Shown here: piece after piece, positions 1 through 64,000 of the stretch
Layout: every line of letters starts with the position of its first letter
Numbering within the stretch: position 1 is the stretch's first letter
Assembly (NCBI GenBank): GCA_903813345.2
Contig: CAIIXF020000010.1
Location: forward strand, 34,709,425-34,773,424
Direction of reading: 5' to 3'
Origin: Owenia fusiformis
Lineage: Eukaryota; Annelida; Polychaeta; Sabellida; Oweniidae
DNA: 64,000 nucleotides
The notes under the pieces: model-generated
The model's database searches: none
Told to the model about the DNA's origin: nothing
The model's input: only the letters and a program-made list of their open reading frames with translations
Position numbers and translations under genes: made by a program

Positions 1-127
1 CTCATTGGTATGATGATATCCCCAGCATTAAAGCAAGTCGGCGCAGCACCCACCTGAGATTTTGAAAATAGGCTTGCACTCACCTGAATATCTATTTGAA
101 CTCACTTGAAAAGGAGAAAAAATCATA

Positions 128-212
128 AAAATTGGCATATTTTGACCAATTTTGGTCTGAATTGTGAAAATGAGAATATTGCACCTGAGAAAAAATCCGG
201 GAGAGAACACTG
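128..212 (-). repeat. Interspersed repeat, copy 1 (inverted relative to 5319-5402)
   Basis: This stretch reads as the reverse complement of 5319-5402 with scattered mismatches. Shared words include TCTCATTT, CACAATTCAG and CAGTG-CTC. Two diverged copies of one unknown short repeat flank the intervening 5 kb in opposite orientation. Confidence 0.6.
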
Positions 213-312
213 CAATCTGTTTATTTTTACAATACAGAATTGACATTTTATAGGCTCATCATGCTTACTTTTTCATACTATTGCAGAGAAATACTGCTTT
301 GATAATGTGTGT

Positions 313-592
313 GAAATAAAGTGTAAAAGAGTGGAATTAGCAAGGAATAAAGTAAACAAGCAACACACCAAGACTGCACGTCTTTATTAAAATTTAAGAG
401 AGAAATGAGATTAACACTCTGTTGAATAGAAATGCAAGAAAATCAGACAATTCAATCTATATTTTGAGGGAAATGAAAGGAATTAGCAAGGAATAAAGAG
501 AATAAATATGTACTTGACGCTCCAAATTTTATAAAAATGCAAGAAAACCAGATATATCATCCAACGTTTAGAGAGAAATGACATGAAATAAG
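313..592 (+). repeat. GGAATTAGC interspersed repeat, copy 1
   Basis: A unit of roughly 105 bp contains GGAATTAGCAAGGAATAAAG, then CAAGAAAATCAGACA-like and TTTAGAGAGAAATGA words. It occurs here about twice and again at 1671-1812, 5850-5912 and 11995-12330. All copies lie in or around the ANO8 gene and on the same strand. I do not recognise the family and saw no coding potential or terminal repeats. Confidence 0.6.
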
Positions 593-1670
593 AATGACTT
601 GATGGATTGGGAATATTACATAATTTTCTCTCATCATTAAGTTTATGCATAATATTAAGTTAATGCATAATATAGAGTGATAGACATGATTGGGATTTTG
701 ATTCTTAGAGACATTCTTTACATCATATTCACTAGAGGGGGTCTAGGTTTTTTCCAGAGATCTTGGAGATCTAAAACCCCAAATTCAGGATTCTGAACTT
801 ACAACACACATACTGGACTGGAGTTACTCTGTGAATCGTCTGTGAATCAATTAGATTTGCAGATCTATGCAAGTAGAAATTCTAGAAATCTTGACATTTG
901 GGATTTCAATCAACTTAACATTCTACTCCTTTTCTACTTTTAGTTTGGAGTAAATATGTAAACTGCACCAGAATGCTTTTGCTTTCTCTAGTGGTTTTTG
1001 AGAGTAAAATATGCCTGGAGAAAATGAATTATTGTTATGCTCTAAAATTGGAAGATTTGAAAAGCGTTGAATCATCAAATGGATAGCCATGTACATGTAT
1101 TATAAGTCGCCTCTTTCAGGTATGTAGAAATGGCAGAAAATTCAGGGCCAAATTCTTGTCAAAAGACAAGGGGGAGGACAAGAAATTATTTAGAAAACCC
1201 TTGGACCAATTTTTGAATATACGTCCCATTTATATTTAATTGAGATCCATTTTTTCCATATATGCTATTAAGGGTACTTCCCAGATCCTACTTATAACCA
1301 AATTGTTCCTCCATCAGTGAAAAAAAAGAAAATCCTAAAATGTTGCACAAAAAACAATGAAACTATGCTTAAAATTTTACACAAAAAAATTTTAGACACA
1401 AAAATTACAAATCCTAAAACGTTGCACTAAAACATATCGAAATCATCCAAATGAGAAAATCCCCAGGAGTGTAAGGTAGCAGAATCATGACTATTAGCTC
1501 ATAATGTAGCTTATGCTTCCAATATAAATCCATCATTTATTTATCATATCTCACAAGGCTGGGTATTTGATGTTCTAGATGAAATTGTTTCCAAGCATTT
1601 ACATATACCTTATAATGAATTACAACTACTGGGTAATCCCTTCTTCAAAATTACACGGGGAGTACATTTT

Positions 1671-1812
1671 AAAATGCAAAATAGAGTATAAAAGAATGGA
1701 ATCAGCAAGGAATGAAATAAACAGGCATGTAGTCAACACTCTAAATTGTATAGAAACCCAAGAAAATCATACAGTTCAGTGAAGTTTGAGAGAGAAAATC
1801 CATGAAATAGCC
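1671..1812 (+). repeat. GGAATTAGC interspersed repeat, copy 2
   Basis: This copy shares the blocks GGAAT(C/T)AGCAAGGAAT, AACAGGCATGTAG, ACTCTAAATT and AGAAAATCA(T)ACA with the copies at 313-592 and 11995-12330, in the same order. Confidence 0.6.
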
Positions 1813-1965
1813 ATGACCAGTGAGAGAATTAAGATGCAAGTTATCAATACCTGGATATTGCATTGCATATAATGGATAGATAAGTGATAACCTCTTAGAT
1901 AACAACAGTAAAATGAGTGAACAGCATAGATAATATAAATGTTCATATTTAGAGATGCTCACATT

Positions 1966-2388
1966 CACTGGTGATCCGCTCGATTACGCTGGTTACCGAA
2001 ACGGTTCGTTTTGGTAACAAAATGTCGTAACGCCGAAGGTACGATTTTTCTTTTTTCCTTATTTCACGCGTTTTAGGCCAAATCCCCACAACGTTTTTTC
2101 TCACAAACGTATATCAGTATCATATGTTTAAGAAAATGTTCATGTTTACGAAAAAATAGCTCAGAAGACAACAGAATCGTCGATTTAATTCCTCACTTAG
2201 TTACATAAACGGTTTGGGTTAAAAGTGCAGATCTTAACTGTCTTTCCAAAAACCGTTTATGTAATTTAAGTGAAGAATTAAATCGACAATTCTGTGATGT
2301 GTGAAATAAGGAAAAGAGAAAAATCGTACATTCGATGTTCCGACATTTTGTTACCAAAACGAACTGTCAATCGAGTGGATCACCAGTG
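1966..2388. mobile_element. Palindromic MITE, 423 bp, 5-bp target duplication
   Basis: The ends CACTGGTGATCC and GGATCACCAGTG are inverted repeats, and pairing continues inward for well over 100 bp per side (GTTACCAAAACGAAC and GTTCGTTTTGGTAAC; AATTAAATCGACAATTCTGT and its partner). ACATT stands directly outside both ends (1961-1965 and 2389-2393), which looks like a 5-bp target-site duplication. No transposase is encoded, so this is a foldback-type non-autonomous DNA transposon. The superfamily is not identified. Confidence 0.8.
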
Positions 2389-2580
2389 ACATTGAGAGCT
2401 TTTTTGATTGAGAGGTATTCACATTTAGAGGTTTAATATTGAGATGGACAAATTTAGAAGCATTCACACTGAGATGTACTTGTGAGAAGTATTCACATAA
2501 TACTGTACTTCTACTTAATTTGGTGGTTGTTTTAATTTGCCCGACACGCAAAATTGTTAAGTAGCCATAAAATTCCCTGG

Positions 2581-3897
2581 GGGTCATTAACAGAACTTTC
2601 GCAAAGTTACGAATTCGTAATTCGCATCTTTATGAAATTCGTAAATATTTAAAAAGTTACGAATGACTTACGAATTCGTAAAGTTACGAATCGGCCATTA
2701 ACAGAACACTTTCGTAAATAATTCATAAGTTTTATCGTTCGTAAACGAATTTCAAATTGTGACGTCATCTTATATCATTATTTAGCACAAATAAAAATAT
2801 GATGTCATTTGATATCATTGCGCGCTGTGATTAAACCTGTCTCCGCGATTTCAAAGATTCCCAGCTCAGACACATATTTGCTTATCATGTAAGAATAGGT
2901 GAATATTTTAGCTTGAAACTTAGCATGCATATAAAGAACAATTTCTTTTTGCCAACCTTTATACCTTACATAAGAATTGGATGACAAATATGCCATTCGC
3001 AAAGTTATGAAAGGGTCTGAGGTGCTATTAAAGTTACGAACGAAAGCACATGTGACGTCATTTTTTCGTAACTTTGCTAATCGTTCGTAACTTTACGAAA
3101 GTTCTGTTAATGCACATTTACTAAAGGAGGAGGGAAGTTAGCGCAACAGATTTTGGACAGTCATATGTTTGATTTTGGCTTTTTTCTGAGGATTTAAACA
3201 GGTACATATGTTAGGCGAATGCATTACCTCCAGGAAAATCACTTCTAGAGATGATAAAATAATTTCGACTTAGAGACAGGGTAGATGCAAACAACCCACC
3301 CACATGTTTTTTCTGAAATGTTTTCCTGATTTTCAACCCCTTCCATCCCTGCTTTTTTAATTTTTCCTGCATCAATATGTTGCATTTTGACACATAGTTA
3401 GCCACTTTAAAGGAGTAAGTGATTCCTTTAGGGGTTTTAAAGATACCCATTATGGGTGACCAAACTTAGCTGAAAGCAATGATTTTTCCTATGGGAAAAT
3501 AACATGGGAAATATTGTTTTCCACTTTATCTAAAAGGAATCATTTATTCCTTTTAAGGGATTAACTGTGTGTCAAAACACAACATACTGATGCAGGAAAA
3601 ATTAAAAAAGCAGGGATGGAAGGAGTTGAAAATCAGGAAAACATTTCAGAAAAAACATGTGGGTGGGTTGTTTGCATCTACCCTGTCTCTAAGTCGAAAT
3701 TATTTTATCATCTCTAGAAGTGATTTTCCTGGAGGTAATGCATTTGCCTAACATATGCACCTGTTTAAATCCCCAGGAAATGGCCAAAATCAAACATATG
3801 ACTGTCCAAAATCTGTTGCACTAACTTCCCTCCTCCTTTGTAAAATTAACAATTGACTTGCGAATTCGTAACTTTGCGAAAGTTCTGTTAATGACCC
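2581..3897. mobile_element. Inverted-repeat element with GGGTCATTAACAGAAC ends, CCTGG target duplication
   Basis: Left end GGGTCATTAACAGAACTTTC is matched inverted at 3897 by GAAAGTTCTGTTAATGACCC, followed inward by TTACGAATTCG on both sides. CCTGG flanks both ends (2576-2580, 3898-3902). A second, inner pair of the same ends lies at about 2695 and 3113, so the left part looks like a copy nested in or duplicated from the same family. No transposase was seen. Confidence 0.7.
3117..3845. repeat. Long palindrome, arms about 330 bp
   Basis: Left arm 3117 to about 3450 and right arm about 3530-3845 are close reverse complements. The same peptide (ILMQEKLKKQGWK...) can be read from the minus strand of the left arm and the plus strand of the right arm, which is a by-product of the palindrome rather than two genes. 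The palindrome sits inside the 2581-3897 element. Confidence 0.75.
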
Positions 3898-3902
3898 CCT
3901 GG

Positions 3903-5136
3903 TTATCTTAGTACTATGTAAATTAGTACCATTTATTCATTGTAATATTGCAAGTCTGCCAAATTAAGTAGCCGCCAAATGTTCAAAAAGCAAATCCGCC
4001 AAAAAAGTAGCGCCCAATTAAGTAAAAGTACAAGTAAGTGTATTCAGGTGATGATCGATAGCAATGTTGAATTAATAATAAGCAATAATTTAAATCATTT
4101 ATGGTCACTATAAATACTACACGCATATAATTTAACAACATTGTCTGAGTTTTCCTATGTCTTAAAAATTAGTGTTTTTGATTCGAAAAAATAACCAATT
4201 TTCCTGAAAATCATGTTTACTCATAAATGAGGTCAAATTGTCTTTCACTTATATATTATTAAATAAATAGAATCAACACTCTAAGCTAACGAAACCATCA
4301 TCTACACCCCCCCCCCCCCCCACCCTCGCTTAAAGAAACATTACTCCAGATCTGTTGATAACTGGACCGCGGACACCTTCCTAAACGAGACTGTATTTTT
4401 TAGTTTTCATAAGCATGGATCTAAAGATGATTGATTGAGCATACTTTGACCTTATAAATTCTGTACATTAATTGAATTAGACATATCATCAAACTTGGAA
4501 TTTATATGATGATTTTAAAGCTTTAGCTGCTTGGTATATAAATTCCTATTCCTGACTGTGTGCAATATCTTTGATCAAGTACACTACCCTCCAAAAAGAC
4601 GGCAACCTGTCTACTTTTGGATGATGCTTCAAAGTTTTTCATTGATTTTTAATGAATTTTATCAAAATCGTAATTTCCTGAAATGGCTAGTTGAAAGCCC
4701 ATGAATAGATTAAGCATAAACAGTCTAATCCAATTGGGTCTTCTAGTTGCCAAGTTTTTTTAGGGGGTGTATATCCGAAGCACAACAGCTGATTTTGTTG
4801 ATCATAGTGGCCGACTGACACTGGAATTAAGAATCATCACATGAGGCCATACATTTAAGGCTAGCCTAAGTTAAATATCTGGTTTTGATTTTTAGAATGC
4901 AGTTTACCCAAACTTATGATGATGAGACATTTTTTAGTTATTTACAAAGGCCCAAACTGACCAACCCCAAAGCAAGAATCTGCTTTTCCAGTTTTTATCA
5001 ATAGGGGGCCTTTTTCCCAAAAAATGGCAACAGCGTGGCCATTTCCTAGCTTATAGCAAGAGTGGGAGGGGTCATTTTTGCCTAAATTTCCATTTTAGGT
5101 TTAAAATCATGATTGAAATATTATGTTTATTTTCAG
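3903..5136. other. Intronic DNA with poly-C tract
   Basis: No gene was recognised. A 15-base C run lies at 4307-4321. At 3955-4040 the words AATTAAGTAG and AAGTACAAGTAAGTG loosely match, in inverted orientation, 2504-2565 on the other side of the 2581-3897 element, suggesting that element interrupted an older palindromic repeat. The last ten bases before 5137 are a pyrimidine-rich splice acceptor. Confidence 0.4.
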
Positions 5137-8100
5137 CTCCCGTTCTTCTGTCCAAGAATATAGTCTCTCAGGTATTACCTCTACACAACAATGAAACATT
5201 GAAAAGTCTTCAATGCAGCTGGGTAAAAGCATTCTTCAGCAAGCAACCTTTAGGTGAGAAAATAGTTGTGAATAACTTTGTCAATTTTCTGTGGAATCCA
5301 ATAAAACTACATGTATAACAGTGCTCTCCCCAGGATTTTTCTCAAGTGGGTGCAAAATTCTCATTTCACAATTCAGTCCAAAATTAGTCAGAATATGCCC
5401 AGGAGTATTGTAAAACATACTGTAGATAGGTTTAAAAAAATGATGTAGAAAGTGAAATTATTACTTAACAGGTTTCACTGTACAGAAAAAGGGAGGAAAT
5501 TCTTTCAAAATGAGAGAGATCTTTTCTAAATTCAATTCTATATAGTTCAGTTGGAAACCTTTAATATATTTGATAATAACAAATTTCTAGAGAACATTTT
5601 TCAGAAAAATAAATGATCAAATTTATGGATGACTAAAGGAAAACTCAAATTAAATTTAATTCCTTATTTGGTGATCGTTTTTCTGTATTTCAGATGCAAT
5701 ATGTGATTACTTTGGCGTAAAACTAGCACTATATTTTGCTTATTTGGGACACTACACAGTAGCCTTAACAATCCCAGCATTCCTTGGGGTTGTCATATGG
5801 GTCTTCAGTGGCCTCGATCAGGTAAGGCTCAGTGTCATATGATTCTATTCTGAAATACAAAATAGAGTGGAAAAGAGTGGAATTAGCAAGGAACAAAGTA
5901 ACCAGGCATGTATGTTATATTGCCCCGAACCGGTCCGTCTTCTCGCTGCGAGCAGGAGGAAATTCTTTGTCACAAAGTTTGGCATTTTTTATAAAATCAA
6001 ACATGCGTCATTGAAACTCACAAGATGTAAATAGCATGTGATTTACATCATACCTTGATGGGGAAAAATAGATCTTATATGTTAGAAGTACTAAATAAAA
6101 GTTATTGTGAAAATGAGAGTCGTTCTCGAGAGAAAAGAGCATAAATGCGCATTTAGAGAGTTTTGGTCCGTTTAAAAATCTGTAAAAAATTGGGGTACTT
6201 AAAAGCATTGGGAGTAGAGGTGTAACTCCCGAGTCAGTAACTCGAGTACAGCTCGTCAGAGCTGCCTATACGTTGCCTCGAGTCATCCTCTAGAAACTCG
6301 CAATCTGTTTCAACTCGCGAGCTAGCTATAACTCGCGAGTTAACTCGAGTTAACTCTTGCAAGCATGTAAAATGAATTTGGGTCCCAGAGATCGTGCAAC
6401 ATTACTTCATTAGGAGAATAAATATACCAATGATCGCCGTTTTTAGCGCCCGTCACCTAAAAACACTCTCAAAGTTTCACAAAGTTCAACAAATATCGAG
6501 GAATGACAAGTTACACCAAATTAATCAGAAAAAATTGATTATCGAAGGAACTCAAGCGGGCGATAATAGAGTTGTCACTGAAATTGAATAAAAAATGGTC
6601 CCCTTATTCTCACGTCGTTTACAAGACTTTTACATAAAAAGATGATCTATCATTAAATCATAAGACCACAAGTCATAACTTTAGATCGATATCCTGCAGT
6701 CTTTAGCAGAAATAATGAAGATAATCCGGGAAAATCATTCATTAATTTGAGGGGCCCTTCTGGGTTTTCTAAAATACTGTTTGGTTAGATTCTTGGTTCA
6801 TTTTAGCGATTTCTAACTAGTCCTTACCGTATGCGGCGACGTCTATACCAGATCATTTTTGATTGAAATATGAGATAACTGCAATGCATACCACACTTTC
6901 TTATGGCCCCAACGTGTGAAGTACAGCTTTTAGATGTGACTTAACCAGAGAAACTTGCCGCTAGAAGTTACAGTAACTTTGTTTACCCGGGTTTACAATA
7001 TGTACTGCACGAAATGAATTAACTCGAGTTCTAAGTTTTGGAAATATTTGGCAAGTTGAACTCGAGTTGGATTTTTCCGGCGAGTTACACCTCTAATTGG
7101 GAGGCATCATATATTTCAAATTAGACACGAGGAGGTCAATATTGAGCAAGTTATGGCTGTTTTAAATTCAAATAAAACCGTTAACCCGTACCGGTCCAGC
7201 TTTTGACCCGTACCGGTCAATTTTCATTAGCTGCGTATACCAAGGGTGTAATATGCTCTTTTAGATGAGGTCTTGATAAATATAATCACACTACAAGAGG
7301 AAAAGTTCTCTTTAATATTATGAAATATAAAGATATAGTGCATTGAATGACACCAATATTTATTCAAATATTTTCAGACGACAGATGACATGATATTTGT
7401 TGGATTTGCATTGTTCAATGCATTATGGGCCACGTTATACCTTGAGCATTGGAAAAGACGTAGCTCTGTATTAGCATACAAATGGGGCACATTAGACAAA
7501 GAAGATGATTTATTAAAAGAGCCAAGGCCATTATTTAAGGTATGTGAAAGATCGGGCCGTACACTCAAAATCGGGATTTAAAGATCAACATCAAAAGTCT
7601 TGTCTTATATAAAAAAATCAAAAGTCTTGTCATCGCTATTTCAGGACTGTATCCAGATTCACACACATGATAAAGGATGTCAGGTTCTAGAGCTGATTAA
7701 CTTTTAGTAGGCCATCTTGTTTTCTGGTGACCATTTTGAAGGTTTTTTCGGAAAATTTTGTCATCGCCATTTCAGGAAAACAACTCATCGGATTGTCTCC
7801 AAATTCGCACACATGATAGAGGATATCAAGTTCTAAAGCTGCCGATTAACTTTTTGGCAGCCATCTTTTTTCTGGTGGCCATTTTGAAGGTTTTTTGATG
7901 GTGTGATCTCGTTCACGTCACATGCCTTGTTTTTTAAATCAAGTGCTTATCAATATTTAGCTAATCATTGCAAACAGCCAAACAAGATAATATTTTATTA
8001 TACTTCAGGGTGATCTACAACGGAGTCCCGTAACAGGACGACTAGAGCCGTACTACCCAAACTGGAAACGTAACTTATTCCGATATTTCATAACCACGCC

Positions 8101-11100
8101 AATCATCTGCACATGTCTTGGACTCGTGTTCCTCTCGATGCTTGCCATATTTGAGCTCCAGGAATGGGTGAATGGAAAAATTGCCCAAGGGGAATACCCC
8201 GCTTTTCTTCGTTTCATTCCAAAGATCTTACTCGCTGTTTCAATTGGAATCCAGGATGATATTTATAAGAGGATTGCCACTTGGTTGAATGATTTAGGTA
8301 TGTTTTGAGTAAAAATTGTTTTTCTATTCCGCCGGCCATTTGGAATTATATTTTTCTCTCTAAAGTCTTAGAGAAATGTCTGATTTACTTTCATTTTTAT
8401 CACGCAATTTATTGACTATACTGTATGTTTGTTTAGTAAATTCTTTGCTAGTTTTCATTAAATTTGGATAGTGTCTGTCGATTTGTATTTCTATACAATT
8501 TAGAGACTTCATACCTGCTTAGTTTACCACTTATTTATTCGACTCAAATTACTATTTTTTTTAACTGCACCCTTAGATAACTTAAAAATGGGATGTCCAA
8601 CACAAACTTGAAAAATGCTTATCTTAGTTTTGATTGAGATTTTAATGATATATTTATAACTTTCAGAAAACTACAGATTAGATGAGACATATGAAAATCA
8701 TCTTGTTATCAAACTAGTTTTGGTAGGTACAAATATTAAGCATAAGTCTTATCCTAGAGCAAAAATCTAGTTAACATATGAGCATCTCTTGTCCTAGTGG
8801 AATACAATCATCATTAAAAAGGAATCACTTTTCTGTAACATTGTAACAGATTGAATTAATTCAAGGTTTTAAACACCATTTTGTTCTCAACAGCATCTGT
8901 AACACTTGTTACACTTTTGTAACAATTTGTAGGTTGTTACATTTTGTCATGAAAATGCCTTGTTTAATTGATTTTTATGTTCAGTTTCAGTTTGTCAATT
9001 CCTTCCTGTCGCTATTCTACATTGGGTTCTATCTTAGAGACATGGACCGTCTCAAGGAGGTACAGTTTTTTATGTGCAAACTCAAAATCTGTAAATTAGT
9101 TTTTTAGGAATTACAATAAGCATGGGGCTTCAAGAAAAGTATGTGAAAATAGGAAGCTAGTATAAAGTGAAGAGAACTTTTAAGTTTGCAGTCTAAATTA
9201 TAAGCAATGCTAGAAAATAAAACACTGCATTTCGAACGCTTCTTTTACAATATATGTATAGGTTTAGAATGTCAGATATGACAATGGTGTTGAGAAACAT
9301 AAACATCAGATTAATACAAATAATTTTTTCAGCAATTGGCGACACTTCTTATAACACGTCAAGTGATCGGCAACATCAAAGAAGCTCTTGTTCCGTACAT
9401 ATTCTACAAATTAAAAATCTACAAAATCGGCTATGACATGACAGCGACGATGAGTCCAGACACATTAGATAAACAAATGAAAGAAATGACCAGCTGCAGG
9501 AGGAAAAACAGTAGAAGTAACAGCTCAAGTGAGGATAAATGTAGTGAAAGTAATTCCAGTGTGACTGATACATCTATTGAACATACTCCCCCTAAAGACA
9601 AGGATAGTGATTGTGAAGATGAGATTGATGTTAAACAAAGTGGGCCACAGCTCACGCAGGCTGAAGTAGAAAGTGCAATGAAAAAGGTGAAGCAGAACAT
9701 TCTCACTATTTTTTTCATCTTAGTCATTTTATAGCAAAATGACACAGATTTTAGTCAATAAAGAGCATCTGAATCTCTTGTTTTACCTAAAATGGGTTAT
9801 TTCCCAAAAGTAAAATCATTTAAACTTACAATGTGTAAGACAATGAACTGTTAACTTACTGTTGCTTACGATTTGTAGCCTCATCTTCCTCTTTTTAAAG
9901 TAATACCTATTGAGAATAATTTTATATCAAAATGCAGATAATTGTTGCATCTGTACTTTACTGTATGTATTCATGGCCACTTGTAACACAAAGTTTAGTT
10001 ATGAGTAGTGAGGAGATATTCATCTCAAAAAAGTGTGATGAGCTTTAAAATTTTCTAACACGTCAAATTTAAACACTACTTGAATGACCAAAAGTGTTTG
10101 GATTAGCAGGTGTTCACATTTCAAGGTTTTGGATATGCGAGTCTTTATATGTTCACATTAGAAGTGTTCTGTCATAGAGGTTTTACTGGACATTGGCTCT
10201 CCTATCTCCGATTTTAACTTTCTTCAATTTTTCAGTATGAAGATACATTTGAAGACTTTATGGAGATGTTTATTCAGTTTGGTTACGTCGTCCTATTCTC
10301 ATCTGCATTCCCATTGGCCGCTTTGTGTGCATTGCTCAACAACATCATTGAGATTCGTAGCGACGCCTTTAAGCTTTGCATGAACTTTCAACGTCCATTT
10401 GGCGAGAGAGTTTCCAGTATTGGAATATGGGAGGTAAAGATTATATTAATTAAACTTTTAAAATTGCCATATGTTTTTACAAATTTGTTTTTATAACTTT
10501 ATTATACCAGCCAGGTGTTGACCATCAAAGAAGTTGCCTCAAATGATGTCTAGTAGACTATTAATTATTTCATATATTTCCTTTATTTTTTAGGACCTGT
10601 TGGGTATTATGGGAGTAATAGCAATAGGTGTGAATTGTTGTCTCATTGGAATATCAGGCCTTGTCCCCCGTATGGTGCCACAGCTATCTACCACTGAAGT
10701 GCTAGTGTTCATAGTCATTTTAGAGGTAGGCTATATGGTATATGGAGGATATTCACTGGGAGGGATTGAATATGGGTCATCTCAATGAAAGTTCCATTAC
10801 ATTTTGCGAACTCTGAAAAAATGGATATAAGAAACACCATGTTTATATTTATTTTTATTTATTTATTTATTTCCAAATATTAAGTGAGAAATAGAAATCT
10901 ATCAAAGTAATTATGTGGGACACTACGTATCTGTTTTACAGCATGTGATATTGGCTGTGAAGTTACTGATTGCATATGCTATACCAGACGTTCCCTACTG
11001 GGTGGCCACAGAGAAGGCAAGATGGGAGTTCCAGCGGAGAGAGGCTCTGAAGGTGAGAATTTGACTAAATTGGTTTGTTGTAATTTCTCTTATTTGAGTT

Positions 11101-11954
11101 CACTAAATGAAATAGCCCTTTTCATGTATTTCAACTTAACAATTATTATACAATAAGTATTATACAATACACAGTGCTTGTATTACGATTGGTTGAAAGC
11201 CCGTGGTTTTTTAAGACGAATTGTGACATGGATATGTGACATTTTAAAATGCTGAGAACAAAATGAAATTGGAGAGTCCATTTCATAACTGATTTCATAA
11301 TTGAATTAAGGAATAAAAAAGTAACAAACTACTAACCACCCGTGTCTCCTGGCCTGTGACACATTTCATGATATAGATACATTCAATCAAAGCTTGTACT
11401 TGCGAATTATACATTTATTTGAATTGCAGGATTACAGGGATCTGTTAAATTGGATTTTTTGGAATGCAATGTATTTAATCTATATTAAATTGCAAAATGA
11501 CAAAATTACACTGATAAATAATGATTGTTTTTTCCAGAGGCTTGCGGCTCAGACAACCAGTCCACCCCCATTACAGAACAAAAATGCACCAAACTTAATT
11601 AAAAATAAATCAAACGACCCAAACACGAACAATCATGTCTCAAATTCTGAAGGAAGTTCTCTTGGTGGCTCAACTCCGACTTCTCCCATCACTCCAACGT
11701 CAAAATCAGTCATAGTGCCTTCACCGACTAATCCAGCTACTTCAAAACTAGCGACATCTAGTGGTGCAAGTGGAACATCAAAGATGGCGCCACATGGTAC
11801 AGTTGTGACGGCAGCGAAAACTCATGAAGGATCACCACTCCGACCAAATAGTTTATCAAAAAATGGAAGTAGCGTATCACCCCCTAGGGTTACAATGGGG
11901 GTACCCCCTAAGCCCCCTCCTCGGACATCCCTAGTAAGCACCAGTCCTAAGTAA
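5137..11954 (+). CDS. ANO8: Anoctamin-8 (TMEM16H) orthologue, 3' eleven exons
   Basis: Ten-helix membrane protein of the TMEM16 family. Vertebrate ANO8 is known as an ER/plasma-membrane tether in Ca2+ signalling. Exons, all with AG acceptors and GT donors in matching phase: 5137-5253, 5694-5821, 7378-7539, 8009-8297, 8667-8722, 8985-9059, 9333-9686, 10236-10433, 10594-10725, 10942-11052, 11538-11954 (stop TAA). Together they give 678 residues. ANO8-type landmarks in order: VLPLHN, ICDYFGVKLALYFAYLG, ATLYLEHWKRR, LAYKWGTLD, PRPLFK, YYPNWKR, ATWLNDLENYRL, FQFVNSFLSLFYIGFYLRDM, LATLLITRQV, LTQAE.ES.MKKYEDTFEDF, FSSAFPLAALCALLNN, EIRSDAFKLC, IPDVPYWVA, FQRREALK. The ninth-tenth helix region follows a Ser- and acid-rich insert (exon 9333-9686), as in vertebrate ANO8. 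The last exon is a Ser/Thr/Pro-rich tail ending with PPKPPPR, a possible SH3 ligand. The first codon is split by an upstream intron, so roughly 150-200 N-terminal residues are outside the window. Confidence 0.93.
5319..5402 (+). repeat. Interspersed repeat, copy 2 (inverted relative to 128-212)
   Basis: This copy lies in the intron after the first visible ANO8 exon and is the reverse-complement partner of 128-212. Confidence 0.6.
5850..5912 (+). repeat. GGAATTAGC interspersed repeat, copy 3 (short)
   Basis: The words AAATAGAGTGGAAAAGAGTG, GGAATTAGCAAGGAAC and AACCAGGCATGT match the 5' part of the 1671 and 313 copies. It begins about 30 bp downstream of an ANO8 splice donor. Confidence 0.55.
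6215..7095. mobile_element. hAT-type non-autonomous transposon, 881 bp, in ANO8 intron
   Basis: The ends TAGAGGTGTAACTC and GAGTTACACCTCTA are inverted. The 8-bp sequence ATTGGGAG directly abuts both ends (6207-6214 and 7096-7103). An 8-bp duplication with a (C/T)AGAGGTGTAA-type end is the hAT signature. The interior is rich in AACTCGAGTT words near both ends and has no recognisable transposase; the 65-codon ORF at 6394 matches nothing I know. Confidence 0.88.
7570..7910 (+). repeat. Tandem duplication of about 130 bp in ANO8 intron
   Basis: The block GTCATCGC(T/C)ATTTCAGGA ... CACACATGATA(A/G)AGGAT ... GCCATCTT ... CCATTTTGAAGGTTTTTT occurs twice in a row (from about 7629 and about 7759), with several differences between copies. 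It lies just after the exon ending at 7539. Confidence 0.7.
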
Positions 11955-13930
11955 AGCATTTTGTAACAAACTGGTGAATTACATCATTGTGTCGTAAAAT
12001 GCAAAATAAACTGAAAAAAGGAATCAAAGAGGAATAAACTGAATAGACACATAATAAATACTCTTATATAGAAATGTAAGAAAATCAGACACTTTATTCA
12101 AACTTTAGAGAGAAATGAGAGGAATTAGCTAGAATAAAGTAAACAGGCATGAAGGTAACACTCTAAATTATATGAAATTGCAAGAAAATCAGACACTTTA
12201 TTCAAACTTTAGAGAGAAATGAGAGGAATTAGCTAGAATAAAGTAAACAGGCATGAAGGTAACACTCTAAATTATATGAAATTGCAAGAAAATCAGACAC
12301 TTTATTCAAATTTTAGAGAGAAATTGTGAGTAACAAGCATGAGCAGACAGATGGCGTGTCAATCAGTCTGATGTGAATCTAAGTCTTTTTGTGAGAGTCC
12401 AAGTATTTTTATAATCAGAATAATAGGTGGTGCTGAATTTTGGTATATCATGTATGTATTTTTGAACTGATCAATGTATGATCTAGATTAAATTTTTGTC
12501 TCAGATATTGGATTAGAAATGACATGTAGCCCTATGGTACAACTGTATATATCATAGAATTTAGTTTAAATATTGGTTCCTTCATAGAATCCCAACAGAA
12601 TAGAGAAGCAGTAAGGGACCGGGTCAAAACATCAATGTTTATATATTTAGAAAATTTACAAATGCTCAGACTAAAACATTGAAGTTGACATTCTTGATAT
12701 TATCTAATTAATGTTTATTCTGTTCATGTTTTTTAAGGAATGAAACGAAGCTCTGGAAAAATTGATATTTTGATGTTTGACATCAGCTTCTAAGAATGAT
12801 TCAACACTAGACTTTTTATATCAAAATGATATTAAAATGTTGTATTATGAATCTCATGTGTATATGTCAATCAGTTCAACTTTTACAGCTTTTAGTCAAT
12901 CTTATTTTGTTTTGTTAATGCATTATACATACATAATGCGCTTTTATTTGTATAGCTTTAATCACATTATTATTGGCTATTTCAAAAATACCTGTAATTG
13001 GCTTCTTATTATATCGCAATTGGCTTTTGTCATATTCTATACATGTACATTATATCTATGTATTAGAGCACTCATATATGTTTTGTAAATTTTTCATAAT
13101 CACGATGTATGTAATTCAGTGGAGGTCAAATTTTATTTTTGATGTTTTTTGTATTATATTATGTTGCTATCTTATGATGTACTATTGTATGTATTATATA
13201 TGTTACCATGGTAACTGTTTACATGTATTATCTCCTTAATTGCCATGATAACTTTTGAATGTATTTTACTGTTTTGCAAGTATGCATAATACTAAATGTC
13301 TCAAACTTTTAGTCGGTGTACGGAAAAAAAGAAATATCATAAGTTAAATGTGAAAATCTTCCCATTGCAATAGCTTATCTTTGTCTATATGTACATTTGT
13401 TTTATATAGATCTTGGGGTTCTTGTAAACAAGCAATATTATAAAATAATTTGTCATTGCGAGAGGGTGATATAGAAAGTTGATGGAAAAGCGTAGAAATC
13501 TCAGTTTTATTTAATATTTTTACTGTTGTTGGTATGGTGTAGAAAAGAATTTTGAGAATGCAAGCATCTAGATTTTAGAATGCCTATAGCATAGTATATA
13601 ACACTTTAGTGATGTTTTAAATATGAAACTATTTTAGCCAAAATGTGTACTGAGAACTCTTCAAACAGAGTGAACCATGAAAATTAGTTTTCTCATTATA
13701 TATCCATATTCTAATACATTATAAAATGCCATATATCATGATGAAGTCATTTCCTTTCAAATGGTATCAACTTGACAGTTTAAGTTATTATGTGAAGACC
13801 AACAATTTGAGACATATTGTTATGGTCTCTGTCTGTCACATGTGTTCAGAATAAACTGGCAGGTTGTACTCTGTCTGTGACAACCTGTTACACTTTAAAA
13901 TCATTTAAAGTAATGTTAATCAAGTTGTCT
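11955..13930 (+). other. ANO8 3' UTR / downstream region
   Basis: No further domain-bearing ORF follows the ANO8 stop. The AT-rich sequence includes the repeat at 11995-12330. Many AATAAA-like words are present, so the polyadenylation site cannot be chosen by eye. Confidence 0.4.
11995..12330 (+). repeat. GGAATTAGC repeat, copy 4, internally duplicated (104-bp period)
   Basis: The unit starting GGAATTAGCTAGAATAAAG at 12121 recurs at 12225 essentially without change (period 104 bp), and a more diverged unit precedes it. It starts about 40 bp after the ANO8 stop codon, so the repeat probably lies in the 3' UTR. The exactness of the two copies points to a recent local duplication. Confidence 0.75.
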
Positions 13931-14108
13931 CAGGCCCGTAGCCAGATTTTTTTCACTTTGGCAAATTTGGCCAAAAATCTCTCAAAAATAGTCAGAATGG
14001 TGAAAAACTGCATGATTTTGAAAGAAATTTTGGCCAGGGGGGGGGGGGGTCGCCTGAATCCCGCGAACCCCCCCCCCCCCCCCCCCCCCCCCCCTGGCTA
14101 CGGGCCTG
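13931..14108. mobile_element. CAGGCCCGTAGCCAG-ended MITE, 178 bp
   Basis: Perfect 15-bp inverted ends CAGGCCCGTAGCCAG and CTGGCTACGGGCCTG bound a short core with a 13-base G run (14037-14049) and a 27-base C run (14068-14094). TTGTC occurs next to both ends with one base offset on the left, so the target duplication is uncertain. The homopolymer lengths may be inexact in the assembly. Confidence 0.75.
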
Positions 14109-16815
14109 TTGTCATGTTAATGCCATGTTGCAATACCTTGTATTCCGCTTTACTCTAAATGTTTATTTTATTGTTGTTATAATTTTTGTTTACTTTAATT
14201 TGTTCTCGTGCATTTATCATGCTAAGAAGTATTATTTGTCCATAATTTATTGGTTGTGAATTTATATGTACATGTTTATGTAAACTTGGAATAATTGTGT
14301 ATGTTTTTCCAAGCCATAGTTGTTTATAATTAAAATAAGTATTTGATATATAAGTATTTGAATATATTAAGTATTACATATTGTATATTTTAGAGTAAAT
14401 TCCTCTTCTAAACGCAAGGCTCTTGAGTATACAGAGAGTGGTATTATCCGGAGCCTTGCGTTTCAGTGGATAGGGTAATTTGTGTATTTAAAAGATCCTG
14501 TGAGATTTTTCTGCACCTATATTTAGAATTCGCTTATTACATGATAAGTTCCAAAATTATATATTGCCAAAGTAATTTCAATTCATTGAGGGAGTATTAC
14601 CATATTACATGTATCTCTAATAGGCCAACTTCAATACTTGCGTGCAAATTCCTGGGGAAAGATTGGCAAATGTACTGCACATTTAACAGATTGTGCATTT
14701 CATTTTACATGTATAGGTACAGTATTTACCAATTTTTCTATAATAAAAGGTTTCATTCATAAATCAGCATGATGATTAAATTTTGAAAAAGGTTTGAAAA
14801 AGAAAAAGAAAATGAGTTAAAATTTGGCATAAATTTTCAAATGTATAAGATACATTTATATTCTAAATAAAATTATATAAAAAAGATGAGGTATTAATCT
14901 TGCTTACATGACGGGCACTAATAGCCAGTTCGTATTATTTAGCCTAATCTCCGATCCTATAAATCATTTTTGTCTATTTTTGTCAGTATTTAAATGCGAT
15001 ATTGCTTATTTATTTTACAAATGGTATTTTATGTTTAGATTCATCAAAGACAATCTGATTTTTGCTTATGTAGAAACTTATTTTATCGCATGGTTGTGAT
15101 GGTTTTTAAAAGCAAATAATGTGAAAATATGAACAATAATACACATTTTTTGCTCATTTAAGAAGATGTACCAATCAAGATGGTTTGACATAGACTGTAA
15201 TGTTAAGATTGGGAATATTCAATATTTAAACAATAAATTGATCTTTTCTTCATGTAAATTTTAAAAAAAGTTCATGAGCAGTTCATGTGTTTTTGTCCAA
15301 GTACAATATTTGTTCTATTTGTCGTTCATGAAATTTGATTTCTCTCTCAATGCTTGCACAAGTAATAGTTCAGCATAGACTTTAGATAATTTACTCACCA
15401 ATGCAGAAATGTATGTCTTTTAAATGTTCATGAACTTTCAATTATTCAATCTCTATATTCTAGAATGATCTCATGATAATGAATGTTTCAGAACATAGCA
15501 ATAGAACATTTGTAGAACTGTTCATGAACAATTCTACAGATTGTAATACTGTTCTCATTTTGTGACCACTTTTTCACCTTATGAGCACATTAGTCTACAT
15601 CAGTAAGTTAGGAAGTTAACCAGCTATGTTTAGTTTTGTAAATACATCCTCATTTAAATATTGTATTTTCTTGATCTAGGATAAATACATTTCATATCAA
15701 TAACAAAAAACATTTGTTACATTCAGATGAAAGTAAAACATGGGCGTGTCATTATTATGTCACCACCAAAAGTGGGGACATATTGTTATGGTCTCCAACT
15801 TTTTTGTGACGGCGGACTTAAGCGTCTGTAACAATTGGCGTTTTAAAACTGTTGTGAACATTTGATTTGCTGGAGTATCAGACCATATACCAGTGTAAAT
15901 TAATTCCCCAAAACCTATCAATTCACACGTAGCTAAACATAGGCATGCATTTGTACATTACAGACATTATTTGTTGGTCAACTTGCATGTCAACATCTGA
16001 TTAGGTTTCGGACATGCTTGGTAAATGACAGCCATTTTCTCTAAAGTGTGATATTTATCATTGTGTGTCTTGTTGTCTATACATGTCACATTTTTGCCCT
16101 AAACATTAGGATCACTGACTTTATATACCTTGTCAATATCAACAATTAGAACACTAAATATATTTTAAAAGGCTTGGTCTTACAGGTATATCATGTAGGT
16201 ACGTCTGATTTTTAATATATTCTATAATAGTTCCGTACACACACTGTTTATTAATACAACTAACAAAATGTTGTTTTGTAATTTTTCGAGATCAAAATTA
16301 TTTTTCTGAGTAACAAATGATTGAAGTTGAAATTAATACACCTTCAACAAGATCAATTTAACATTTTGAGTTAAGTCCTACTTTTGATAAACATTCTTGA
16401 CACAGATTATGTAAATAATGATTAAAGGCAGAATCAGATCTATGGGGTGACAAAATTACAAGCAACATGTACAATTGACCTACCAATCTGTTCCTTACAA
16501 TTTCAAATACAATATCTCCCAAAAGATTCACGCTATTTTATAAATTTGTGATGTTATAATGGATTCAAACTGCAAAAATGGGTGAAAAATGTTAAATTCT
16601 CCCAACTAATAAGAATGGTAACCAGTCTTATAGAAAAAAATAATACATTATTTTAAAAATCTTTAGTTTTCCTGATATAAAGTGTGCACTTTGGGGATTT
16701 TTAGAAAATAGACATGAAAAGGAATGACATAAGCCGGAAATATTTAAAAATTGAAACAATTTGTTGTTACGCTGCTCGCTGGATCTGATTCTCTCTTTAA
16801 ATAAGAATTACATAG
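14109..16815. other. Non-coding spacer with a small hairpin and GTTCATGA words
   Basis: No gene was recognised. At 14410-14463 AAACGCAAGGCTC and GAGCCTTGCGTTT form a perfect 13-bp stem around a 28-base loop. Between about 15270 and 15540 the words GTTCATGA/TTCATGAA occur repeatedly. GACATATTGTTATGGTCTC occurs near 15778 and, with one mismatch, near 13811. Confidence 0.4.
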
Positions 16816-17383
16816 ACGTGTCGCAAAAAGGTCGCGCACGCATTGTTACAATATCAACTATTTATTAATAAAATAGAGTTTAGGAGCAAAATAATCATGT
16901 ATGATTTATTAAAAATTGATCTCGTATTTTTTGTTTAATGTACACCTGAAAAGCTGAAGGTGAAAAAATGAGCAAAAAAGGTCGCTGTCAACAGATTCTA
17001 TTTTTCAAACTCTATGACGTCACAATATGGGACGCTTACTAAAATTCATCCTTTGAAATAAAACGTATATCTACCTTTATCAAGACGAAAAATAAGTATA
17101 ATAGTCATATATTGTTTGAGTTATGAGCGTTTAAAGACGAAAAATAATTCAAAATGTAACGTGTCAACAGAGGATATTTGCCAGATGTTTTGGTAAAAAA
17201 CTCTTTTTTAAAAAAGAACGTGCAAGAATCGTGAACGGAGTGTAGTTGATCTAAAAACTTCATCGAAACAGCTTTAAAATGATATATAACTTTAATTAGA
17301 ATATTATCTTATAATCTGGGGAATCAAAGTTACATTCACGCGATACCCTTAAAAAATAAATGCGCCACCTTTTTGCGACACGT
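16816..17383. mobile_element. MITE, 568 bp, ACGTGTCGCAAAAAGG ends, CATAG duplication
   Basis: The ends ACGTGTCGCAAAAAGGTCGC and GCCACCTTTTTGCGACACGT are inverted. CATAG flanks both (16811-16815 and 17384-17388). The interior has no coding capacity. A diverged partial copy of the interior and left end lies at 50310-50480, showing a dispersed family. Confidence 0.82.
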
Positions 17384-17817
17384 CATAGTCATAAAATAAT
17401 GATTATTTGTAAGTGAACAAGACTGAACATGCTAAAATAAGTGATATTATTAGCATGAATCGTCCTATGAAAAGTCTCCATTTGTTGATATTAATACATT
17501 TTCATACCAATTCCTATAGTTTGATTTTGCTTCTGTAAAATAGAGCTTCATCTTCACTCTATGTTAGAGGTAATTTGGTACGAAAATAACTATTACCATA
17601 GTCCTAGCTCTGAATAAAGTTTATAAAGAGGGAAATTTAAGCTCATATATTGATTTGAATCTGAATCAAGAAATCAAAAAAGAATTTTATGCTTTCATAA
17701 GTACCTGACATTTATTGCATTATGAAACTCTCTTTAAATGCCACGATAGCTACTTTTTAATCATTTAGAGTATTAGAGAATGAAAACATCAGAACTATAT
17801 AGTTATTTCTCAGGCTG

Positions 17818-19692
17818 TTACTTATATGGGTAGGCTGTTGGCCTATATTGTTCGCAATTTGGAGGTAATTCAGGGAGAAAGACTCTATATCTTGGTAAAG
17901 TGTTACAATTAGTCGTACGTGTTTCAAACGAAGATCCTATGCATTTAGTTGTACTCCCCCAGAAAGAGTAACGTGTTCCACGTGTTCTTATTCCCACTTG
18001 GTCGCAACTAAGTTGACAAGGTTCAAAAGCATACCAAGATGTCCAACTGCCCCACTCACAGTACACTTTGAAAATAAACAAGAAAAACATGGTTACCTTC
18101 AGTAGTTTATAACTAGACTCTGCGCGCAGGGTACCAATTTAATGATATTTCCGGGGAAATTTAGGCTCATCAAACTCCAGAGGAATTCGACATGGACATA
18201 CCTATGAAGTTGAGAGGAATAAAACTGACTTTCACCTTGAATCTTGAGCGGAAATTGACATGGACAAAATGCTCAATAGGGGCACATAGGTAATAAGAGG
18301 TATATTGGAGTGAAACCCCCGGGGTAGGATTCTTAAAATGACTTTAAATTACAGGACTAGAATTTAATGTATGACGTTAATCACGAAGTCTATTAGTAAG
18401 AATGCTTTATAAATGTTTATTTATAATTATGAATAACATAAACATAAGCAATGCTTTATAAATAAGAGTAACAGTAAGAATGCTTTATAAATGTTTATTT
18501 ATAATTATGAATAACATAAACATAAGCAATGCTTTATAAATAAGAGTAACAGTAAGAATGCTTTATAAATGTTTATTTATAATTATGAATAACATAAACA
18601 TAAGCAATGCTTTATAAATAAGAGTAACAGTAAGAATGCTTTATAAATGTTTATTTATAATTATGAATAACATAAACATAAGCAATGCTTTATAAATAAG
18701 AGTAACAGTAAGAATGCTTTATAAATGTTTATTTATAATTATGAATAACATAAACATAAGCAATGCTTTATAAATAAGAGTAACAGTAAGAATGCTTTAT
18801 AAATGTTTATTTATAATTATGAATAACATAAACATAAGCAATGCTTTATAAATAAGAGTAACAGTAAGAATGCTTTATAAATGTTTATTTATGATTATGA
18901 ATAACATAAACATAAGCAATATATAATCGTTAGGTGACTGAAATGGAGATTTACTGAAATAGAGATTTCAATTGTTTGGTGGTAATGGCAAAAAGTTTAA
19001 AATTTTAAGTTTAAAAATGTTTAAAAAGTCAATGCGTATATGGGCCCTATGTATTATCTCAAGTAAAAGTATATTTTGTGCTTACTACATTTCTGTGTGT
19101 TACATGACATGGTCCTTGTTTCTGTAACTGTCCCAGATACACAATGAGTGTATTTTCTGGTTCTTCTATCCCGACGTGTCCCTCCATCACATGAGCTAGA
19201 ACAACGACCAACACTCCATGGCGACCAAGATGTCCATTGGCAGCCTAAATAAACAATTTTATTTCAGTTATTGAATTGGAATTTATTTTGAACTGTTTGC
19301 CAGTTTGGTGGATGAGTGTGTAGCTAGATGGGCGTCTCAATGTCTAGAAAATCTAGAAATTATTATTCTGCATCCTTAGTTCATCTTTGTGAGTTAATCG
19401 TTTTCAGACAAACAGTTTCATACATAGATTTCCCCCCAGCCGTCTTTAACTTCAAATAGGAGTAACTTGTAGATTATATACATGTAGCCTAGTAATCATA
19501 ATTGAACCCTTCTTACAGTAGTTAATACTTACTCAATTGTTCAACAAGGATTTCCAGTTTATCAACCCTTTCTATGAGTTGTTTGACATCATCATCAGTT
19601 TTTGCCGCTCCAACTACAGTGAAAGAAAATTCTGAAAAGCTCAAAATAGTAATCCCAATCCACACAGCGTGCATGAGTGTTAAATTTGTCAT
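17818..19692 (-). CDS. Gene A: secreted coiled-coil protein with two TSP1 domains
   Basis: Three exons on the minus strand: 19692-19533 (ATG), 19244-19086, 18065-17818 (stop TAA). Both introns are phase 1 with consensus donors (GTAAGT, GTAAGC). They give 188 residues. Residues 1-30 are a signal peptide (MTNLTLMHAVWIGITILSF... ending near VVGAA), and about 32-53 form a short amphipathic coiled coil (VKQLIERVDKLEILVEQL). TSP1-1, about 54-106, has CQWTSWSPW, CSSSCDGGTRR and the basic RRTRK strand. TSP1-2, about 107-188, has CEWGSWTSW and CQLSCDQVG, with a C-terminal extension. It is close to gene C in exons 1 and 2 and in the 5' flank, while exon 3 resembles that of gene E. No collagen segment is present. 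A role in extracellular recognition or matrix is inferred from the domains only. Confidence 0.85.
18395..18920. repeat. 78-bp minisatellite, about 6.8 copies, in gene A intron 2
   Basis: The unit beginning AGTAAGAATGCTTTATAAAT recurs at 18395, 18473, 18551, 18629, 18707, 18785 and 18863 with almost no differences. The last unit runs into ...AGCAATATATAATCGTTAGG. That word also stands, unrepeated, in the matching intron of gene D (near 38325) and in a related form in gene C (near 35748), so the array grew out of single-copy intron sequence. Confidence 0.93.
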
Positions 19693-19930
19693 AGCTCTGA
19701 TATTATAAGTTTTACAGTCAGAGTGTTCAATGTTGTTTGCAATTGCAATGAAGTTGTTTCATAACTTCAATATTGAATATTCAGTTTATAATATGTAATA
19801 ATTCAAAATGTAATGTAGACATTTGCATACTTCATTTAACTTAGTCCATCAATGTTTTAAATATAGCATCATTTTATTTCTGAACTGCCAGTGTTTTATT
19901 ATTCAGCATTATTCAATGTGTCGATTGGTA
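19693..19930 (-). promoter_or_regulatory. Conserved 5' flank of gene A
   Basis: About 200 bp upstream of the ATG is nearly identical to the flank of gene C (36440-36650) and recognisably similar to the interrupted flanks of B and D. Shared words include TATAATATCAGAGCT just before the ATG and GCAATTGCAAACAACATTG. Conservation may reflect recent duplication rather than function, and no transcription start can be fixed. Confidence 0.4.
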
Positions 19931-20145
19931 TTGATACTTCTTATTTTTCTTTATTTATTAAAATCGATGTAAAATATTTACAGGTTTTACTGGCTATAAT
20001 GACCCCAAATATGTTCTGTATATTCTGAATTTCTCGAACATAATATATCCTGTATTGCACTTCAAATCATTCAATAACTTAAAATTTATGCGTTCAGTGC
20101 GTTGTATTGAATATCTCAGTCCCAGAACGATCGTTTAGATTAAAT

Positions 20146-20232
20146 TCCATTGTTTGTAAGTTTATCATTAAGCAAAATTGTATGGTCAATTGAGTCAAAG
20201 GCTTTTAAAAATCGCTTTTATATAATGGACAC
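20146..20232 (-). mobile_element. Fragment of a LINE reverse transcriptase
   Basis: The minus strand reads KAFDSIDHTILLNDKL, the finger/palm block typical of non-LTR reverse transcriptases (KAFDxxDHxxLL.KL). The frame does not continue far on either side. The homologous flank of gene C diverges exactly where this piece starts (about 20146), so it is an insertion specific to the gene A/B copy. Confidence 0.55.
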
Positions 20233-20778
20233 CTTCATTTGCATATATAATTTTTTCCCCAAGGTTGCCATTTGTCCAACCCAGCTAAATCACTTCATAA
20301 AACCCTTATGATAGTGATTCCACAATAAAACATCGTGTTTTTACAGATTCAAAGGTTCAATGCATGACAATGTTCACTTATGACTTTTTAAATTAAAGCC
20401 AAAATGTTAATTCTTATTAAATCTTCAACAGGCCTTAATTGTGCTGTTTAAAGAAACATATAATTCTCATAAAAATATTCGACACTTTTAGACGATAGGG
20501 GAGGAAATAATCAAAGGAAATGTGTAAAAACACAACATTCTCCAACCGACCAATTATATGGGTAGATTGACTACGAAAAAACTGAGCACTGTTTTAACGT
20601 TATTAGAAAGTTAAATGTCTTCCTAAACGAATACACAAAAAAACAAACATGAAATCCTTAATGCAAACCTACATCATTGTCTTTGCTTCAAATCGGTTAA
20701 ATAGTGGCATCGTACAGTCTAACGTGTACTACGGTATATTTTGTCACTGTACCTTGTCGATGGTTAGGCGTGTCTGGA

Positions 20779-21739
20779 CTAATGCTGCATGAAATGTCGA
20801 TGGCGAATATATGCCCCAGTCGGCCCTCGGTTACCAGTTGCACCTTTTGGCCCTTGTTGACCTGTTGCCCCCGTCGGCCTTCTGTCACCTTTTGCACCTT
20901 TCGGCCCTTGTGGACCTGTTGCCCCAGTCGGCCCTCGGTCACCAATTGCGCCTTTTGTTCCTGGATCACCTTTCTGCCCTTTTGGACAAATGATACATGG
21001 TGGTGTACCTTTTGGCTCCTTTGACCCTTGGTCATCTTTTGCATCTTTTTGCTCTTTGTCACCTTCTGTACCTGTTTGCCCTTATGGACCTGTTCCCCAA
21101 ATGGGGCCTTTTTTGTTCACCTCTTTCACATTTTTTCCCCTTTTGGACCTGTTGCTCCAGTAGGTCCTTGGTCACTTCTGCCCCGGTATGCCCTCGGTCA
21201 CCTGTTGCACTTTTTTGCCCTTTTGACATGTTGCCCCGTTAAGCCCTTTGCCACCTTTTTGCCCTTGTGGACCTGACGCCCCGTTCAGTCCTTTGTCACC
21301 TTTCGGTCCTTGTGGACCTGTTGATCCAGATGGTCCCTGTTCACCCCTTGTCCCAGGGGATCCAATCCAATTGGGCCTTGACTGCCATTGACACCTGCGT
21401 TTCCTTGATCACCAATTCTTCCTGGAAATCCAGGCTTCCCCCTGATACCCTGTTCACATTTATCTCCCTTTGGGCCTTTCACTTTCCTAATTTTCACGTT
21501 TTACTACATTTTTTGCTTAATTGTTCAAACAGAATTTCAAGTTTGATGACGCTTCTCTCCAAAACAGCTATTTCAATAGCTTGATCTCTGAGATCTCTTT
21601 GCTGTTCCATAACAGTAATCGAGAGTTGTTTGAATTCATCATCAGTTGGTGCTGCTCCAACTATAGAAAAGTGAAATCCTGAAAGACTATAAATAGTAAT
21701 TCCAAACCACACAGCGGGCATGATTGTTAAACATATCAT
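20779..21739 (-). pseudogene. Gene B: decayed collagen-type paralogue of gene D
   Basis: Host gene relic. ATG at 21739 begins MICLTIMPAVWFGITIYSLS, collinear with gene D's signal peptide, then AAPTDDEFKQL and a coiled coil VLERSVIKLEILFEQL. The frame stops just after KKCSKT, where D has KCNEKC. Collagen triplets continue in another frame (GPKGDKCEQG, GKPGFPG, 21490 to about 21355), in a third frame ([19 protein letters not shown], to about 21215), then in a badly substituted stretch, and again cleanly from about 21005 to 20800 ([26 protein letters not shown]). At least three frame breaks are visible and there is no splice donor after the collagen; the last open stretch runs to a stop at 20779. 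The [11 protein letters not shown] motif is shared with gene E. Confidence 0.85.
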
Positions 21740-21762
21740 AGCTCTGGTCTTATATGTGTTAT

Positions 21763-24049
21763 TAGCCTTGCCCAAGTCGGTCTCTTTTACTTATCTTGAT
21801 TTCTATTATGACCGCCTTGTACCAAAGAGAAAACCACGTGCTTTACCGACTCAATGTTTATGTCGGTAAAATTTGACCAATCAACGATGGCCCTGCAGCT
21901 TTAGCTCATTATTATGCACGGTCAAAAACAAGTACACTTTTCACCGGGACTTTTCGCGAACAATTTAAATCTTGCATGAATTCATCATAAAAATACAAAT
22001 ATTTTATCAGATAAATATCAATCAGAGTTTAGTGGATGCCGGAGCATCGATCGGTGGCTTTGTATAAAAAACCTCCTACCCACGTACCCTCGTACCCACG
22101 TACGTGGGTCCTGACCCAGTCTTTAAAGAGTTAAATTTTTAAATGTTTAAAACATTATTCAATCTCAGTTTATCCTGAATTATAGATGAATTTATGCATC
22201 CATATTATGCCTTTATTTATAGGTCTGACATCTCTCGAGTAAAATAAAATAAAGCCGGAATTGCATAAATGTTCACTATTTTTGAGCTATTTGATTTATG
22301 TTTTTGATATGTCGAAATGTTTTTTGTTGATCGAGCAGTCTTACCTGTATAACACATCAGTGCTGATTAGCAATCTCCTAGCCTTCGTTCAGTGCAATCC
22401 GTGCCTCCTGTTACCTCATGCAGATTGTAAATGTCCCGGGAAGTTTACCCTTGTCCAAAAGTTGACATCTTTTTAAAAATATATTTCTTAGAGTTTCCAA
22501 CCAATTAAATTCACCACATTTAATTAGATGTTTATAAAAGCTGAACTTTTATCATTCAAACCAGTTTTACATCAAATCATTGTCAAAATAAAACTACTCT
22601 TCATATTACCTAATTATGGATCAAACGGCCATAATAAACATGATAAAGTCGAAGTTTACAAAACCAAACTTACACTCCCCTGCATAAGTTTGGCAACTCT
22701 AACTTTTAATTCCATCTAAATGATTCACTGAACTAGTGCGCACAATTATCCTTAAATTGTGCCAAAAAGCGATTAAAAACGAATAAAGCGAATCCTTCTA
22801 CTTTTCAAATATTTCGTTTTCAATTGCGCCACAGTTAAACAGAAATGCACCCTTTATTATTCCTTGAGATCGTGTGAATTGATCACTCTATCACTTTGTA
22901 TCTCCAATTCTGATGTTAAATTAAATAAAAGACATAAGACAAATTACACGTATAGTTCAAATCTGTCGTGCAAACAATGAATACTTGTAATATCGTTTGA
23001 AAGAATAAAAAGTATATGTGATAAAAATCGAAACTACAGGGTGTTAAAAAACAGGACCGATGAAAAGTTGAATAACTTCGTCAATCCAGAATCATTCAGG
23101 TCATTCAATGTGAATTTTGTTGTGAAAGTTTGACCATATTCTGCTCATGGAGTCAAAAACTACAGCACTTTACAACACATGCCCCATGTGGCCAATTTGC
23201 GCCAAGCAATAGATTGGTTGTACACTGTAAGACTGCCCGATCAACAAAAAATCGCTTCGATATATCAAAAACAACACTCAAATAGCTCAAATGAACATTA
23301 TGCAATGCCGGCTTTATTTTATGACGAGACAGATGTCCGATCTAGAAATAAAGGCATATGGGTACATAAATTCATCCATAATTAAGCATACATATTGAGA
23401 TAGAATAATGTTTAAAAAATGTTAAAGATTTAACTCTTTAAAGACTGGGTCAGGACCCACGTACGTGGGTACGAGGGTACGTGGGTAGGAGGTTTTTTAT
23501 ACAAAGCCTCGATCGGTAACCGGAGGTGAGAAGATTTCAACAATAAACGTTGAAACTATCGCTGAATTCAAATGAACATGTATGCTGAGATTCAATCACT
23601 GATCGACGACTACATGACCCGCTACATTGGATTATTAAGGTCTTGCATTTTCATCGCGAAATCAGTTTTAAATCTATTGCATGATTTAATTTATATTAAT
23701 GACTCTTACATTCCCTATGTACATTTAATTACATAATATATTGTAACTCTAAAGAAACGATCGGTCAAATCATTGAATTTCAAGTCGTAGACGGGAAGAT
23801 TGCTTTGCTAAGGCAGCTGGTCAACCTGATGACGTTTCGATTGGTCAATCAGCCTGAAGTCACGCGTCGTGTCCACGCGTATATTTGTCAATCAATAAGG
23901 TTTCGCGATACCCCTGATAGCGTTTGTATTATAGAAATCTCGAAACCGTTGAATATCTCAGCATAATATCAGCGGAGATGTATTGGATTGTACAAGGCGG
24001 TAATAATTCAAGATCAGATAAGTAAAAAATACCGACTTGGGCAAGGCTA
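21763..24049. mobile_element. Outer inverted-repeat element, 9-bp duplication, in gene B promoter
   Basis: The ends TAGCCTTGCCCAAGTCGGT and ACCGACTTGGGCAAGGCTA are inverted, with similarity running about 60 bp inward (GCCTTGTAC). ATGTGTTAT flanks both ends (21754-21762 and 24050-24058). A 9-bp duplication is typical of Mutator-like elements, but no transposase was seen. The insertion is only about 23 bp upstream of gene B's ATG; the rest of the family-type 5' flank resumes at 24050. A second element (22056-23508) sits inside it. Confidence 0.82.
22056..23508. mobile_element. Inner inverted-repeat element, 9-bp duplication, nested
   Basis: The ends GGCTTTGTATAAAAAACC and GGTTTTTTATACAAAGCC are inverted, and the repeat continues about 80 bp inward through CCCACGTACGTGGG and GACTGGGTCAGG. 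TCGATCGGT flanks both ends (22047-22055 and 23509-23517). The 9-bp duplication again suggests a Mutator-like non-autonomous element. It inserted into the outer element and is therefore younger. The 68-codon ORF at 23179 is not recognisable. Confidence 0.82.
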
Positions 24050-24058
24050 ATGTGTTAT

Positions 24059-25493
24059 AACTGGAGTGTTAAATGATGCATTTGCAATATTGCAGTTAAG
24101 TTGTTTAACAACTTCAATGTTGAATTCAGTTGATACTATGCAATAATTCAAAAGGTAATGTAGACATACTCTAACTCTATATATCTAAAGTTCAATCAGT
24201 TGTTACAAACATCGAATGTTTATTTTGAAATTAATCAACGAACTTTACTTTTCGATGTCACACCCTTTTATGCCTTGCACGTGTAAAATAATTCAGCATT
24301 GCTTAAAATGCCTGAGCTTTTATTGCTTAGATTGATTATCCTTGTTTTATTAATTGGAGAAGCCGTAATGTTTTACATTTACAATAAATGTATCCTTTAT
24401 ATTTAGAAGTTTGAAGTATGATCAGGTGATTGATTTACCATAGCAATAGTTTTATGTTCGACTCGACTCGACTGACTGTGGCTATACTTATTTTGCCCCG
24501 AGTTAGATATTGCTCATATGTTTATAAAACAACTACCAAGACCTGGTCAAATATATGAAGTTTTGAGAAAAAATGTTTTGATTTTCCCCAAAAATGTGAT
24601 GGTAGCCAGCTGTAATGTCCAGAACGATATAATCATCAGAAAATGTGATGATATGCAGCAGTAACGTCGAAAGAGAAATGAAAGGCGTTTGATTCCATGT
24701 CTCTAATACACGATAAGACTTCGTTCGGTGGGATAATGGGGAAAGAAACCCGTACATGTTCTCAGTATATAGAATACTGAAATACCATTCTTCTTAGTCT
24801 GATTTGAGGTCAAACGGCCAGAGAAAAGAAATTTTGTTTTCATTTTTCATTTCAAAACATTTTAAAATGTGCTTTAATCATGAGTTTTCAAAGAACATAT
24901 GTCATAGAACTAGTCATTCATGAATTTGTAAATGTTCCCCTATAAGTATACCAAATGGAGTACACCTAATAGCCTTCCTTCCTCGCCTATTGCTGATAAA
25001 AGCCTCAATAATTATAAGTGTAACCAGAACTCTAAATAAATCAATATGAGAGATAAGTATAATTCGTTTATGTATACTCATTAAATGCACTTATTGGCAA
25101 ATGTTGATCATATTGCGGCAAACTTTAATGACCACTGATTTTTGTATAAACATGGCATGTCAACTGCTAGGATTGTAATGATTATGAGTAGAATCAATGT
25201 CCATTATCGTCCAATGAGGTAATCATTTTCGGTGAATTAATAAAAATTGATGAATAAAACAAACGGACTTTATTCATAAATACAACAATAATTACTAGTG
25301 ATTCCATTACTTGCATGTCTGACGTCACTTATATTCTAGTATTGGGTACGTACATGTAATTGTTATGAATGTGAAAGCGTGTCCACTGTCCAAGTGGCTT
25401 ATGACTTATTTGATATTTTAAGTGATTGGATCTTGAAGAAACTTGAAGAAAAAACTTGCTGTTCATTACTGGAATTAAGACAAAGAAATTAAA
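24059..25493. other. Divergent spacer between gene B and the lectin gene
   Basis: The first 130 bp is the displaced upstream flank of gene B, similar to the flanks of A, C and D (TTCAATGTTGAATTCAGTTG, AATAATTCAAAAGGTAATGT). The remainder is AT-rich with no recognised gene. The lectin promoter should lie near 25300-25490, but I see no clear core element. Confidence 0.4.
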
Positions 25494-28400
25494 ATGAACT
25501 GGTTAATTCAACATTGGATACACGCCGTTCTCTTAATTCAAATTACAATGTTTTCTAACGCTGATGACAAGACGCGTACCTACATACTAAAAACTGGGAA
25601 AATGATACTAAACGATGGAATAAATGTGCAAGAAAATATTCACATCGGAGCAGCGAATACCCTAATGGAATGCGTGCGCATGTGCTCACAACCTGACTGT
25701 AAAGCAGTCAACTACAACGAGGCTGAGAGGGCGTGTGAAATAAAGGAATTCGATGAATATTACAAAATGTCCAGAACAGTCGATGAAGACGAAAACTGGA
25801 AACATGCTGTCAAGAATGGTAAAAATAAAGGGGGTGGTCAACGATACTTTTTGCAATGCTTTTGTTTCTCCCTTATTTTTTTCTTAAGCCGCATATATAA
25901 GACACTTTTGGCGTAAAAACCAAGTTGATTTGGGGTAGACGGCTAAAGAAATTCATAAAATATTGATTGTTACCTTGTTTCTAATACAATATTGTTGGTA
26001 TTGTTGTAGACCTTATTCAGTTACCTCTTCAGAAAGTTTTTTAAAGTAGGTCAACAAATGTCAAATCGAGGTCAACGTGACCTAGGGTTGTTGTGACATT
26101 TTGTAATAAATTTTCCTTCACAATAATTGTTTTTGTGGTTCGGTGCCTTCAAGCATTATTTATAATTATCTTTCAAATAAAACTAAAATGATAGTAAAAG
26201 CTTTTCTAGAGCTAAAGTTATACACTTTCAAAGATAGCAGGTATCGCGAAATCCCATTGGAATCAATGTAACGTGAAATTCAATTTCAAGTTCAACTTGT
26301 TTTTGTCTTTAGCATTCATATTTCAAGATGTAAAACAAATGCCAATCAGTGATTTAGCATGCAGATGTCAAACTCCCGTGCAGTGACTACGGCGGGCAGG
26401 TATCTCACCGTAAGCATGGTAACGTGATTGTAAAATTTAGACAATTTGATTGGTTGAATTGCGCGTATTAACTAATAAACAACACGTGCGGTAAACTATT
26501 ATCAACACAACTTTTACTCAGAATTCCTTCCGCGGTGATTTCTTCTCATATATCAATAATTTTGAGGTATTTTGACAAAATAATGATTGGGAAACATTCA
26601 TGAATACATACTTTATAAGTTGTGTGAAAATTGACCACATATATAATTGATGAAAAGTGGAACTATTTTCACCAAATTTTGGGGATTTTCTTCATCTGCC
26701 CGCCGCAGTGTCTATACCGAGACACTGCATGGGAGTTCGTGCAGATGTATGAATGCATGACTTGGTATTGTTTGTTCCAATATGATGTCGACCCATGATG
26801 TTGCCTAGTAACCACCTAGCAACGTCACAGACATCGAAATAGTGAAATTGAAAAAACTATATCTGAAATTTGGAAAATGGTATTATCATAATTCATTCCA
26901 ATAGTTTGTTAAGGCATTCAGAAATATGCAAAAAACTTGGCGATGAACTGTTTTTACCTTTATAAATTCATAACACCATCAAAAGTGGCTTAAAGGAGTG
27001 GTATCGGTATGGTGAACCTTTTGAACACACATTCGGTCATCAACAAAATCTGAAAAATTTACGCATCGTCAATTTAATGGTCATCTTTTGAATGGTAACA
27101 TTATAATTTGAAAAATATATATATACACTTTCTCTATATTGTTTTAGAAAACACATCAGACACTTCTCTTGTTCTTGGTACCATGTGTTCGGAATGAAAT
27201 GAAACATTTATCCGAACCTCATTGGAACAAAATGACATAAACACAACGTGTTTAGGTCTCTCAATATTGTAATTGTACAAAGGAAAGTTTGGTTGATTTT
27301 AAAAAAAAGTATCTTGTTAATGAAATAAAAGGTTTATCTTAATTTTTAACTAATTCAGGGGGGGGGTTAGTTTTTGCATACTTTTTGTTAAATTAACCAA
27401 AATTTCCTTTGTACGAGGGGTGATCAATAAGTAATGGACGCTTTTTTACACAGATGCTTTTTATAGACCAATTCCTTCGATTTTCTTACCAGTGATACAT
27501 CATTCAATTATCTATCAACTCTGAAGATTTGAAAACAAAACATGTAATATCTTTTGATATATCTTTATTTCTGTGAAGGATGTATGGGTACCCCGGGACC
27601 GACATTTACGTCAAACATTCTGAAGCTATTTTAGCTTGTTTAACATGCATTGCAGTTGAATGCAGGCTGAACAAAACAAACCATTATGGTCATGAATTAC
27701 CCCATTTTGTTATGCCATAGTTGATTTTGAATATTTTATCATCACTATGTGGTATTCATGCCACATTCATTCCACAGAGCCCTCTACATAGGTTCCATCA
27801 AGTGCTACATGTACACAATTCCTCATCCTCTTAATTCAAGATTGTGAGACAAGGCTGAATCCATTCTCTGACATGGTAGCAAGATGCAGTTGCACGGGTT
27901 GTTTTATTTCATCAATATCAATAAACATGCATCCTTTCTCTATAGAAATAAGTAGTATTGAAATAAATAAGTCACATGTGAGCAGATCTGGACAATACGG
28001 TGCATTGGCCAAGGGCTCAATTTTGAGGTCCAGGGATATTGTTTTCTGAACATTTTGAGATCTGTGGGCAGGTGCAATGTCCATATGGAGTAGGGTGTTC
28101 CCTTCTCTCACCACCCCTTTCTTCCACAATGCTTTCTCAAATTGACCTGCAAACCCCTTCCATACATCACTCTGACATCACAACACTTTCTGTTTATGTG
28201 TTGACCAGTCAGCAAAGTATTTCAAACAACACAACAAATGTTGCATAGGAAAAGTTTAAATCTAACTGAAATTTGCCAAACTGGCTGAAATCTGAATATG
28301 TGACGTAAATGTCGGTCCCGGAGTACCTGTACCTCCTTCAAGGAAATAAAGATATATCAACATGTATTTTATATTTTGTCTTCAAATCCTCAGAAATGAT

Positions 28401-31349
28401 AGATAATTGAATGATGTATCACTGGTAGGAAAATCAAAGGGATTGGTCTATAAAAAGTATCTGTGTAAAAAAGCGTCCATTACTTATTGATCACCCCTCG
28501 TATGTCTATGTCTATTGTATAACTATAATATTGAGAGGTCTAAGAAAATGTTGTATATGGTATTTTGTTCCAACAAGGTTCGGAAATACATTTTATTTCA
28601 TTCTGAAGAATTGGTAGTAAAAGGAACAAAAAACAATTGCACTGAAAACAAAAAATGTTAACAAAAACAGTTATATAAAATATATATAAATAAGTATCGC
28701 ACTAAATTGTTGTCATTTAGTCAACATTACATAAAGGATCGTGTTTTTTTACAGAATGTTTTCAAAATTGGTTGAAGAGAAAAACATTGTTGAATTCATT
28801 TCACCATATCGATACCTATCCTTATATGAAATAAAGCATATTGGAAAGAGAATTCAATATTCTACAATGATATCTATCAAACAGGGCAATAATAATCTTT
28901 TTGTATTTTCTGGAGTATAAGAAACGAGGTAACAATCAATATTTCATGAATTTCAATCTTATTGGCATCAAATTCCAACTATCATAACTTTGCATCTCTA
29001 CCCCCAATCACCTTGGTTTTTACGCCAAAAAAGTGTCTTACATCTGTTGCCCAAGCTTAACAGAGACGCAAAAAAACATTTGCAAAAAGTACTCTTGAAA
29101 AAATCGAGACCCCCTGCAGACATTAGGGTTATGTTATGATTTTTTGAAGGTAAAGACAGGTACTCGCCAAATATTTTCGAAACACGAATTTGAGGGAAAA
29201 ACGATTTTGCAGAAACTACTCGATGAATACATGTACCTTTAAAAGGACCGCAAGTTATATGTAGAATGAATCTGGGGAGCTTTTTATATCTATGGTATAG
29301 TTCCAAGCAGATTTTGAGATAACAGGAAAGTTGATACGCACCTCATTGGCTTGTATATAAGCCAAAACACCCCAATAAGGTGTGTATTAATGATTAACTT
29401 TCCTTGTGCTTGAAATTATACCATTGGAAATTCATCAAAGAGAAAATTCTATTGATTTAAAAAGAGTTACCATTTACACAATTTGAAAAATTATTAGCAT
29501 ACCCCAGATATACTTTTTTATTCTCCCATACCCCCAATTTTTCATTTGATGTTTATGTCATTGCTAGGTGGTTGCTAGGCAAAATTATGGACGAAAATCA
29601 TACATTTATCTATTTGTTTACAAAATCACTGATTGACATTCGTTGTATATATTGAAATATGAATGCTAAGGACAAAAAAATTGTCGATTATTCAATTTCG
29701 TGTTATATTAATTTTGTTTTCATCGGATTTAGAGATGCCTGCTATACTTAAAAGAGCATAAGTTTAGTTATGGAAAATATTACTGAAAGCATTTACCTTG
29801 ATTTTAGTTTCATTTGAAAGATAACATATTGTTTTTAAGTAAACGTATCATTTTTGGAACCAAAGCATTGATTTGGAAAGAAAATTTACATTTCTTCTCA
29901 AAATGTCAAAAAATTACACCCCTAGGTCACGTTGACCTCCATTTTCAAAGAAAAAATCGCAAGGGGGGTCCAAATACTCCCTCTCTCTCTTTCTTTTGAA
30001 CCATGGAAAAGATCAGATGAATGAAACCATGAATCAAAATAAATGTAAATGGTTGATCTTGAGTTTTTGATGATACTCACACGTATTTTTTTAGAATGCC
30101 CGGGAGAATTCATCAATGGTTTTTACCCGGGATCCTGCTACTTTAGGAATGCTACCAGAAAGATGAACTGGACGTCAGCAAGAGAGCACTGTCAAGCCAT
30201 GGGCTCCGAATTAGCTGTACTTGACAGTATGGACGAACTGAATACTTTGCGCAGACAACACCATAATTGTAATATTTTGGTTTAGTAGCCTATTCTCAGG
30301 ATTAATGTACTTTATCTCGAGTTTTACCCTTTGCATTCGTTCGACTTCGTTTCTCATAAGAGAGCCTTTTCTTAGAGTATAACTAGACTCGCGCGCTCAG
30401 GGTACTGAAGAACTTACTTTTCAAATAATTCAAATTTGCAATTTTAATTTTCAAGTACTACATTTGTATTTGCAATATGGATATGAAAATATTTAGAAGA
30501 TAACCTACCTGTATACATACTTAGGTTATTAATGCTCCAGGATAGACGGTTCTCGAAATTAGGTGGGAGCAAATGCATTAGATAACATACTGCTTCCAAG
30601 CAAGACACATTTTTAAATGTTAGTGTTGCAAATTTTGTCACCGAGCAGGATACTGTCCCCATATTTCTCTTCTGTGATGTTATAAAGATATAGATATGAA
30701 TTTTTTAATACACACACTTTTTACAAGTTTTATTGACACGTTTGAAAACATGTCGGATGAAAAATGAAAAAATTGAAGTTTTTAATGACTTCTGATGATA
30801 ATGAAATTGTGAACGAATTGACACATTTTATAAATAAACTTTTCAATCAACATCGGGAGCTATTTGAAATAGCTAAAAAAAACTACATCGTATGATAGTC
30901 ATATTGAATTCAAATGTTTGCAAAACGAATGCATTTGGAAATTTGATTCTAAAATAATAATAAGTCATGAAAAATAGTAAATGAAGGATAAAACATATTT
31001 TCAATTTTAACATGGGGCCTTTAAGTCAATGTGCTCAGCAAGCACAAAGAGCTCCAACTGAACTGATATAATAGTATAATTGAAAGGATTTGTGATTCTT
31101 CCAGACACCGGAAGATATGTATACTGGGTCGGGGCAACAGATGCTGTTGAAGAAGGGTCCTGGAGGTGGATAGGTATCAACATAACTCTAAGCGATGACT
31201 TCCCTGCATGGACGAATGGTAGTAGAGAAGCAAGCGATACCAACAAAACGGATTGTTTGGTTGTAGGGATTGAAGCATATGAAGTTAGAATAAAGGCCGC
31301 AGATTGTGCATATGAAAAAGAATTGCTTTGTGAATTGCCTTTATACTGA
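25494..31349 (+). CDS. Secreted PAN/apple + C-type lectin protein
   Basis: Three exons: 25494-25818, 30095-30268, 31105-31349 (stop TGA), with phase-1 introns, giving 247 residues. Signal peptide about 1-24 (IHAVLLIQITMFSNA). PAN/apple-like domain about 28-105, with CVRMCSQPDCKAVNY and ACEIKEFD. C-type lectin domain 110-247: CPGEFINGFYPGSCYF, AREHCQAMGSELAVL, YWVGATD, EGSWRWIG, C-terminal ELLCELP; the extra N-terminal Cys pair makes it a long-form CTLD. The usual Ca2+/sugar motifs (EPN or QPD, then WND) are not present at the expected place, where NGSREASDTNKTDC and VRIKAADC stand instead, so canonical Ca2+-dependent sugar binding is doubtful. The third acceptor was placed at TTCTTCCAG (31104), because the earlier AG would create an in-frame stop. 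Intron 1 is 4.3 kb and filled with repeats. Confidence 0.85.
27414..28500 (-). mobile_element. Mariner-type transposon relic, 1087 bp, TA duplication
   Basis: The ends CGAGGGGTGATCAATAAGTA and TACTTATTGATCACCCCTCG are inverted; similarity extends about 200 bp per side. TA flanks both ends. The minus strand around 28129-27836 encodes a mariner transposase C-terminal fragment: MDIAPAHRSQNV around the second catalytic Asp and PYCPDLLTCDLF around the third, the pattern of DD34D transposases (HDNAPAH, PYSPDLAPCDF). The N-terminal half is missing, so it is a deleted, non-autonomous copy. Confidence 0.88.
28800..29010 (+). repeat. Dispersed repeat, copy related to 34870-35030
   Basis: The words ATGAAATAAAGCA, GAATTCAATAT, TATCAAACAGGGCA, ATAAGAAAC and ACTATCATAACTTTGCATC, with CCCCCAATCACC, recur in order at 34870-35030 in the same orientation. 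No coding potential. Confidence 0.6.
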
Positions 31350-32536
31350 AACTAATTCAACAATGCAGAAAGACATTCTATGAGATTGACCCATATACTT
31401 AAACTAGGTTTTATCATACTGAGTTTACACACATTGCAGATTGAAAATAAATTCATTTGAAAACGTATTTTTCCATGTGGATCTCCTATATCATGTATAC
31501 AGTGATTTTAGTTTACAATTTATTTTCTTGGTTTCGTCTCACGCTATGTGATCTGTTAGGTGATTTTAGTTTCGTGCGCGGTCAAATGTTTCATTCGTCT
31601 ATTCACCTCAGCCTGACTCGGGTGTGTTAGTAATAATTTTAATATTTTAAATATTTTTTAGCCTTTATATATTTCTGAAACTTATCTCATGCCATCAATG
31701 TGTAAAGACTATTTAATAAGTATTCGCCCAAATTTGATAAAGAGTGTGCGGACGAACTTTTCATTTGAGAGACTTCTGCAAGGGAAGTACTTTTATTACT
31801 GTAAGAATCACCATGGCTAGTAGAAAACGTTGGTTTTTGTGCCGTGTTTCGATTAACATTATTCACGCAAGATCTAGACAATGAGTATGGTACGTAAGTT
31901 GGACCTTCAACATTATCTATCTACTCAATAACCAGATTTAGACAAAGACCCTCTTTGAGTAAATAGGTTCAACATTTTGAAAAAATGTTAACATATGGTC
32001 ATTTTCAATTTTTCGAAATTTTCGATCGATATTTATATTATCCTTGAAAATTTACTTCAAATATAACATGTTGTGTTAATGAGCAATGCTATATGTAAAC
32101 TGAGAAAGTACGCACGGTAAAATATATGGCCGTCTAAAATCACTTGTCATACTATATCTGATCCTTTTAAGAATGCATGTATATGAAGAAGTTTCTTATC
32201 GAACATAATTTGTTATATATTAGTACATCGTCATATCGATAAGGTATGCTGGAACATTACAAACGGCCGTATTTGCACAACAGTTAATCGAACAAATATG
32301 AGTCGTGTCTAGGAGAAAGTGATATCTACTAGAAACTTCAATAAAACTGCAAGATTTTTTTCCAGTGGAAAGTTTACCAATAAATAAAGATGACACATAC
32401 ACGAATGCTCTTGATAAGATTTTTATTTAAATTTAATACATTTAAAGTAAACAATACAATAACTGCCAAAGTTTAAAAACATCGGTGGCAGTTTTTTATT
32501 TGTACCGTATAATAATCATAACGTTACGTTTTTATA
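31350..32536. other. Spacer downstream of the lectin gene
   Basis: No gene was recognised. The AT-rich sequence probably includes the lectin 3' UTR; a possible AATAAA-type signal stands near 31446 (GAAAATAAATTC). Confidence 0.35.
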
Positions 32537-33703
32537 CGAGGGTTGTCCCAGAAGTAATGCACTATATGCTCTAACTTTATCAATAATTGATATTTTCCAT
32601 GAAATTTTCAGTAAATGTTCCTCAGAGACATCTTGATTATTCTACAAATGTTCATGTTGACTGATAAAACTATATTGATGTTACTATTAACAAAGTTGTT
32701 GATTTTCTTTCTCAGAGATATTTATTTATTTTTCTTTTGACGTTTCGTAGGATGTCCATCCTACTTCTTCAGAAATAAAATTAGATTTGATGTTATAATA
32801 AAATCAAGTTGGTGAGTTTGGGTAGTAGGGTGGGGCAGGTTATACAGTCACGTCAAAAAGGAGAATATGAGAATATGAAATAATTAATTAACAAATACCA
32901 TTTTCTGTAGCTGTAATAAGTATGCTCAAAAATACATTTTAAGATACTAGATTACTATGAGCACATCCTAGATTTAATGGATGTATATTGTACAGTGTCC
33001 CATTTCACATTTTCTCAAAATATTGCCCTTTACATGTTATGTACTTTTAATGCCTGTTGGGTTAAACACTCTTAGCAATTTCTTCCACTGTGACTTGTGG
33101 AGCCTTTGCCTCCCATGTTTGGAGTTGTCATCCAGGGTCCAGTCATCATCTTCTGCCACCTCATAATTGTAGTTCTATCTGGTGTATATTCTTTTTATAC
33201 TTTCTTCATGGTAGCATATGTTTGTGTGGCTGTGAGTCCAAGTGAAGTATGAAATTAGGCCGCCAAACGCAATGCCTTATGGTTATCAGGTGAGAATTGC
33301 AGCCATTTTTGCAATTTCTTGACTGTGACTGAATTTGAATTTGTTACTATTGAACTGTGGTATTATAAAATCACAGTGCTAAATGTCATTATTTGTACTT
33401 GCTTAACATCATGCTGAGTAAATTTAATAATTTCCAAACATTTTGATCATTTAAAAGAAAGAAATATTAATAAAATAACACTTTGGATCTTTTCATAATT
33501 AGAAAAATTGATACCTGCCCCGTCCACCCATACCCCCATGTTGCTATAGCAACCATATTAAGATTTAATATTAATGTTTGATGCTGAAACTTCAGGATAT
33601 TAGAGATAAAACTTCAATTGTTATATACACAAAATTCCAGCTGAATTGAAGATTATTAAAGAAAGTTAGAGCATTTAGTGCATTACTTCTGGGACAACCC
33701 TCG
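32537..33703. mobile_element. Tc1/mariner-type element, 1167 bp, TA duplication
   Basis: The ends CGAGGGTTGTCCCAGAAGTA and TACTTCTGGGACAACCCTCG are perfect inverted repeats, and similarity continues (GCTCTAACTTT / AAAGTTAGAGC). TA stands outside both ends (32535-32536, 33704-33705). No transposase could be read. Near its left end it contains a 110-bp repeat with a hammerhead-like core shared with 51563-51673, so it may itself carry an insertion. Confidence 0.82.
32739..32772 (-). ncRNA. Hammerhead-ribozyme-like core, copy 1
   Basis: On the minus strand the order is CTGAAGA, a 7-bp stem GTAGGAT/ATCCTAC closed by GGAC, then GAAA and CGTC. This matches the hammerhead core (CUGANGA, stem II, GAAA). 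Such motifs are known from Penelope-like retroelements and retrozymes. Stem III and the cleavage triplet could not be placed with certainty, so activity is unproven. Confidence 0.5.
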
Positions 33704-33705
33704 TA

Positions 33706-35035
33706 TACAGTAAAACTTGTCTTTGTTTTTGTTTTATTGCTACAAAGTGGAAACTTTGTTTCCTAAGCGAAGGAAATTGATTTGAAAATATCCAAATAAT
33801 TAGGCAATGTTTATCATATTTCGAAACGAAAATCTACACACTACATACTGCCAAATATGTAATTGAAAACAGGAGGATAAAACATTTAAACCAACACAAA
33901 AAATCTTTCCAAGTTCCGCTTTCAGAAGTTCTACCATGTTAAAACGATGATTTGATGTCTTCGTTTTCAGTTCATCCCAGGTGATAAAGAGGCTGCTATG
34001 GTGTTTTGATCATTAAGTGTCTATGGAAAGAATAATCAATTTACTTAAGCATGTACTATATATTACTGTCCTCTGAAATTGGTATGAAACATTCGCGCAG
34101 GTTAAGGGCGCTATTTTACAAAACGACTCATAATGTAATGTGTTAAAAGGCCTGCACTCAAATCCAACAAAATGTTTGATTGGAAAAATGTCATGGAGTA
34201 TTCAGTCGAACTCAAATGAGATACAATACTGTCTGAAAATCCATTAAAGTAATAATAAAATGAACACTCTCTAGTCGTGGAACCTGTACACTTCTGAAAA
34301 CGAACAAGAAAAAACTGATTATGGGGATAGGCCTAAGGGCAAGGATATAAAACAGGATAACATTAAGACTTAGGACAACTGTACTGTACAACTGTACCAA
34401 GCTTCGATACAAGAAGCTCAGAGTTTCTTGTTTCCGATGGGACATCCATGTGTTTTTTTTACCAAAAATGCCTCACTCTTTTCTCCCAAATTGTCTCATT
34501 TAATGCATTTCTTCACAAAGGTCATCCAAAAAGTTCCAGTTTCAATTGCAATATCTATTCAAGCTGTTTTCACCTAATTCCAAAGATTTTGTAATCATAA
34601 AAATAATTAGTACACATTTTGGTTGTAAAAGTGTGGTACTCTTCTCGGCAAGCACTAAATACTAAATGTGCTACCATTATTTGTAGTGATCAGACAAAAA
34701 ACTAAACATGTGTAACTCTGTTGTTCACGGCTGGGAAAAGGTAAACAATTCCTTGTATGTACACGGTACGAGAAGAACAAATTAATTCCCGGGGTGTATC
34801 TTAAAATTTGGTGAACTGTATTTTACCTCTGACAATTCATAATACAGGGTGTTCCAAAAGTGGCTCTATTTTCATGAAATAAAGCAGGTTGAACGGAAAT
34901 TCAATGTGCTAAATGATTATTTATCAAACAGAGCAGTAATGATTGCATTTTCTACACCATAAGAAACAGCATAATATTTTGCATAAACTTCCGACCATCA
35001 TAACTTTACCCCTATACCCCCAATCACCCCCCCCC
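33706..35035. other. Spacer between mariner-type element and gene C
   Basis: No gene was recognised. From 34845 the sequence CAGGGTGTTCCAAAAGT follows TA, an end typical of mariner-type elements, and is followed by the repeat shared with 28800-29010. A C run (about 35028-35036) borders the start of the C/D duplicated block. No matching second end was found. Confidence 0.45.
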
Positions 35036-35250
35036 CATTGACATTACTTAGAGTTAATACAATTCGCATTTGATTTTGCTTCTTAAAGAGAGCTTCATCT
35101 ACATACAGAATATTGAGAAAGATCAAAATCCAGCGACCGAATCAAAACTACATTCACTGATTTGTTTGTTTACTTGGCATTTATTTCTTAGTGAAATTCT
35201 CATCAAAGACCATGGCAGCTAAATTTTGGAACATTTCGATTCTCCCTGCA

Positions 35251-36439
35251 TCAACGATGACGGTCATCGGGGAACCTTATTCTTTCACATTTTCCATAAC
35301 GATAATCAAGAGAATTACAGCGCACGAACTTAGTTTCAGACTGTGAACCTGGACATTTGACCGGGATACGTATTCTATGCGCAGGTTGCAGTGTGCAATA
35401 CCCGTCACATGGTCCAGAAGCTCCCCAAGCTCCCCAGGTGCTCCACACAAGGCAGTTTTCTATAAAAGAAAACAAGAAAACCATGGTAACTAATACTCAT
35501 ATTTTTTACAGTTTATCCTTTGACAAGAGTAGCGGTTCCTGGAGTCAGAACCCCATACTGAAATGTTTATGGTTATGAGTGGATGACACTTTAAAAAGTG
35601 TATATTCCCAACAAACAGTTTACAAAATCATGCCAAAATGCAGCGTTTGTCCATCAGAATAACTTCTTATGAAATTGTCTTTACCTGAACCTTTCAGTAA
35701 AATGTCATTTGGGATGAGTGGGATCCTAGTTTCGAATAAACCATACAGGAGCAATATATTTAATCGTTTGATGACAGAAATGCGGTTGTCTATTATTCGG
35801 TCGTAATGGCAGACTGTCATGTCAATTAAAAGGCCAATTTGAGCAAGTACAAGTATATTATTTTGTGCTTACCTTTACATATTATGTGTGTGTTACACTC
35901 CACGGTCCTTGTTTCTGTAACTGTCCCAGATACACAATGAGTGTATTTTCTGGTTCTTCTATCCAGACGTGTCCCTCCATCACATGAGCTAGAACAACGA
36001 CCAATACTCCATGTCGACCAATCTGTCCATTTGCAGCCTAGATAATTCTTATTTCAGTTATTAAATTGTAATTTATTATGAACTGCTTGCCAGTTTGGTG
36101 GATGAGTGAGTAGCTAGAAGGGTGTCTCGATATCTAAAAAATCTAGAAATTATTATTTTACATTCTTAGTACAATGTGAAACAGTTTCACACAAAGATTT
36201 TCTCCCCAGCCGTCGTTTTTAACTTCAAATAGGAGTAGCGTGTAGATTATATACATATAGTGATAATATTAATGCTTACTCAATTGTTCTACAAGGATTT
36301 CCAGTTTATCAACCCTTTCTATGAGTTGTTTGACTTCATCATCAGTTTGTGCCGCTCCAACTACAGTGAAAGAAAATTCTGAAAAGCTCAAAATAGTAAT
36401 CCCAATCCACACAGCGTGCATGAGTGTTAAATTTGTCAT
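35251..36439 (-). CDS. Gene C: secreted coiled-coil protein with two TSP1 domains
   Basis: Exons 36439-36280, 36037-35873 and 35459-35251 (stop TGA), phase-1 introns, giving 177 residues. Signal peptide and coiled coil are almost identical to gene A (AAQTDDEVKQLIERVDKLEI). TSP1-1 has CKWTDWSTWSIGRCSSSCDG and TSP1-2 has WSTWGAWGASGPCDGYC with KCPGSQSETK. Exon 3 and its 3' flank are near-duplicates of gene D (37330-37517). Gene C thus looks like a mosaic: A-like 5' half, D-like 3' half. It lies directly downstream of D on the same strand with a gap under 1 kb, so a D transcript could in principle splice into it. Confidence 0.86.
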
Positions 36440-36650
36440 AGCTCTGATATTATAAGTTTTACAGTCAGAGTGTTCAATGTTGTTTGCAATTGCAATGAAG
36501 TTGTTTCATAAATTTAATATTGAATATTCAGTTTATAATATGTAATAATTCAAAAAGTAATGTAGACATTTGCATACTCCATTTAACTTAGTCCATCAAT
36601 GTTTTAATATAGCATCATTTTATTTCTGAACTGCTAGTGTTTATTATTCA
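36440..36650 (-). promoter_or_regulatory. Conserved 5' flank of gene C
   Basis: Almost identical to the region upstream of gene A, and similarity to the farther A flank resumes at about 36670-36790. This marks the A and C genes as products of one recent segmental duplication. Confidence 0.4.
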
Positions 36651-37329
36651 GCCAATTCACGTGCCAGTACAGAATTTCTCGAACATAATACATCCTGTAT
36701 TGCACTTCAAATTATTTAATAACTAAAAATCTATGCGTTCAGTGCGTTGTATTGAAAATCTCAGTCCCAGAACGATTGTTTAAATTAAATTATGGTTTCA
36801 AATAGTTTAAAGAAGATTAGATAAGCAAACGGTATGTTGGATGTGCAATTAGCTATTTTGTTTTATCACAAAAATGCTTTCACATATTTGTTTTCCCCAC
36901 TTTCCAGCTTTCATTGTAATGTCTCCTATAAGCGCTTCAATTGTTAGGAATTTGTCAGTCCAAGAACGTTCGATTCATTTCTGGTCTGAGGCACTGTAGT
37001 TATACCTCTTGAATACCCAGAGTGACGGATATATCCGTCACAAATGAAATAAGACTGGTGCCCAGAGGGACGAGAAAATCCGTCACAAAATTGACATTAC
37101 TTAGAGTTACTTAGAGTTAATACAATTCGCATTTGATTTTGCTTCTTAAAGAGAGCTTCATCTACATACAGAATATTGAGAATCAAGATCAAAATCCAGC
37201 GACCGAATCAAAACTACATTCGCTGATTTGTTTGTTTACTTGGCATTTATTTCTTAGTGAAATTCTCATCAAAGGCCATGACAGCTAAATCTTGAAACAT
37301 TTCGATTCTCCCAGCATCAACGATGACGG

Positions 37330-40300
37330 TCATCGGGGAACCTTCTCACATTTTCCATAACGATAATCAAGAGAATTACAGCGCACGAGCTTGGTTTCAG
37401 ACTGTGAACCTGGACATTTGCCCAAGGTACGTGTTCTACGCGCAGGCTGCAGTGTGCAAGACTCGTCACATGGTCCAGAAGCTCCCCAAGCTCCCCAGGT
37501 GCTCAACACACATTTTTCTATAAAAGAAAACCAGAAAACCATGTTAACTAATACTCATATTTTTTACAATTATCCTTTGACTAGAGTAGCGGTTCCAGGA
37601 GTCAGAACCCCATATTGAAATGTTTATGTTTATTTCCTTTTATATACACACACTTATTCCATAATACTACTGTTTTCCCAGGGAAATATGAAGGAATAAG
37701 AATCGTATTGAATCGTATTACATGAAAAAATCGTATTGTCCCCGGGAAAAAATCGTATTGGAGCGTATCACATGAAAAAATCGTATTGTCCCCGGGAAAA
37801 AATCGTATTGGAACGTACTAACCTATTTTTGGTTTTCCTGTTATCTTTAACCTTACCTAATTGATAAAAGCATTATCAAAATATAACATTTTAGTGGAAT
37901 GTATTATAGAATAAATAGGTTATTTCTGGTCGGGATTGAATATGGGTTTCATTCCTCGGAAAATATGATGTTGACCTTGGGAAATATGATATTGACACTC
38001 GGTCGCTGCACTCCCTCGGTCAATATCATATTACCCTTCGGTCAATATCATATTGTCCCTTGGAATAAAACCCATATTCAATCCTTCCCAGTAAATAACC
38101 TATATATATACAATAAATCAGTGGGTGACACTTTAAAAAGTGTATATTCCCAACAAACGGTTTACAAAACCATGCCAAAATGCAGCGTTTGACCATCAAA
38201 ATAACTTCTTCCATTCGAAAGTGTCTTTTCACAACACTTTACCTGAATCTTTCAGTAAAGTGTCATAAGTGGGACGAGTGGGATCCTAGTTTTAATAATT
38301 ATGAATTACATAAACCATACAGGAGCAATATATAATCGTTTGGTGACAGAACTGCGGTTATCTACAGGGCGTCAAATAAGTCTGTTCTCCCCACTTAACT
38401 TTAAAGGGAATTTAATTTGCTGATCACACACCAAATTTCAGAGAGATTGGTTAAAGGAGCACGTCGGTTATCGCAAACAATTTCAAACGATTCTAACTTG
38501 AACATGGGTGTATCTAAATAGATCCATTCATTATCTTCAAGAAAAGTCTATATAGTGATCATTTAGTTAATCAGACGTGATATTGAAGGGTCAATGGACC
38601 GATCAACATACTTTTTCAAAAATGTTGACCAAATTTTCACCAAAAATGCAACATTTGATACATCACAATAAAGAATAGTAATGCATTAAACATTGTAAAA
38701 AATAATTGCATTTTTGGTGAAAATGGGGTCAACATCTTTGAAAAGTGTATTGATGGGTTGATTGCTAGTTAAATATCTCTGAATTTGTTTGACTTTATTA
38801 TTACTGTATATAATTTTCTTTGAGATAATGAATTGATCTAAAAGATAAACCTGTCTTCATTGTCAGAAAATAGTCATAATCCAAGATATAACCTTCTGAA
38901 ATTGTTTGCGATAACCTACATTCTCCTTTCAATTTTTAAGAGCATTTTTAGTGATGTTCATATTTCACATTTTTTATATAGTTCATATGTTTACCCAAAG
39001 CAGCTTGGACAGTCTCAATTCTACAAGGATACGATTCCAAAATGTTCACGAACAGGGGTGTTGCACTTTCAAGGCTTCTAAAAGCTTTCTTGATACATTT
39101 GATAATGATTAATGTTTCATGGCTATAAAGTTTCTCCTCTGGTTGATCTTCGATTAATTTTTCGACCCTGTCCTTATTAATCGCATTATCAACTTTTCAC
39201 CGTTCGTTCATCACCCTGGTAATTTTACTCTTTTTGACGCAATCAATGGTCAACTACATCCTTTCAAGAAACATTATAGCAATTCTATTAGGAAGAGTTC
39301 ACTATTGATTTTTAAGGGTGATCAGCATGTATATGGAAAAGTATGATAACTTTAAAAATAAAAAAGTTAAGGGGAGAGAACATACTTATTTGACCCTCTG
39401 TATTATTCGGTCGTAATGGCAGACTTTCATGTCAATTAAAATGTCAATTTGAGCAAGTTCAAGTATATTATTTTGTGCTTACTAGGACATATCAACTGTG
39501 TGTTACACGACTTAGTCCTTGTTTCTGTAGCTGTACCAAATAGACAATGTGTTCTTGTTCTTGTTTCCAGACGGGTCCCTCCACCACATGGTTTAGAACA
39601 ATTACCAACACTCCATGGCGACCAATCTGTCCATTGGCAACCTGTGAAATGTTCACGTTAATTTTATAATCCTGGTATTAAATTGTGCCATTTATCAGTT
39701 TGCCACTCTGGCGAACTGAAATGATTATTATCTTGCATGCTTGGTAAATTGCAAGTTGGGTGTTTTCAGTTGTTTTTCATATAGGTTTTTAATTTAAAAT
39801 ACGGGTAATATGGAAAACATGCCAGGCTGCAATACAGATTCTTGTTTCCAACTCCTAAGTTGAATATAATATATAAGACTGTTGACAGGGAGTTAAAAAA
39901 CGGTCATAAATAATTCATTTCTGACAATCTTAGAAATGCAAAGGCACTGTCAATATACACATGTCATGTAACTTCCACCTCCAGGTGTCTGATGGAGCCT
40001 TGCGACTCCATGAGTCAAGAAATCCGTTGACCCTTGGATGGGATTTTTTTAATATTTTCATCTTAATGTTAGGATTTGCACATAAATTAGCTCGTTTTAT
40101 CTTGACATTTGGATTGGATTTCGTCTTAACAATAAACTTAAAATTAGTATTTGCCTCATTTTACTTAATGCACTTATATAAGTTACCTTTCAAATATAAT
40201 AGAGAAGTATATAGAAATGTGTCATGTCAGGCTTGAATCGCCCTCAAAATAGCCGATTAAATGTTAACTCTTGGGTGGGATTTCATTGAAAAACAATTAT

Positions 40301-43300
40301 ACCAAATCTAGAATCAAATAATTTGTCCAGAACCAATTAAGATCACGTAACGTTGGCTACATTTTGATAAGTTTTCCAATTTCAATGCATTGGTGTGTAG
40401 CTACAGTAGGCTAGATTCTAGATTCAGCATTGATTACTTTGGAAATGTTTAATAAATTGTAGGTAGTCATTACAGTGGTTTCAGTAACTTTTTTCACAAG
40501 AGGCAGATGAGAAAAACAAGGGGCGCCATTCAAAACAACCAATTTTACACTTCCGGAAATGCAAATTCTTGTCCACGGGCAGAAAGTGGACAAATGAACA
40601 AGGGGATGGACAGGCTTTGCCAAAAATAATATAAAATGCTGATGATCATTATATTTCAAAGACAATGTATCTGAAATACAATATTATTGTACAGTCAATC
40701 AAAGTTTTGAACTTTGAATCCTATTAAGAGGTGATTTAAAAGATGTCCAGGATTTTACTTTTTGTAGGTTTGTCAAAGTCATTTCCCCATGTGATATTGG
40801 CTAAATTTGATTGACCACAAGACATGGGCTTATACACAAATGACACCTTGAACTGTAGAATGACTATGGCAACTTATATAGAATGTCACTTACCTTTAAT
40901 GAGATAACTTACCCTTACATAGGTTGCAGTTTACAAATTCAAATGCACCTACTGAATTGAACACTTTTAATATAGAATGCATCCTGTGTATATATATATA
41001 TATATAATTTACATTGAAAGTTTAAGGTATTTGCTGACTTTACAGTCCCTATGTAGAGTTTGAAAACATGTTTTTTCATAAAAATGTTTTTGAAATGAAA
41101 GTTGTCAGCTTTTCATTTCTCAAATTCCAAATTTTTCAAATAAAGCTGAAATTTTTTAATCAACAAATATTTCACTATACAGAGCAAAAAATATTATATT
41201 TTTAACACCAATATAAAGATTGATCAAAGGACACACTATTTCAATAAAAAAAAATGTCATATCTGATGTGCCAATTCAATGTTTTAGCATATCGAAAATA
41301 TTTTGCAACCTAGCTGACCTCATCGTTACATCATTTAGGTGGCAACATTTCTCCATGTTTATCTTTTTCTATGCTAAACTAAAAAATAAACCAATGTTGA
41401 CTGTCTAACCAGGTTAAAAGAATGAATATATTATGTTTTAAAAAATATTACCATTGGTTTCTGTGAGAACTAAAATTTCGAAATGCATTTGCCCTGAACA
41501 ACTTTTATCCCTGAATGAGTTTATTGCTCGCTTATTTATCGACCAATTTTCTTAATTTTGTCGGCAAAAAAACAAGTGAGGATGAATGCTATGCATTGGT
41601 GTGAATTATGTGTTAGTTAGCCTCTTAAAGTTAGTTTTTAATAAATTCACGATATTCTGAACAAGAGGTCCTTCAAAAAAACATTTTTGAAATTTATAAA
41701 AAGCTTTACATTTCACACTTTGATAATATTGGATAAGCCAAAGTTTATATTGGACCTTTAACTGATTTATACCATTTTACACCCATTGGAAAGACTGTAC
41801 TGTGACTGGTTGAACAGAGTTGTATCAATCATACATTTATCTGCATGTCCCATGGAAAATAAGACACAAATCATAAACAAGGAAATGCAAAATAAGATCG
41901 CTAAGGTATGAGTACCGTAATCCAACACCAAATTCGAAAATTCATAACAATACTTTGCACATATGGCGTTCGTGACCGACTATAAAACGCTTACCCCCCA
42001 TAGTGTTATATATCAAAATGTACCTGTTCATATAGGGGTTCGATTGATCTACATCAAATTATAGGGAGTCAGGTTACTTTTTGAGATATCAGCGTCCATT
42101 TATTGTGACTCGCGTTTGCTACCACTTCCTCAATTCTGATATGATGGGCAAACGCGTAGTAAGCATGCTCACGTCGGAACTATTTTTGACCTACATCGCT
42201 ATTTTCGTAATTCAAATGAAAGTTGAACTCCTCCTCTTTATTTTGATACCAAATAGTGGCATACTAGGTACCCTAGAAGCCAACTATGGCGTTATTTAGA
42301 ACAATACCACGAGTTTTTAAATGGACTATATAGGGGTCATACCTTTTGGCGGATGGATATGGAACCTCATACCTTAATGTGTTATGACATCACACTGATT
42401 TTTGTCTCTGCAACTTTTTTTGGCAGAAAATATCATTTCTAGTTCAAAAATGCATAAAAACGTCGGAAATGGCTGAATATGTGAAAAATTTATCCATTTA
42501 GGCTAGAAAGGGTTAATTTGCCCTACCCCAAATACGTCTAAATATGCTAGTCTAACTTTGCCACTGTGACGTCACAAATCTAACCTGACTATCTCTGAGT
42601 TTATTGAAGAAAATGATACGTCTGACAAACAGCTTTCATTCCCTATATGGCACACCTTCTACTAAGAGTTGCATCATTGACTAAATCTAAGACAAAGGCC
42701 CTGTGTCCCGAGGATTTTGACTGAAATTTGGCCATTTTCGCCCAAATCTAACTAAATTGCAGTTTCCCTCACACCTGTATTTTGAAATAAATATTGCTAC
42801 AATGTAGCAATTTAAAAATCACACATGCTTACTGTTTCTGTCGACCTGACACGTGTATCTAGCCTGTAAAAATGAAAAATCGCTACATTGTAGCAATTTC
42901 ACTGAGATATGGGCCCTGAAAATCATGTAATTTTAGCAAAAAATGAAGAAATAACCTGCAATTTTGACGGAATTTCAGAGAGCTTTCTTTTATTCCAGAC
43001 CCTCAACGGGCCTCTTATGACCATTCTTATACTCACAGAATGGTTGAAAGTGATTTCAAATCATTGTTTGCCCTACGCAGAACGAAAAAATCGATTCTGT
43101 TCCCAAATTCTGCTAGAATTTTGGTCTCTGGCCAACTAGCAGACAATTTTAGGCCTCATATTAAGGTATGAGTACCGTAATCCAACACCAAATTCGAAAA
43201 TTCATAACAATACTTTGCACATATGGCGTTCGTGACCGACTATAAAACGCTTACCCCCCATAGTGTTATATATCAAAATGTACCTGTTCATATAGGGGTT

Positions 43301-44823
43301 CCATTGATCTACATCAAATTATAGGGAGTCAGGTTACTTTTTGAGATATCAGCGTCCATTTATTGTGACTCGCGTTTGCTACCACTTCCTCAATTCTGAT
43401 ATGATGGGCAAACGCGTAGTAAGCATGCTCACGTCGGAACTATTTTTGACCTACATCGCTATTTTCGTAATTCAAATGAAAGTTGAACTCCTCCTCTATA
43501 TTTTGATACCAAATAGTGGCATACTAGGTACCCTAGAAGCCAACTATGGCGTTATTTAGAACAATACCATGAGTTTTTAAATGGACTATATAGGGGTCAT
43601 ACCTTTTGGCGGATGGATATGGAACCTCATACCCTAAATAAAATAAAGAACAGTCTATAGAAAACCTTTAATTTCACCCAAAACTTAGAGAATATTTGGC
43701 TTCTGACAAACGGCGATTTCGGGCGCTCGCCCCCTGCTATTGAAAGCCCAGCATTAAGATCATATTGTTTAAACAATTGAAACGCTTTCTTAAGTAGTAA
43801 GTACTTACTATCCGCAAAGTTTCCTTTTTCACCCTTTTGACCCTTTTGACCTTTTTGACCCGTTGCGCCAATGGGTCCGAGGTCACCCTTCGCACCTTTT
43901 TGTCCTTTAGAACCTGTTGCGCCAATGGGTCCAAGGTCACCTTTTGCACCTTTTTGTCCTTTAGAACCTGTTGCGCCAATGGGTCCAAGGTCACCTTTTG
44001 CACCTTTTTGTCCTTTAGAACCTGTTGCACCAATGGGTCCGAGGTCACCTTTCGCACCTTTTTGTCCTTTAGAACCTGTTGCGCCAATGGGTCCAAGGTC
44101 ACCTTTCACACCTTTTTGTCCTTTAGAACCTGTTGCGCCAATGGGTCCAAGGTCACCTTTCGCACCTTTTTGTCCTTTAGAACCTGTTGCACCAATGGGT
44201 CCGAGGTCACCTTTCGCACCTTTTTGTCCTTTAGAACCTGTTGCGCCAATGGGTCCGGTAGGTCCTATGTCACCCTTTGCACCTTTTTGCCCCTTTGAAC
44301 CCGTTGGTCCAGTTGGTCCTATGTCACCTTTTGTACCGTTTTGCCCTTTTAAACCCGTTGCTCCTGTAGGTCCTATATCACCGTTCGCACCTTTTTGCCC
44401 TTTTGAACCCGTTGCCCCGGTAGGCCCTAGGTCACCTTTTGCACCTTTTTGTCCAGTGGGGCCCTGACTTCCATTTACACCTGAGTTTCCTTTAACACCT
44501 ATTTTCCCTGGATATCCACGCCTTCCTCGTTGACCCTTTTGACCTTTCACAACTTTACACTTTTCATTACATTTTTGGTTCATTTGTTCAAAGAGAATTT
44601 CTAGTTTGATGACGTTTCTCTCCAAAGCAGATATTTCGGTAGCATGATCTTTAAGATCTCTTTGTTGTTCTTCGACAATATTTGAAAGTTTATCACACTT
44701 TTTCATAAGTTGTTTGAAATCACTATCAGTTGGTGCAGCTCCAACTGTCGTTAAGAAAAATCCTGAAAGGCTCGTCGAAATAATGCCAAACCATACGGCT
44801 TGTATCAGTGCTAGACGTATCAT
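37330..44823 (-). CDS. Gene D: secreted collagen-stalk protein with two TSP1 domains
   Basis: Exons 44823-43809, 39641-39483 and 37517-37330 (stop TGA), phase-1 introns, giving 453 residues. Residues 1-30 are a signal peptide (ALIQAVWFGIISTSLSG). About 35-90 form a heptad-rich coiled coil with Cys pairs (KKCDKL, NQKCNEKC) that could trimerise and cross-link. About 94-333 are nearly uninterrupted Gly-X-Y, about 80 triplets, with seven to eight copies of an 18-residue (54-bp) unit KGQKGAKGDLGPIGATGS. TSP1-1 has CQWTDWSPWSVGNCSKPCGG, and TSP1-2 has STWGAWGASGPCDESC. The collagen frame ends at ADS with donor GTAAGT. Intron 1 holds the composite repeat 41905-43633, and intron 2 holds the TA element 38365-39400. 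The 54-bp near-identical units should be prone to copy-number change. Confidence 0.88.
37701..37817. repeat. Short tandem repeat, 50-bp period
   Basis: CATGAAAAAATCGTATTG, TCCCCGGG and AAAAATCGTATTGGA repeat with a 50-bp period for a little over two units. It lies in gene D intron 2, in sequence absent from the matching intron of gene C. Confidence 0.75.
37915..38103. repeat. Palindromic repeat, about 190 bp
   Basis: ATAGGTTATTTCTGG...GGGATTGAATATGGGTTT pairs with AAACCCATATTCAATCC...CCAGTAAATAACCTAT. The centre carries repeated GGTCAATATCATATT words. GGGATTGAATATGGGT also occurs near 10760 in the ANO8 gene, suggesting a dispersed foldback family. Confidence 0.7.
38365..39400. mobile_element. 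TA-flanked inverted-repeat transposon, 1036 bp, in gene D intron 2
   Basis: The ends CAGGGCGTCAAATAAGT and ACTTATTTGACCCTCTG are inverted (one mismatch), with TA outside each. The homologous intron of gene C reads straight through the target (GCGGTTGTCTATTATTCGG near 35783), giving an exact empty site. Inside is a further palindrome from GGTTATCGCAAACAATTTC (38466) to GAAATTGTTTGCGATAACC (38915). No transposase was seen; Tc1/mariner-type by target and end structure. Confidence 0.85.
40983..41006. repeat. TA microsatellite
   Basis: An uninterrupted run of alternating T and A in gene D intron 1. Confidence 0.8.
41905..43633. mobile_element. Composite element: two 469-bp direct repeats around a 791-bp core
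   Basis: The copies 41905-42373 and 43165-43633 have the same length (469 bp) and differ at only about three positions by eye. Each begins GGTATGAG and ends CTCATACC, 8-bp inverted ends. CTAA stands outside the whole structure on both sides and TTAA stands at both inner junctions. This resembles either a miniature element with long terminal repeats and a 4-bp duplication, or two TTAA-type (piggyBac-like) units mobilised as one. The core (42374-43164) has no recognisable ORF but contains two palindromes GCTACAATGTAGC-like near 42796 and 42885. It lies in gene D intron 1. Confidence 0.75.
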
Positions 44824-46280
44824 ATCTTAGGTATTATAAGTTTAACAGCTTGAGTTTTTCAATGCTATTCGCAATACAGGGTGTCCGGATACAAATACTC
44901 TAATTTTAAGAGATTATGTTTTTGCAATGAAATTACTACACATAGTAGAGGAACTTTTATTACAATAAATCTACCAACTTTAGAACATATAGTCTAAACG
45001 TGTTAAAGTTACGGTTGTCATGGTTACGGTGGTGAGGGGTATGCGGAGCAGTTCCAGGATATCGCTCAATTGTGATAAATTGCTAAAATATTGTATTCTT
45101 GCTGCCATAGTATTCTGTAGTATTCATAGTATAATGATATCATTGATACATATCAGAACTGTGTAATGTCATTTACCAGTATAATCAAAGAAAAATTATG
45201 TAAGTGCTTAGAAAAAAGTTTTCTGGATAAATAGGAAAGTCAATAGTGCACCTCCATGATGCACCAATTCACAAAGCAAAGAAAACAAATCTTACAATTG
45301 AATGTCTTGACAATTAACCTTATTATACTATGGCTCATAATGTCCCATTGGACTTCTACATTACTAAATATCTTAAAGCATTATTTGTTAGAAGTTCAAC
45401 ATAAAAATGAGACTCTGCTTGAAGCCAATGTTATCAGCAATCTGAGAGATGGACAGCAGCGGTTTTGTCAGGTCTTTGAATCTCCGGTCAAGATGCAATA
45501 CGAATGTTTAGAAAATAGTGGGAAATACATGATAGTACTGGATAACAGTAGTAATGTCAATTGACCAAATAATGTTAGAGTACTCATTACTCATTGCTTT
45601 TGTGGTACATGATTTGATGTAAAATAGCAACAAACAGATGATAGAGTGTCAAGATGATATGAGTAGGAAAAAGAATTATACGGCACAATTGTGACGCTGT
45701 TCCACATACCGCGACTCCTGTTACCAGAACAACCATAACATTTTCACTTTGAGACAATTTTTCACGACAGTTGCAGGATAAATAGATGATGTTCTTTTTA
45801 TTCCATAGTTAAAGTCATCATCAGAATCGTCGGAAATCGTCGAATTTTCCAAACGACCCGGCGATGTTGACACTTGGCCTCGTTTTGAGACTGAAGTAGC
45901 AAAAATCCATAATTCATAGCATACGGCGTCGTATGTCATAGCTAAAACACCGTATGCTATGGTTAAGTGAAAATTTGTCAAAAATATCATATTTTACCAC
46001 TGATTACAAAAATATCGTTTTTATTTTGACATGTTATCCTATGAATATCATGCTAACTGTGGAATAAATTATTATAATGTCATTGTACTATCTGTAGCAA
46101 TTTCATCTCACAACAGGTAAATCTATTGTAATTAGGGAATTTGTATCTTTACTTCCCGGACACCCTATACTCAATTTAGTTCAATATGCAATGATTCACA
46201 AGGTAATGAAAGCATTTATACACTCCATTTAACTTCACATTTATCAACTCATGTTGTTACAGCCATCTAATATCTAATTT
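44824..46280 (-). promoter_or_regulatory. Gene D 5' flank, split by a transposon
   Basis: The family-type upstream sequence begins at 44824 (TATTATAAGTTTAACAG...), is interrupted after 44876 and resumes at 46168 (CTCAATTTAGTTCAATATGC...ATGATTCACAAGGTAATG), matching the flanks of A and C. Confidence 0.45.
44877..46167. mobile_element. TA-flanked inverted-repeat element, 1291 bp, in gene D promoter
   Basis: The ends CAGGGTGTCCGG and CCGGACACCCTA are inverted, with a diverged inner part (TACAAATACTCTAAT versus ATTAGGGAATTTGTA), and TA lies outside both. It starts 53 bp upstream of gene D's ATG. ORFs at 45256 (+) and 45721 (-) are not recognisable; a Tc1/mariner-type placement rests on ends and target only. 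Confidence 0.72.
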
Positions 46281-46559
46281 TTAAATAATCATCAAACTGT
46301 ATGGTTTAATATGTCATCATTTAACATTTTTATTTATCTTAACTGCAAGTGTTTTGATATTCAGCATTATTTATTCGATTACCAAGGCTATTCTTATTGA
46401 TTAGATTGTTTAACATTGTATTGTAATTGCAGAACCGTGATTTTAATGATTTTTTATTGTTTTGTTAAAACACGAGTTCAAACATGTACGATAGATAAAT
46501 CCCACCAAATCATATATTTTTGACATAGATGAAACATAGGCTACCGATTTTTAAGTAGC

Positions 46560-49500
46560 AGGGGTATTATTCTGGCAGAAAGTTCAAAGCTAATCGTTTT
46601 CTTCGGATTACAATGTTTTTTAAACTTTTCAGCATGAATATAGGGTTGGGACCTCAAAACCACGGAATGCCGGAGCGGCACCCTTGGGCAACTCTCTACA
46701 GAGCATTTCTTATACCCCCCTAGTAAAATCTACAGGGGGTACTATAAGACACCTTTATATCTCAGACACTAATAAAGATATAGACTTGAAATTTTCAGGA
46801 AGTGTTTTTAGTATGATGCTTAATCTGTATGCCAAAAATCAAGAAAAAATATTAATCCGTTGCTATAGCAACAGTCATAGAACACTATTTGTTACCTAAG
46901 AAATGTATTATTTTGTGTGTTTTTATCATTTTCTTCATATTCTTGATTCTTAAACTCTCTGAAGCATATAGCATGATTAGAAGTGAATATAAAATAATTC
47001 ATCATATCATTTATGTAATATGTCTAACATTTGAGTTGCTATGGCAACATCGCTTGATAATCAGTTTCTTACATTTCACTTTCTTTAATGAGTATAAAGG
47101 TCGGGTCCATAATAACACAATGTATGTGTTCATGTTATGCTCTCTAGGTAAAGAAGAGCTCCTTTAGAGGTAAATAGTCGCATGGATTTGTAAAAAATGT
47201 ACATGTATAACTTGTAGTTGTAGAACCCCTCCCCACAGCCCCAAAGTTTGACGATTGGTGAAAACTGGCAAAAAACTTTCATTTTCTAGGTTCAAATTAA
47301 AAATGCATTGGGATGCAACAGTTTTTAGTATTCAAGGAACATCTACTTATTTTTTCTGATATAACAATATGAAGATTTTAATTATTAGACAATGGTGGTC
47401 AATGTTACCATTTTGCAGCATTAAAGTTTGAAATAAATACAAGCCAAGGTATTAAAACATCTTCAAATGTTACTTGACATTGATTCATGTATTACTTAGA
47501 ACACTTAATTCTATATGTTAATTTTGTATTTAGTGCCAGAATGTAATCCAATGCAATCATACAGTAGAGACAAGCAAGGTTGGCATACAATCAAGACATT
47601 GGAATCCTTTACAACCCATATAGCAGAATCATTTACAATTCAGAACCAGGTGTTTGAAAAGCAGCAAAAATGTCGATTATTGAAAACAATTAACTAATGA
47701 TGGCTTTCCATTGGTCAACCAAGCAGCAATATGCATTAAGTCTGACCAGGTTTGCTATAGCTCATAGTTACAGGTGTGACGTGTGAACATTTGCAGCCAA
47801 CATTGCTTCTTCATTCGTGGTCAGATCGTTAAGTTGCCACTTACTCCAGAAAACGTTTACTCTACACACAAGATACCAAAGAAACCACCTCACACGAGCA
47901 CACTCACTCACACTAGCTACTTTCCACCACCTGACTCTGATGCTTCATGGTTTTACAAGGATTCTGCTATATATTAAGATGATGAGAACTAAGAGTTTTT
48001 AAGGACCTTTTGCCATGATTTGCTTGTTGTGAATGTGTAAGGAGTCTTGAAAATTTGAAGACATCATCTTTAGTCATTTACATTAATCTTTTTACCTACT
48101 TTTCAAACACCTGGCTCTGATATATAGCTTAACAAGGACTCTGCTATTTGTTCAGATGATGAGAACTAAGTGTTTTATATAATGGGAATTTTTGCCATGC
48201 TTTGCACATTGTAAATGACGCTGCTGATTGGAAAGAAAGGGATAAGAAAGGTATGGCCAAAATGACTGACCCAACATATCAGGATACAATTGTGCATATG
48301 ACCACCGACTTCTGGCAAATGAGATGAGATGCTTATGTGTTGACTTTATGCCAATGTCCAGATTATGCCAACCTCTCAATTATATGGTTACAATCATTAA
48401 ATTAATCCATTATGATACATGCACTAAATATTAAACTTACATATAGAAGTGTACTCATTTATGATAACTATGATAATGTGATTGCTGAGATGAGAAAAAC
48501 TAATGGCTTCAATAATTAGACATTATGCCAATGTCGAGACTATGCCAACCTCTCTTCTGCATAACATTAGATTTCATTATGATACATGCACTAAATATAA
48601 AACTTTGTAAAGAACTGTACTCATTCATGATAACCATCATAGTCTGATTGCTCAGATGAGAAAAACGAATGGTTGTGATAATTAGACATTATGCCAATGT
48701 CTAGAATATGCCAACTACCTCTCTACTGTGCTGTGATGCTTATGTGTTGACTTTATGCCAATGTCCAGAGTATGCCACACATACATGTACTAAATATTAA
48801 ACTTACATATAGAACTGTGCTCATTCATGATAACCGTCATAGTCTGATTGCTCAGATGATAAAAACTAATTGTAATTAATGATAATAACTAATAATTGTA
48901 ATAATTAGACATTATGCCAATGTCTAGACTATGCCAACCTCTCTACAGAGCATTTCTTATACCCCCTAATAAAATCTACAATTTAGTGTCCTATATACAA
49001 ATAATACATGAATCAATGTAAAGTAACATTTGAAGATGTTTTAATACCTTGGTTTGTATTTATTTCAAACTTTAATGCTGCAAAATGGTAACATTGACCA
49101 CACCCTCTTTTCAACATTTTTATGGGATATGATTCTAAAATGTTTCAAATAAAATACTCCCCATTGTCTAATAATTAAAATCTTCATATTGTTATATCAG
49201 ACAAAGTCAGTAGATGTTCCTTCAGTACTAATACTGTATAAGTGGTAATTTTGCCTAATCATTTAATTTGCCTATTTCCTAATTTTTGCCAGGTTCGGAA
49301 AATTAAATGTCGGAAATATTGTCTTTATAATGTTATCCAATGGGAGGTTTCTTGTAATTAGGAAAATTAAAATTAGGAAAATGATGAAATTTGACCATTC
49401 GGAAAATTAACTACTCGGATTAAATACCACTTATACAGTAAGTGTGGCATCCCAATGCATTTTTAATTTGAACCTAGAAAATGAAAGTTTTTTTGCCAGT

Positions 49501-50190
49501 TTTCACCAATCGTCAAACTTAGGGGGCTGTGGGGAGGGGTTCTACAACTACAAGTTATACATTTTTTACAAATCCATGTGACTATTTACCTCTGAAGGAG
49601 CTCTTTTTTACCTAGAGAGCATAACACATACATTGTGTTATTATGGACCCAACCTTTATACTCATTAAAGAAAGTGAAATGTAAGAACCCGATTATCAAG
49701 TGACGTTGCCATAGCAACTCAAATGTTAGACATATTACATAAATGATATGATGAATTATTTTATCTTTACTTCTAATCATGCTATATGCTTCAGAGAGTT
49801 TAAGAATCAAGAATATGAAGGAAATGATGAAAATGCACAAAATAATACATTTCTAAGGTAACAGATAGTGTTCTATAACTGTTTCTATAGCAACGGATTA
49901 ATATATTTTCTTGATTTTCGCCATACAGATTAGGCATCATACTAGAAATACTTCCTGAAAATTTCAAGTCTTTATCTTAATTAGTGTTTGAGATATAAAG
50001 GTGTCTTATAGTACCCCCTGTAGATTTTATTAGGGGCGTATAAGAAATGCTCTGTAGAGAGTTGCCCAAGAGTGCCGCTCCGGCATTCCGTGGTTTTGAG
50101 GTCTCAATCCCATATTCATGCTGAAAAGTTAAAAAAACATTGTAATCCGAAGAAAACGATTGATCCTCAAAATACCCCATATTTCTTCCA
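46560..50190. mobile_element. Foldback element with arms of about 1 kb
   Basis: Left arm 46560-47515 and right arm 49000-50190 are reverse complements with scattered differences and some indels. Shared blocks include AATCGTTTTCTTCGG, GACCTCAAAACCACGGAAT, CTACAGAGCATTTCTTATAC, GTTGCTATAGCAAC-like, and CTTCAAATGTTACTT. ORFs read from both arms (CTFELLWQ, GNSLQSISYTPL) are mirror copies and show no known domain. The spacer 47520-48990 includes an internal array (48330-48945) and a third, direct copy of the CTCTACAGAGCATTTCTTAT block at 48940. No target duplication was identified. Confidence 0.7.
48330..48945. repeat. Degenerate tandem array inside the foldback spacer
   Basis: TTATGCCAATGTC(C/G/T)AGA followed by TATGCCAACCTCTC occurs at about 48349, 48524, 48690, 48754 (partial) and 48912. 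Between copies recur ATGATACATGCACTAAATAT, GAACTGT(A/G)CTCATTCATG and GTCTGATTGCTCAGATGA. Units are about 160-175 bp with deletions. Confidence 0.75.
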
Positions 50191-50309
50191 GACTATATGA
50201 AGGTATGAAGGGTATTCCGATCCAGTGTTATGTAAACAATTCTCATTTGTCGACAACATTGCCAATCTCCGTAATATATCCGAAAAACGATATTACGAGT
50301 TGAAGAATG

Positions 50310-50480
50310 TAATGATGTGTCGCAACAAGATCGCGCAAAATATGAGACGCTTGCTAGAATTCATCCTTTGATAAACACTTCCACCAATTATTATAGTCAA
50401 ATTTTGTTGAGTTATGTGCGTTTAAAGATGAAAATTTATTCAAAATGCAACCTGTCTGCAGAGGATATTTGCCTATAGCA
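50310..50480. mobile_element. Partial copy of the 16816-17383 MITE
   Basis: Shared order of words: GTGTCGCAA(A/C)AAG, GACGCTT(A/G)CTA, AATTCATCCTTTGA, TTGAGTTATG(A/T)GCGTTTAAAGA, TTCAAAATG(T/C)AAC, CAGAGGATATTTGCC. The right half is missing. Confidence 0.7.
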
Positions 50481-51152
50481 CTATTCTTTTGCACCACTGG
50501 GGCTGTTCGAATAACACGTGGCTTCTGAAAGCGCAGGATGTGGTTCTACGATTCAAAGAAAAAGTGCTAATAAATCAGATTCTTCCATAGGTTCACAAAC
50601 TATCTATCTTATAAACGTTATGGTACGCAAATGATGTCCAATCTGAGTGTGGTGTACTAAAAGAATACCAAATGTATTTCATCTTTTTGTTGTATGATCA
50701 TAATCCTAATCAGGAATGAATCTTCGCCTTTCGAGCAGAACTTGTACCCACATGGGGCATACTAGGCCTACAACAAGATGAACAGGGTGGGCAAACCCCC
50801 CCCCCCCCCCCCAACTATGGCTCAATTAGGCCCGCCTTCTGATTGGATTATTCGCTTAAAACGCGGAAGCCATTGGTTTATGGCTCCGAATTATTTGTTC
50901 TTTCAGTTCATCTACATGCCTGATGGGCTAGAGATCTTCATAGACCGACTGTTCTAGATGCCCAAAAGCATGATGATAATCAACAGGATAGACTGTGAAT
51001 CAGTAAGCAAAAGGGTGACATAGCGAAAAAAGGCAACTCAAATCAAAACGACATTTTTCTCAACATGTAGTGGTGTAGCTTAGTTTTTCCCCCAAAAATT
51101 CGTTCGATGGGATGATAATTGTAAGAGTAGTACAGAATCATAGAATAAATAT
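50481..51152. other. Non-coding spacer with a poly-C tract
   Basis: A 17-base C run lies at 50796-50812. No gene or further repeat structure was recognised. Confidence 0.4.
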
Positions 51153-52382
51153 TCACTGGTCAGTATCAAACGAAGGTTTACGGCTGTCACCTTCGCATTT
51201 AAGATGCGGACGGGAAATGTTGATTTCGATACTTTTGATAGTTTTCATCAAATTAAACAACTTTGTAGTTTACATAATGCTTTGGTATTAGAACTAAACC
51301 AGGTATATATGACATGGAAACTCTGGAGAATGATCGTCTGTTCATCGTCCACAACTTAAGGCCATGGAGGTTACTGGGACTTGGGTTTCATGACCTTTAC
51401 CGTATCATACATTTCCTCTTATCTTCACTTACCTTCCAGTAAGCGGTGGTAGATATTATTTAATGTGGCGCCGACGCATGATATACGATCAACTGATCAT
51501 ACTCCAGAGTTTCCATGTCATCGAATTTAGTTCAGATATCAAATCATTAGGTCAACCTATAAAGTACTATTAACAAAGTTGTTGATTTTCTTTCTCAGAG
51601 ACATTTATTTTTCTTTTGACGTTTCGTAGGATGTCCATCCTACTTCTTCAGAAATAAAATAAGATTTGAAACAAACTGAAATAATTATTACATAACAATG
51701 AGACAAATAGCAACCGTTACTATAAAAAACGTCAATGATGTTGCAATTAAATTATTGAGACAAATGGCAATTTGACCTTTTGCGATCAGAATTCAGGAAT
51801 TTTGTTTATGGATACTGTTGTCACGTATTTCGTCTTATTGGTATGACGTCATATAGAAATGATATTAGACATGATGGACTCACGAAATGGCGGACACGTG
51901 GCAGTTTTGAGCTAAAAACATTGTCGTTTCTTATATAAAAACCATGGGTCGGATATTTACCAGGTATGCCGATTTGACTAGATCATGAGTATGTCTATAT
52001 ATATGCGAAGTTTGGGTGAAATTCATACTAAACATCGATGCCTATAAGCGCCCCCCGTTTTTGTCAAAATCGGGGGGCGCTAAACCGCTATCAAAATCAT
52101 GTCAGTAAGACCTTAGACTTGATATGTGCTTAGCATGAATGTTGTTCTAGTCAAATAGAACGCTTTCGTGAAAAATAAATCAATAAAGCACGAAATATAG
52201 AAGATAATCTCTCAAAATCAAGCATCTAAAGCTGGGTGACCTAATTGTGACGTCACTAAAAGACAGAATCCATTCGGTGATCGCAAATCATGAAAACTAA
52301 AAACATCGAAATCGACACTTCCCGACTGCCATCTTAAATGCAGAGGTGACGGCCGGTACCTTCGCTAGATACTGACCAGTGA
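51153..52382. mobile_element. Inverted-repeat element with TCACTGGTCAGTATC ends, 1230 bp
   Basis: Perfect 15-bp ends TCACTGGTCAGTATC and GATACTGACCAGTGA are followed inward by imperfect pairing (ACGGCTGTCACCTTCGC, TTAAGATG, GATTTCGAT) for about 90 bp. An inner palindrome GACATGGAAACTCTGGAG/CTCCAGAGTTTCCATGTC lies at 51311-51519, and a hairpin GCGCCCCCCG/CGGGGGGCGC at 52048-52080. No clear target duplication or transposase. It also contains hammerhead-like copy 2. Confidence 0.7.
51618..51651 (-). ncRNA. Hammerhead-ribozyme-like core, copy 2
   Basis: The same 34 bases as copy 1 (CTGAAGA, 7-bp stem II, GAAA, CGTC on the minus strand), embedded in a shared repeat of about 110 bp (51563-51673 versus about 32682-32795) with only a few differences. 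Preservation of the core in two places fits a mobile element that uses it, such as a Penelope-like element tail. Confidence 0.5.
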
Positions 52383-52478
52383 ACATTGGTAAAATTCAAC
52401 ATTGCAAAATAGTAAAATAGACTAATTGATATATCGTGTATTTTTTACTTTGTCAAAACCATAATGGTTAATACAATT

Positions 52479-55400
52479 CTATTTTTTGTAACAGTACCTA
52501 GAATCATCACAATTAACACCCTTAGTTTCAATCGAAGAACCTGCGCATTTAGTTGAGCTGCCAGACGTTTTGGATAGTTCAATACGTTCTCTATGTGCAG
52601 GCTTATGACAGCTGATAGGATTACATCGTTCGAAAATAACCCAAGGTCCCCAATTGCTCCACTCACAGTACGCTATAAAAGAAAGGCAGAGAATCATGGT
52701 TATGCTATAATTAGATTTTCAACAATAGACAATTTATATTTTGACATGTCTCATTAGAATGTAATTGTTGCAGCCCACCTGGCATTCCGATAAAAATCCT
52801 TAAAAACTACCTGCAGACTGTTAACTCAATTGAAAAAAACAGTCGAGGTGTTGTAGGAGTTCAATCATCTCAAAAAAAGTATAAAGGACTAACTACATGG
52901 TTTTATAAAACACGCCATGGTACGTCTTTCTGTAGCTGCACCAGATACACAATGAGTGTATCTTCTCGTTCTTGTATCCAGGCGTGTTCTATTACCACAA
53001 GTTCTAGAACAACGACCAATACTCCATGGCGACCAAGGTGTCCATTGGCAACCTGTGAAATCTCAATATATAATTTTATAATTCTGTTCCTCAATTGTGC
53101 TAGTTTGCCAGTCTGGTGGATAGGTGTGTGGCTAGGATTCTACATATTTTAGAGCTGCAGTAGGGTTCCTCAAAACTAACCTAAAATGTTTTGCCTGGAG
53201 CTTTCAAGACCTACTGGTCCCTTTATTAGTATACTGCCATTGAGGGCAATAGTGTAAATTATTTCCCCTGCGGCTTAGGGAATAGTACATTTTAGAGGAT
53301 ATTCCCAAGGGGAAATCATTTACACTATTGCTCGAAACTAGGCAGTCACTATTTGTTTTATTACATACCATAGATCCCGGCCAGATTCTTTTGTAAGTAG
53401 GATCAGTAGCTCAATAAATATTCCTCAAGATGAGACACCTCAGAAAACTTCAAATTTTAAAATGACGATTATGGAGCCATTTATGAAAAATATGAGACAA
53501 ATCATACCTCATTCGAAGCATCTTGTTATTCTTTAACTTTTTATCCCCAATGACCGTTATTCAAGCAATGCTGCGTTGATAAGAGGCCAAAACAGTGATG
53601 TTTTATCGCCGGACTCTTGTCTGTCCAAATCTGAATGGTGCTCCCGTGGTTCCAGAAATGTGACGTCATCAGTACAATGATATTTGGACACACAAGAGTC
53701 CGGATCTCGTGTAAAATATTCGCCGTATTAAAAGTCAAATAACTGCATCCATAGGTTATTTACTCGAACCAAACAAGTAGAAATAGAAAGATGAAGATCT
53801 CAGCTATAAAATGAGTGCAAAATCTGTCATGGGGAAGCAGGTACCATTTTGTATAAGGAACATTTTTGAAAGGTGGTCATATTTTTTTGAAATTTTCCAA
53901 TTTAGTGTCGTATCTTGTGAATTATTCTTTGAGCCTATGCCAAAGAAGCTGTTCATTTTACCTTCGAATACAGGATGTCCTGATGTTATCTTCTAGGGGG
54001 CGCCCCGTAACGAATCTACGACCTGTTGATGCTGATCTAATATTTCTACAGCTTGCTTCTTGTATTATTTGTTCTTGAATATAACTTCTTATTTAAGGTT
54101 TCTGGGCTTCTAATTATGTTTATCAATTGTTTCATTTCTCATCTCAGCTCAGGTTCTCATTATACCCTTTCTCTCTAACTCTATCTCTGAGGTCAACTGA
54201 ACTTCAACTAACTGCCTGTAACTTTTACTCTACTAATTAATCTTACTTTTTCACACTTACTTGTAAATTGGCTCAATATCTACACTTACTTCTTATAATT
54301 ACTCTGTTTACATCACATCTCCCCCCTTTTTCGAGATGGCGATACTCAGCCAGCTTTAGATTAAAATCATCTGCGACTTGCAGATCATAAAATTCATTAG
54401 ATGTCTTCTCTAAGTTAGTTTAAAGTTTTTTTTTCTTTTTTATTTTATGTAAAAACTACCCTTTTCTCTATATCAACAGTGTCTCTGTCACTTAAGTTTT
54501 TATGTTATTTCTCTGTATACTCTTACAGTCTGGATAAAGCATCTGCACATCCATTAAGTTTGCCAGATCTGTGCACTACTTTGAAATCATACTGCTGTAA
54601 GTTAAGTATCCATCTTGTAAGCCTCTGGTTATTGTTGTGCATTTCATTCAGCCATTTTAGTGGATTGTGATCAGTAACTACAACAAATTTTCTTCCTAGT
54701 AGATAATATCTCAAGTAATTGATGGCCCATACAATCGCAAGACATTCTTTCTCTATCACTGCATAGTTTTTCTCCCTTGGAAGTAACTTGCGACTGAGAT
54801 ACATGATTGGATGTTCACCATCCTTGAAATTCTGACTCAATACTCCAGAGATTCCTATATCAGATGCATCTGTGATCACAAGAAACTGTTTCGTGAAGTC
54901 TGGGCTCTTAAGGATTGGTTCAGAACACAGAGCCTCCTTCAACGTCTCTACTGCAGTTTGTTCTTTATTTCCCCATGGTATTTTCACTGCTACAGATTTC
55001 TTTGTTAACTCTGTCAGTGGAAAGGCTATGTCTGCATACTTTGGAATGAATTTCCGAAAGTATCCCGTCATTCCTAAGAATGTTCTCAGGTTCTTCTTAG
55101 TGTGTGGTTTCTCAAATCTCTGAATTGACTCTGTCTTCTCTGAGCTTGGTCTGACTATACCACCTCCAACTCTGTGTCCTAGATATTCTGCTTCCTGATA
55201 GGCAAATTTACATTTAGATGGTTTTGCAGTTAAATTGTGTTTTCTTAACCTTTCTAGTATAAGTCTGATGTCACAAAGGTGTGCCTCAAAGCTGCTACTG
55301 AAGACCACTAGATCATCGAAATAAGCATCAGAAAAGGCTTCTGCTCCTTCTAACATCTTGTCCATTGCTCTCTGGAATGTTGCTGGTGCCCCATGTAATC

Positions 55401-58400
55401 CAAATGGCATTCGTTTAAATTGAAATGTTCCGAAAGGAGTTAAAACTGATGTCTTCTCCTTGGAATCTTCACTCAGAGGAATTTGCCAAAAACCTCGGCA
55501 TAAATCCATGACTGTAATGAATACAGCTGTTGCTAGCCCATCTAGAATTTCATCTATCCGTGGCATTGGGTAGGCGTCAAACTCTGTTACTTTATTCAGG
55601 TCTCTAAAATCGACACAGTCTCGTAGCTCACCATTTTTCTTCGGTACAAATACAAAGTTGGCTCCCCATTCACTTACAGATGGCTCCATTATCCCTTTGG
55701 AAACCATTTTGTTTACTTTCTCTTTCATTAACTCAACATATGCTTTGGGAAACCTTCTAAGCTTTTGTCTGACTGGTTTTGAATCTTTAGTGTTGATATG
55801 GTGCACAATTATGTCTGTTAGCCCAGGCTCATCTGACAATACATCTTGGTATTCTTGAAGTAATGTTTCAACTCGTCTCTTCTGCTCTCTTGATATGTTA
55901 GGTGAAATGTTGTATTTAACTTCTTCATTCTCTTGTACTGTTGTTGGCCATTGTATTGGCATAAAATCCTCGTCATCATCCTCTTCTTGTATCTCCTCTT
56001 GAATAGTTTCTGTAGTGAAGCAACAGAAGTCATCTGGACTTGTGTACCGTTTCAACAGGTTCACATGGTACGTTTTTACCTTGTTTCCAATTTGAACATC
56101 ATAATTCACTTTGTTACACCTTTTCACAATCTTAAATGGTCCTTGCCATCTTGCTTGCAGCTTCATATTACTTGAAGGCAATAACAGTAATACGTTATTT
56201 CCTGGATGAAACTCTATGTCTCGTGATTTCTCATCGTAATACCTTTTCTGTGTGTGTTTTGCTTCTGCGACATTCTTCTTCACAATCTCTCTAGTATCCA
56301 TTACTCTGTCTCTCATCTGTGTCACATACTCGATAACATTTGTGTTTGCTTCTGTGTTTGGTTCCCATTTCTCAGCTAGTATATCTATCGGTCCCCTTAC
56401 TGCTCTTCCATATAGCAGTTCAAACGGAGAAAATCCAGTTGTCTCATGTGGAACTTCACGATAGGCAAACAGTAAATATGGCAAATATACATCCCAATTC
56501 TCTGGTTTATCTGCTGTCAGCTTTTTGATCATTTTAACTAAAACTCCATTATATCTCTCAGTCTGTCCATTTGTCTGCTGATGGTATGGAGTTGTTTTTA
56601 TTCCTTTTATTCCTATCATGTTGTACACCTCCTGCATTATATTTGACAGAAAATTTGTGCCTTGGTCAGATAAAATTTCTTTTGGGACTCCTACTCTACT
56701 AAACTGCACAATTAACTCTTCCGCTACCTTCTTGGAATCAGTAACTTTCATGGGCACCGCTTCAGGGTATTTTGTTCCATAATCTGTTGTCACTAATATG
56801 TATTTGTTCCCTCTCTTTGATCTCTCTAATGGACCTACTATGTCCATTCCAATAACACTAAATGGTTCTGTGATAATTGGCAGTGGTATCATCTGTGCTC
56901 TGTTGGAATTCATCTTTCGTGATGTCTTTTGGCAGATATCACAACTGTTGCAATATGCTTTCACATCTCTATGGATTCCAGGCCAAAACATCTTCTTCAT
57001 GATTCTCAATGTTGTTTTCTTTATCCCAAGGTGTCCTGAGATAGGAATGCTGTGAGCTAATTCCAAGGTTTTCTTTCTACATTTTTGTGGTAGTACTATC
57101 TGTTCCATGATTTCCCCATTTTGATTTTTGATTCTTCTAACAATCAGGTTTTCTCGCTTTGCAAAATATGGTGTGGCTTGTTCTTCTTCAGGTATCATTA
57201 TAACAGATTTTCTAATATGGGTAAGTGTATGATCTGTTTCTTGCATCTTTATCAACTCTTCTCGGCTGATATCATCTATGTTTGCATCTGTCTCATCAAC
57301 TTTACACATGTTCTTTCTTTGATGTCTCTTCTCTCTTCTTGTTGGCTTGTGTTTTATTTGTGTTGGTGGTTTAAACAGAGTTTCGTCAAAGTGAAATGGT
57401 AGTTTCTCATCTCTATATTCATTGCTATTTGTATGGTTTTCATCGTCAACTTGTATCAGCGTTGCATTAGACTGCTCATCCTTCTCTAGATCAGACCTTT
57501 CTTCTTCAGCCTGCATTTTCTTCTGATTCCTAGTGGTAACAAATGCCCTACTTTTAGTTTTGTATATATATCTGTCCATCTTCTCTTGATCCAGTTTGGA
57601 TAAGATATCTTGCCCAATCAGTACAGAAGCAGGAAGTGTGTCAGAAACAGCTGCCTTTATTTTGTATATTTCATCTTCTATGTTGATCTCTACAACAGCA
57701 GTTGGATAGGATTGTCTATCTCCATGAACACAAGTCATCTCAACTGTTTCGTCATGTGTAACTGAATCATCGTGAATCAGGTCTCTATTGACAATAGTTT
57801 TAAAGCTTCCTGTGTCAAGTATCATCTCCACATCTTCTTTCTCATTCAATTTGGCTAAAACTGTTCCATCTTTCCTTGATTTATATTGTGAAAATATGTC
57901 TTTGGGTAAAGAACAAAAAAATGCTGGTTTTCCTGATCCTAAATAACATTTCTCTTTCACGTGCCCATATCTATTGCATTTTTCACAGTGTAGAGATTTA
58001 TCCACACGGCATTCTTCCGTTTTATGGTTTCGTAATCCACAATTATTACATTTGGGTCTACCATCTGACGTATCTGGTAATTTTCTCTGCCCAATCTTAA
58101 AATTTGAAGAACACTCAATTTCTTTATGTCCAGGTTGGCGACATTTTCGGCAAATAATGTCTTGAGGGCAATCCTTCGAAACGTGACCTTTTTCATGGCA
58201 GTTGTAGCACTCTCCTGAATTCATGCTAGGTTGTCTCCAGTTAGATGAATCAGCACCACTAAATCTTCTGTTACTATTTGACGGCTTCCATCTCTCATTT
58301 TTATTCCAGTATACAGCATCAGATTTTCTTGCCTCTAGAAAGTTATCAGCAAACTTAATAACTTCATCTGTGTTACTGGCATCGTTTTCTTTGACCCACG

Positions 58401-61400
58401 TCTGTACTTCTGCCGGTAGAGTAGTAACTAGCTGCTCTTTGATCAAAACATCACTCATCTCCTCAACTGTTGTAACACCTTTCATCCATTTCTTGAAAAC
58501 ATCTCGAAGTCTGATAGTGAACGGTTGTATTCCTTCTCCATCTTCTCGTTTGAGGTTTCTAAATCGCTTTCTATATGTTTCTGCGTTAATGGCATAGCGC
58601 TTTAAAATTGCCTCTTTGACGATATCATAGTCACTTGCATTATCTTGATCTACACTTGCATATGCTTCTTGTGCTTTCCCGGTAAGGCTTGCTCCCAATT
58701 TTAGAGTCCAAAATTCCTTAGGCCATTTGCACATTGTTGCAGTTCTTTCGAAGATTGTGAGGAAATTTTCAATGTCTTCATTATCTCTTAATCTAGGTAT
58801 AAACGGATCTTTTGGCTTGTGTTTTTCTTCTTTATCTTCTTTTCTTTCTTTTTGACGAAGTTTACGTTCTTCTTCAATCTCCATTCTTCTTAATTCTTCT
58901 TGGTATCTTCTTTCATTCTCTATGTCTATCCTTCTTTGTTCCTCAATTCTTTTCCGTTCTTCTTTTTCAGCTTGGATTTCTTCTCTTCTAAGTTGTTCCT
59001 GAATCTTTCTTTCTTCTTTTTCAGCTTGTATTTCAGCTAGTCTTATCTTCTCCTGTCTTAAGAACATCTCTCTGTCTTGTTCGGTCTTTTTCATCATTGA
59101 AGTCATCATAAACATCATCTGTTGCTGCATCTGTATTGGGTTGAATTGTAACATCGTAGGATCTGGCTCAATAGAGTGTTTTTCTTCAACTGGTTCATCA
59201 GATGCTTCTTCATATTCCTCTTCTTTCTGCTTCTTTTTCTCTTTATCATCCTCCATTTCTTTTGTTGGATTTTCCTCTGGTAATCCTTTATGATACTTTG
59301 TGTTCCTTGTATCAACTGGCATGAGTAATTGTTGTATAATCGCGTTTTAATTTTTACAACAACATAAATCCATTGAAATACGCGGAAAAAATTGTTTAAG
59401 TATAATGTACTGTATAGAAATAAATGCGTAAATTGTTTGGTCCTAATAGGCCTATGTACTTTTATAACATATTGTTATATGAAGTATTAAAAATGTTATT
59501 ATCTATGGGCCTCTGTACTCAATATATATATCAATCAATATATTATACTGTTGAAAATAATTGAACCTAATGGGCCACTGTAGGTGAAAAAAAATTATAT
59601 ACAGTTGTTAAATATTTGGAACTTATGGGCCACTGTAGTGAAACATTTTGTTAGTAGAGTGACTGATAAAAATGGGCCACTGTATTAATCTAAAACTAAT
59701 TTGGTATTAAAATATTTTGTACCAATGGGCCACTGTACCGAAATTATTGGCCATGGGTTCAACTCATTATCACACCAGAACACTTGTTTGTTTTGTCAAT
59801 ACAACGATTGTTTTAAATGGCTTATTTTAATACCTTGTATTGCTATAGTCAAATCTGAATTGCCACTTTCATACAAGGCAGTTCAAACAAGGCTAAAAGC
59901 TAATTGCAATTGCACCTTACTGTTGGTTGAATTCAACTAATGTATCTAATTAATCTAATCTACTACTCATAACTCAATTTCAATCTGTATATTAATCTAC
60001 CCAGTTGACCTCAATATTTTGTTTCTCAAACTCCGAATCTTCTCAAAAGATTTTACTCTGCTCAATTTTTCTACTCAATTGCAGTGTTTCAAATTCTCTG
60101 ATGCAATTTCTCAAATTCTCTAATGCAATGTCTCAAATTCTCATGCAGATCATCTCAATCTGGATCTCTTTGCTTCCCAAGCAAATCTCAATTTCAAAAT
60201 GTTAAATAATCTTCATCTCTTGAATTCTCATCAAAGCCTTGGAAAAGTAATGTAGTTCATGACTTACTGCTTTTGAAGACACGGTTTTCTCACTTACTGC
60301 CCTTGAAGACGTGTTGATTCTGGTATAGCTGCCACCATGCCAAAGAAGCTGTTCATTTTACCTTCGAATACAGGATGTCCTGATGTTATCTTCTAGGGGG
60401 CGCCCCGTAACGAATCTACGACCTGTTGATGCTGATCTAATATTTCTACAGCTTGCTTCTTGTATTATTTGTTCTTGAATATAACTTCTTATTTAAGGTT
60501 TCTGGGCTTCTAATTATGTTTATCAATTGTTTCATTTCTCATCTCAGCTCAGGTTCTCATTATACCCTTTCTCTCTAACTCTATCTCTGAGGTCAACTGA
60601 ACTTCAACTAACTGCCTGTAACTTTTACTCTACTAATTAATCTTACTTTTTCACACTTACTTGTAAATTGGCTCAATATCTACACCCCAGATAGCACGTC
60701 TTTGTTGGCCCAACGTCGGCAATTTTACGTCGGTACCTTGACGTTGGGCCGACGTTGGTTCAAGGTTGTCAAGGCACACTTCTCCGTTGGCCTGAAGTCG
60801 GCAATTCTACGGCTGTAAGCTCACGTTGTACCGACGTCGGTACAAGGTTGGCAAATGACACATCTTTTTCGGTCTGAAGTTAGCAATTTTAGGGCGGTAC
60901 TTTGACGTTGGGCCGACGTTGGTATGAGGTCGTCAAGGTACACTTTTCTGTTGGCCTGAAGTCAGCAATTTTACGGCTGTACGCTGACGTTGTAGACGCT
61001 GCAAATGTTGGACCAACGTTGGCCCAACGTCGTTGTGCTATCTGGGTAGCACTAAAGTACTGTTGGGCCAATGTTGGGCCACCCACCTATCTGTTCCCTC
61101 TGCAAGGCCAACGTTGGGCCAACATTGCCATTAGCACTAAAGCACTGTTGAGCCAACATTGGACCAACGTTGGGCCAACATAATTTTTTGCCAACATTGG
61201 ACCAACGTTGGGCCAACATAATTGTTTGCCACTGTTGGACCAACGTTGGCCCGCTGGACAAAATGACGTTGGGTCAACCGCTCAAGCCGACGTTGGGCCA
61301 ACAGATGCGTAGTTGTTGGCCCGAAGTTGGCCCACTGGCGGTGTGCTATCTGTGCCAACATTGGACCAACGTTGGGCCAATATAATTTTTTGCCACTGTT

Positions 61401-64000
61401 GGACCAACGTTGGCCCGCTGGACAAAATGACGTTGGGTCAACCGCTCAAGCCGACGTTGGGCCAACAGATGCGTAGTTGTTGGCCCAACGTTGGCCCATT
61501 GGCGATGTGCTATCTGGGACCTATCGATCAGTGCAAAATTGCAGTTGGCAAATTGTAGTTGGGCCAACGTTGGCCCGTTGTTGGCTGCCGCTAATACCAG
61601 GAAGCCACCTATCGATAAATCATTGCAAATGCTTAAAAATAGAAGAAAACATACCAGCAGTCATTAAAAAAAATTAAGGTAAATTTTTGTAATATTTTCT
61701 TTCAAAATTATCTGATAATGTTGTTCACCTCAAAAATATGGATTTTCGCCTTGTAATACAGTTAAAACCACTTATAAGGCTACCAAATATATTTAGTATG
61801 GAAAAACAAGCCACCATATTTTATTGATGTAAAACAGATATAATATGTGAACATATTTACAGTAGCAGTACTGAATGCCTAGATAGCACAAAGACGTTGG
61901 GTCAACGTCGCTATCGGTGACCATTGGTTCTCAAGGTTGCAGTTGGCAAGTTATTCATGTGGCCTGTCATTGGCTGCCCAAGGAGCCAACAATGGCTGTA
62001 CAAAAAAGTAAATTGTGTCAACAGTGGGCCAACGTTGGTTCTGTGGTGGCTGCCAATGTTGGACCAACGATGGCTGACGTGGTTGGCCCACCGTCGCTAT
62101 GTCCATTGGCCCAACGTTGGCCCACCGAAAGAAAATATGGTTGGCCCAACAATGGACCTTCGGTGGGCCAACGTTGGGCCAATGGACATAGCGACGGTGG
62201 GCCAACCACGTCAGCCAACGTTGGACCAACATATACGTAATCGTTGGGCCAAAGTTGGCCCAACTGTTGACCAACGTTGGGCCAACCAGTTTTGACCGCC
62301 AATGCGCCAACATCCCTCTTAACATTGTCGGACCAACTGTTGACCAACGTCGGGCCAACCAGTCTTCTTACTATTAGTGGGCCAACTATGGGCCAACGTA
62401 GCTTGAAATCGTGTTGGGCCAACAATGGACCAACGTTGGGCCAATGAACATAGCGACGGTGGACCAACGTTGGACCGATGGACATAGCGACGGTGGGCCA
62501 ACCACGACAGCCAACGTTGGGCCAACAGATACGTAGTTGTTGGGCCAACGTTGGCCCATCAGAGTTGTGCTATCTGGGACTTACTTCTTATAATTACTCT
62601 GTTTACATCACAGCCTATAAGATCCTACTACAAAACGATCTGGCCAATATCTGTGTTACATACCATATAGGTTACTGAGTCTTGTCCCGTTTCCGCTGCG
62701 AAGGCCAAAAAGGCTTAGAAAGCCCCCTCCCGGGTCCATTGTTAGCATTATAAGCTGCGACGTCATCATATGCTCAACATAAATTTTTGCCTAAGAAATT
62801 TCTGAGACTCTCACTTGACAAATTCAATCGCATTTAACACGCGAAATAGATTATCATAACACTTGGAATTACACAGACGTATTGAGCTTAGGGAAATTTA
62901 TCCACGTTGCTTATTGTATCGTTCACGCACGTCTGTCATGGTGAACGGAGTTGATTTTTGTTTGTGCTCATCCTCCATTTTTCTGTTTTTCGTCTGCGCA
63001 GTGATGATGCGCAGACGTTTCCAAGGGTAATAGAAGTTGCAATCGTGACGTCAGCGGGCAATAGTTCAAATGTATTTTCCCTCTGACGTCACATTGGGGG
63101 GATATAACTTTCGAAGGGAAATAGTAAATCTATTTCGGAACACGTGACTAGGTATTGAACAATCAGTATTAGTGTTACATATTGGGTATCCAATACTTCT
63201 GAAAATTTGCGGGAATACTCGTCTCATTTGAACTTTGGCCTTGCAGGATTTCGCTAGAAACGTGAAGAAGTATCAAAATTAACATTCTTAAACTGAGTTT
63301 GAACAGAGATCAGGGTTTTAACTTTAGATAGACAGACGTAGGGGATGGACGTAGCAAGGTCAATGTTCAAATGCGACGAGTATTCTTGCCGATTTTTCAG
63401 AAGTACATTCAAGATCCTTTACTGCATTACCATGAACATTTTCGGAACCCTGGGATCTAGAACTGATTATTTTTGGGTGTGGTAGTTAAGGTGGCCAAAA
63501 TGTTCAGGGGTCGATTGTTTTATCAGACGTTTTTAACGACAAATTAGCAACATATATAGTTTGGTCCAAAAAACTGAATCCTAGATACGATTGATAGAGC
63601 AGCGAACAGCTTCCAATATTTGAATTAAGTCGAACCATGTAACATAGCCTAGTTGTAAGAAATAGTAAATACTCACTGTCTGCAGTGTTCCCTGGTTCAC
63701 CCTTTTGACCTTTTTGCCCCTGTGGACCTGTGTTACCCGTTCTACCAGTTGCACCAGTCGGCCCTTGGTAACCTGTTGTACCTTTTTGCCCTTTTGAACC
63801 TGTCACACCGGTAAGTCCTTCATCGCCTTTTGGACCAGTAGGCCCTCGATCACCTTTTGAACCTGTCGCACCGGTAAGTCCTTTGTCGCCTTTTGGACCA
63901 ATAGGCCCTCGATCACCTTTTGCACCTTTCGGCCCTTGTGGACCTGTCGCCCCAGTAAGGCCTTGGTCACCCTTTTGCCCTTTTGGACAAATAATACACG
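52479..64000 (-). CDS. Gene E: collagen + TSP1 protein, 5' end outside the window
   Basis: Exons 64000 (cut by window edge)-63677, 53052-52894 and 52672-52479 (stop TAG); both introns are phase 1, with donors GTGAGT and GTTAGT. The first exon encodes Gly-X-Y repeats starting with [13 protein letters not shown] and ending GEPGNTADS, collinear with the end of gene D's collagen exon. TSP1-1 has CQWTPWSPWSIGRCSRTCGN and TSP1-2 has CEWSNWGPWVIFERCNPISC with KCAGSSIETK, closest to gene A's last exon. Intron 1 is 10.6 kb because an LTR retrotransposon occupies most of it on the same strand. The CIIC pair inside the collagen could form interchain disulfides. The signal peptide and coiled coil are expected beyond 64000. 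Confidence 0.85.
53233..53346. repeat. Small foldback repeat in gene E intron
   Basis: ACTGCC...GAGGGCAATAGTGTAAATTA-TTTCCCC pairs with GGGGAAATCATTTACACTATTGCTC...GGCAGT. A 114-bp hairpin-forming repeat without coding content. Confidence 0.7.
53611..53701. repeat. Small inverted repeat in gene E intron
   Basis: GGACTCTTGTCTGTCCAAAT pairs with ATTTGGACACACAAGAGTCC around a 50-base loop. Confidence 0.65.
53938..54317 (-). repeat. 3' LTR of the gypsy element
   Basis: This LTR is 380 bp and uninterrupted. It serves as the empty-site reference for the insertion in its twin. Confidence 0.93.
54523..59322 (-). CDS. Gag-pol polyprotein of the gypsy element (1599 codons)
   Basis: Part of the LTR element. 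In order: a charged, heptad-like gag N-terminus (about 20-180), gag core (about 185-340), four CCHC zinc knuckles (about 370-470, e.g. CYNCHEKGHVSKDC), aspartic protease (DTGS near 501), integrase with its HHCC zinc module (from about 757), D,D-35-E core and a GPF/KIV C-terminal module, then reverse transcriptase (YFDD near 1334) and RNase H (TDAS near 1484, SGKLNGCADALSRL at the end). Integrase before reverse transcriptase is the Gmr1-type arrangement. Gag and pol share one frame. Confidence 0.93.
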   Translation of the reverse strand: MPVDTRNTKYHKGLPEENPTKEMEDDKEKKKQKEEEYEEASDEPVEEKHSIEPDPTMLQFNPIQMQQQMMFMMTSMMKKTEQDREMFLRQEKIRLAEIQAEKEERKIQEQLRREEIQAEKEERKRIEEQRRIDIENERRYQEELRRMEIEEERKLRQKERKEDKEEKHKPKDPFIPRLRDNEDIENFLTIFERTATMCKWPKEFWTLKLGASLTGKAQEAYASVDQDNASDYDIVKEAILKRYAINAETYRKRFRNLKREDGEGIQPFTIRLRDVFKKWMKGVTTVEEMSDVLIKEQLVTTLPAEVQTWVKENDASNTDEVIKFADNFLEARKSDAVYWNKNERWKPSNSNRRFSGADSSNWRQPSMNSGECYNCHEKGHVSKDCPQDIICRKCRQPGHKEIECSSNFKIGQRKLPDTSDGRPKCNNCGLRNHKTEECRVDKSLHCEKCNRYGHVKEKCYLGSGKPAFFCSLPKDIFSQYKSRKDGTVLAKLNEKEDVEMILDTGSFKTIVNRDLIHDDSVTHDETVEMTCVHGDRQSYPTAVVEINIEDEIYKIKAAVSDTLPASVLIGQDILSKLDQEKMDRYIYKTKSRAFVTTRNQKKMQAEEERSDLEKDEQSNATLIQVDDENHTNSNEYRDEKLPFHFDETLFKPPTQIKHKPTRREKRHQRKNMCKVDETDANIDDISREELIKMQETDHTLTHIRKSVIMIPEEEQATPYFAKRENLIVRRIKNQNGEIMEQIVLPQKCRKKTLELAHSIPISGHLGIKKTTLRIMKKMFWPGIHRDVKAYCNSCDICQKTSRKMNSNRAQMIPLPIITEPFSVIGMDIVGPLERSKRGNKYILVTTDYGTKYPEAVPMKVTDSKKVAEELIVQFSRVGVPKEILSDQGTNFLSNIMQEVYNMIGIKGIKTTPYHQQTNGQTERYNGVLVKMIKKLTADKPENWDVYLPYLLFAYREVPHETTGFSPFELLYGRAVRGPIDILAEKWEPNTEANTNVIEYVTQMRDRVMDTREIVKKNVAEAKHTQKRYYDEKSRDIEFHPGNNVLLLLPSSNMKLQARWQGPFKIVKRCNKVNYDVQIGNKVKTYHVNLLKRYTSPDDFCCFTTETIQEEIQEEDDDEDFMPIQWPTTVQENEEVKYNISPNISREQKRRVETLLQEYQDVLSDEPGLTDIIVHHINTKDSKPVRQKLRRFPKAYVELMKEKVNKMVSKGIMEPSVSEWGANFVFVPKKNGELRDCVDFRDLNKVTEFDAYPMPRIDEILDGLATAVFITVMDLCRGFWQIPLSEDSKEKTSVLTPFGTFQFKRMPFGLHGAPATFQRAMDKMLEGAEAFSDAYFDDLVVFSSSFEAHLCDIRLILERLRKHNLTAKPSKCKFAYQEAEYLGHRVGGGIVRPSSEKTESIQRFEKPHTKKNLRTFLGMTGYFRKFIPKYADIAFPLTELTKKSVAVKIPWGNKEQTAVETLKEALCSEPILKSPDFTKQFLVITDASDIGISGVLSQNFKDGEHPIMYLSRKLLPREKNYAVIEKECLAIVWAINYLRYYLLGRKFVVVTDHNPLKWLNEMHNNNQRLTRWILNLQQYDFKVVHRSGKLNGCADALSRL
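59323..60337 (-). other. Untranslated leader of the gypsy element
   Basis: A 1-kb stretch between the 5' LTR and the gag start. It holds the repeated ATGGGCCACTGTA motif (59447-59737) and, at about 60085-60150, repeated TCTCAAATTCTC words. Such leaders in this family usually carry packaging signals; nothing specific can be assigned here. Confidence 0.6.
59447..59737. repeat. Six spaced copies of ATGGGCCACTGTA in the element leader
   Basis: Copies start at about 59447 (diverged), 59506 (diverged), 59571, 59626, 59673 and 59725, spaced about 50-65 bp with AT-rich, dissimilar spacers. The four last copies match over at least 12 bases. Confidence 0.85.
60338..62612 (-). repeat. 5' LTR of the gypsy element, split by an insertion
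   Basis: Parts 60338-60685 and 62581-62612 total 380 bp and match the other LTR base for base by eye once the 1893-bp insertion and its 2-bp AC duplication are removed. Confidence 0.92.
60686..62578. mobile_element. CCAACGTTGG-rich palindromic transposon block inserted in the LTR
   Basis: Terminal inverted repeats CCCAGATAGCAC and GTGCTATCTGGG; AC is duplicated at the edges. The same end motif recurs inside at 61035-61046, 61340-61351 (one change), 61507-61518 and, inverted, at 61878-61889, so the block is a composite of several units (for example 60686-61046, 361 bp, is a complete unit by itself). Units consist of dozens of variants of TTGGGCCAACGTTGGCCCAA in both orientations. An ordinary AT-rich segment (about 61620-61870) separates two unit groups. 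No transposase is visible; overlapping ORFs on both strands (NVGPTL-type peptides) are by-products of the repeats. Confidence 0.85.
62618..63195. other. Gene E intron 1 sequence
   Basis: No exon was recognised. It contains several TGACGTCA-like words (62758, 63046, 63084) and is somewhat less AT-rich than its surroundings. Confidence 0.35.
63196..63403. mobile_element. 208-bp TA-flanked MITE in gene E intron 1
   Basis: The ends CTTCTGAAAATTTGCGGGAA and TTGCCGATTTTTCAGAAG are inverted, continuing through ATACTCGTC(T)CATTTGAAC with its partner; TA lies outside both ends. Confidence 0.75.

Follow-up and report, generated by a model that had tools for sequence, protein, structure and literature searches.

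A tandem cluster of putative collagen-stalked TSR genes in Owenia fusiformis, with signs of diversifying and exchanged heads

Introduction

Among known recognition proteins with a collagen stalk, the heads are of lectin, fibrinogen, C1q or scavenger type. The neck of collectins lies after the collagen. Class A scavenger receptors and collectin-12 are membrane proteins, in which a coiled coil is followed by collagen and then by the head. Collagen VI and the matrilins combine vWA domains with collagen or a coiled coil.

Here we analyse a 64,000-nucleotide stretch of the Owenia fusiformis genome (C10:34709425-34773424, hereafter the window), whose minus-strand genes are predicted to encode a coiled coil, a collagen stalk and TSP1 (TSR) heads. 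The original prediction likened these proteins to collectins, ficolins and C1q. The likeness holds for a secreted collagen rod with clustered heads and for a probable trimer (here predicted from sequence), but it does not extend to the kind of head or the order of parts. The heads here are TSR or vWA, Pfam scans of five proteins (A, C, D, E and F) give no C-type lectin, fibrinogen or C1q domain, and the coil precedes the collagen. The family is not a collectin, ficolin or C1q. It has the same order of coil, collagen and head as class A scavenger receptors and collectin-12, but a signal peptide is probable on visual inspection, and neither an SRCR nor a lectin domain turned up in the proteins scanned. 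It shares the six cysteines, the WxxWxxW motif and the three-arginine core of the TSR superfamily (properdin, BAI1, thrombospondin-1 and semaphorin 5A), with matches of profile and fold; here, however, the TSR is joined to collagen, and Pfam lists no other thrombospondin domain (EGF, type 3 repeats or C-terminal) in the same five proteins. Gene F resembles collagen VI and the matrilins in having a vWA domain alongside coiled-coil and collagen segments, but the order is coil, collagen, TSR and single vWA, and the closest relative of this vWA in the genome is a gene on chromosome 1. We found no description of a collagen-TSR family of this architecture in the part of the literature covered, which is weak evidence of absence.

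Results

Six genes and one relic form a minus-strand cluster

The minus strand of the window contains genes A, C and D, most of gene E, and a dead collagen exon, relic B. The modelled genes share a common plan: an exon for a signal peptide and a coiled coil, with or without collagen, is followed by a TSR exon and then by a terminal head. Gene A (19692-17818) is composed of exon 1 (19533..19692; signal peptide and short coil without collagen, supported by alignment), exon 2 (19086..19244; TSR, supported by TSR alignment) and exon 3 (17818..18065, stop included; terminal TSR-like head). Gene C (36439-35251) is composed of exon 1 (36280..36439; signal peptide and short coil) and TSR exon 2 (35873..36037), both A-like by comparison with A, and of exon 3 (35251..35459), a terminal head that is D-like by comparison with D. 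Gene D (44823-37330) is composed of exon 1 (43809..44823; signal peptide, coil and, by triplet count, 81 Gly-X-Y triplets), TSR exon 2 (39483..39641) and terminal head exon 3 (37330..37517). Gene E (64499-52479) is composed of a collagen-containing exon 1, of which 63677..64000 lies in the window and which begins at 64499, TSR exon 2 (52894..53052) and terminal head exon 3 (52479..52672). The exon sizes, with the stop included in the terminal exons, are 160, 159 and 248 nt for A, 160, 165 and 209 nt for C, 1015, 159 and 188 nt for D, and 823, 159 and 194 nt for E.

Two further minus-strand genes, F (74028-68586) and G (83522-79830), lie past the window end, where coordinates above 64000 carry the window numbering on into the adjoining DNA. 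The cluster thus comprises six genes and one relic over about 65.7 kb, and a motif scan found no additional member in about 19.6 kb beyond G or in 9.9 kb below the window start. The modelled splice sites follow the GT/AG rule, and both intron 1 and intron 2 of all six genes have phase 1. The exon models, junctions and phases confirm the cluster genes as exon models, which would be spliced as modelled. They bear out five related minus-strand genes, relic B included, and predicted phase-1 splicing of the first exon to a TSP1 exon of 159-165 nt and then to a terminal exon; the set A to E is sound as to its genes but too narrow in extent, since E begins outside the window and F and G follow.

Relic B (20809..21739, bounds approximate) is a collagen-type first exon recognised by reading of the sequence and by an N-terminal match. 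It retains an open signal peptide and coil, followed by a TGA near the border of coil and collagen and by collagen fragments across several frames; two TGA codons lie inside the N-terminal match.

Other features occupy the same DNA. Between A and C, the plus strand carries a PAN exon and C-type-lectin exons (25479-25916, 30049-30282 and 31080-31349; the first lectin exon was recognised by eye), which interrupt the array and perhaps join into one secreted lectin gene. Intron 1 of gene E holds an LTR-type element (53937-60685, with a minus-strand ORF at 54523-59346), whose two identical 349-nt end repeats suggest a young insertion. Repeats of short period, in which TTGGCCCAAC-type words abound, occupy 60688-62576. 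Intron 2 of gene A contains a 78-nt tandem repeat at 18299-19000, with seven overlapping copies listed, and intron 1 of gene D contains near-identical 300-nt direct repeats (41902-42201 and 43162-43461), of which 140 nt are exactly identical.

The first exon encodes a heptad coil with or without collagen

The long first exon encodes a hydrophobic N-terminus that on visual inspection resembles a signal peptide, followed by a coiled coil, a CxxxC motif and collagen. The collagen comprises 81 unbroken Gly-X-Y triplets in D, 54 in E, 63 in F and 64 in G, so the predicted figure of about 80 fits D only. Pfam identifies Collagen with E-values of 1.4e-39 in D, 1.6e-26 in E and 5.3e-31 in F, and a cysteine-containing break in the collagen, CIIC, is common to E, F and relic B. 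The D collagen exon contains 54-nt repeat units (43775-44539), as would result from collagen growth by whole 18-residue units.

Measured from the first core residue to CxxxC, the coils span 35, 42, 49, 56, 63 or 77 residues, and all 18 lengths measured are multiples of seven. Twenty sequences were run, A and C being cut by the splice site ahead of the cysteines; relic B, C1:34722686 and two genes at C12:34 Mb were left out of the 24 genomic matches described below. Most coils are 49 residues long by shared descent, while six loci differ (two of 35, and one each of 42, 56, 63 and 77). The coils keep a single register, with 79-92% hydrophobic residues at a and d. Together, heptad-multiple lengths and hydrophobic a and d positions support a real coiled coil whose register is under selection.

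In A and C, the 160-nt first exon encodes a coil that is 28 residues (four heptads) shorter than that of D and lacks both CxxxC and collagen; its splice donor sits within sequence that is coil in the long forms. A 35-residue deletion was ruled out, as the alignment gives 28. Two forms of first exon therefore exist as predicted, but the short one is not simply the long one minus collagen. Only A and C, which are near-identical copies, carry the short exon among the 24 N-terminal matches, and it reads as a derived gene form.

The two forms had also been proposed to be exchanged by splicing. Collagen first exons might be joined to the heads of other genes by alternative or chimeric splicing across the tandem genes, and the shared phase 1 of introns 1 and 2 in the six genes means that such cross-gene joins would preserve the frame. 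Nothing in the sequence requires them, however, and the collagen exon upstream of A is dead. Furthermore, the short exons have their own start and a near-identical 213-nt upstream region, suggesting a promoter of their own. We consider such splicing improbable, and favour the short exon as a derived form of the gene.

The second exon encodes a TSR and the terminal exon a weakly TSR-like head

The second exon (156-165 nt) encodes a TSR, in which the six cysteines, the three tryptophans of WxxWxxW and three arginines are invariant in 15 of 15 aligned paralogues. A profile search of the PDB matched the BAI1 TSR at an E-value of 1.4e-5, some weaker rows being LRP6 and not TSRs. Exons 2 and 3 were folded separately. 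The TSR model has a pLDDT of 89.5, and its best 20 Foldseek rows are TSR proteins, none with an E-value below 0.001. Single TSRs score 11.9, 16.7, 20.5, 21.3 and 22.7 bits against PF00090, around its cut-off of 21.6, which marks them as divergent; that of gene E is unlisted at an E-value of 0.01. Exon 2 places the family in the TSR superfamily.

The terminal exon has conserved C, W and R columns in seven sequences. It gives 11 PDB matches with E-values up to 5, each weak, to TSR-bearing proteins; its fold matches are likewise weak, and Pfam finds no TSR there in two members. The terminal exon is only weakly TSR-like.

The gene plan is widespread in the genome

A search of the whole genome (498 Mb, 525 contigs) with the N-terminal query gave 24 matches on eight contigs, and a TSP1-like search gave 136 matches listed, with 150 of 306 candidates scored. 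Of the 24 N-terminal matches, 21 are followed within 15 kb, on their own strand, by one of the TSP1-like matches listed, against a chance expectation of about 0.05 if the 136 TSP1 matches are taken as even over 498 Mb, although TSP1 exons are actually clustered; the three without such a partner are C9:6514952, C7:12494444 and C4:23117539. Some of the 21 are to be read with care: relic B counts through the TSR of A, C364 and C12:4936953 are near copies, C1:34722686 matches chiefly the terminal-exon part of the query, and C9:7521067 and the two places at C12:34 Mb match weakly (E about 0.001). This co-occurrence indicates that the plan is widespread in the genome and that the C10 cluster is a local expansion. 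Big arrays of other TSP1 exons lie at C12:6.17-6.53 Mb, C1:22.9 and 24.2 Mb, and C7:31.0 Mb (150 of 1007 candidates scored).

Gene C is a mosaic of A-like and D-like halves

Gene C agrees with A at 208 of 213 positions upstream, at 157 of the 160 positions of exon 1 and 147 of the 159 of exon 2, and at 25 of 26 where intron 2 begins; intron 1 agrees less well, at only 202 of 238. When C is compared with D, 128 of the 159 exon-2 positions agree, as do 174 of the 188 of exon 3 and 201 of the 207 of the 3′ flank. Within intron 2, BLAST pieces of C and D are 80-84% identical; forcing an alignment over 323 positions yields 59%, owing to the extra sequence in D. Exon 3 of A and that of C are old relatives, with a dS of about 1.6. 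The A-like 5′ half and the D-like 3′ half of C therefore differ in history, with the switch soon after exon 2. On this pattern of identities, gene C is a mosaic, produced in all probability by recombination in intron 2.

Gene F appears to end in a vWA head of chromosome-1 type

Between the TSR of gene F and gene E, neither a motif scan nor the TSP1 matches listed give a TSR terminal exon. Instead, gene F is followed by three in-phase exons encoding a complete vWA domain in 225 codons (Pfam VWA, E-value 1.9e-18, profile positions 1-171 of 174). Their splice sites are canonical, the intron leading into the domain having phase 1 and those inside it phase 0, and the stop is followed by AATAAA. The closest relative in the genome is a vWA gene on C1 with the same three exons, at protein identities of 86, 80 and 68%. 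At the DNA level, F and C1 are 87% identical across 253 columns of the first vWA exon, and the intron upstream still aligns at 72% for 239 columns. The best eight matches after F's own are all on C1, which suggests the direction of transfer. Pfam gave no support to a candidate chitin-binding exon located upstream of the vWA on C1, which was set aside.

Alternatively, these exons could be a stray duplicate with no splicing to F, in which case F decays or ends in an unseen exon. The dN/dS between the F and C1 vWA domains is 1.01 overall and 1.31 in the third exon, so that no constraint is visible. Of the vWA metal-site motif (DxSxS together with T and D), F retains DMSNS but reads TNG where C1 reads TDG, a difference at one metal-site residue. 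Furthermore, further up intron 2, F has about 1.1 kb that is absent at C1. Against a stray piece stand the 225 codons free of stops, the four of four indels relative to C1 that stay in frame, the splice sites, phases and AATAAA, and the lack of a TSR terminal exon in the motif scan and among the TSP1 matches listed. We regard a stray piece as possible but doubtful. The evidence as a whole suggests that the terminal head of F is a vWA of chromosome-1 type, probably acquired by head exchange in intron 2.

The TSR exon shows signs of diversifying selection

One-ratio dN/dS values in the cluster are 0.46 for the signal-peptide and coil part and 0.85 for the TSR exon (0.425 and 0.945 with our own code). 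Site models M1a and M2a were compared in our own implementation with fixed branch proportions; p-values are uncorrected over seven tests. For the TSR exon, a class above one improves the fit in the six cluster genes (2ΔlnL 10.85, p 0.0044), in 15 genes (2ΔlnL 13.57, p 0.0011) and in nine genes outside the cluster (2ΔlnL 6.27, p 0.044), while the same comparison gives no diversifying selection in the signal-peptide and coil part (p about 1 in three sets). The TSR sites above one are positions 5, 46 and 52. None of 80 null simulations reaches the observed TSR value, the largest being 7.4 against 11.3 observed with a cruder optimiser (10.85 with the better fit). For exon 3 positive selection is not significant: the better fit gives a 2ΔlnL of 5.1 (p 0.077), where a poorly started one had given 13.2.

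The near copy of C364, C12_4934314, was dropped from the non-cluster selection and dN/dS sets, and C9_7519567 from the exon-2 sets and the non-cluster N-terminal set. The N-terminal set of all genes is without C4_23100791, C4_23116039, C7_12492944 and C9_6513452, for which there is no exon 2 of the same name.

The signal is unevenly spread. On dropping one cluster gene, the TSR statistic becomes 5.0 without C, 7.95 without A, 10.0 without F and 12.5 without D, so that gene C carries much of it, and recombination among paralogues can inflate site-model tests. Outside the cluster, pairwise counts are 0.23 for the TSR and 0.29 for the coil part, the TSR being no faster. Overall, these results are moderate evidence for heads that may be diversifying on a constrained chassis, most strongly in the cluster.

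The main rival reading is a structural secretion, such as cuticle, tube, mucus or egg coat, in which TSR and vWA heads bind matrix parts, and variety would stem from material requirements and from selection that relaxed once genes had duplicated. Several features speak for it. The commonest triplet is Gly-Pro-Thr (89 of 1069 in 12 sequences), and threonine makes up 19.7% of Y positions, a composition reminiscent of annelid cuticle collagens. The stalk ranges widely, from 54 to 147 triplets across the 12 sequences, and TSR and vWA domains are frequent in matrix proteins. It is, however, unusual for a structural protein to have a site class above one in the TSR and none in the coil, and relaxed selection by itself should yield no such class. 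A structural secretion is a substantial possibility, somewhat short of an even chance. From the sequence we infer secretion and trimerisation, and the heads, which look fast-evolving and have been exchanged, suggest a recognition role without proving it.

Discussion

We give about even chances to the reading that these genes encode a secreted, probably trimeric, collagen-stalked family for recognition or adhesion, with exchangeable heads and local expansion to six genes. In such a protein, the heptad coil would align the chains, probably three, as collagen needs, and CxxxC could lock them by disulphides. The collagen rod would present the TSR of exon 2 together with the second head of the last exon, which is predicted to be TSR-like, or vWA in F, and several heads on one stalk would confer avidity, weak contacts adding up. 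The heads may bind variable extracellular targets, namely microbial or self glycans or proteins, as the selection pattern and the known binding of TSRs suggest.

Two routes of diversification are envisaged: point changes would be selected at some TSR positions, and terminal heads would be exchanged by recombination in phase-1 intron 2. The proposed exchange of collagen and non-collagen forms survives in part, in that recombination makes new combinations (the C mosaic and the F vWA); exchange by splicing finds no support in the sequence, and the short exon occurs at two of 24 matches. The observed change of partners concerns the head, by way of intron 2, and not the first exon. Likewise, the idea of soluble multimeric recognition or matrix proteins with TSP1 heads agrees with the likely signal peptide, the coil, the collagen and the TSP1 domain, but "multimeric" is doubtful for A and C, whose short forms lack the border cysteines and collagen; these would be stalkless forms that need not be multimers.

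More tentatively, and as a view that we hold to be rather unlikely at present, the family may be a germline "chassis and head" system, in which a constrained exon for secretion, oligomerisation and stalk is combined with diversifying heads that are swapped, even between chromosomes, through a phase-1 intron. If this is true, TSR is exchanged for TSR in A, C and D and TSR for vWA in F, and the system would be a non-lectin counterpart of the defence collagens. It would also be a case of young exon shuffling with the recipient and a donor-type gene both still readable: F and the C1 vWA gene are still 87% and 72% alike in exon and intron, which leaves exon shuffling open to study near the event. 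The coil, whose length shifts by whole heptads, offers a clean natural case of selection on structural register. TSR heads under diversifying selection would add a class of head to the collagen-stalked proteins, and with it a new place to seek invertebrate recognition molecules.
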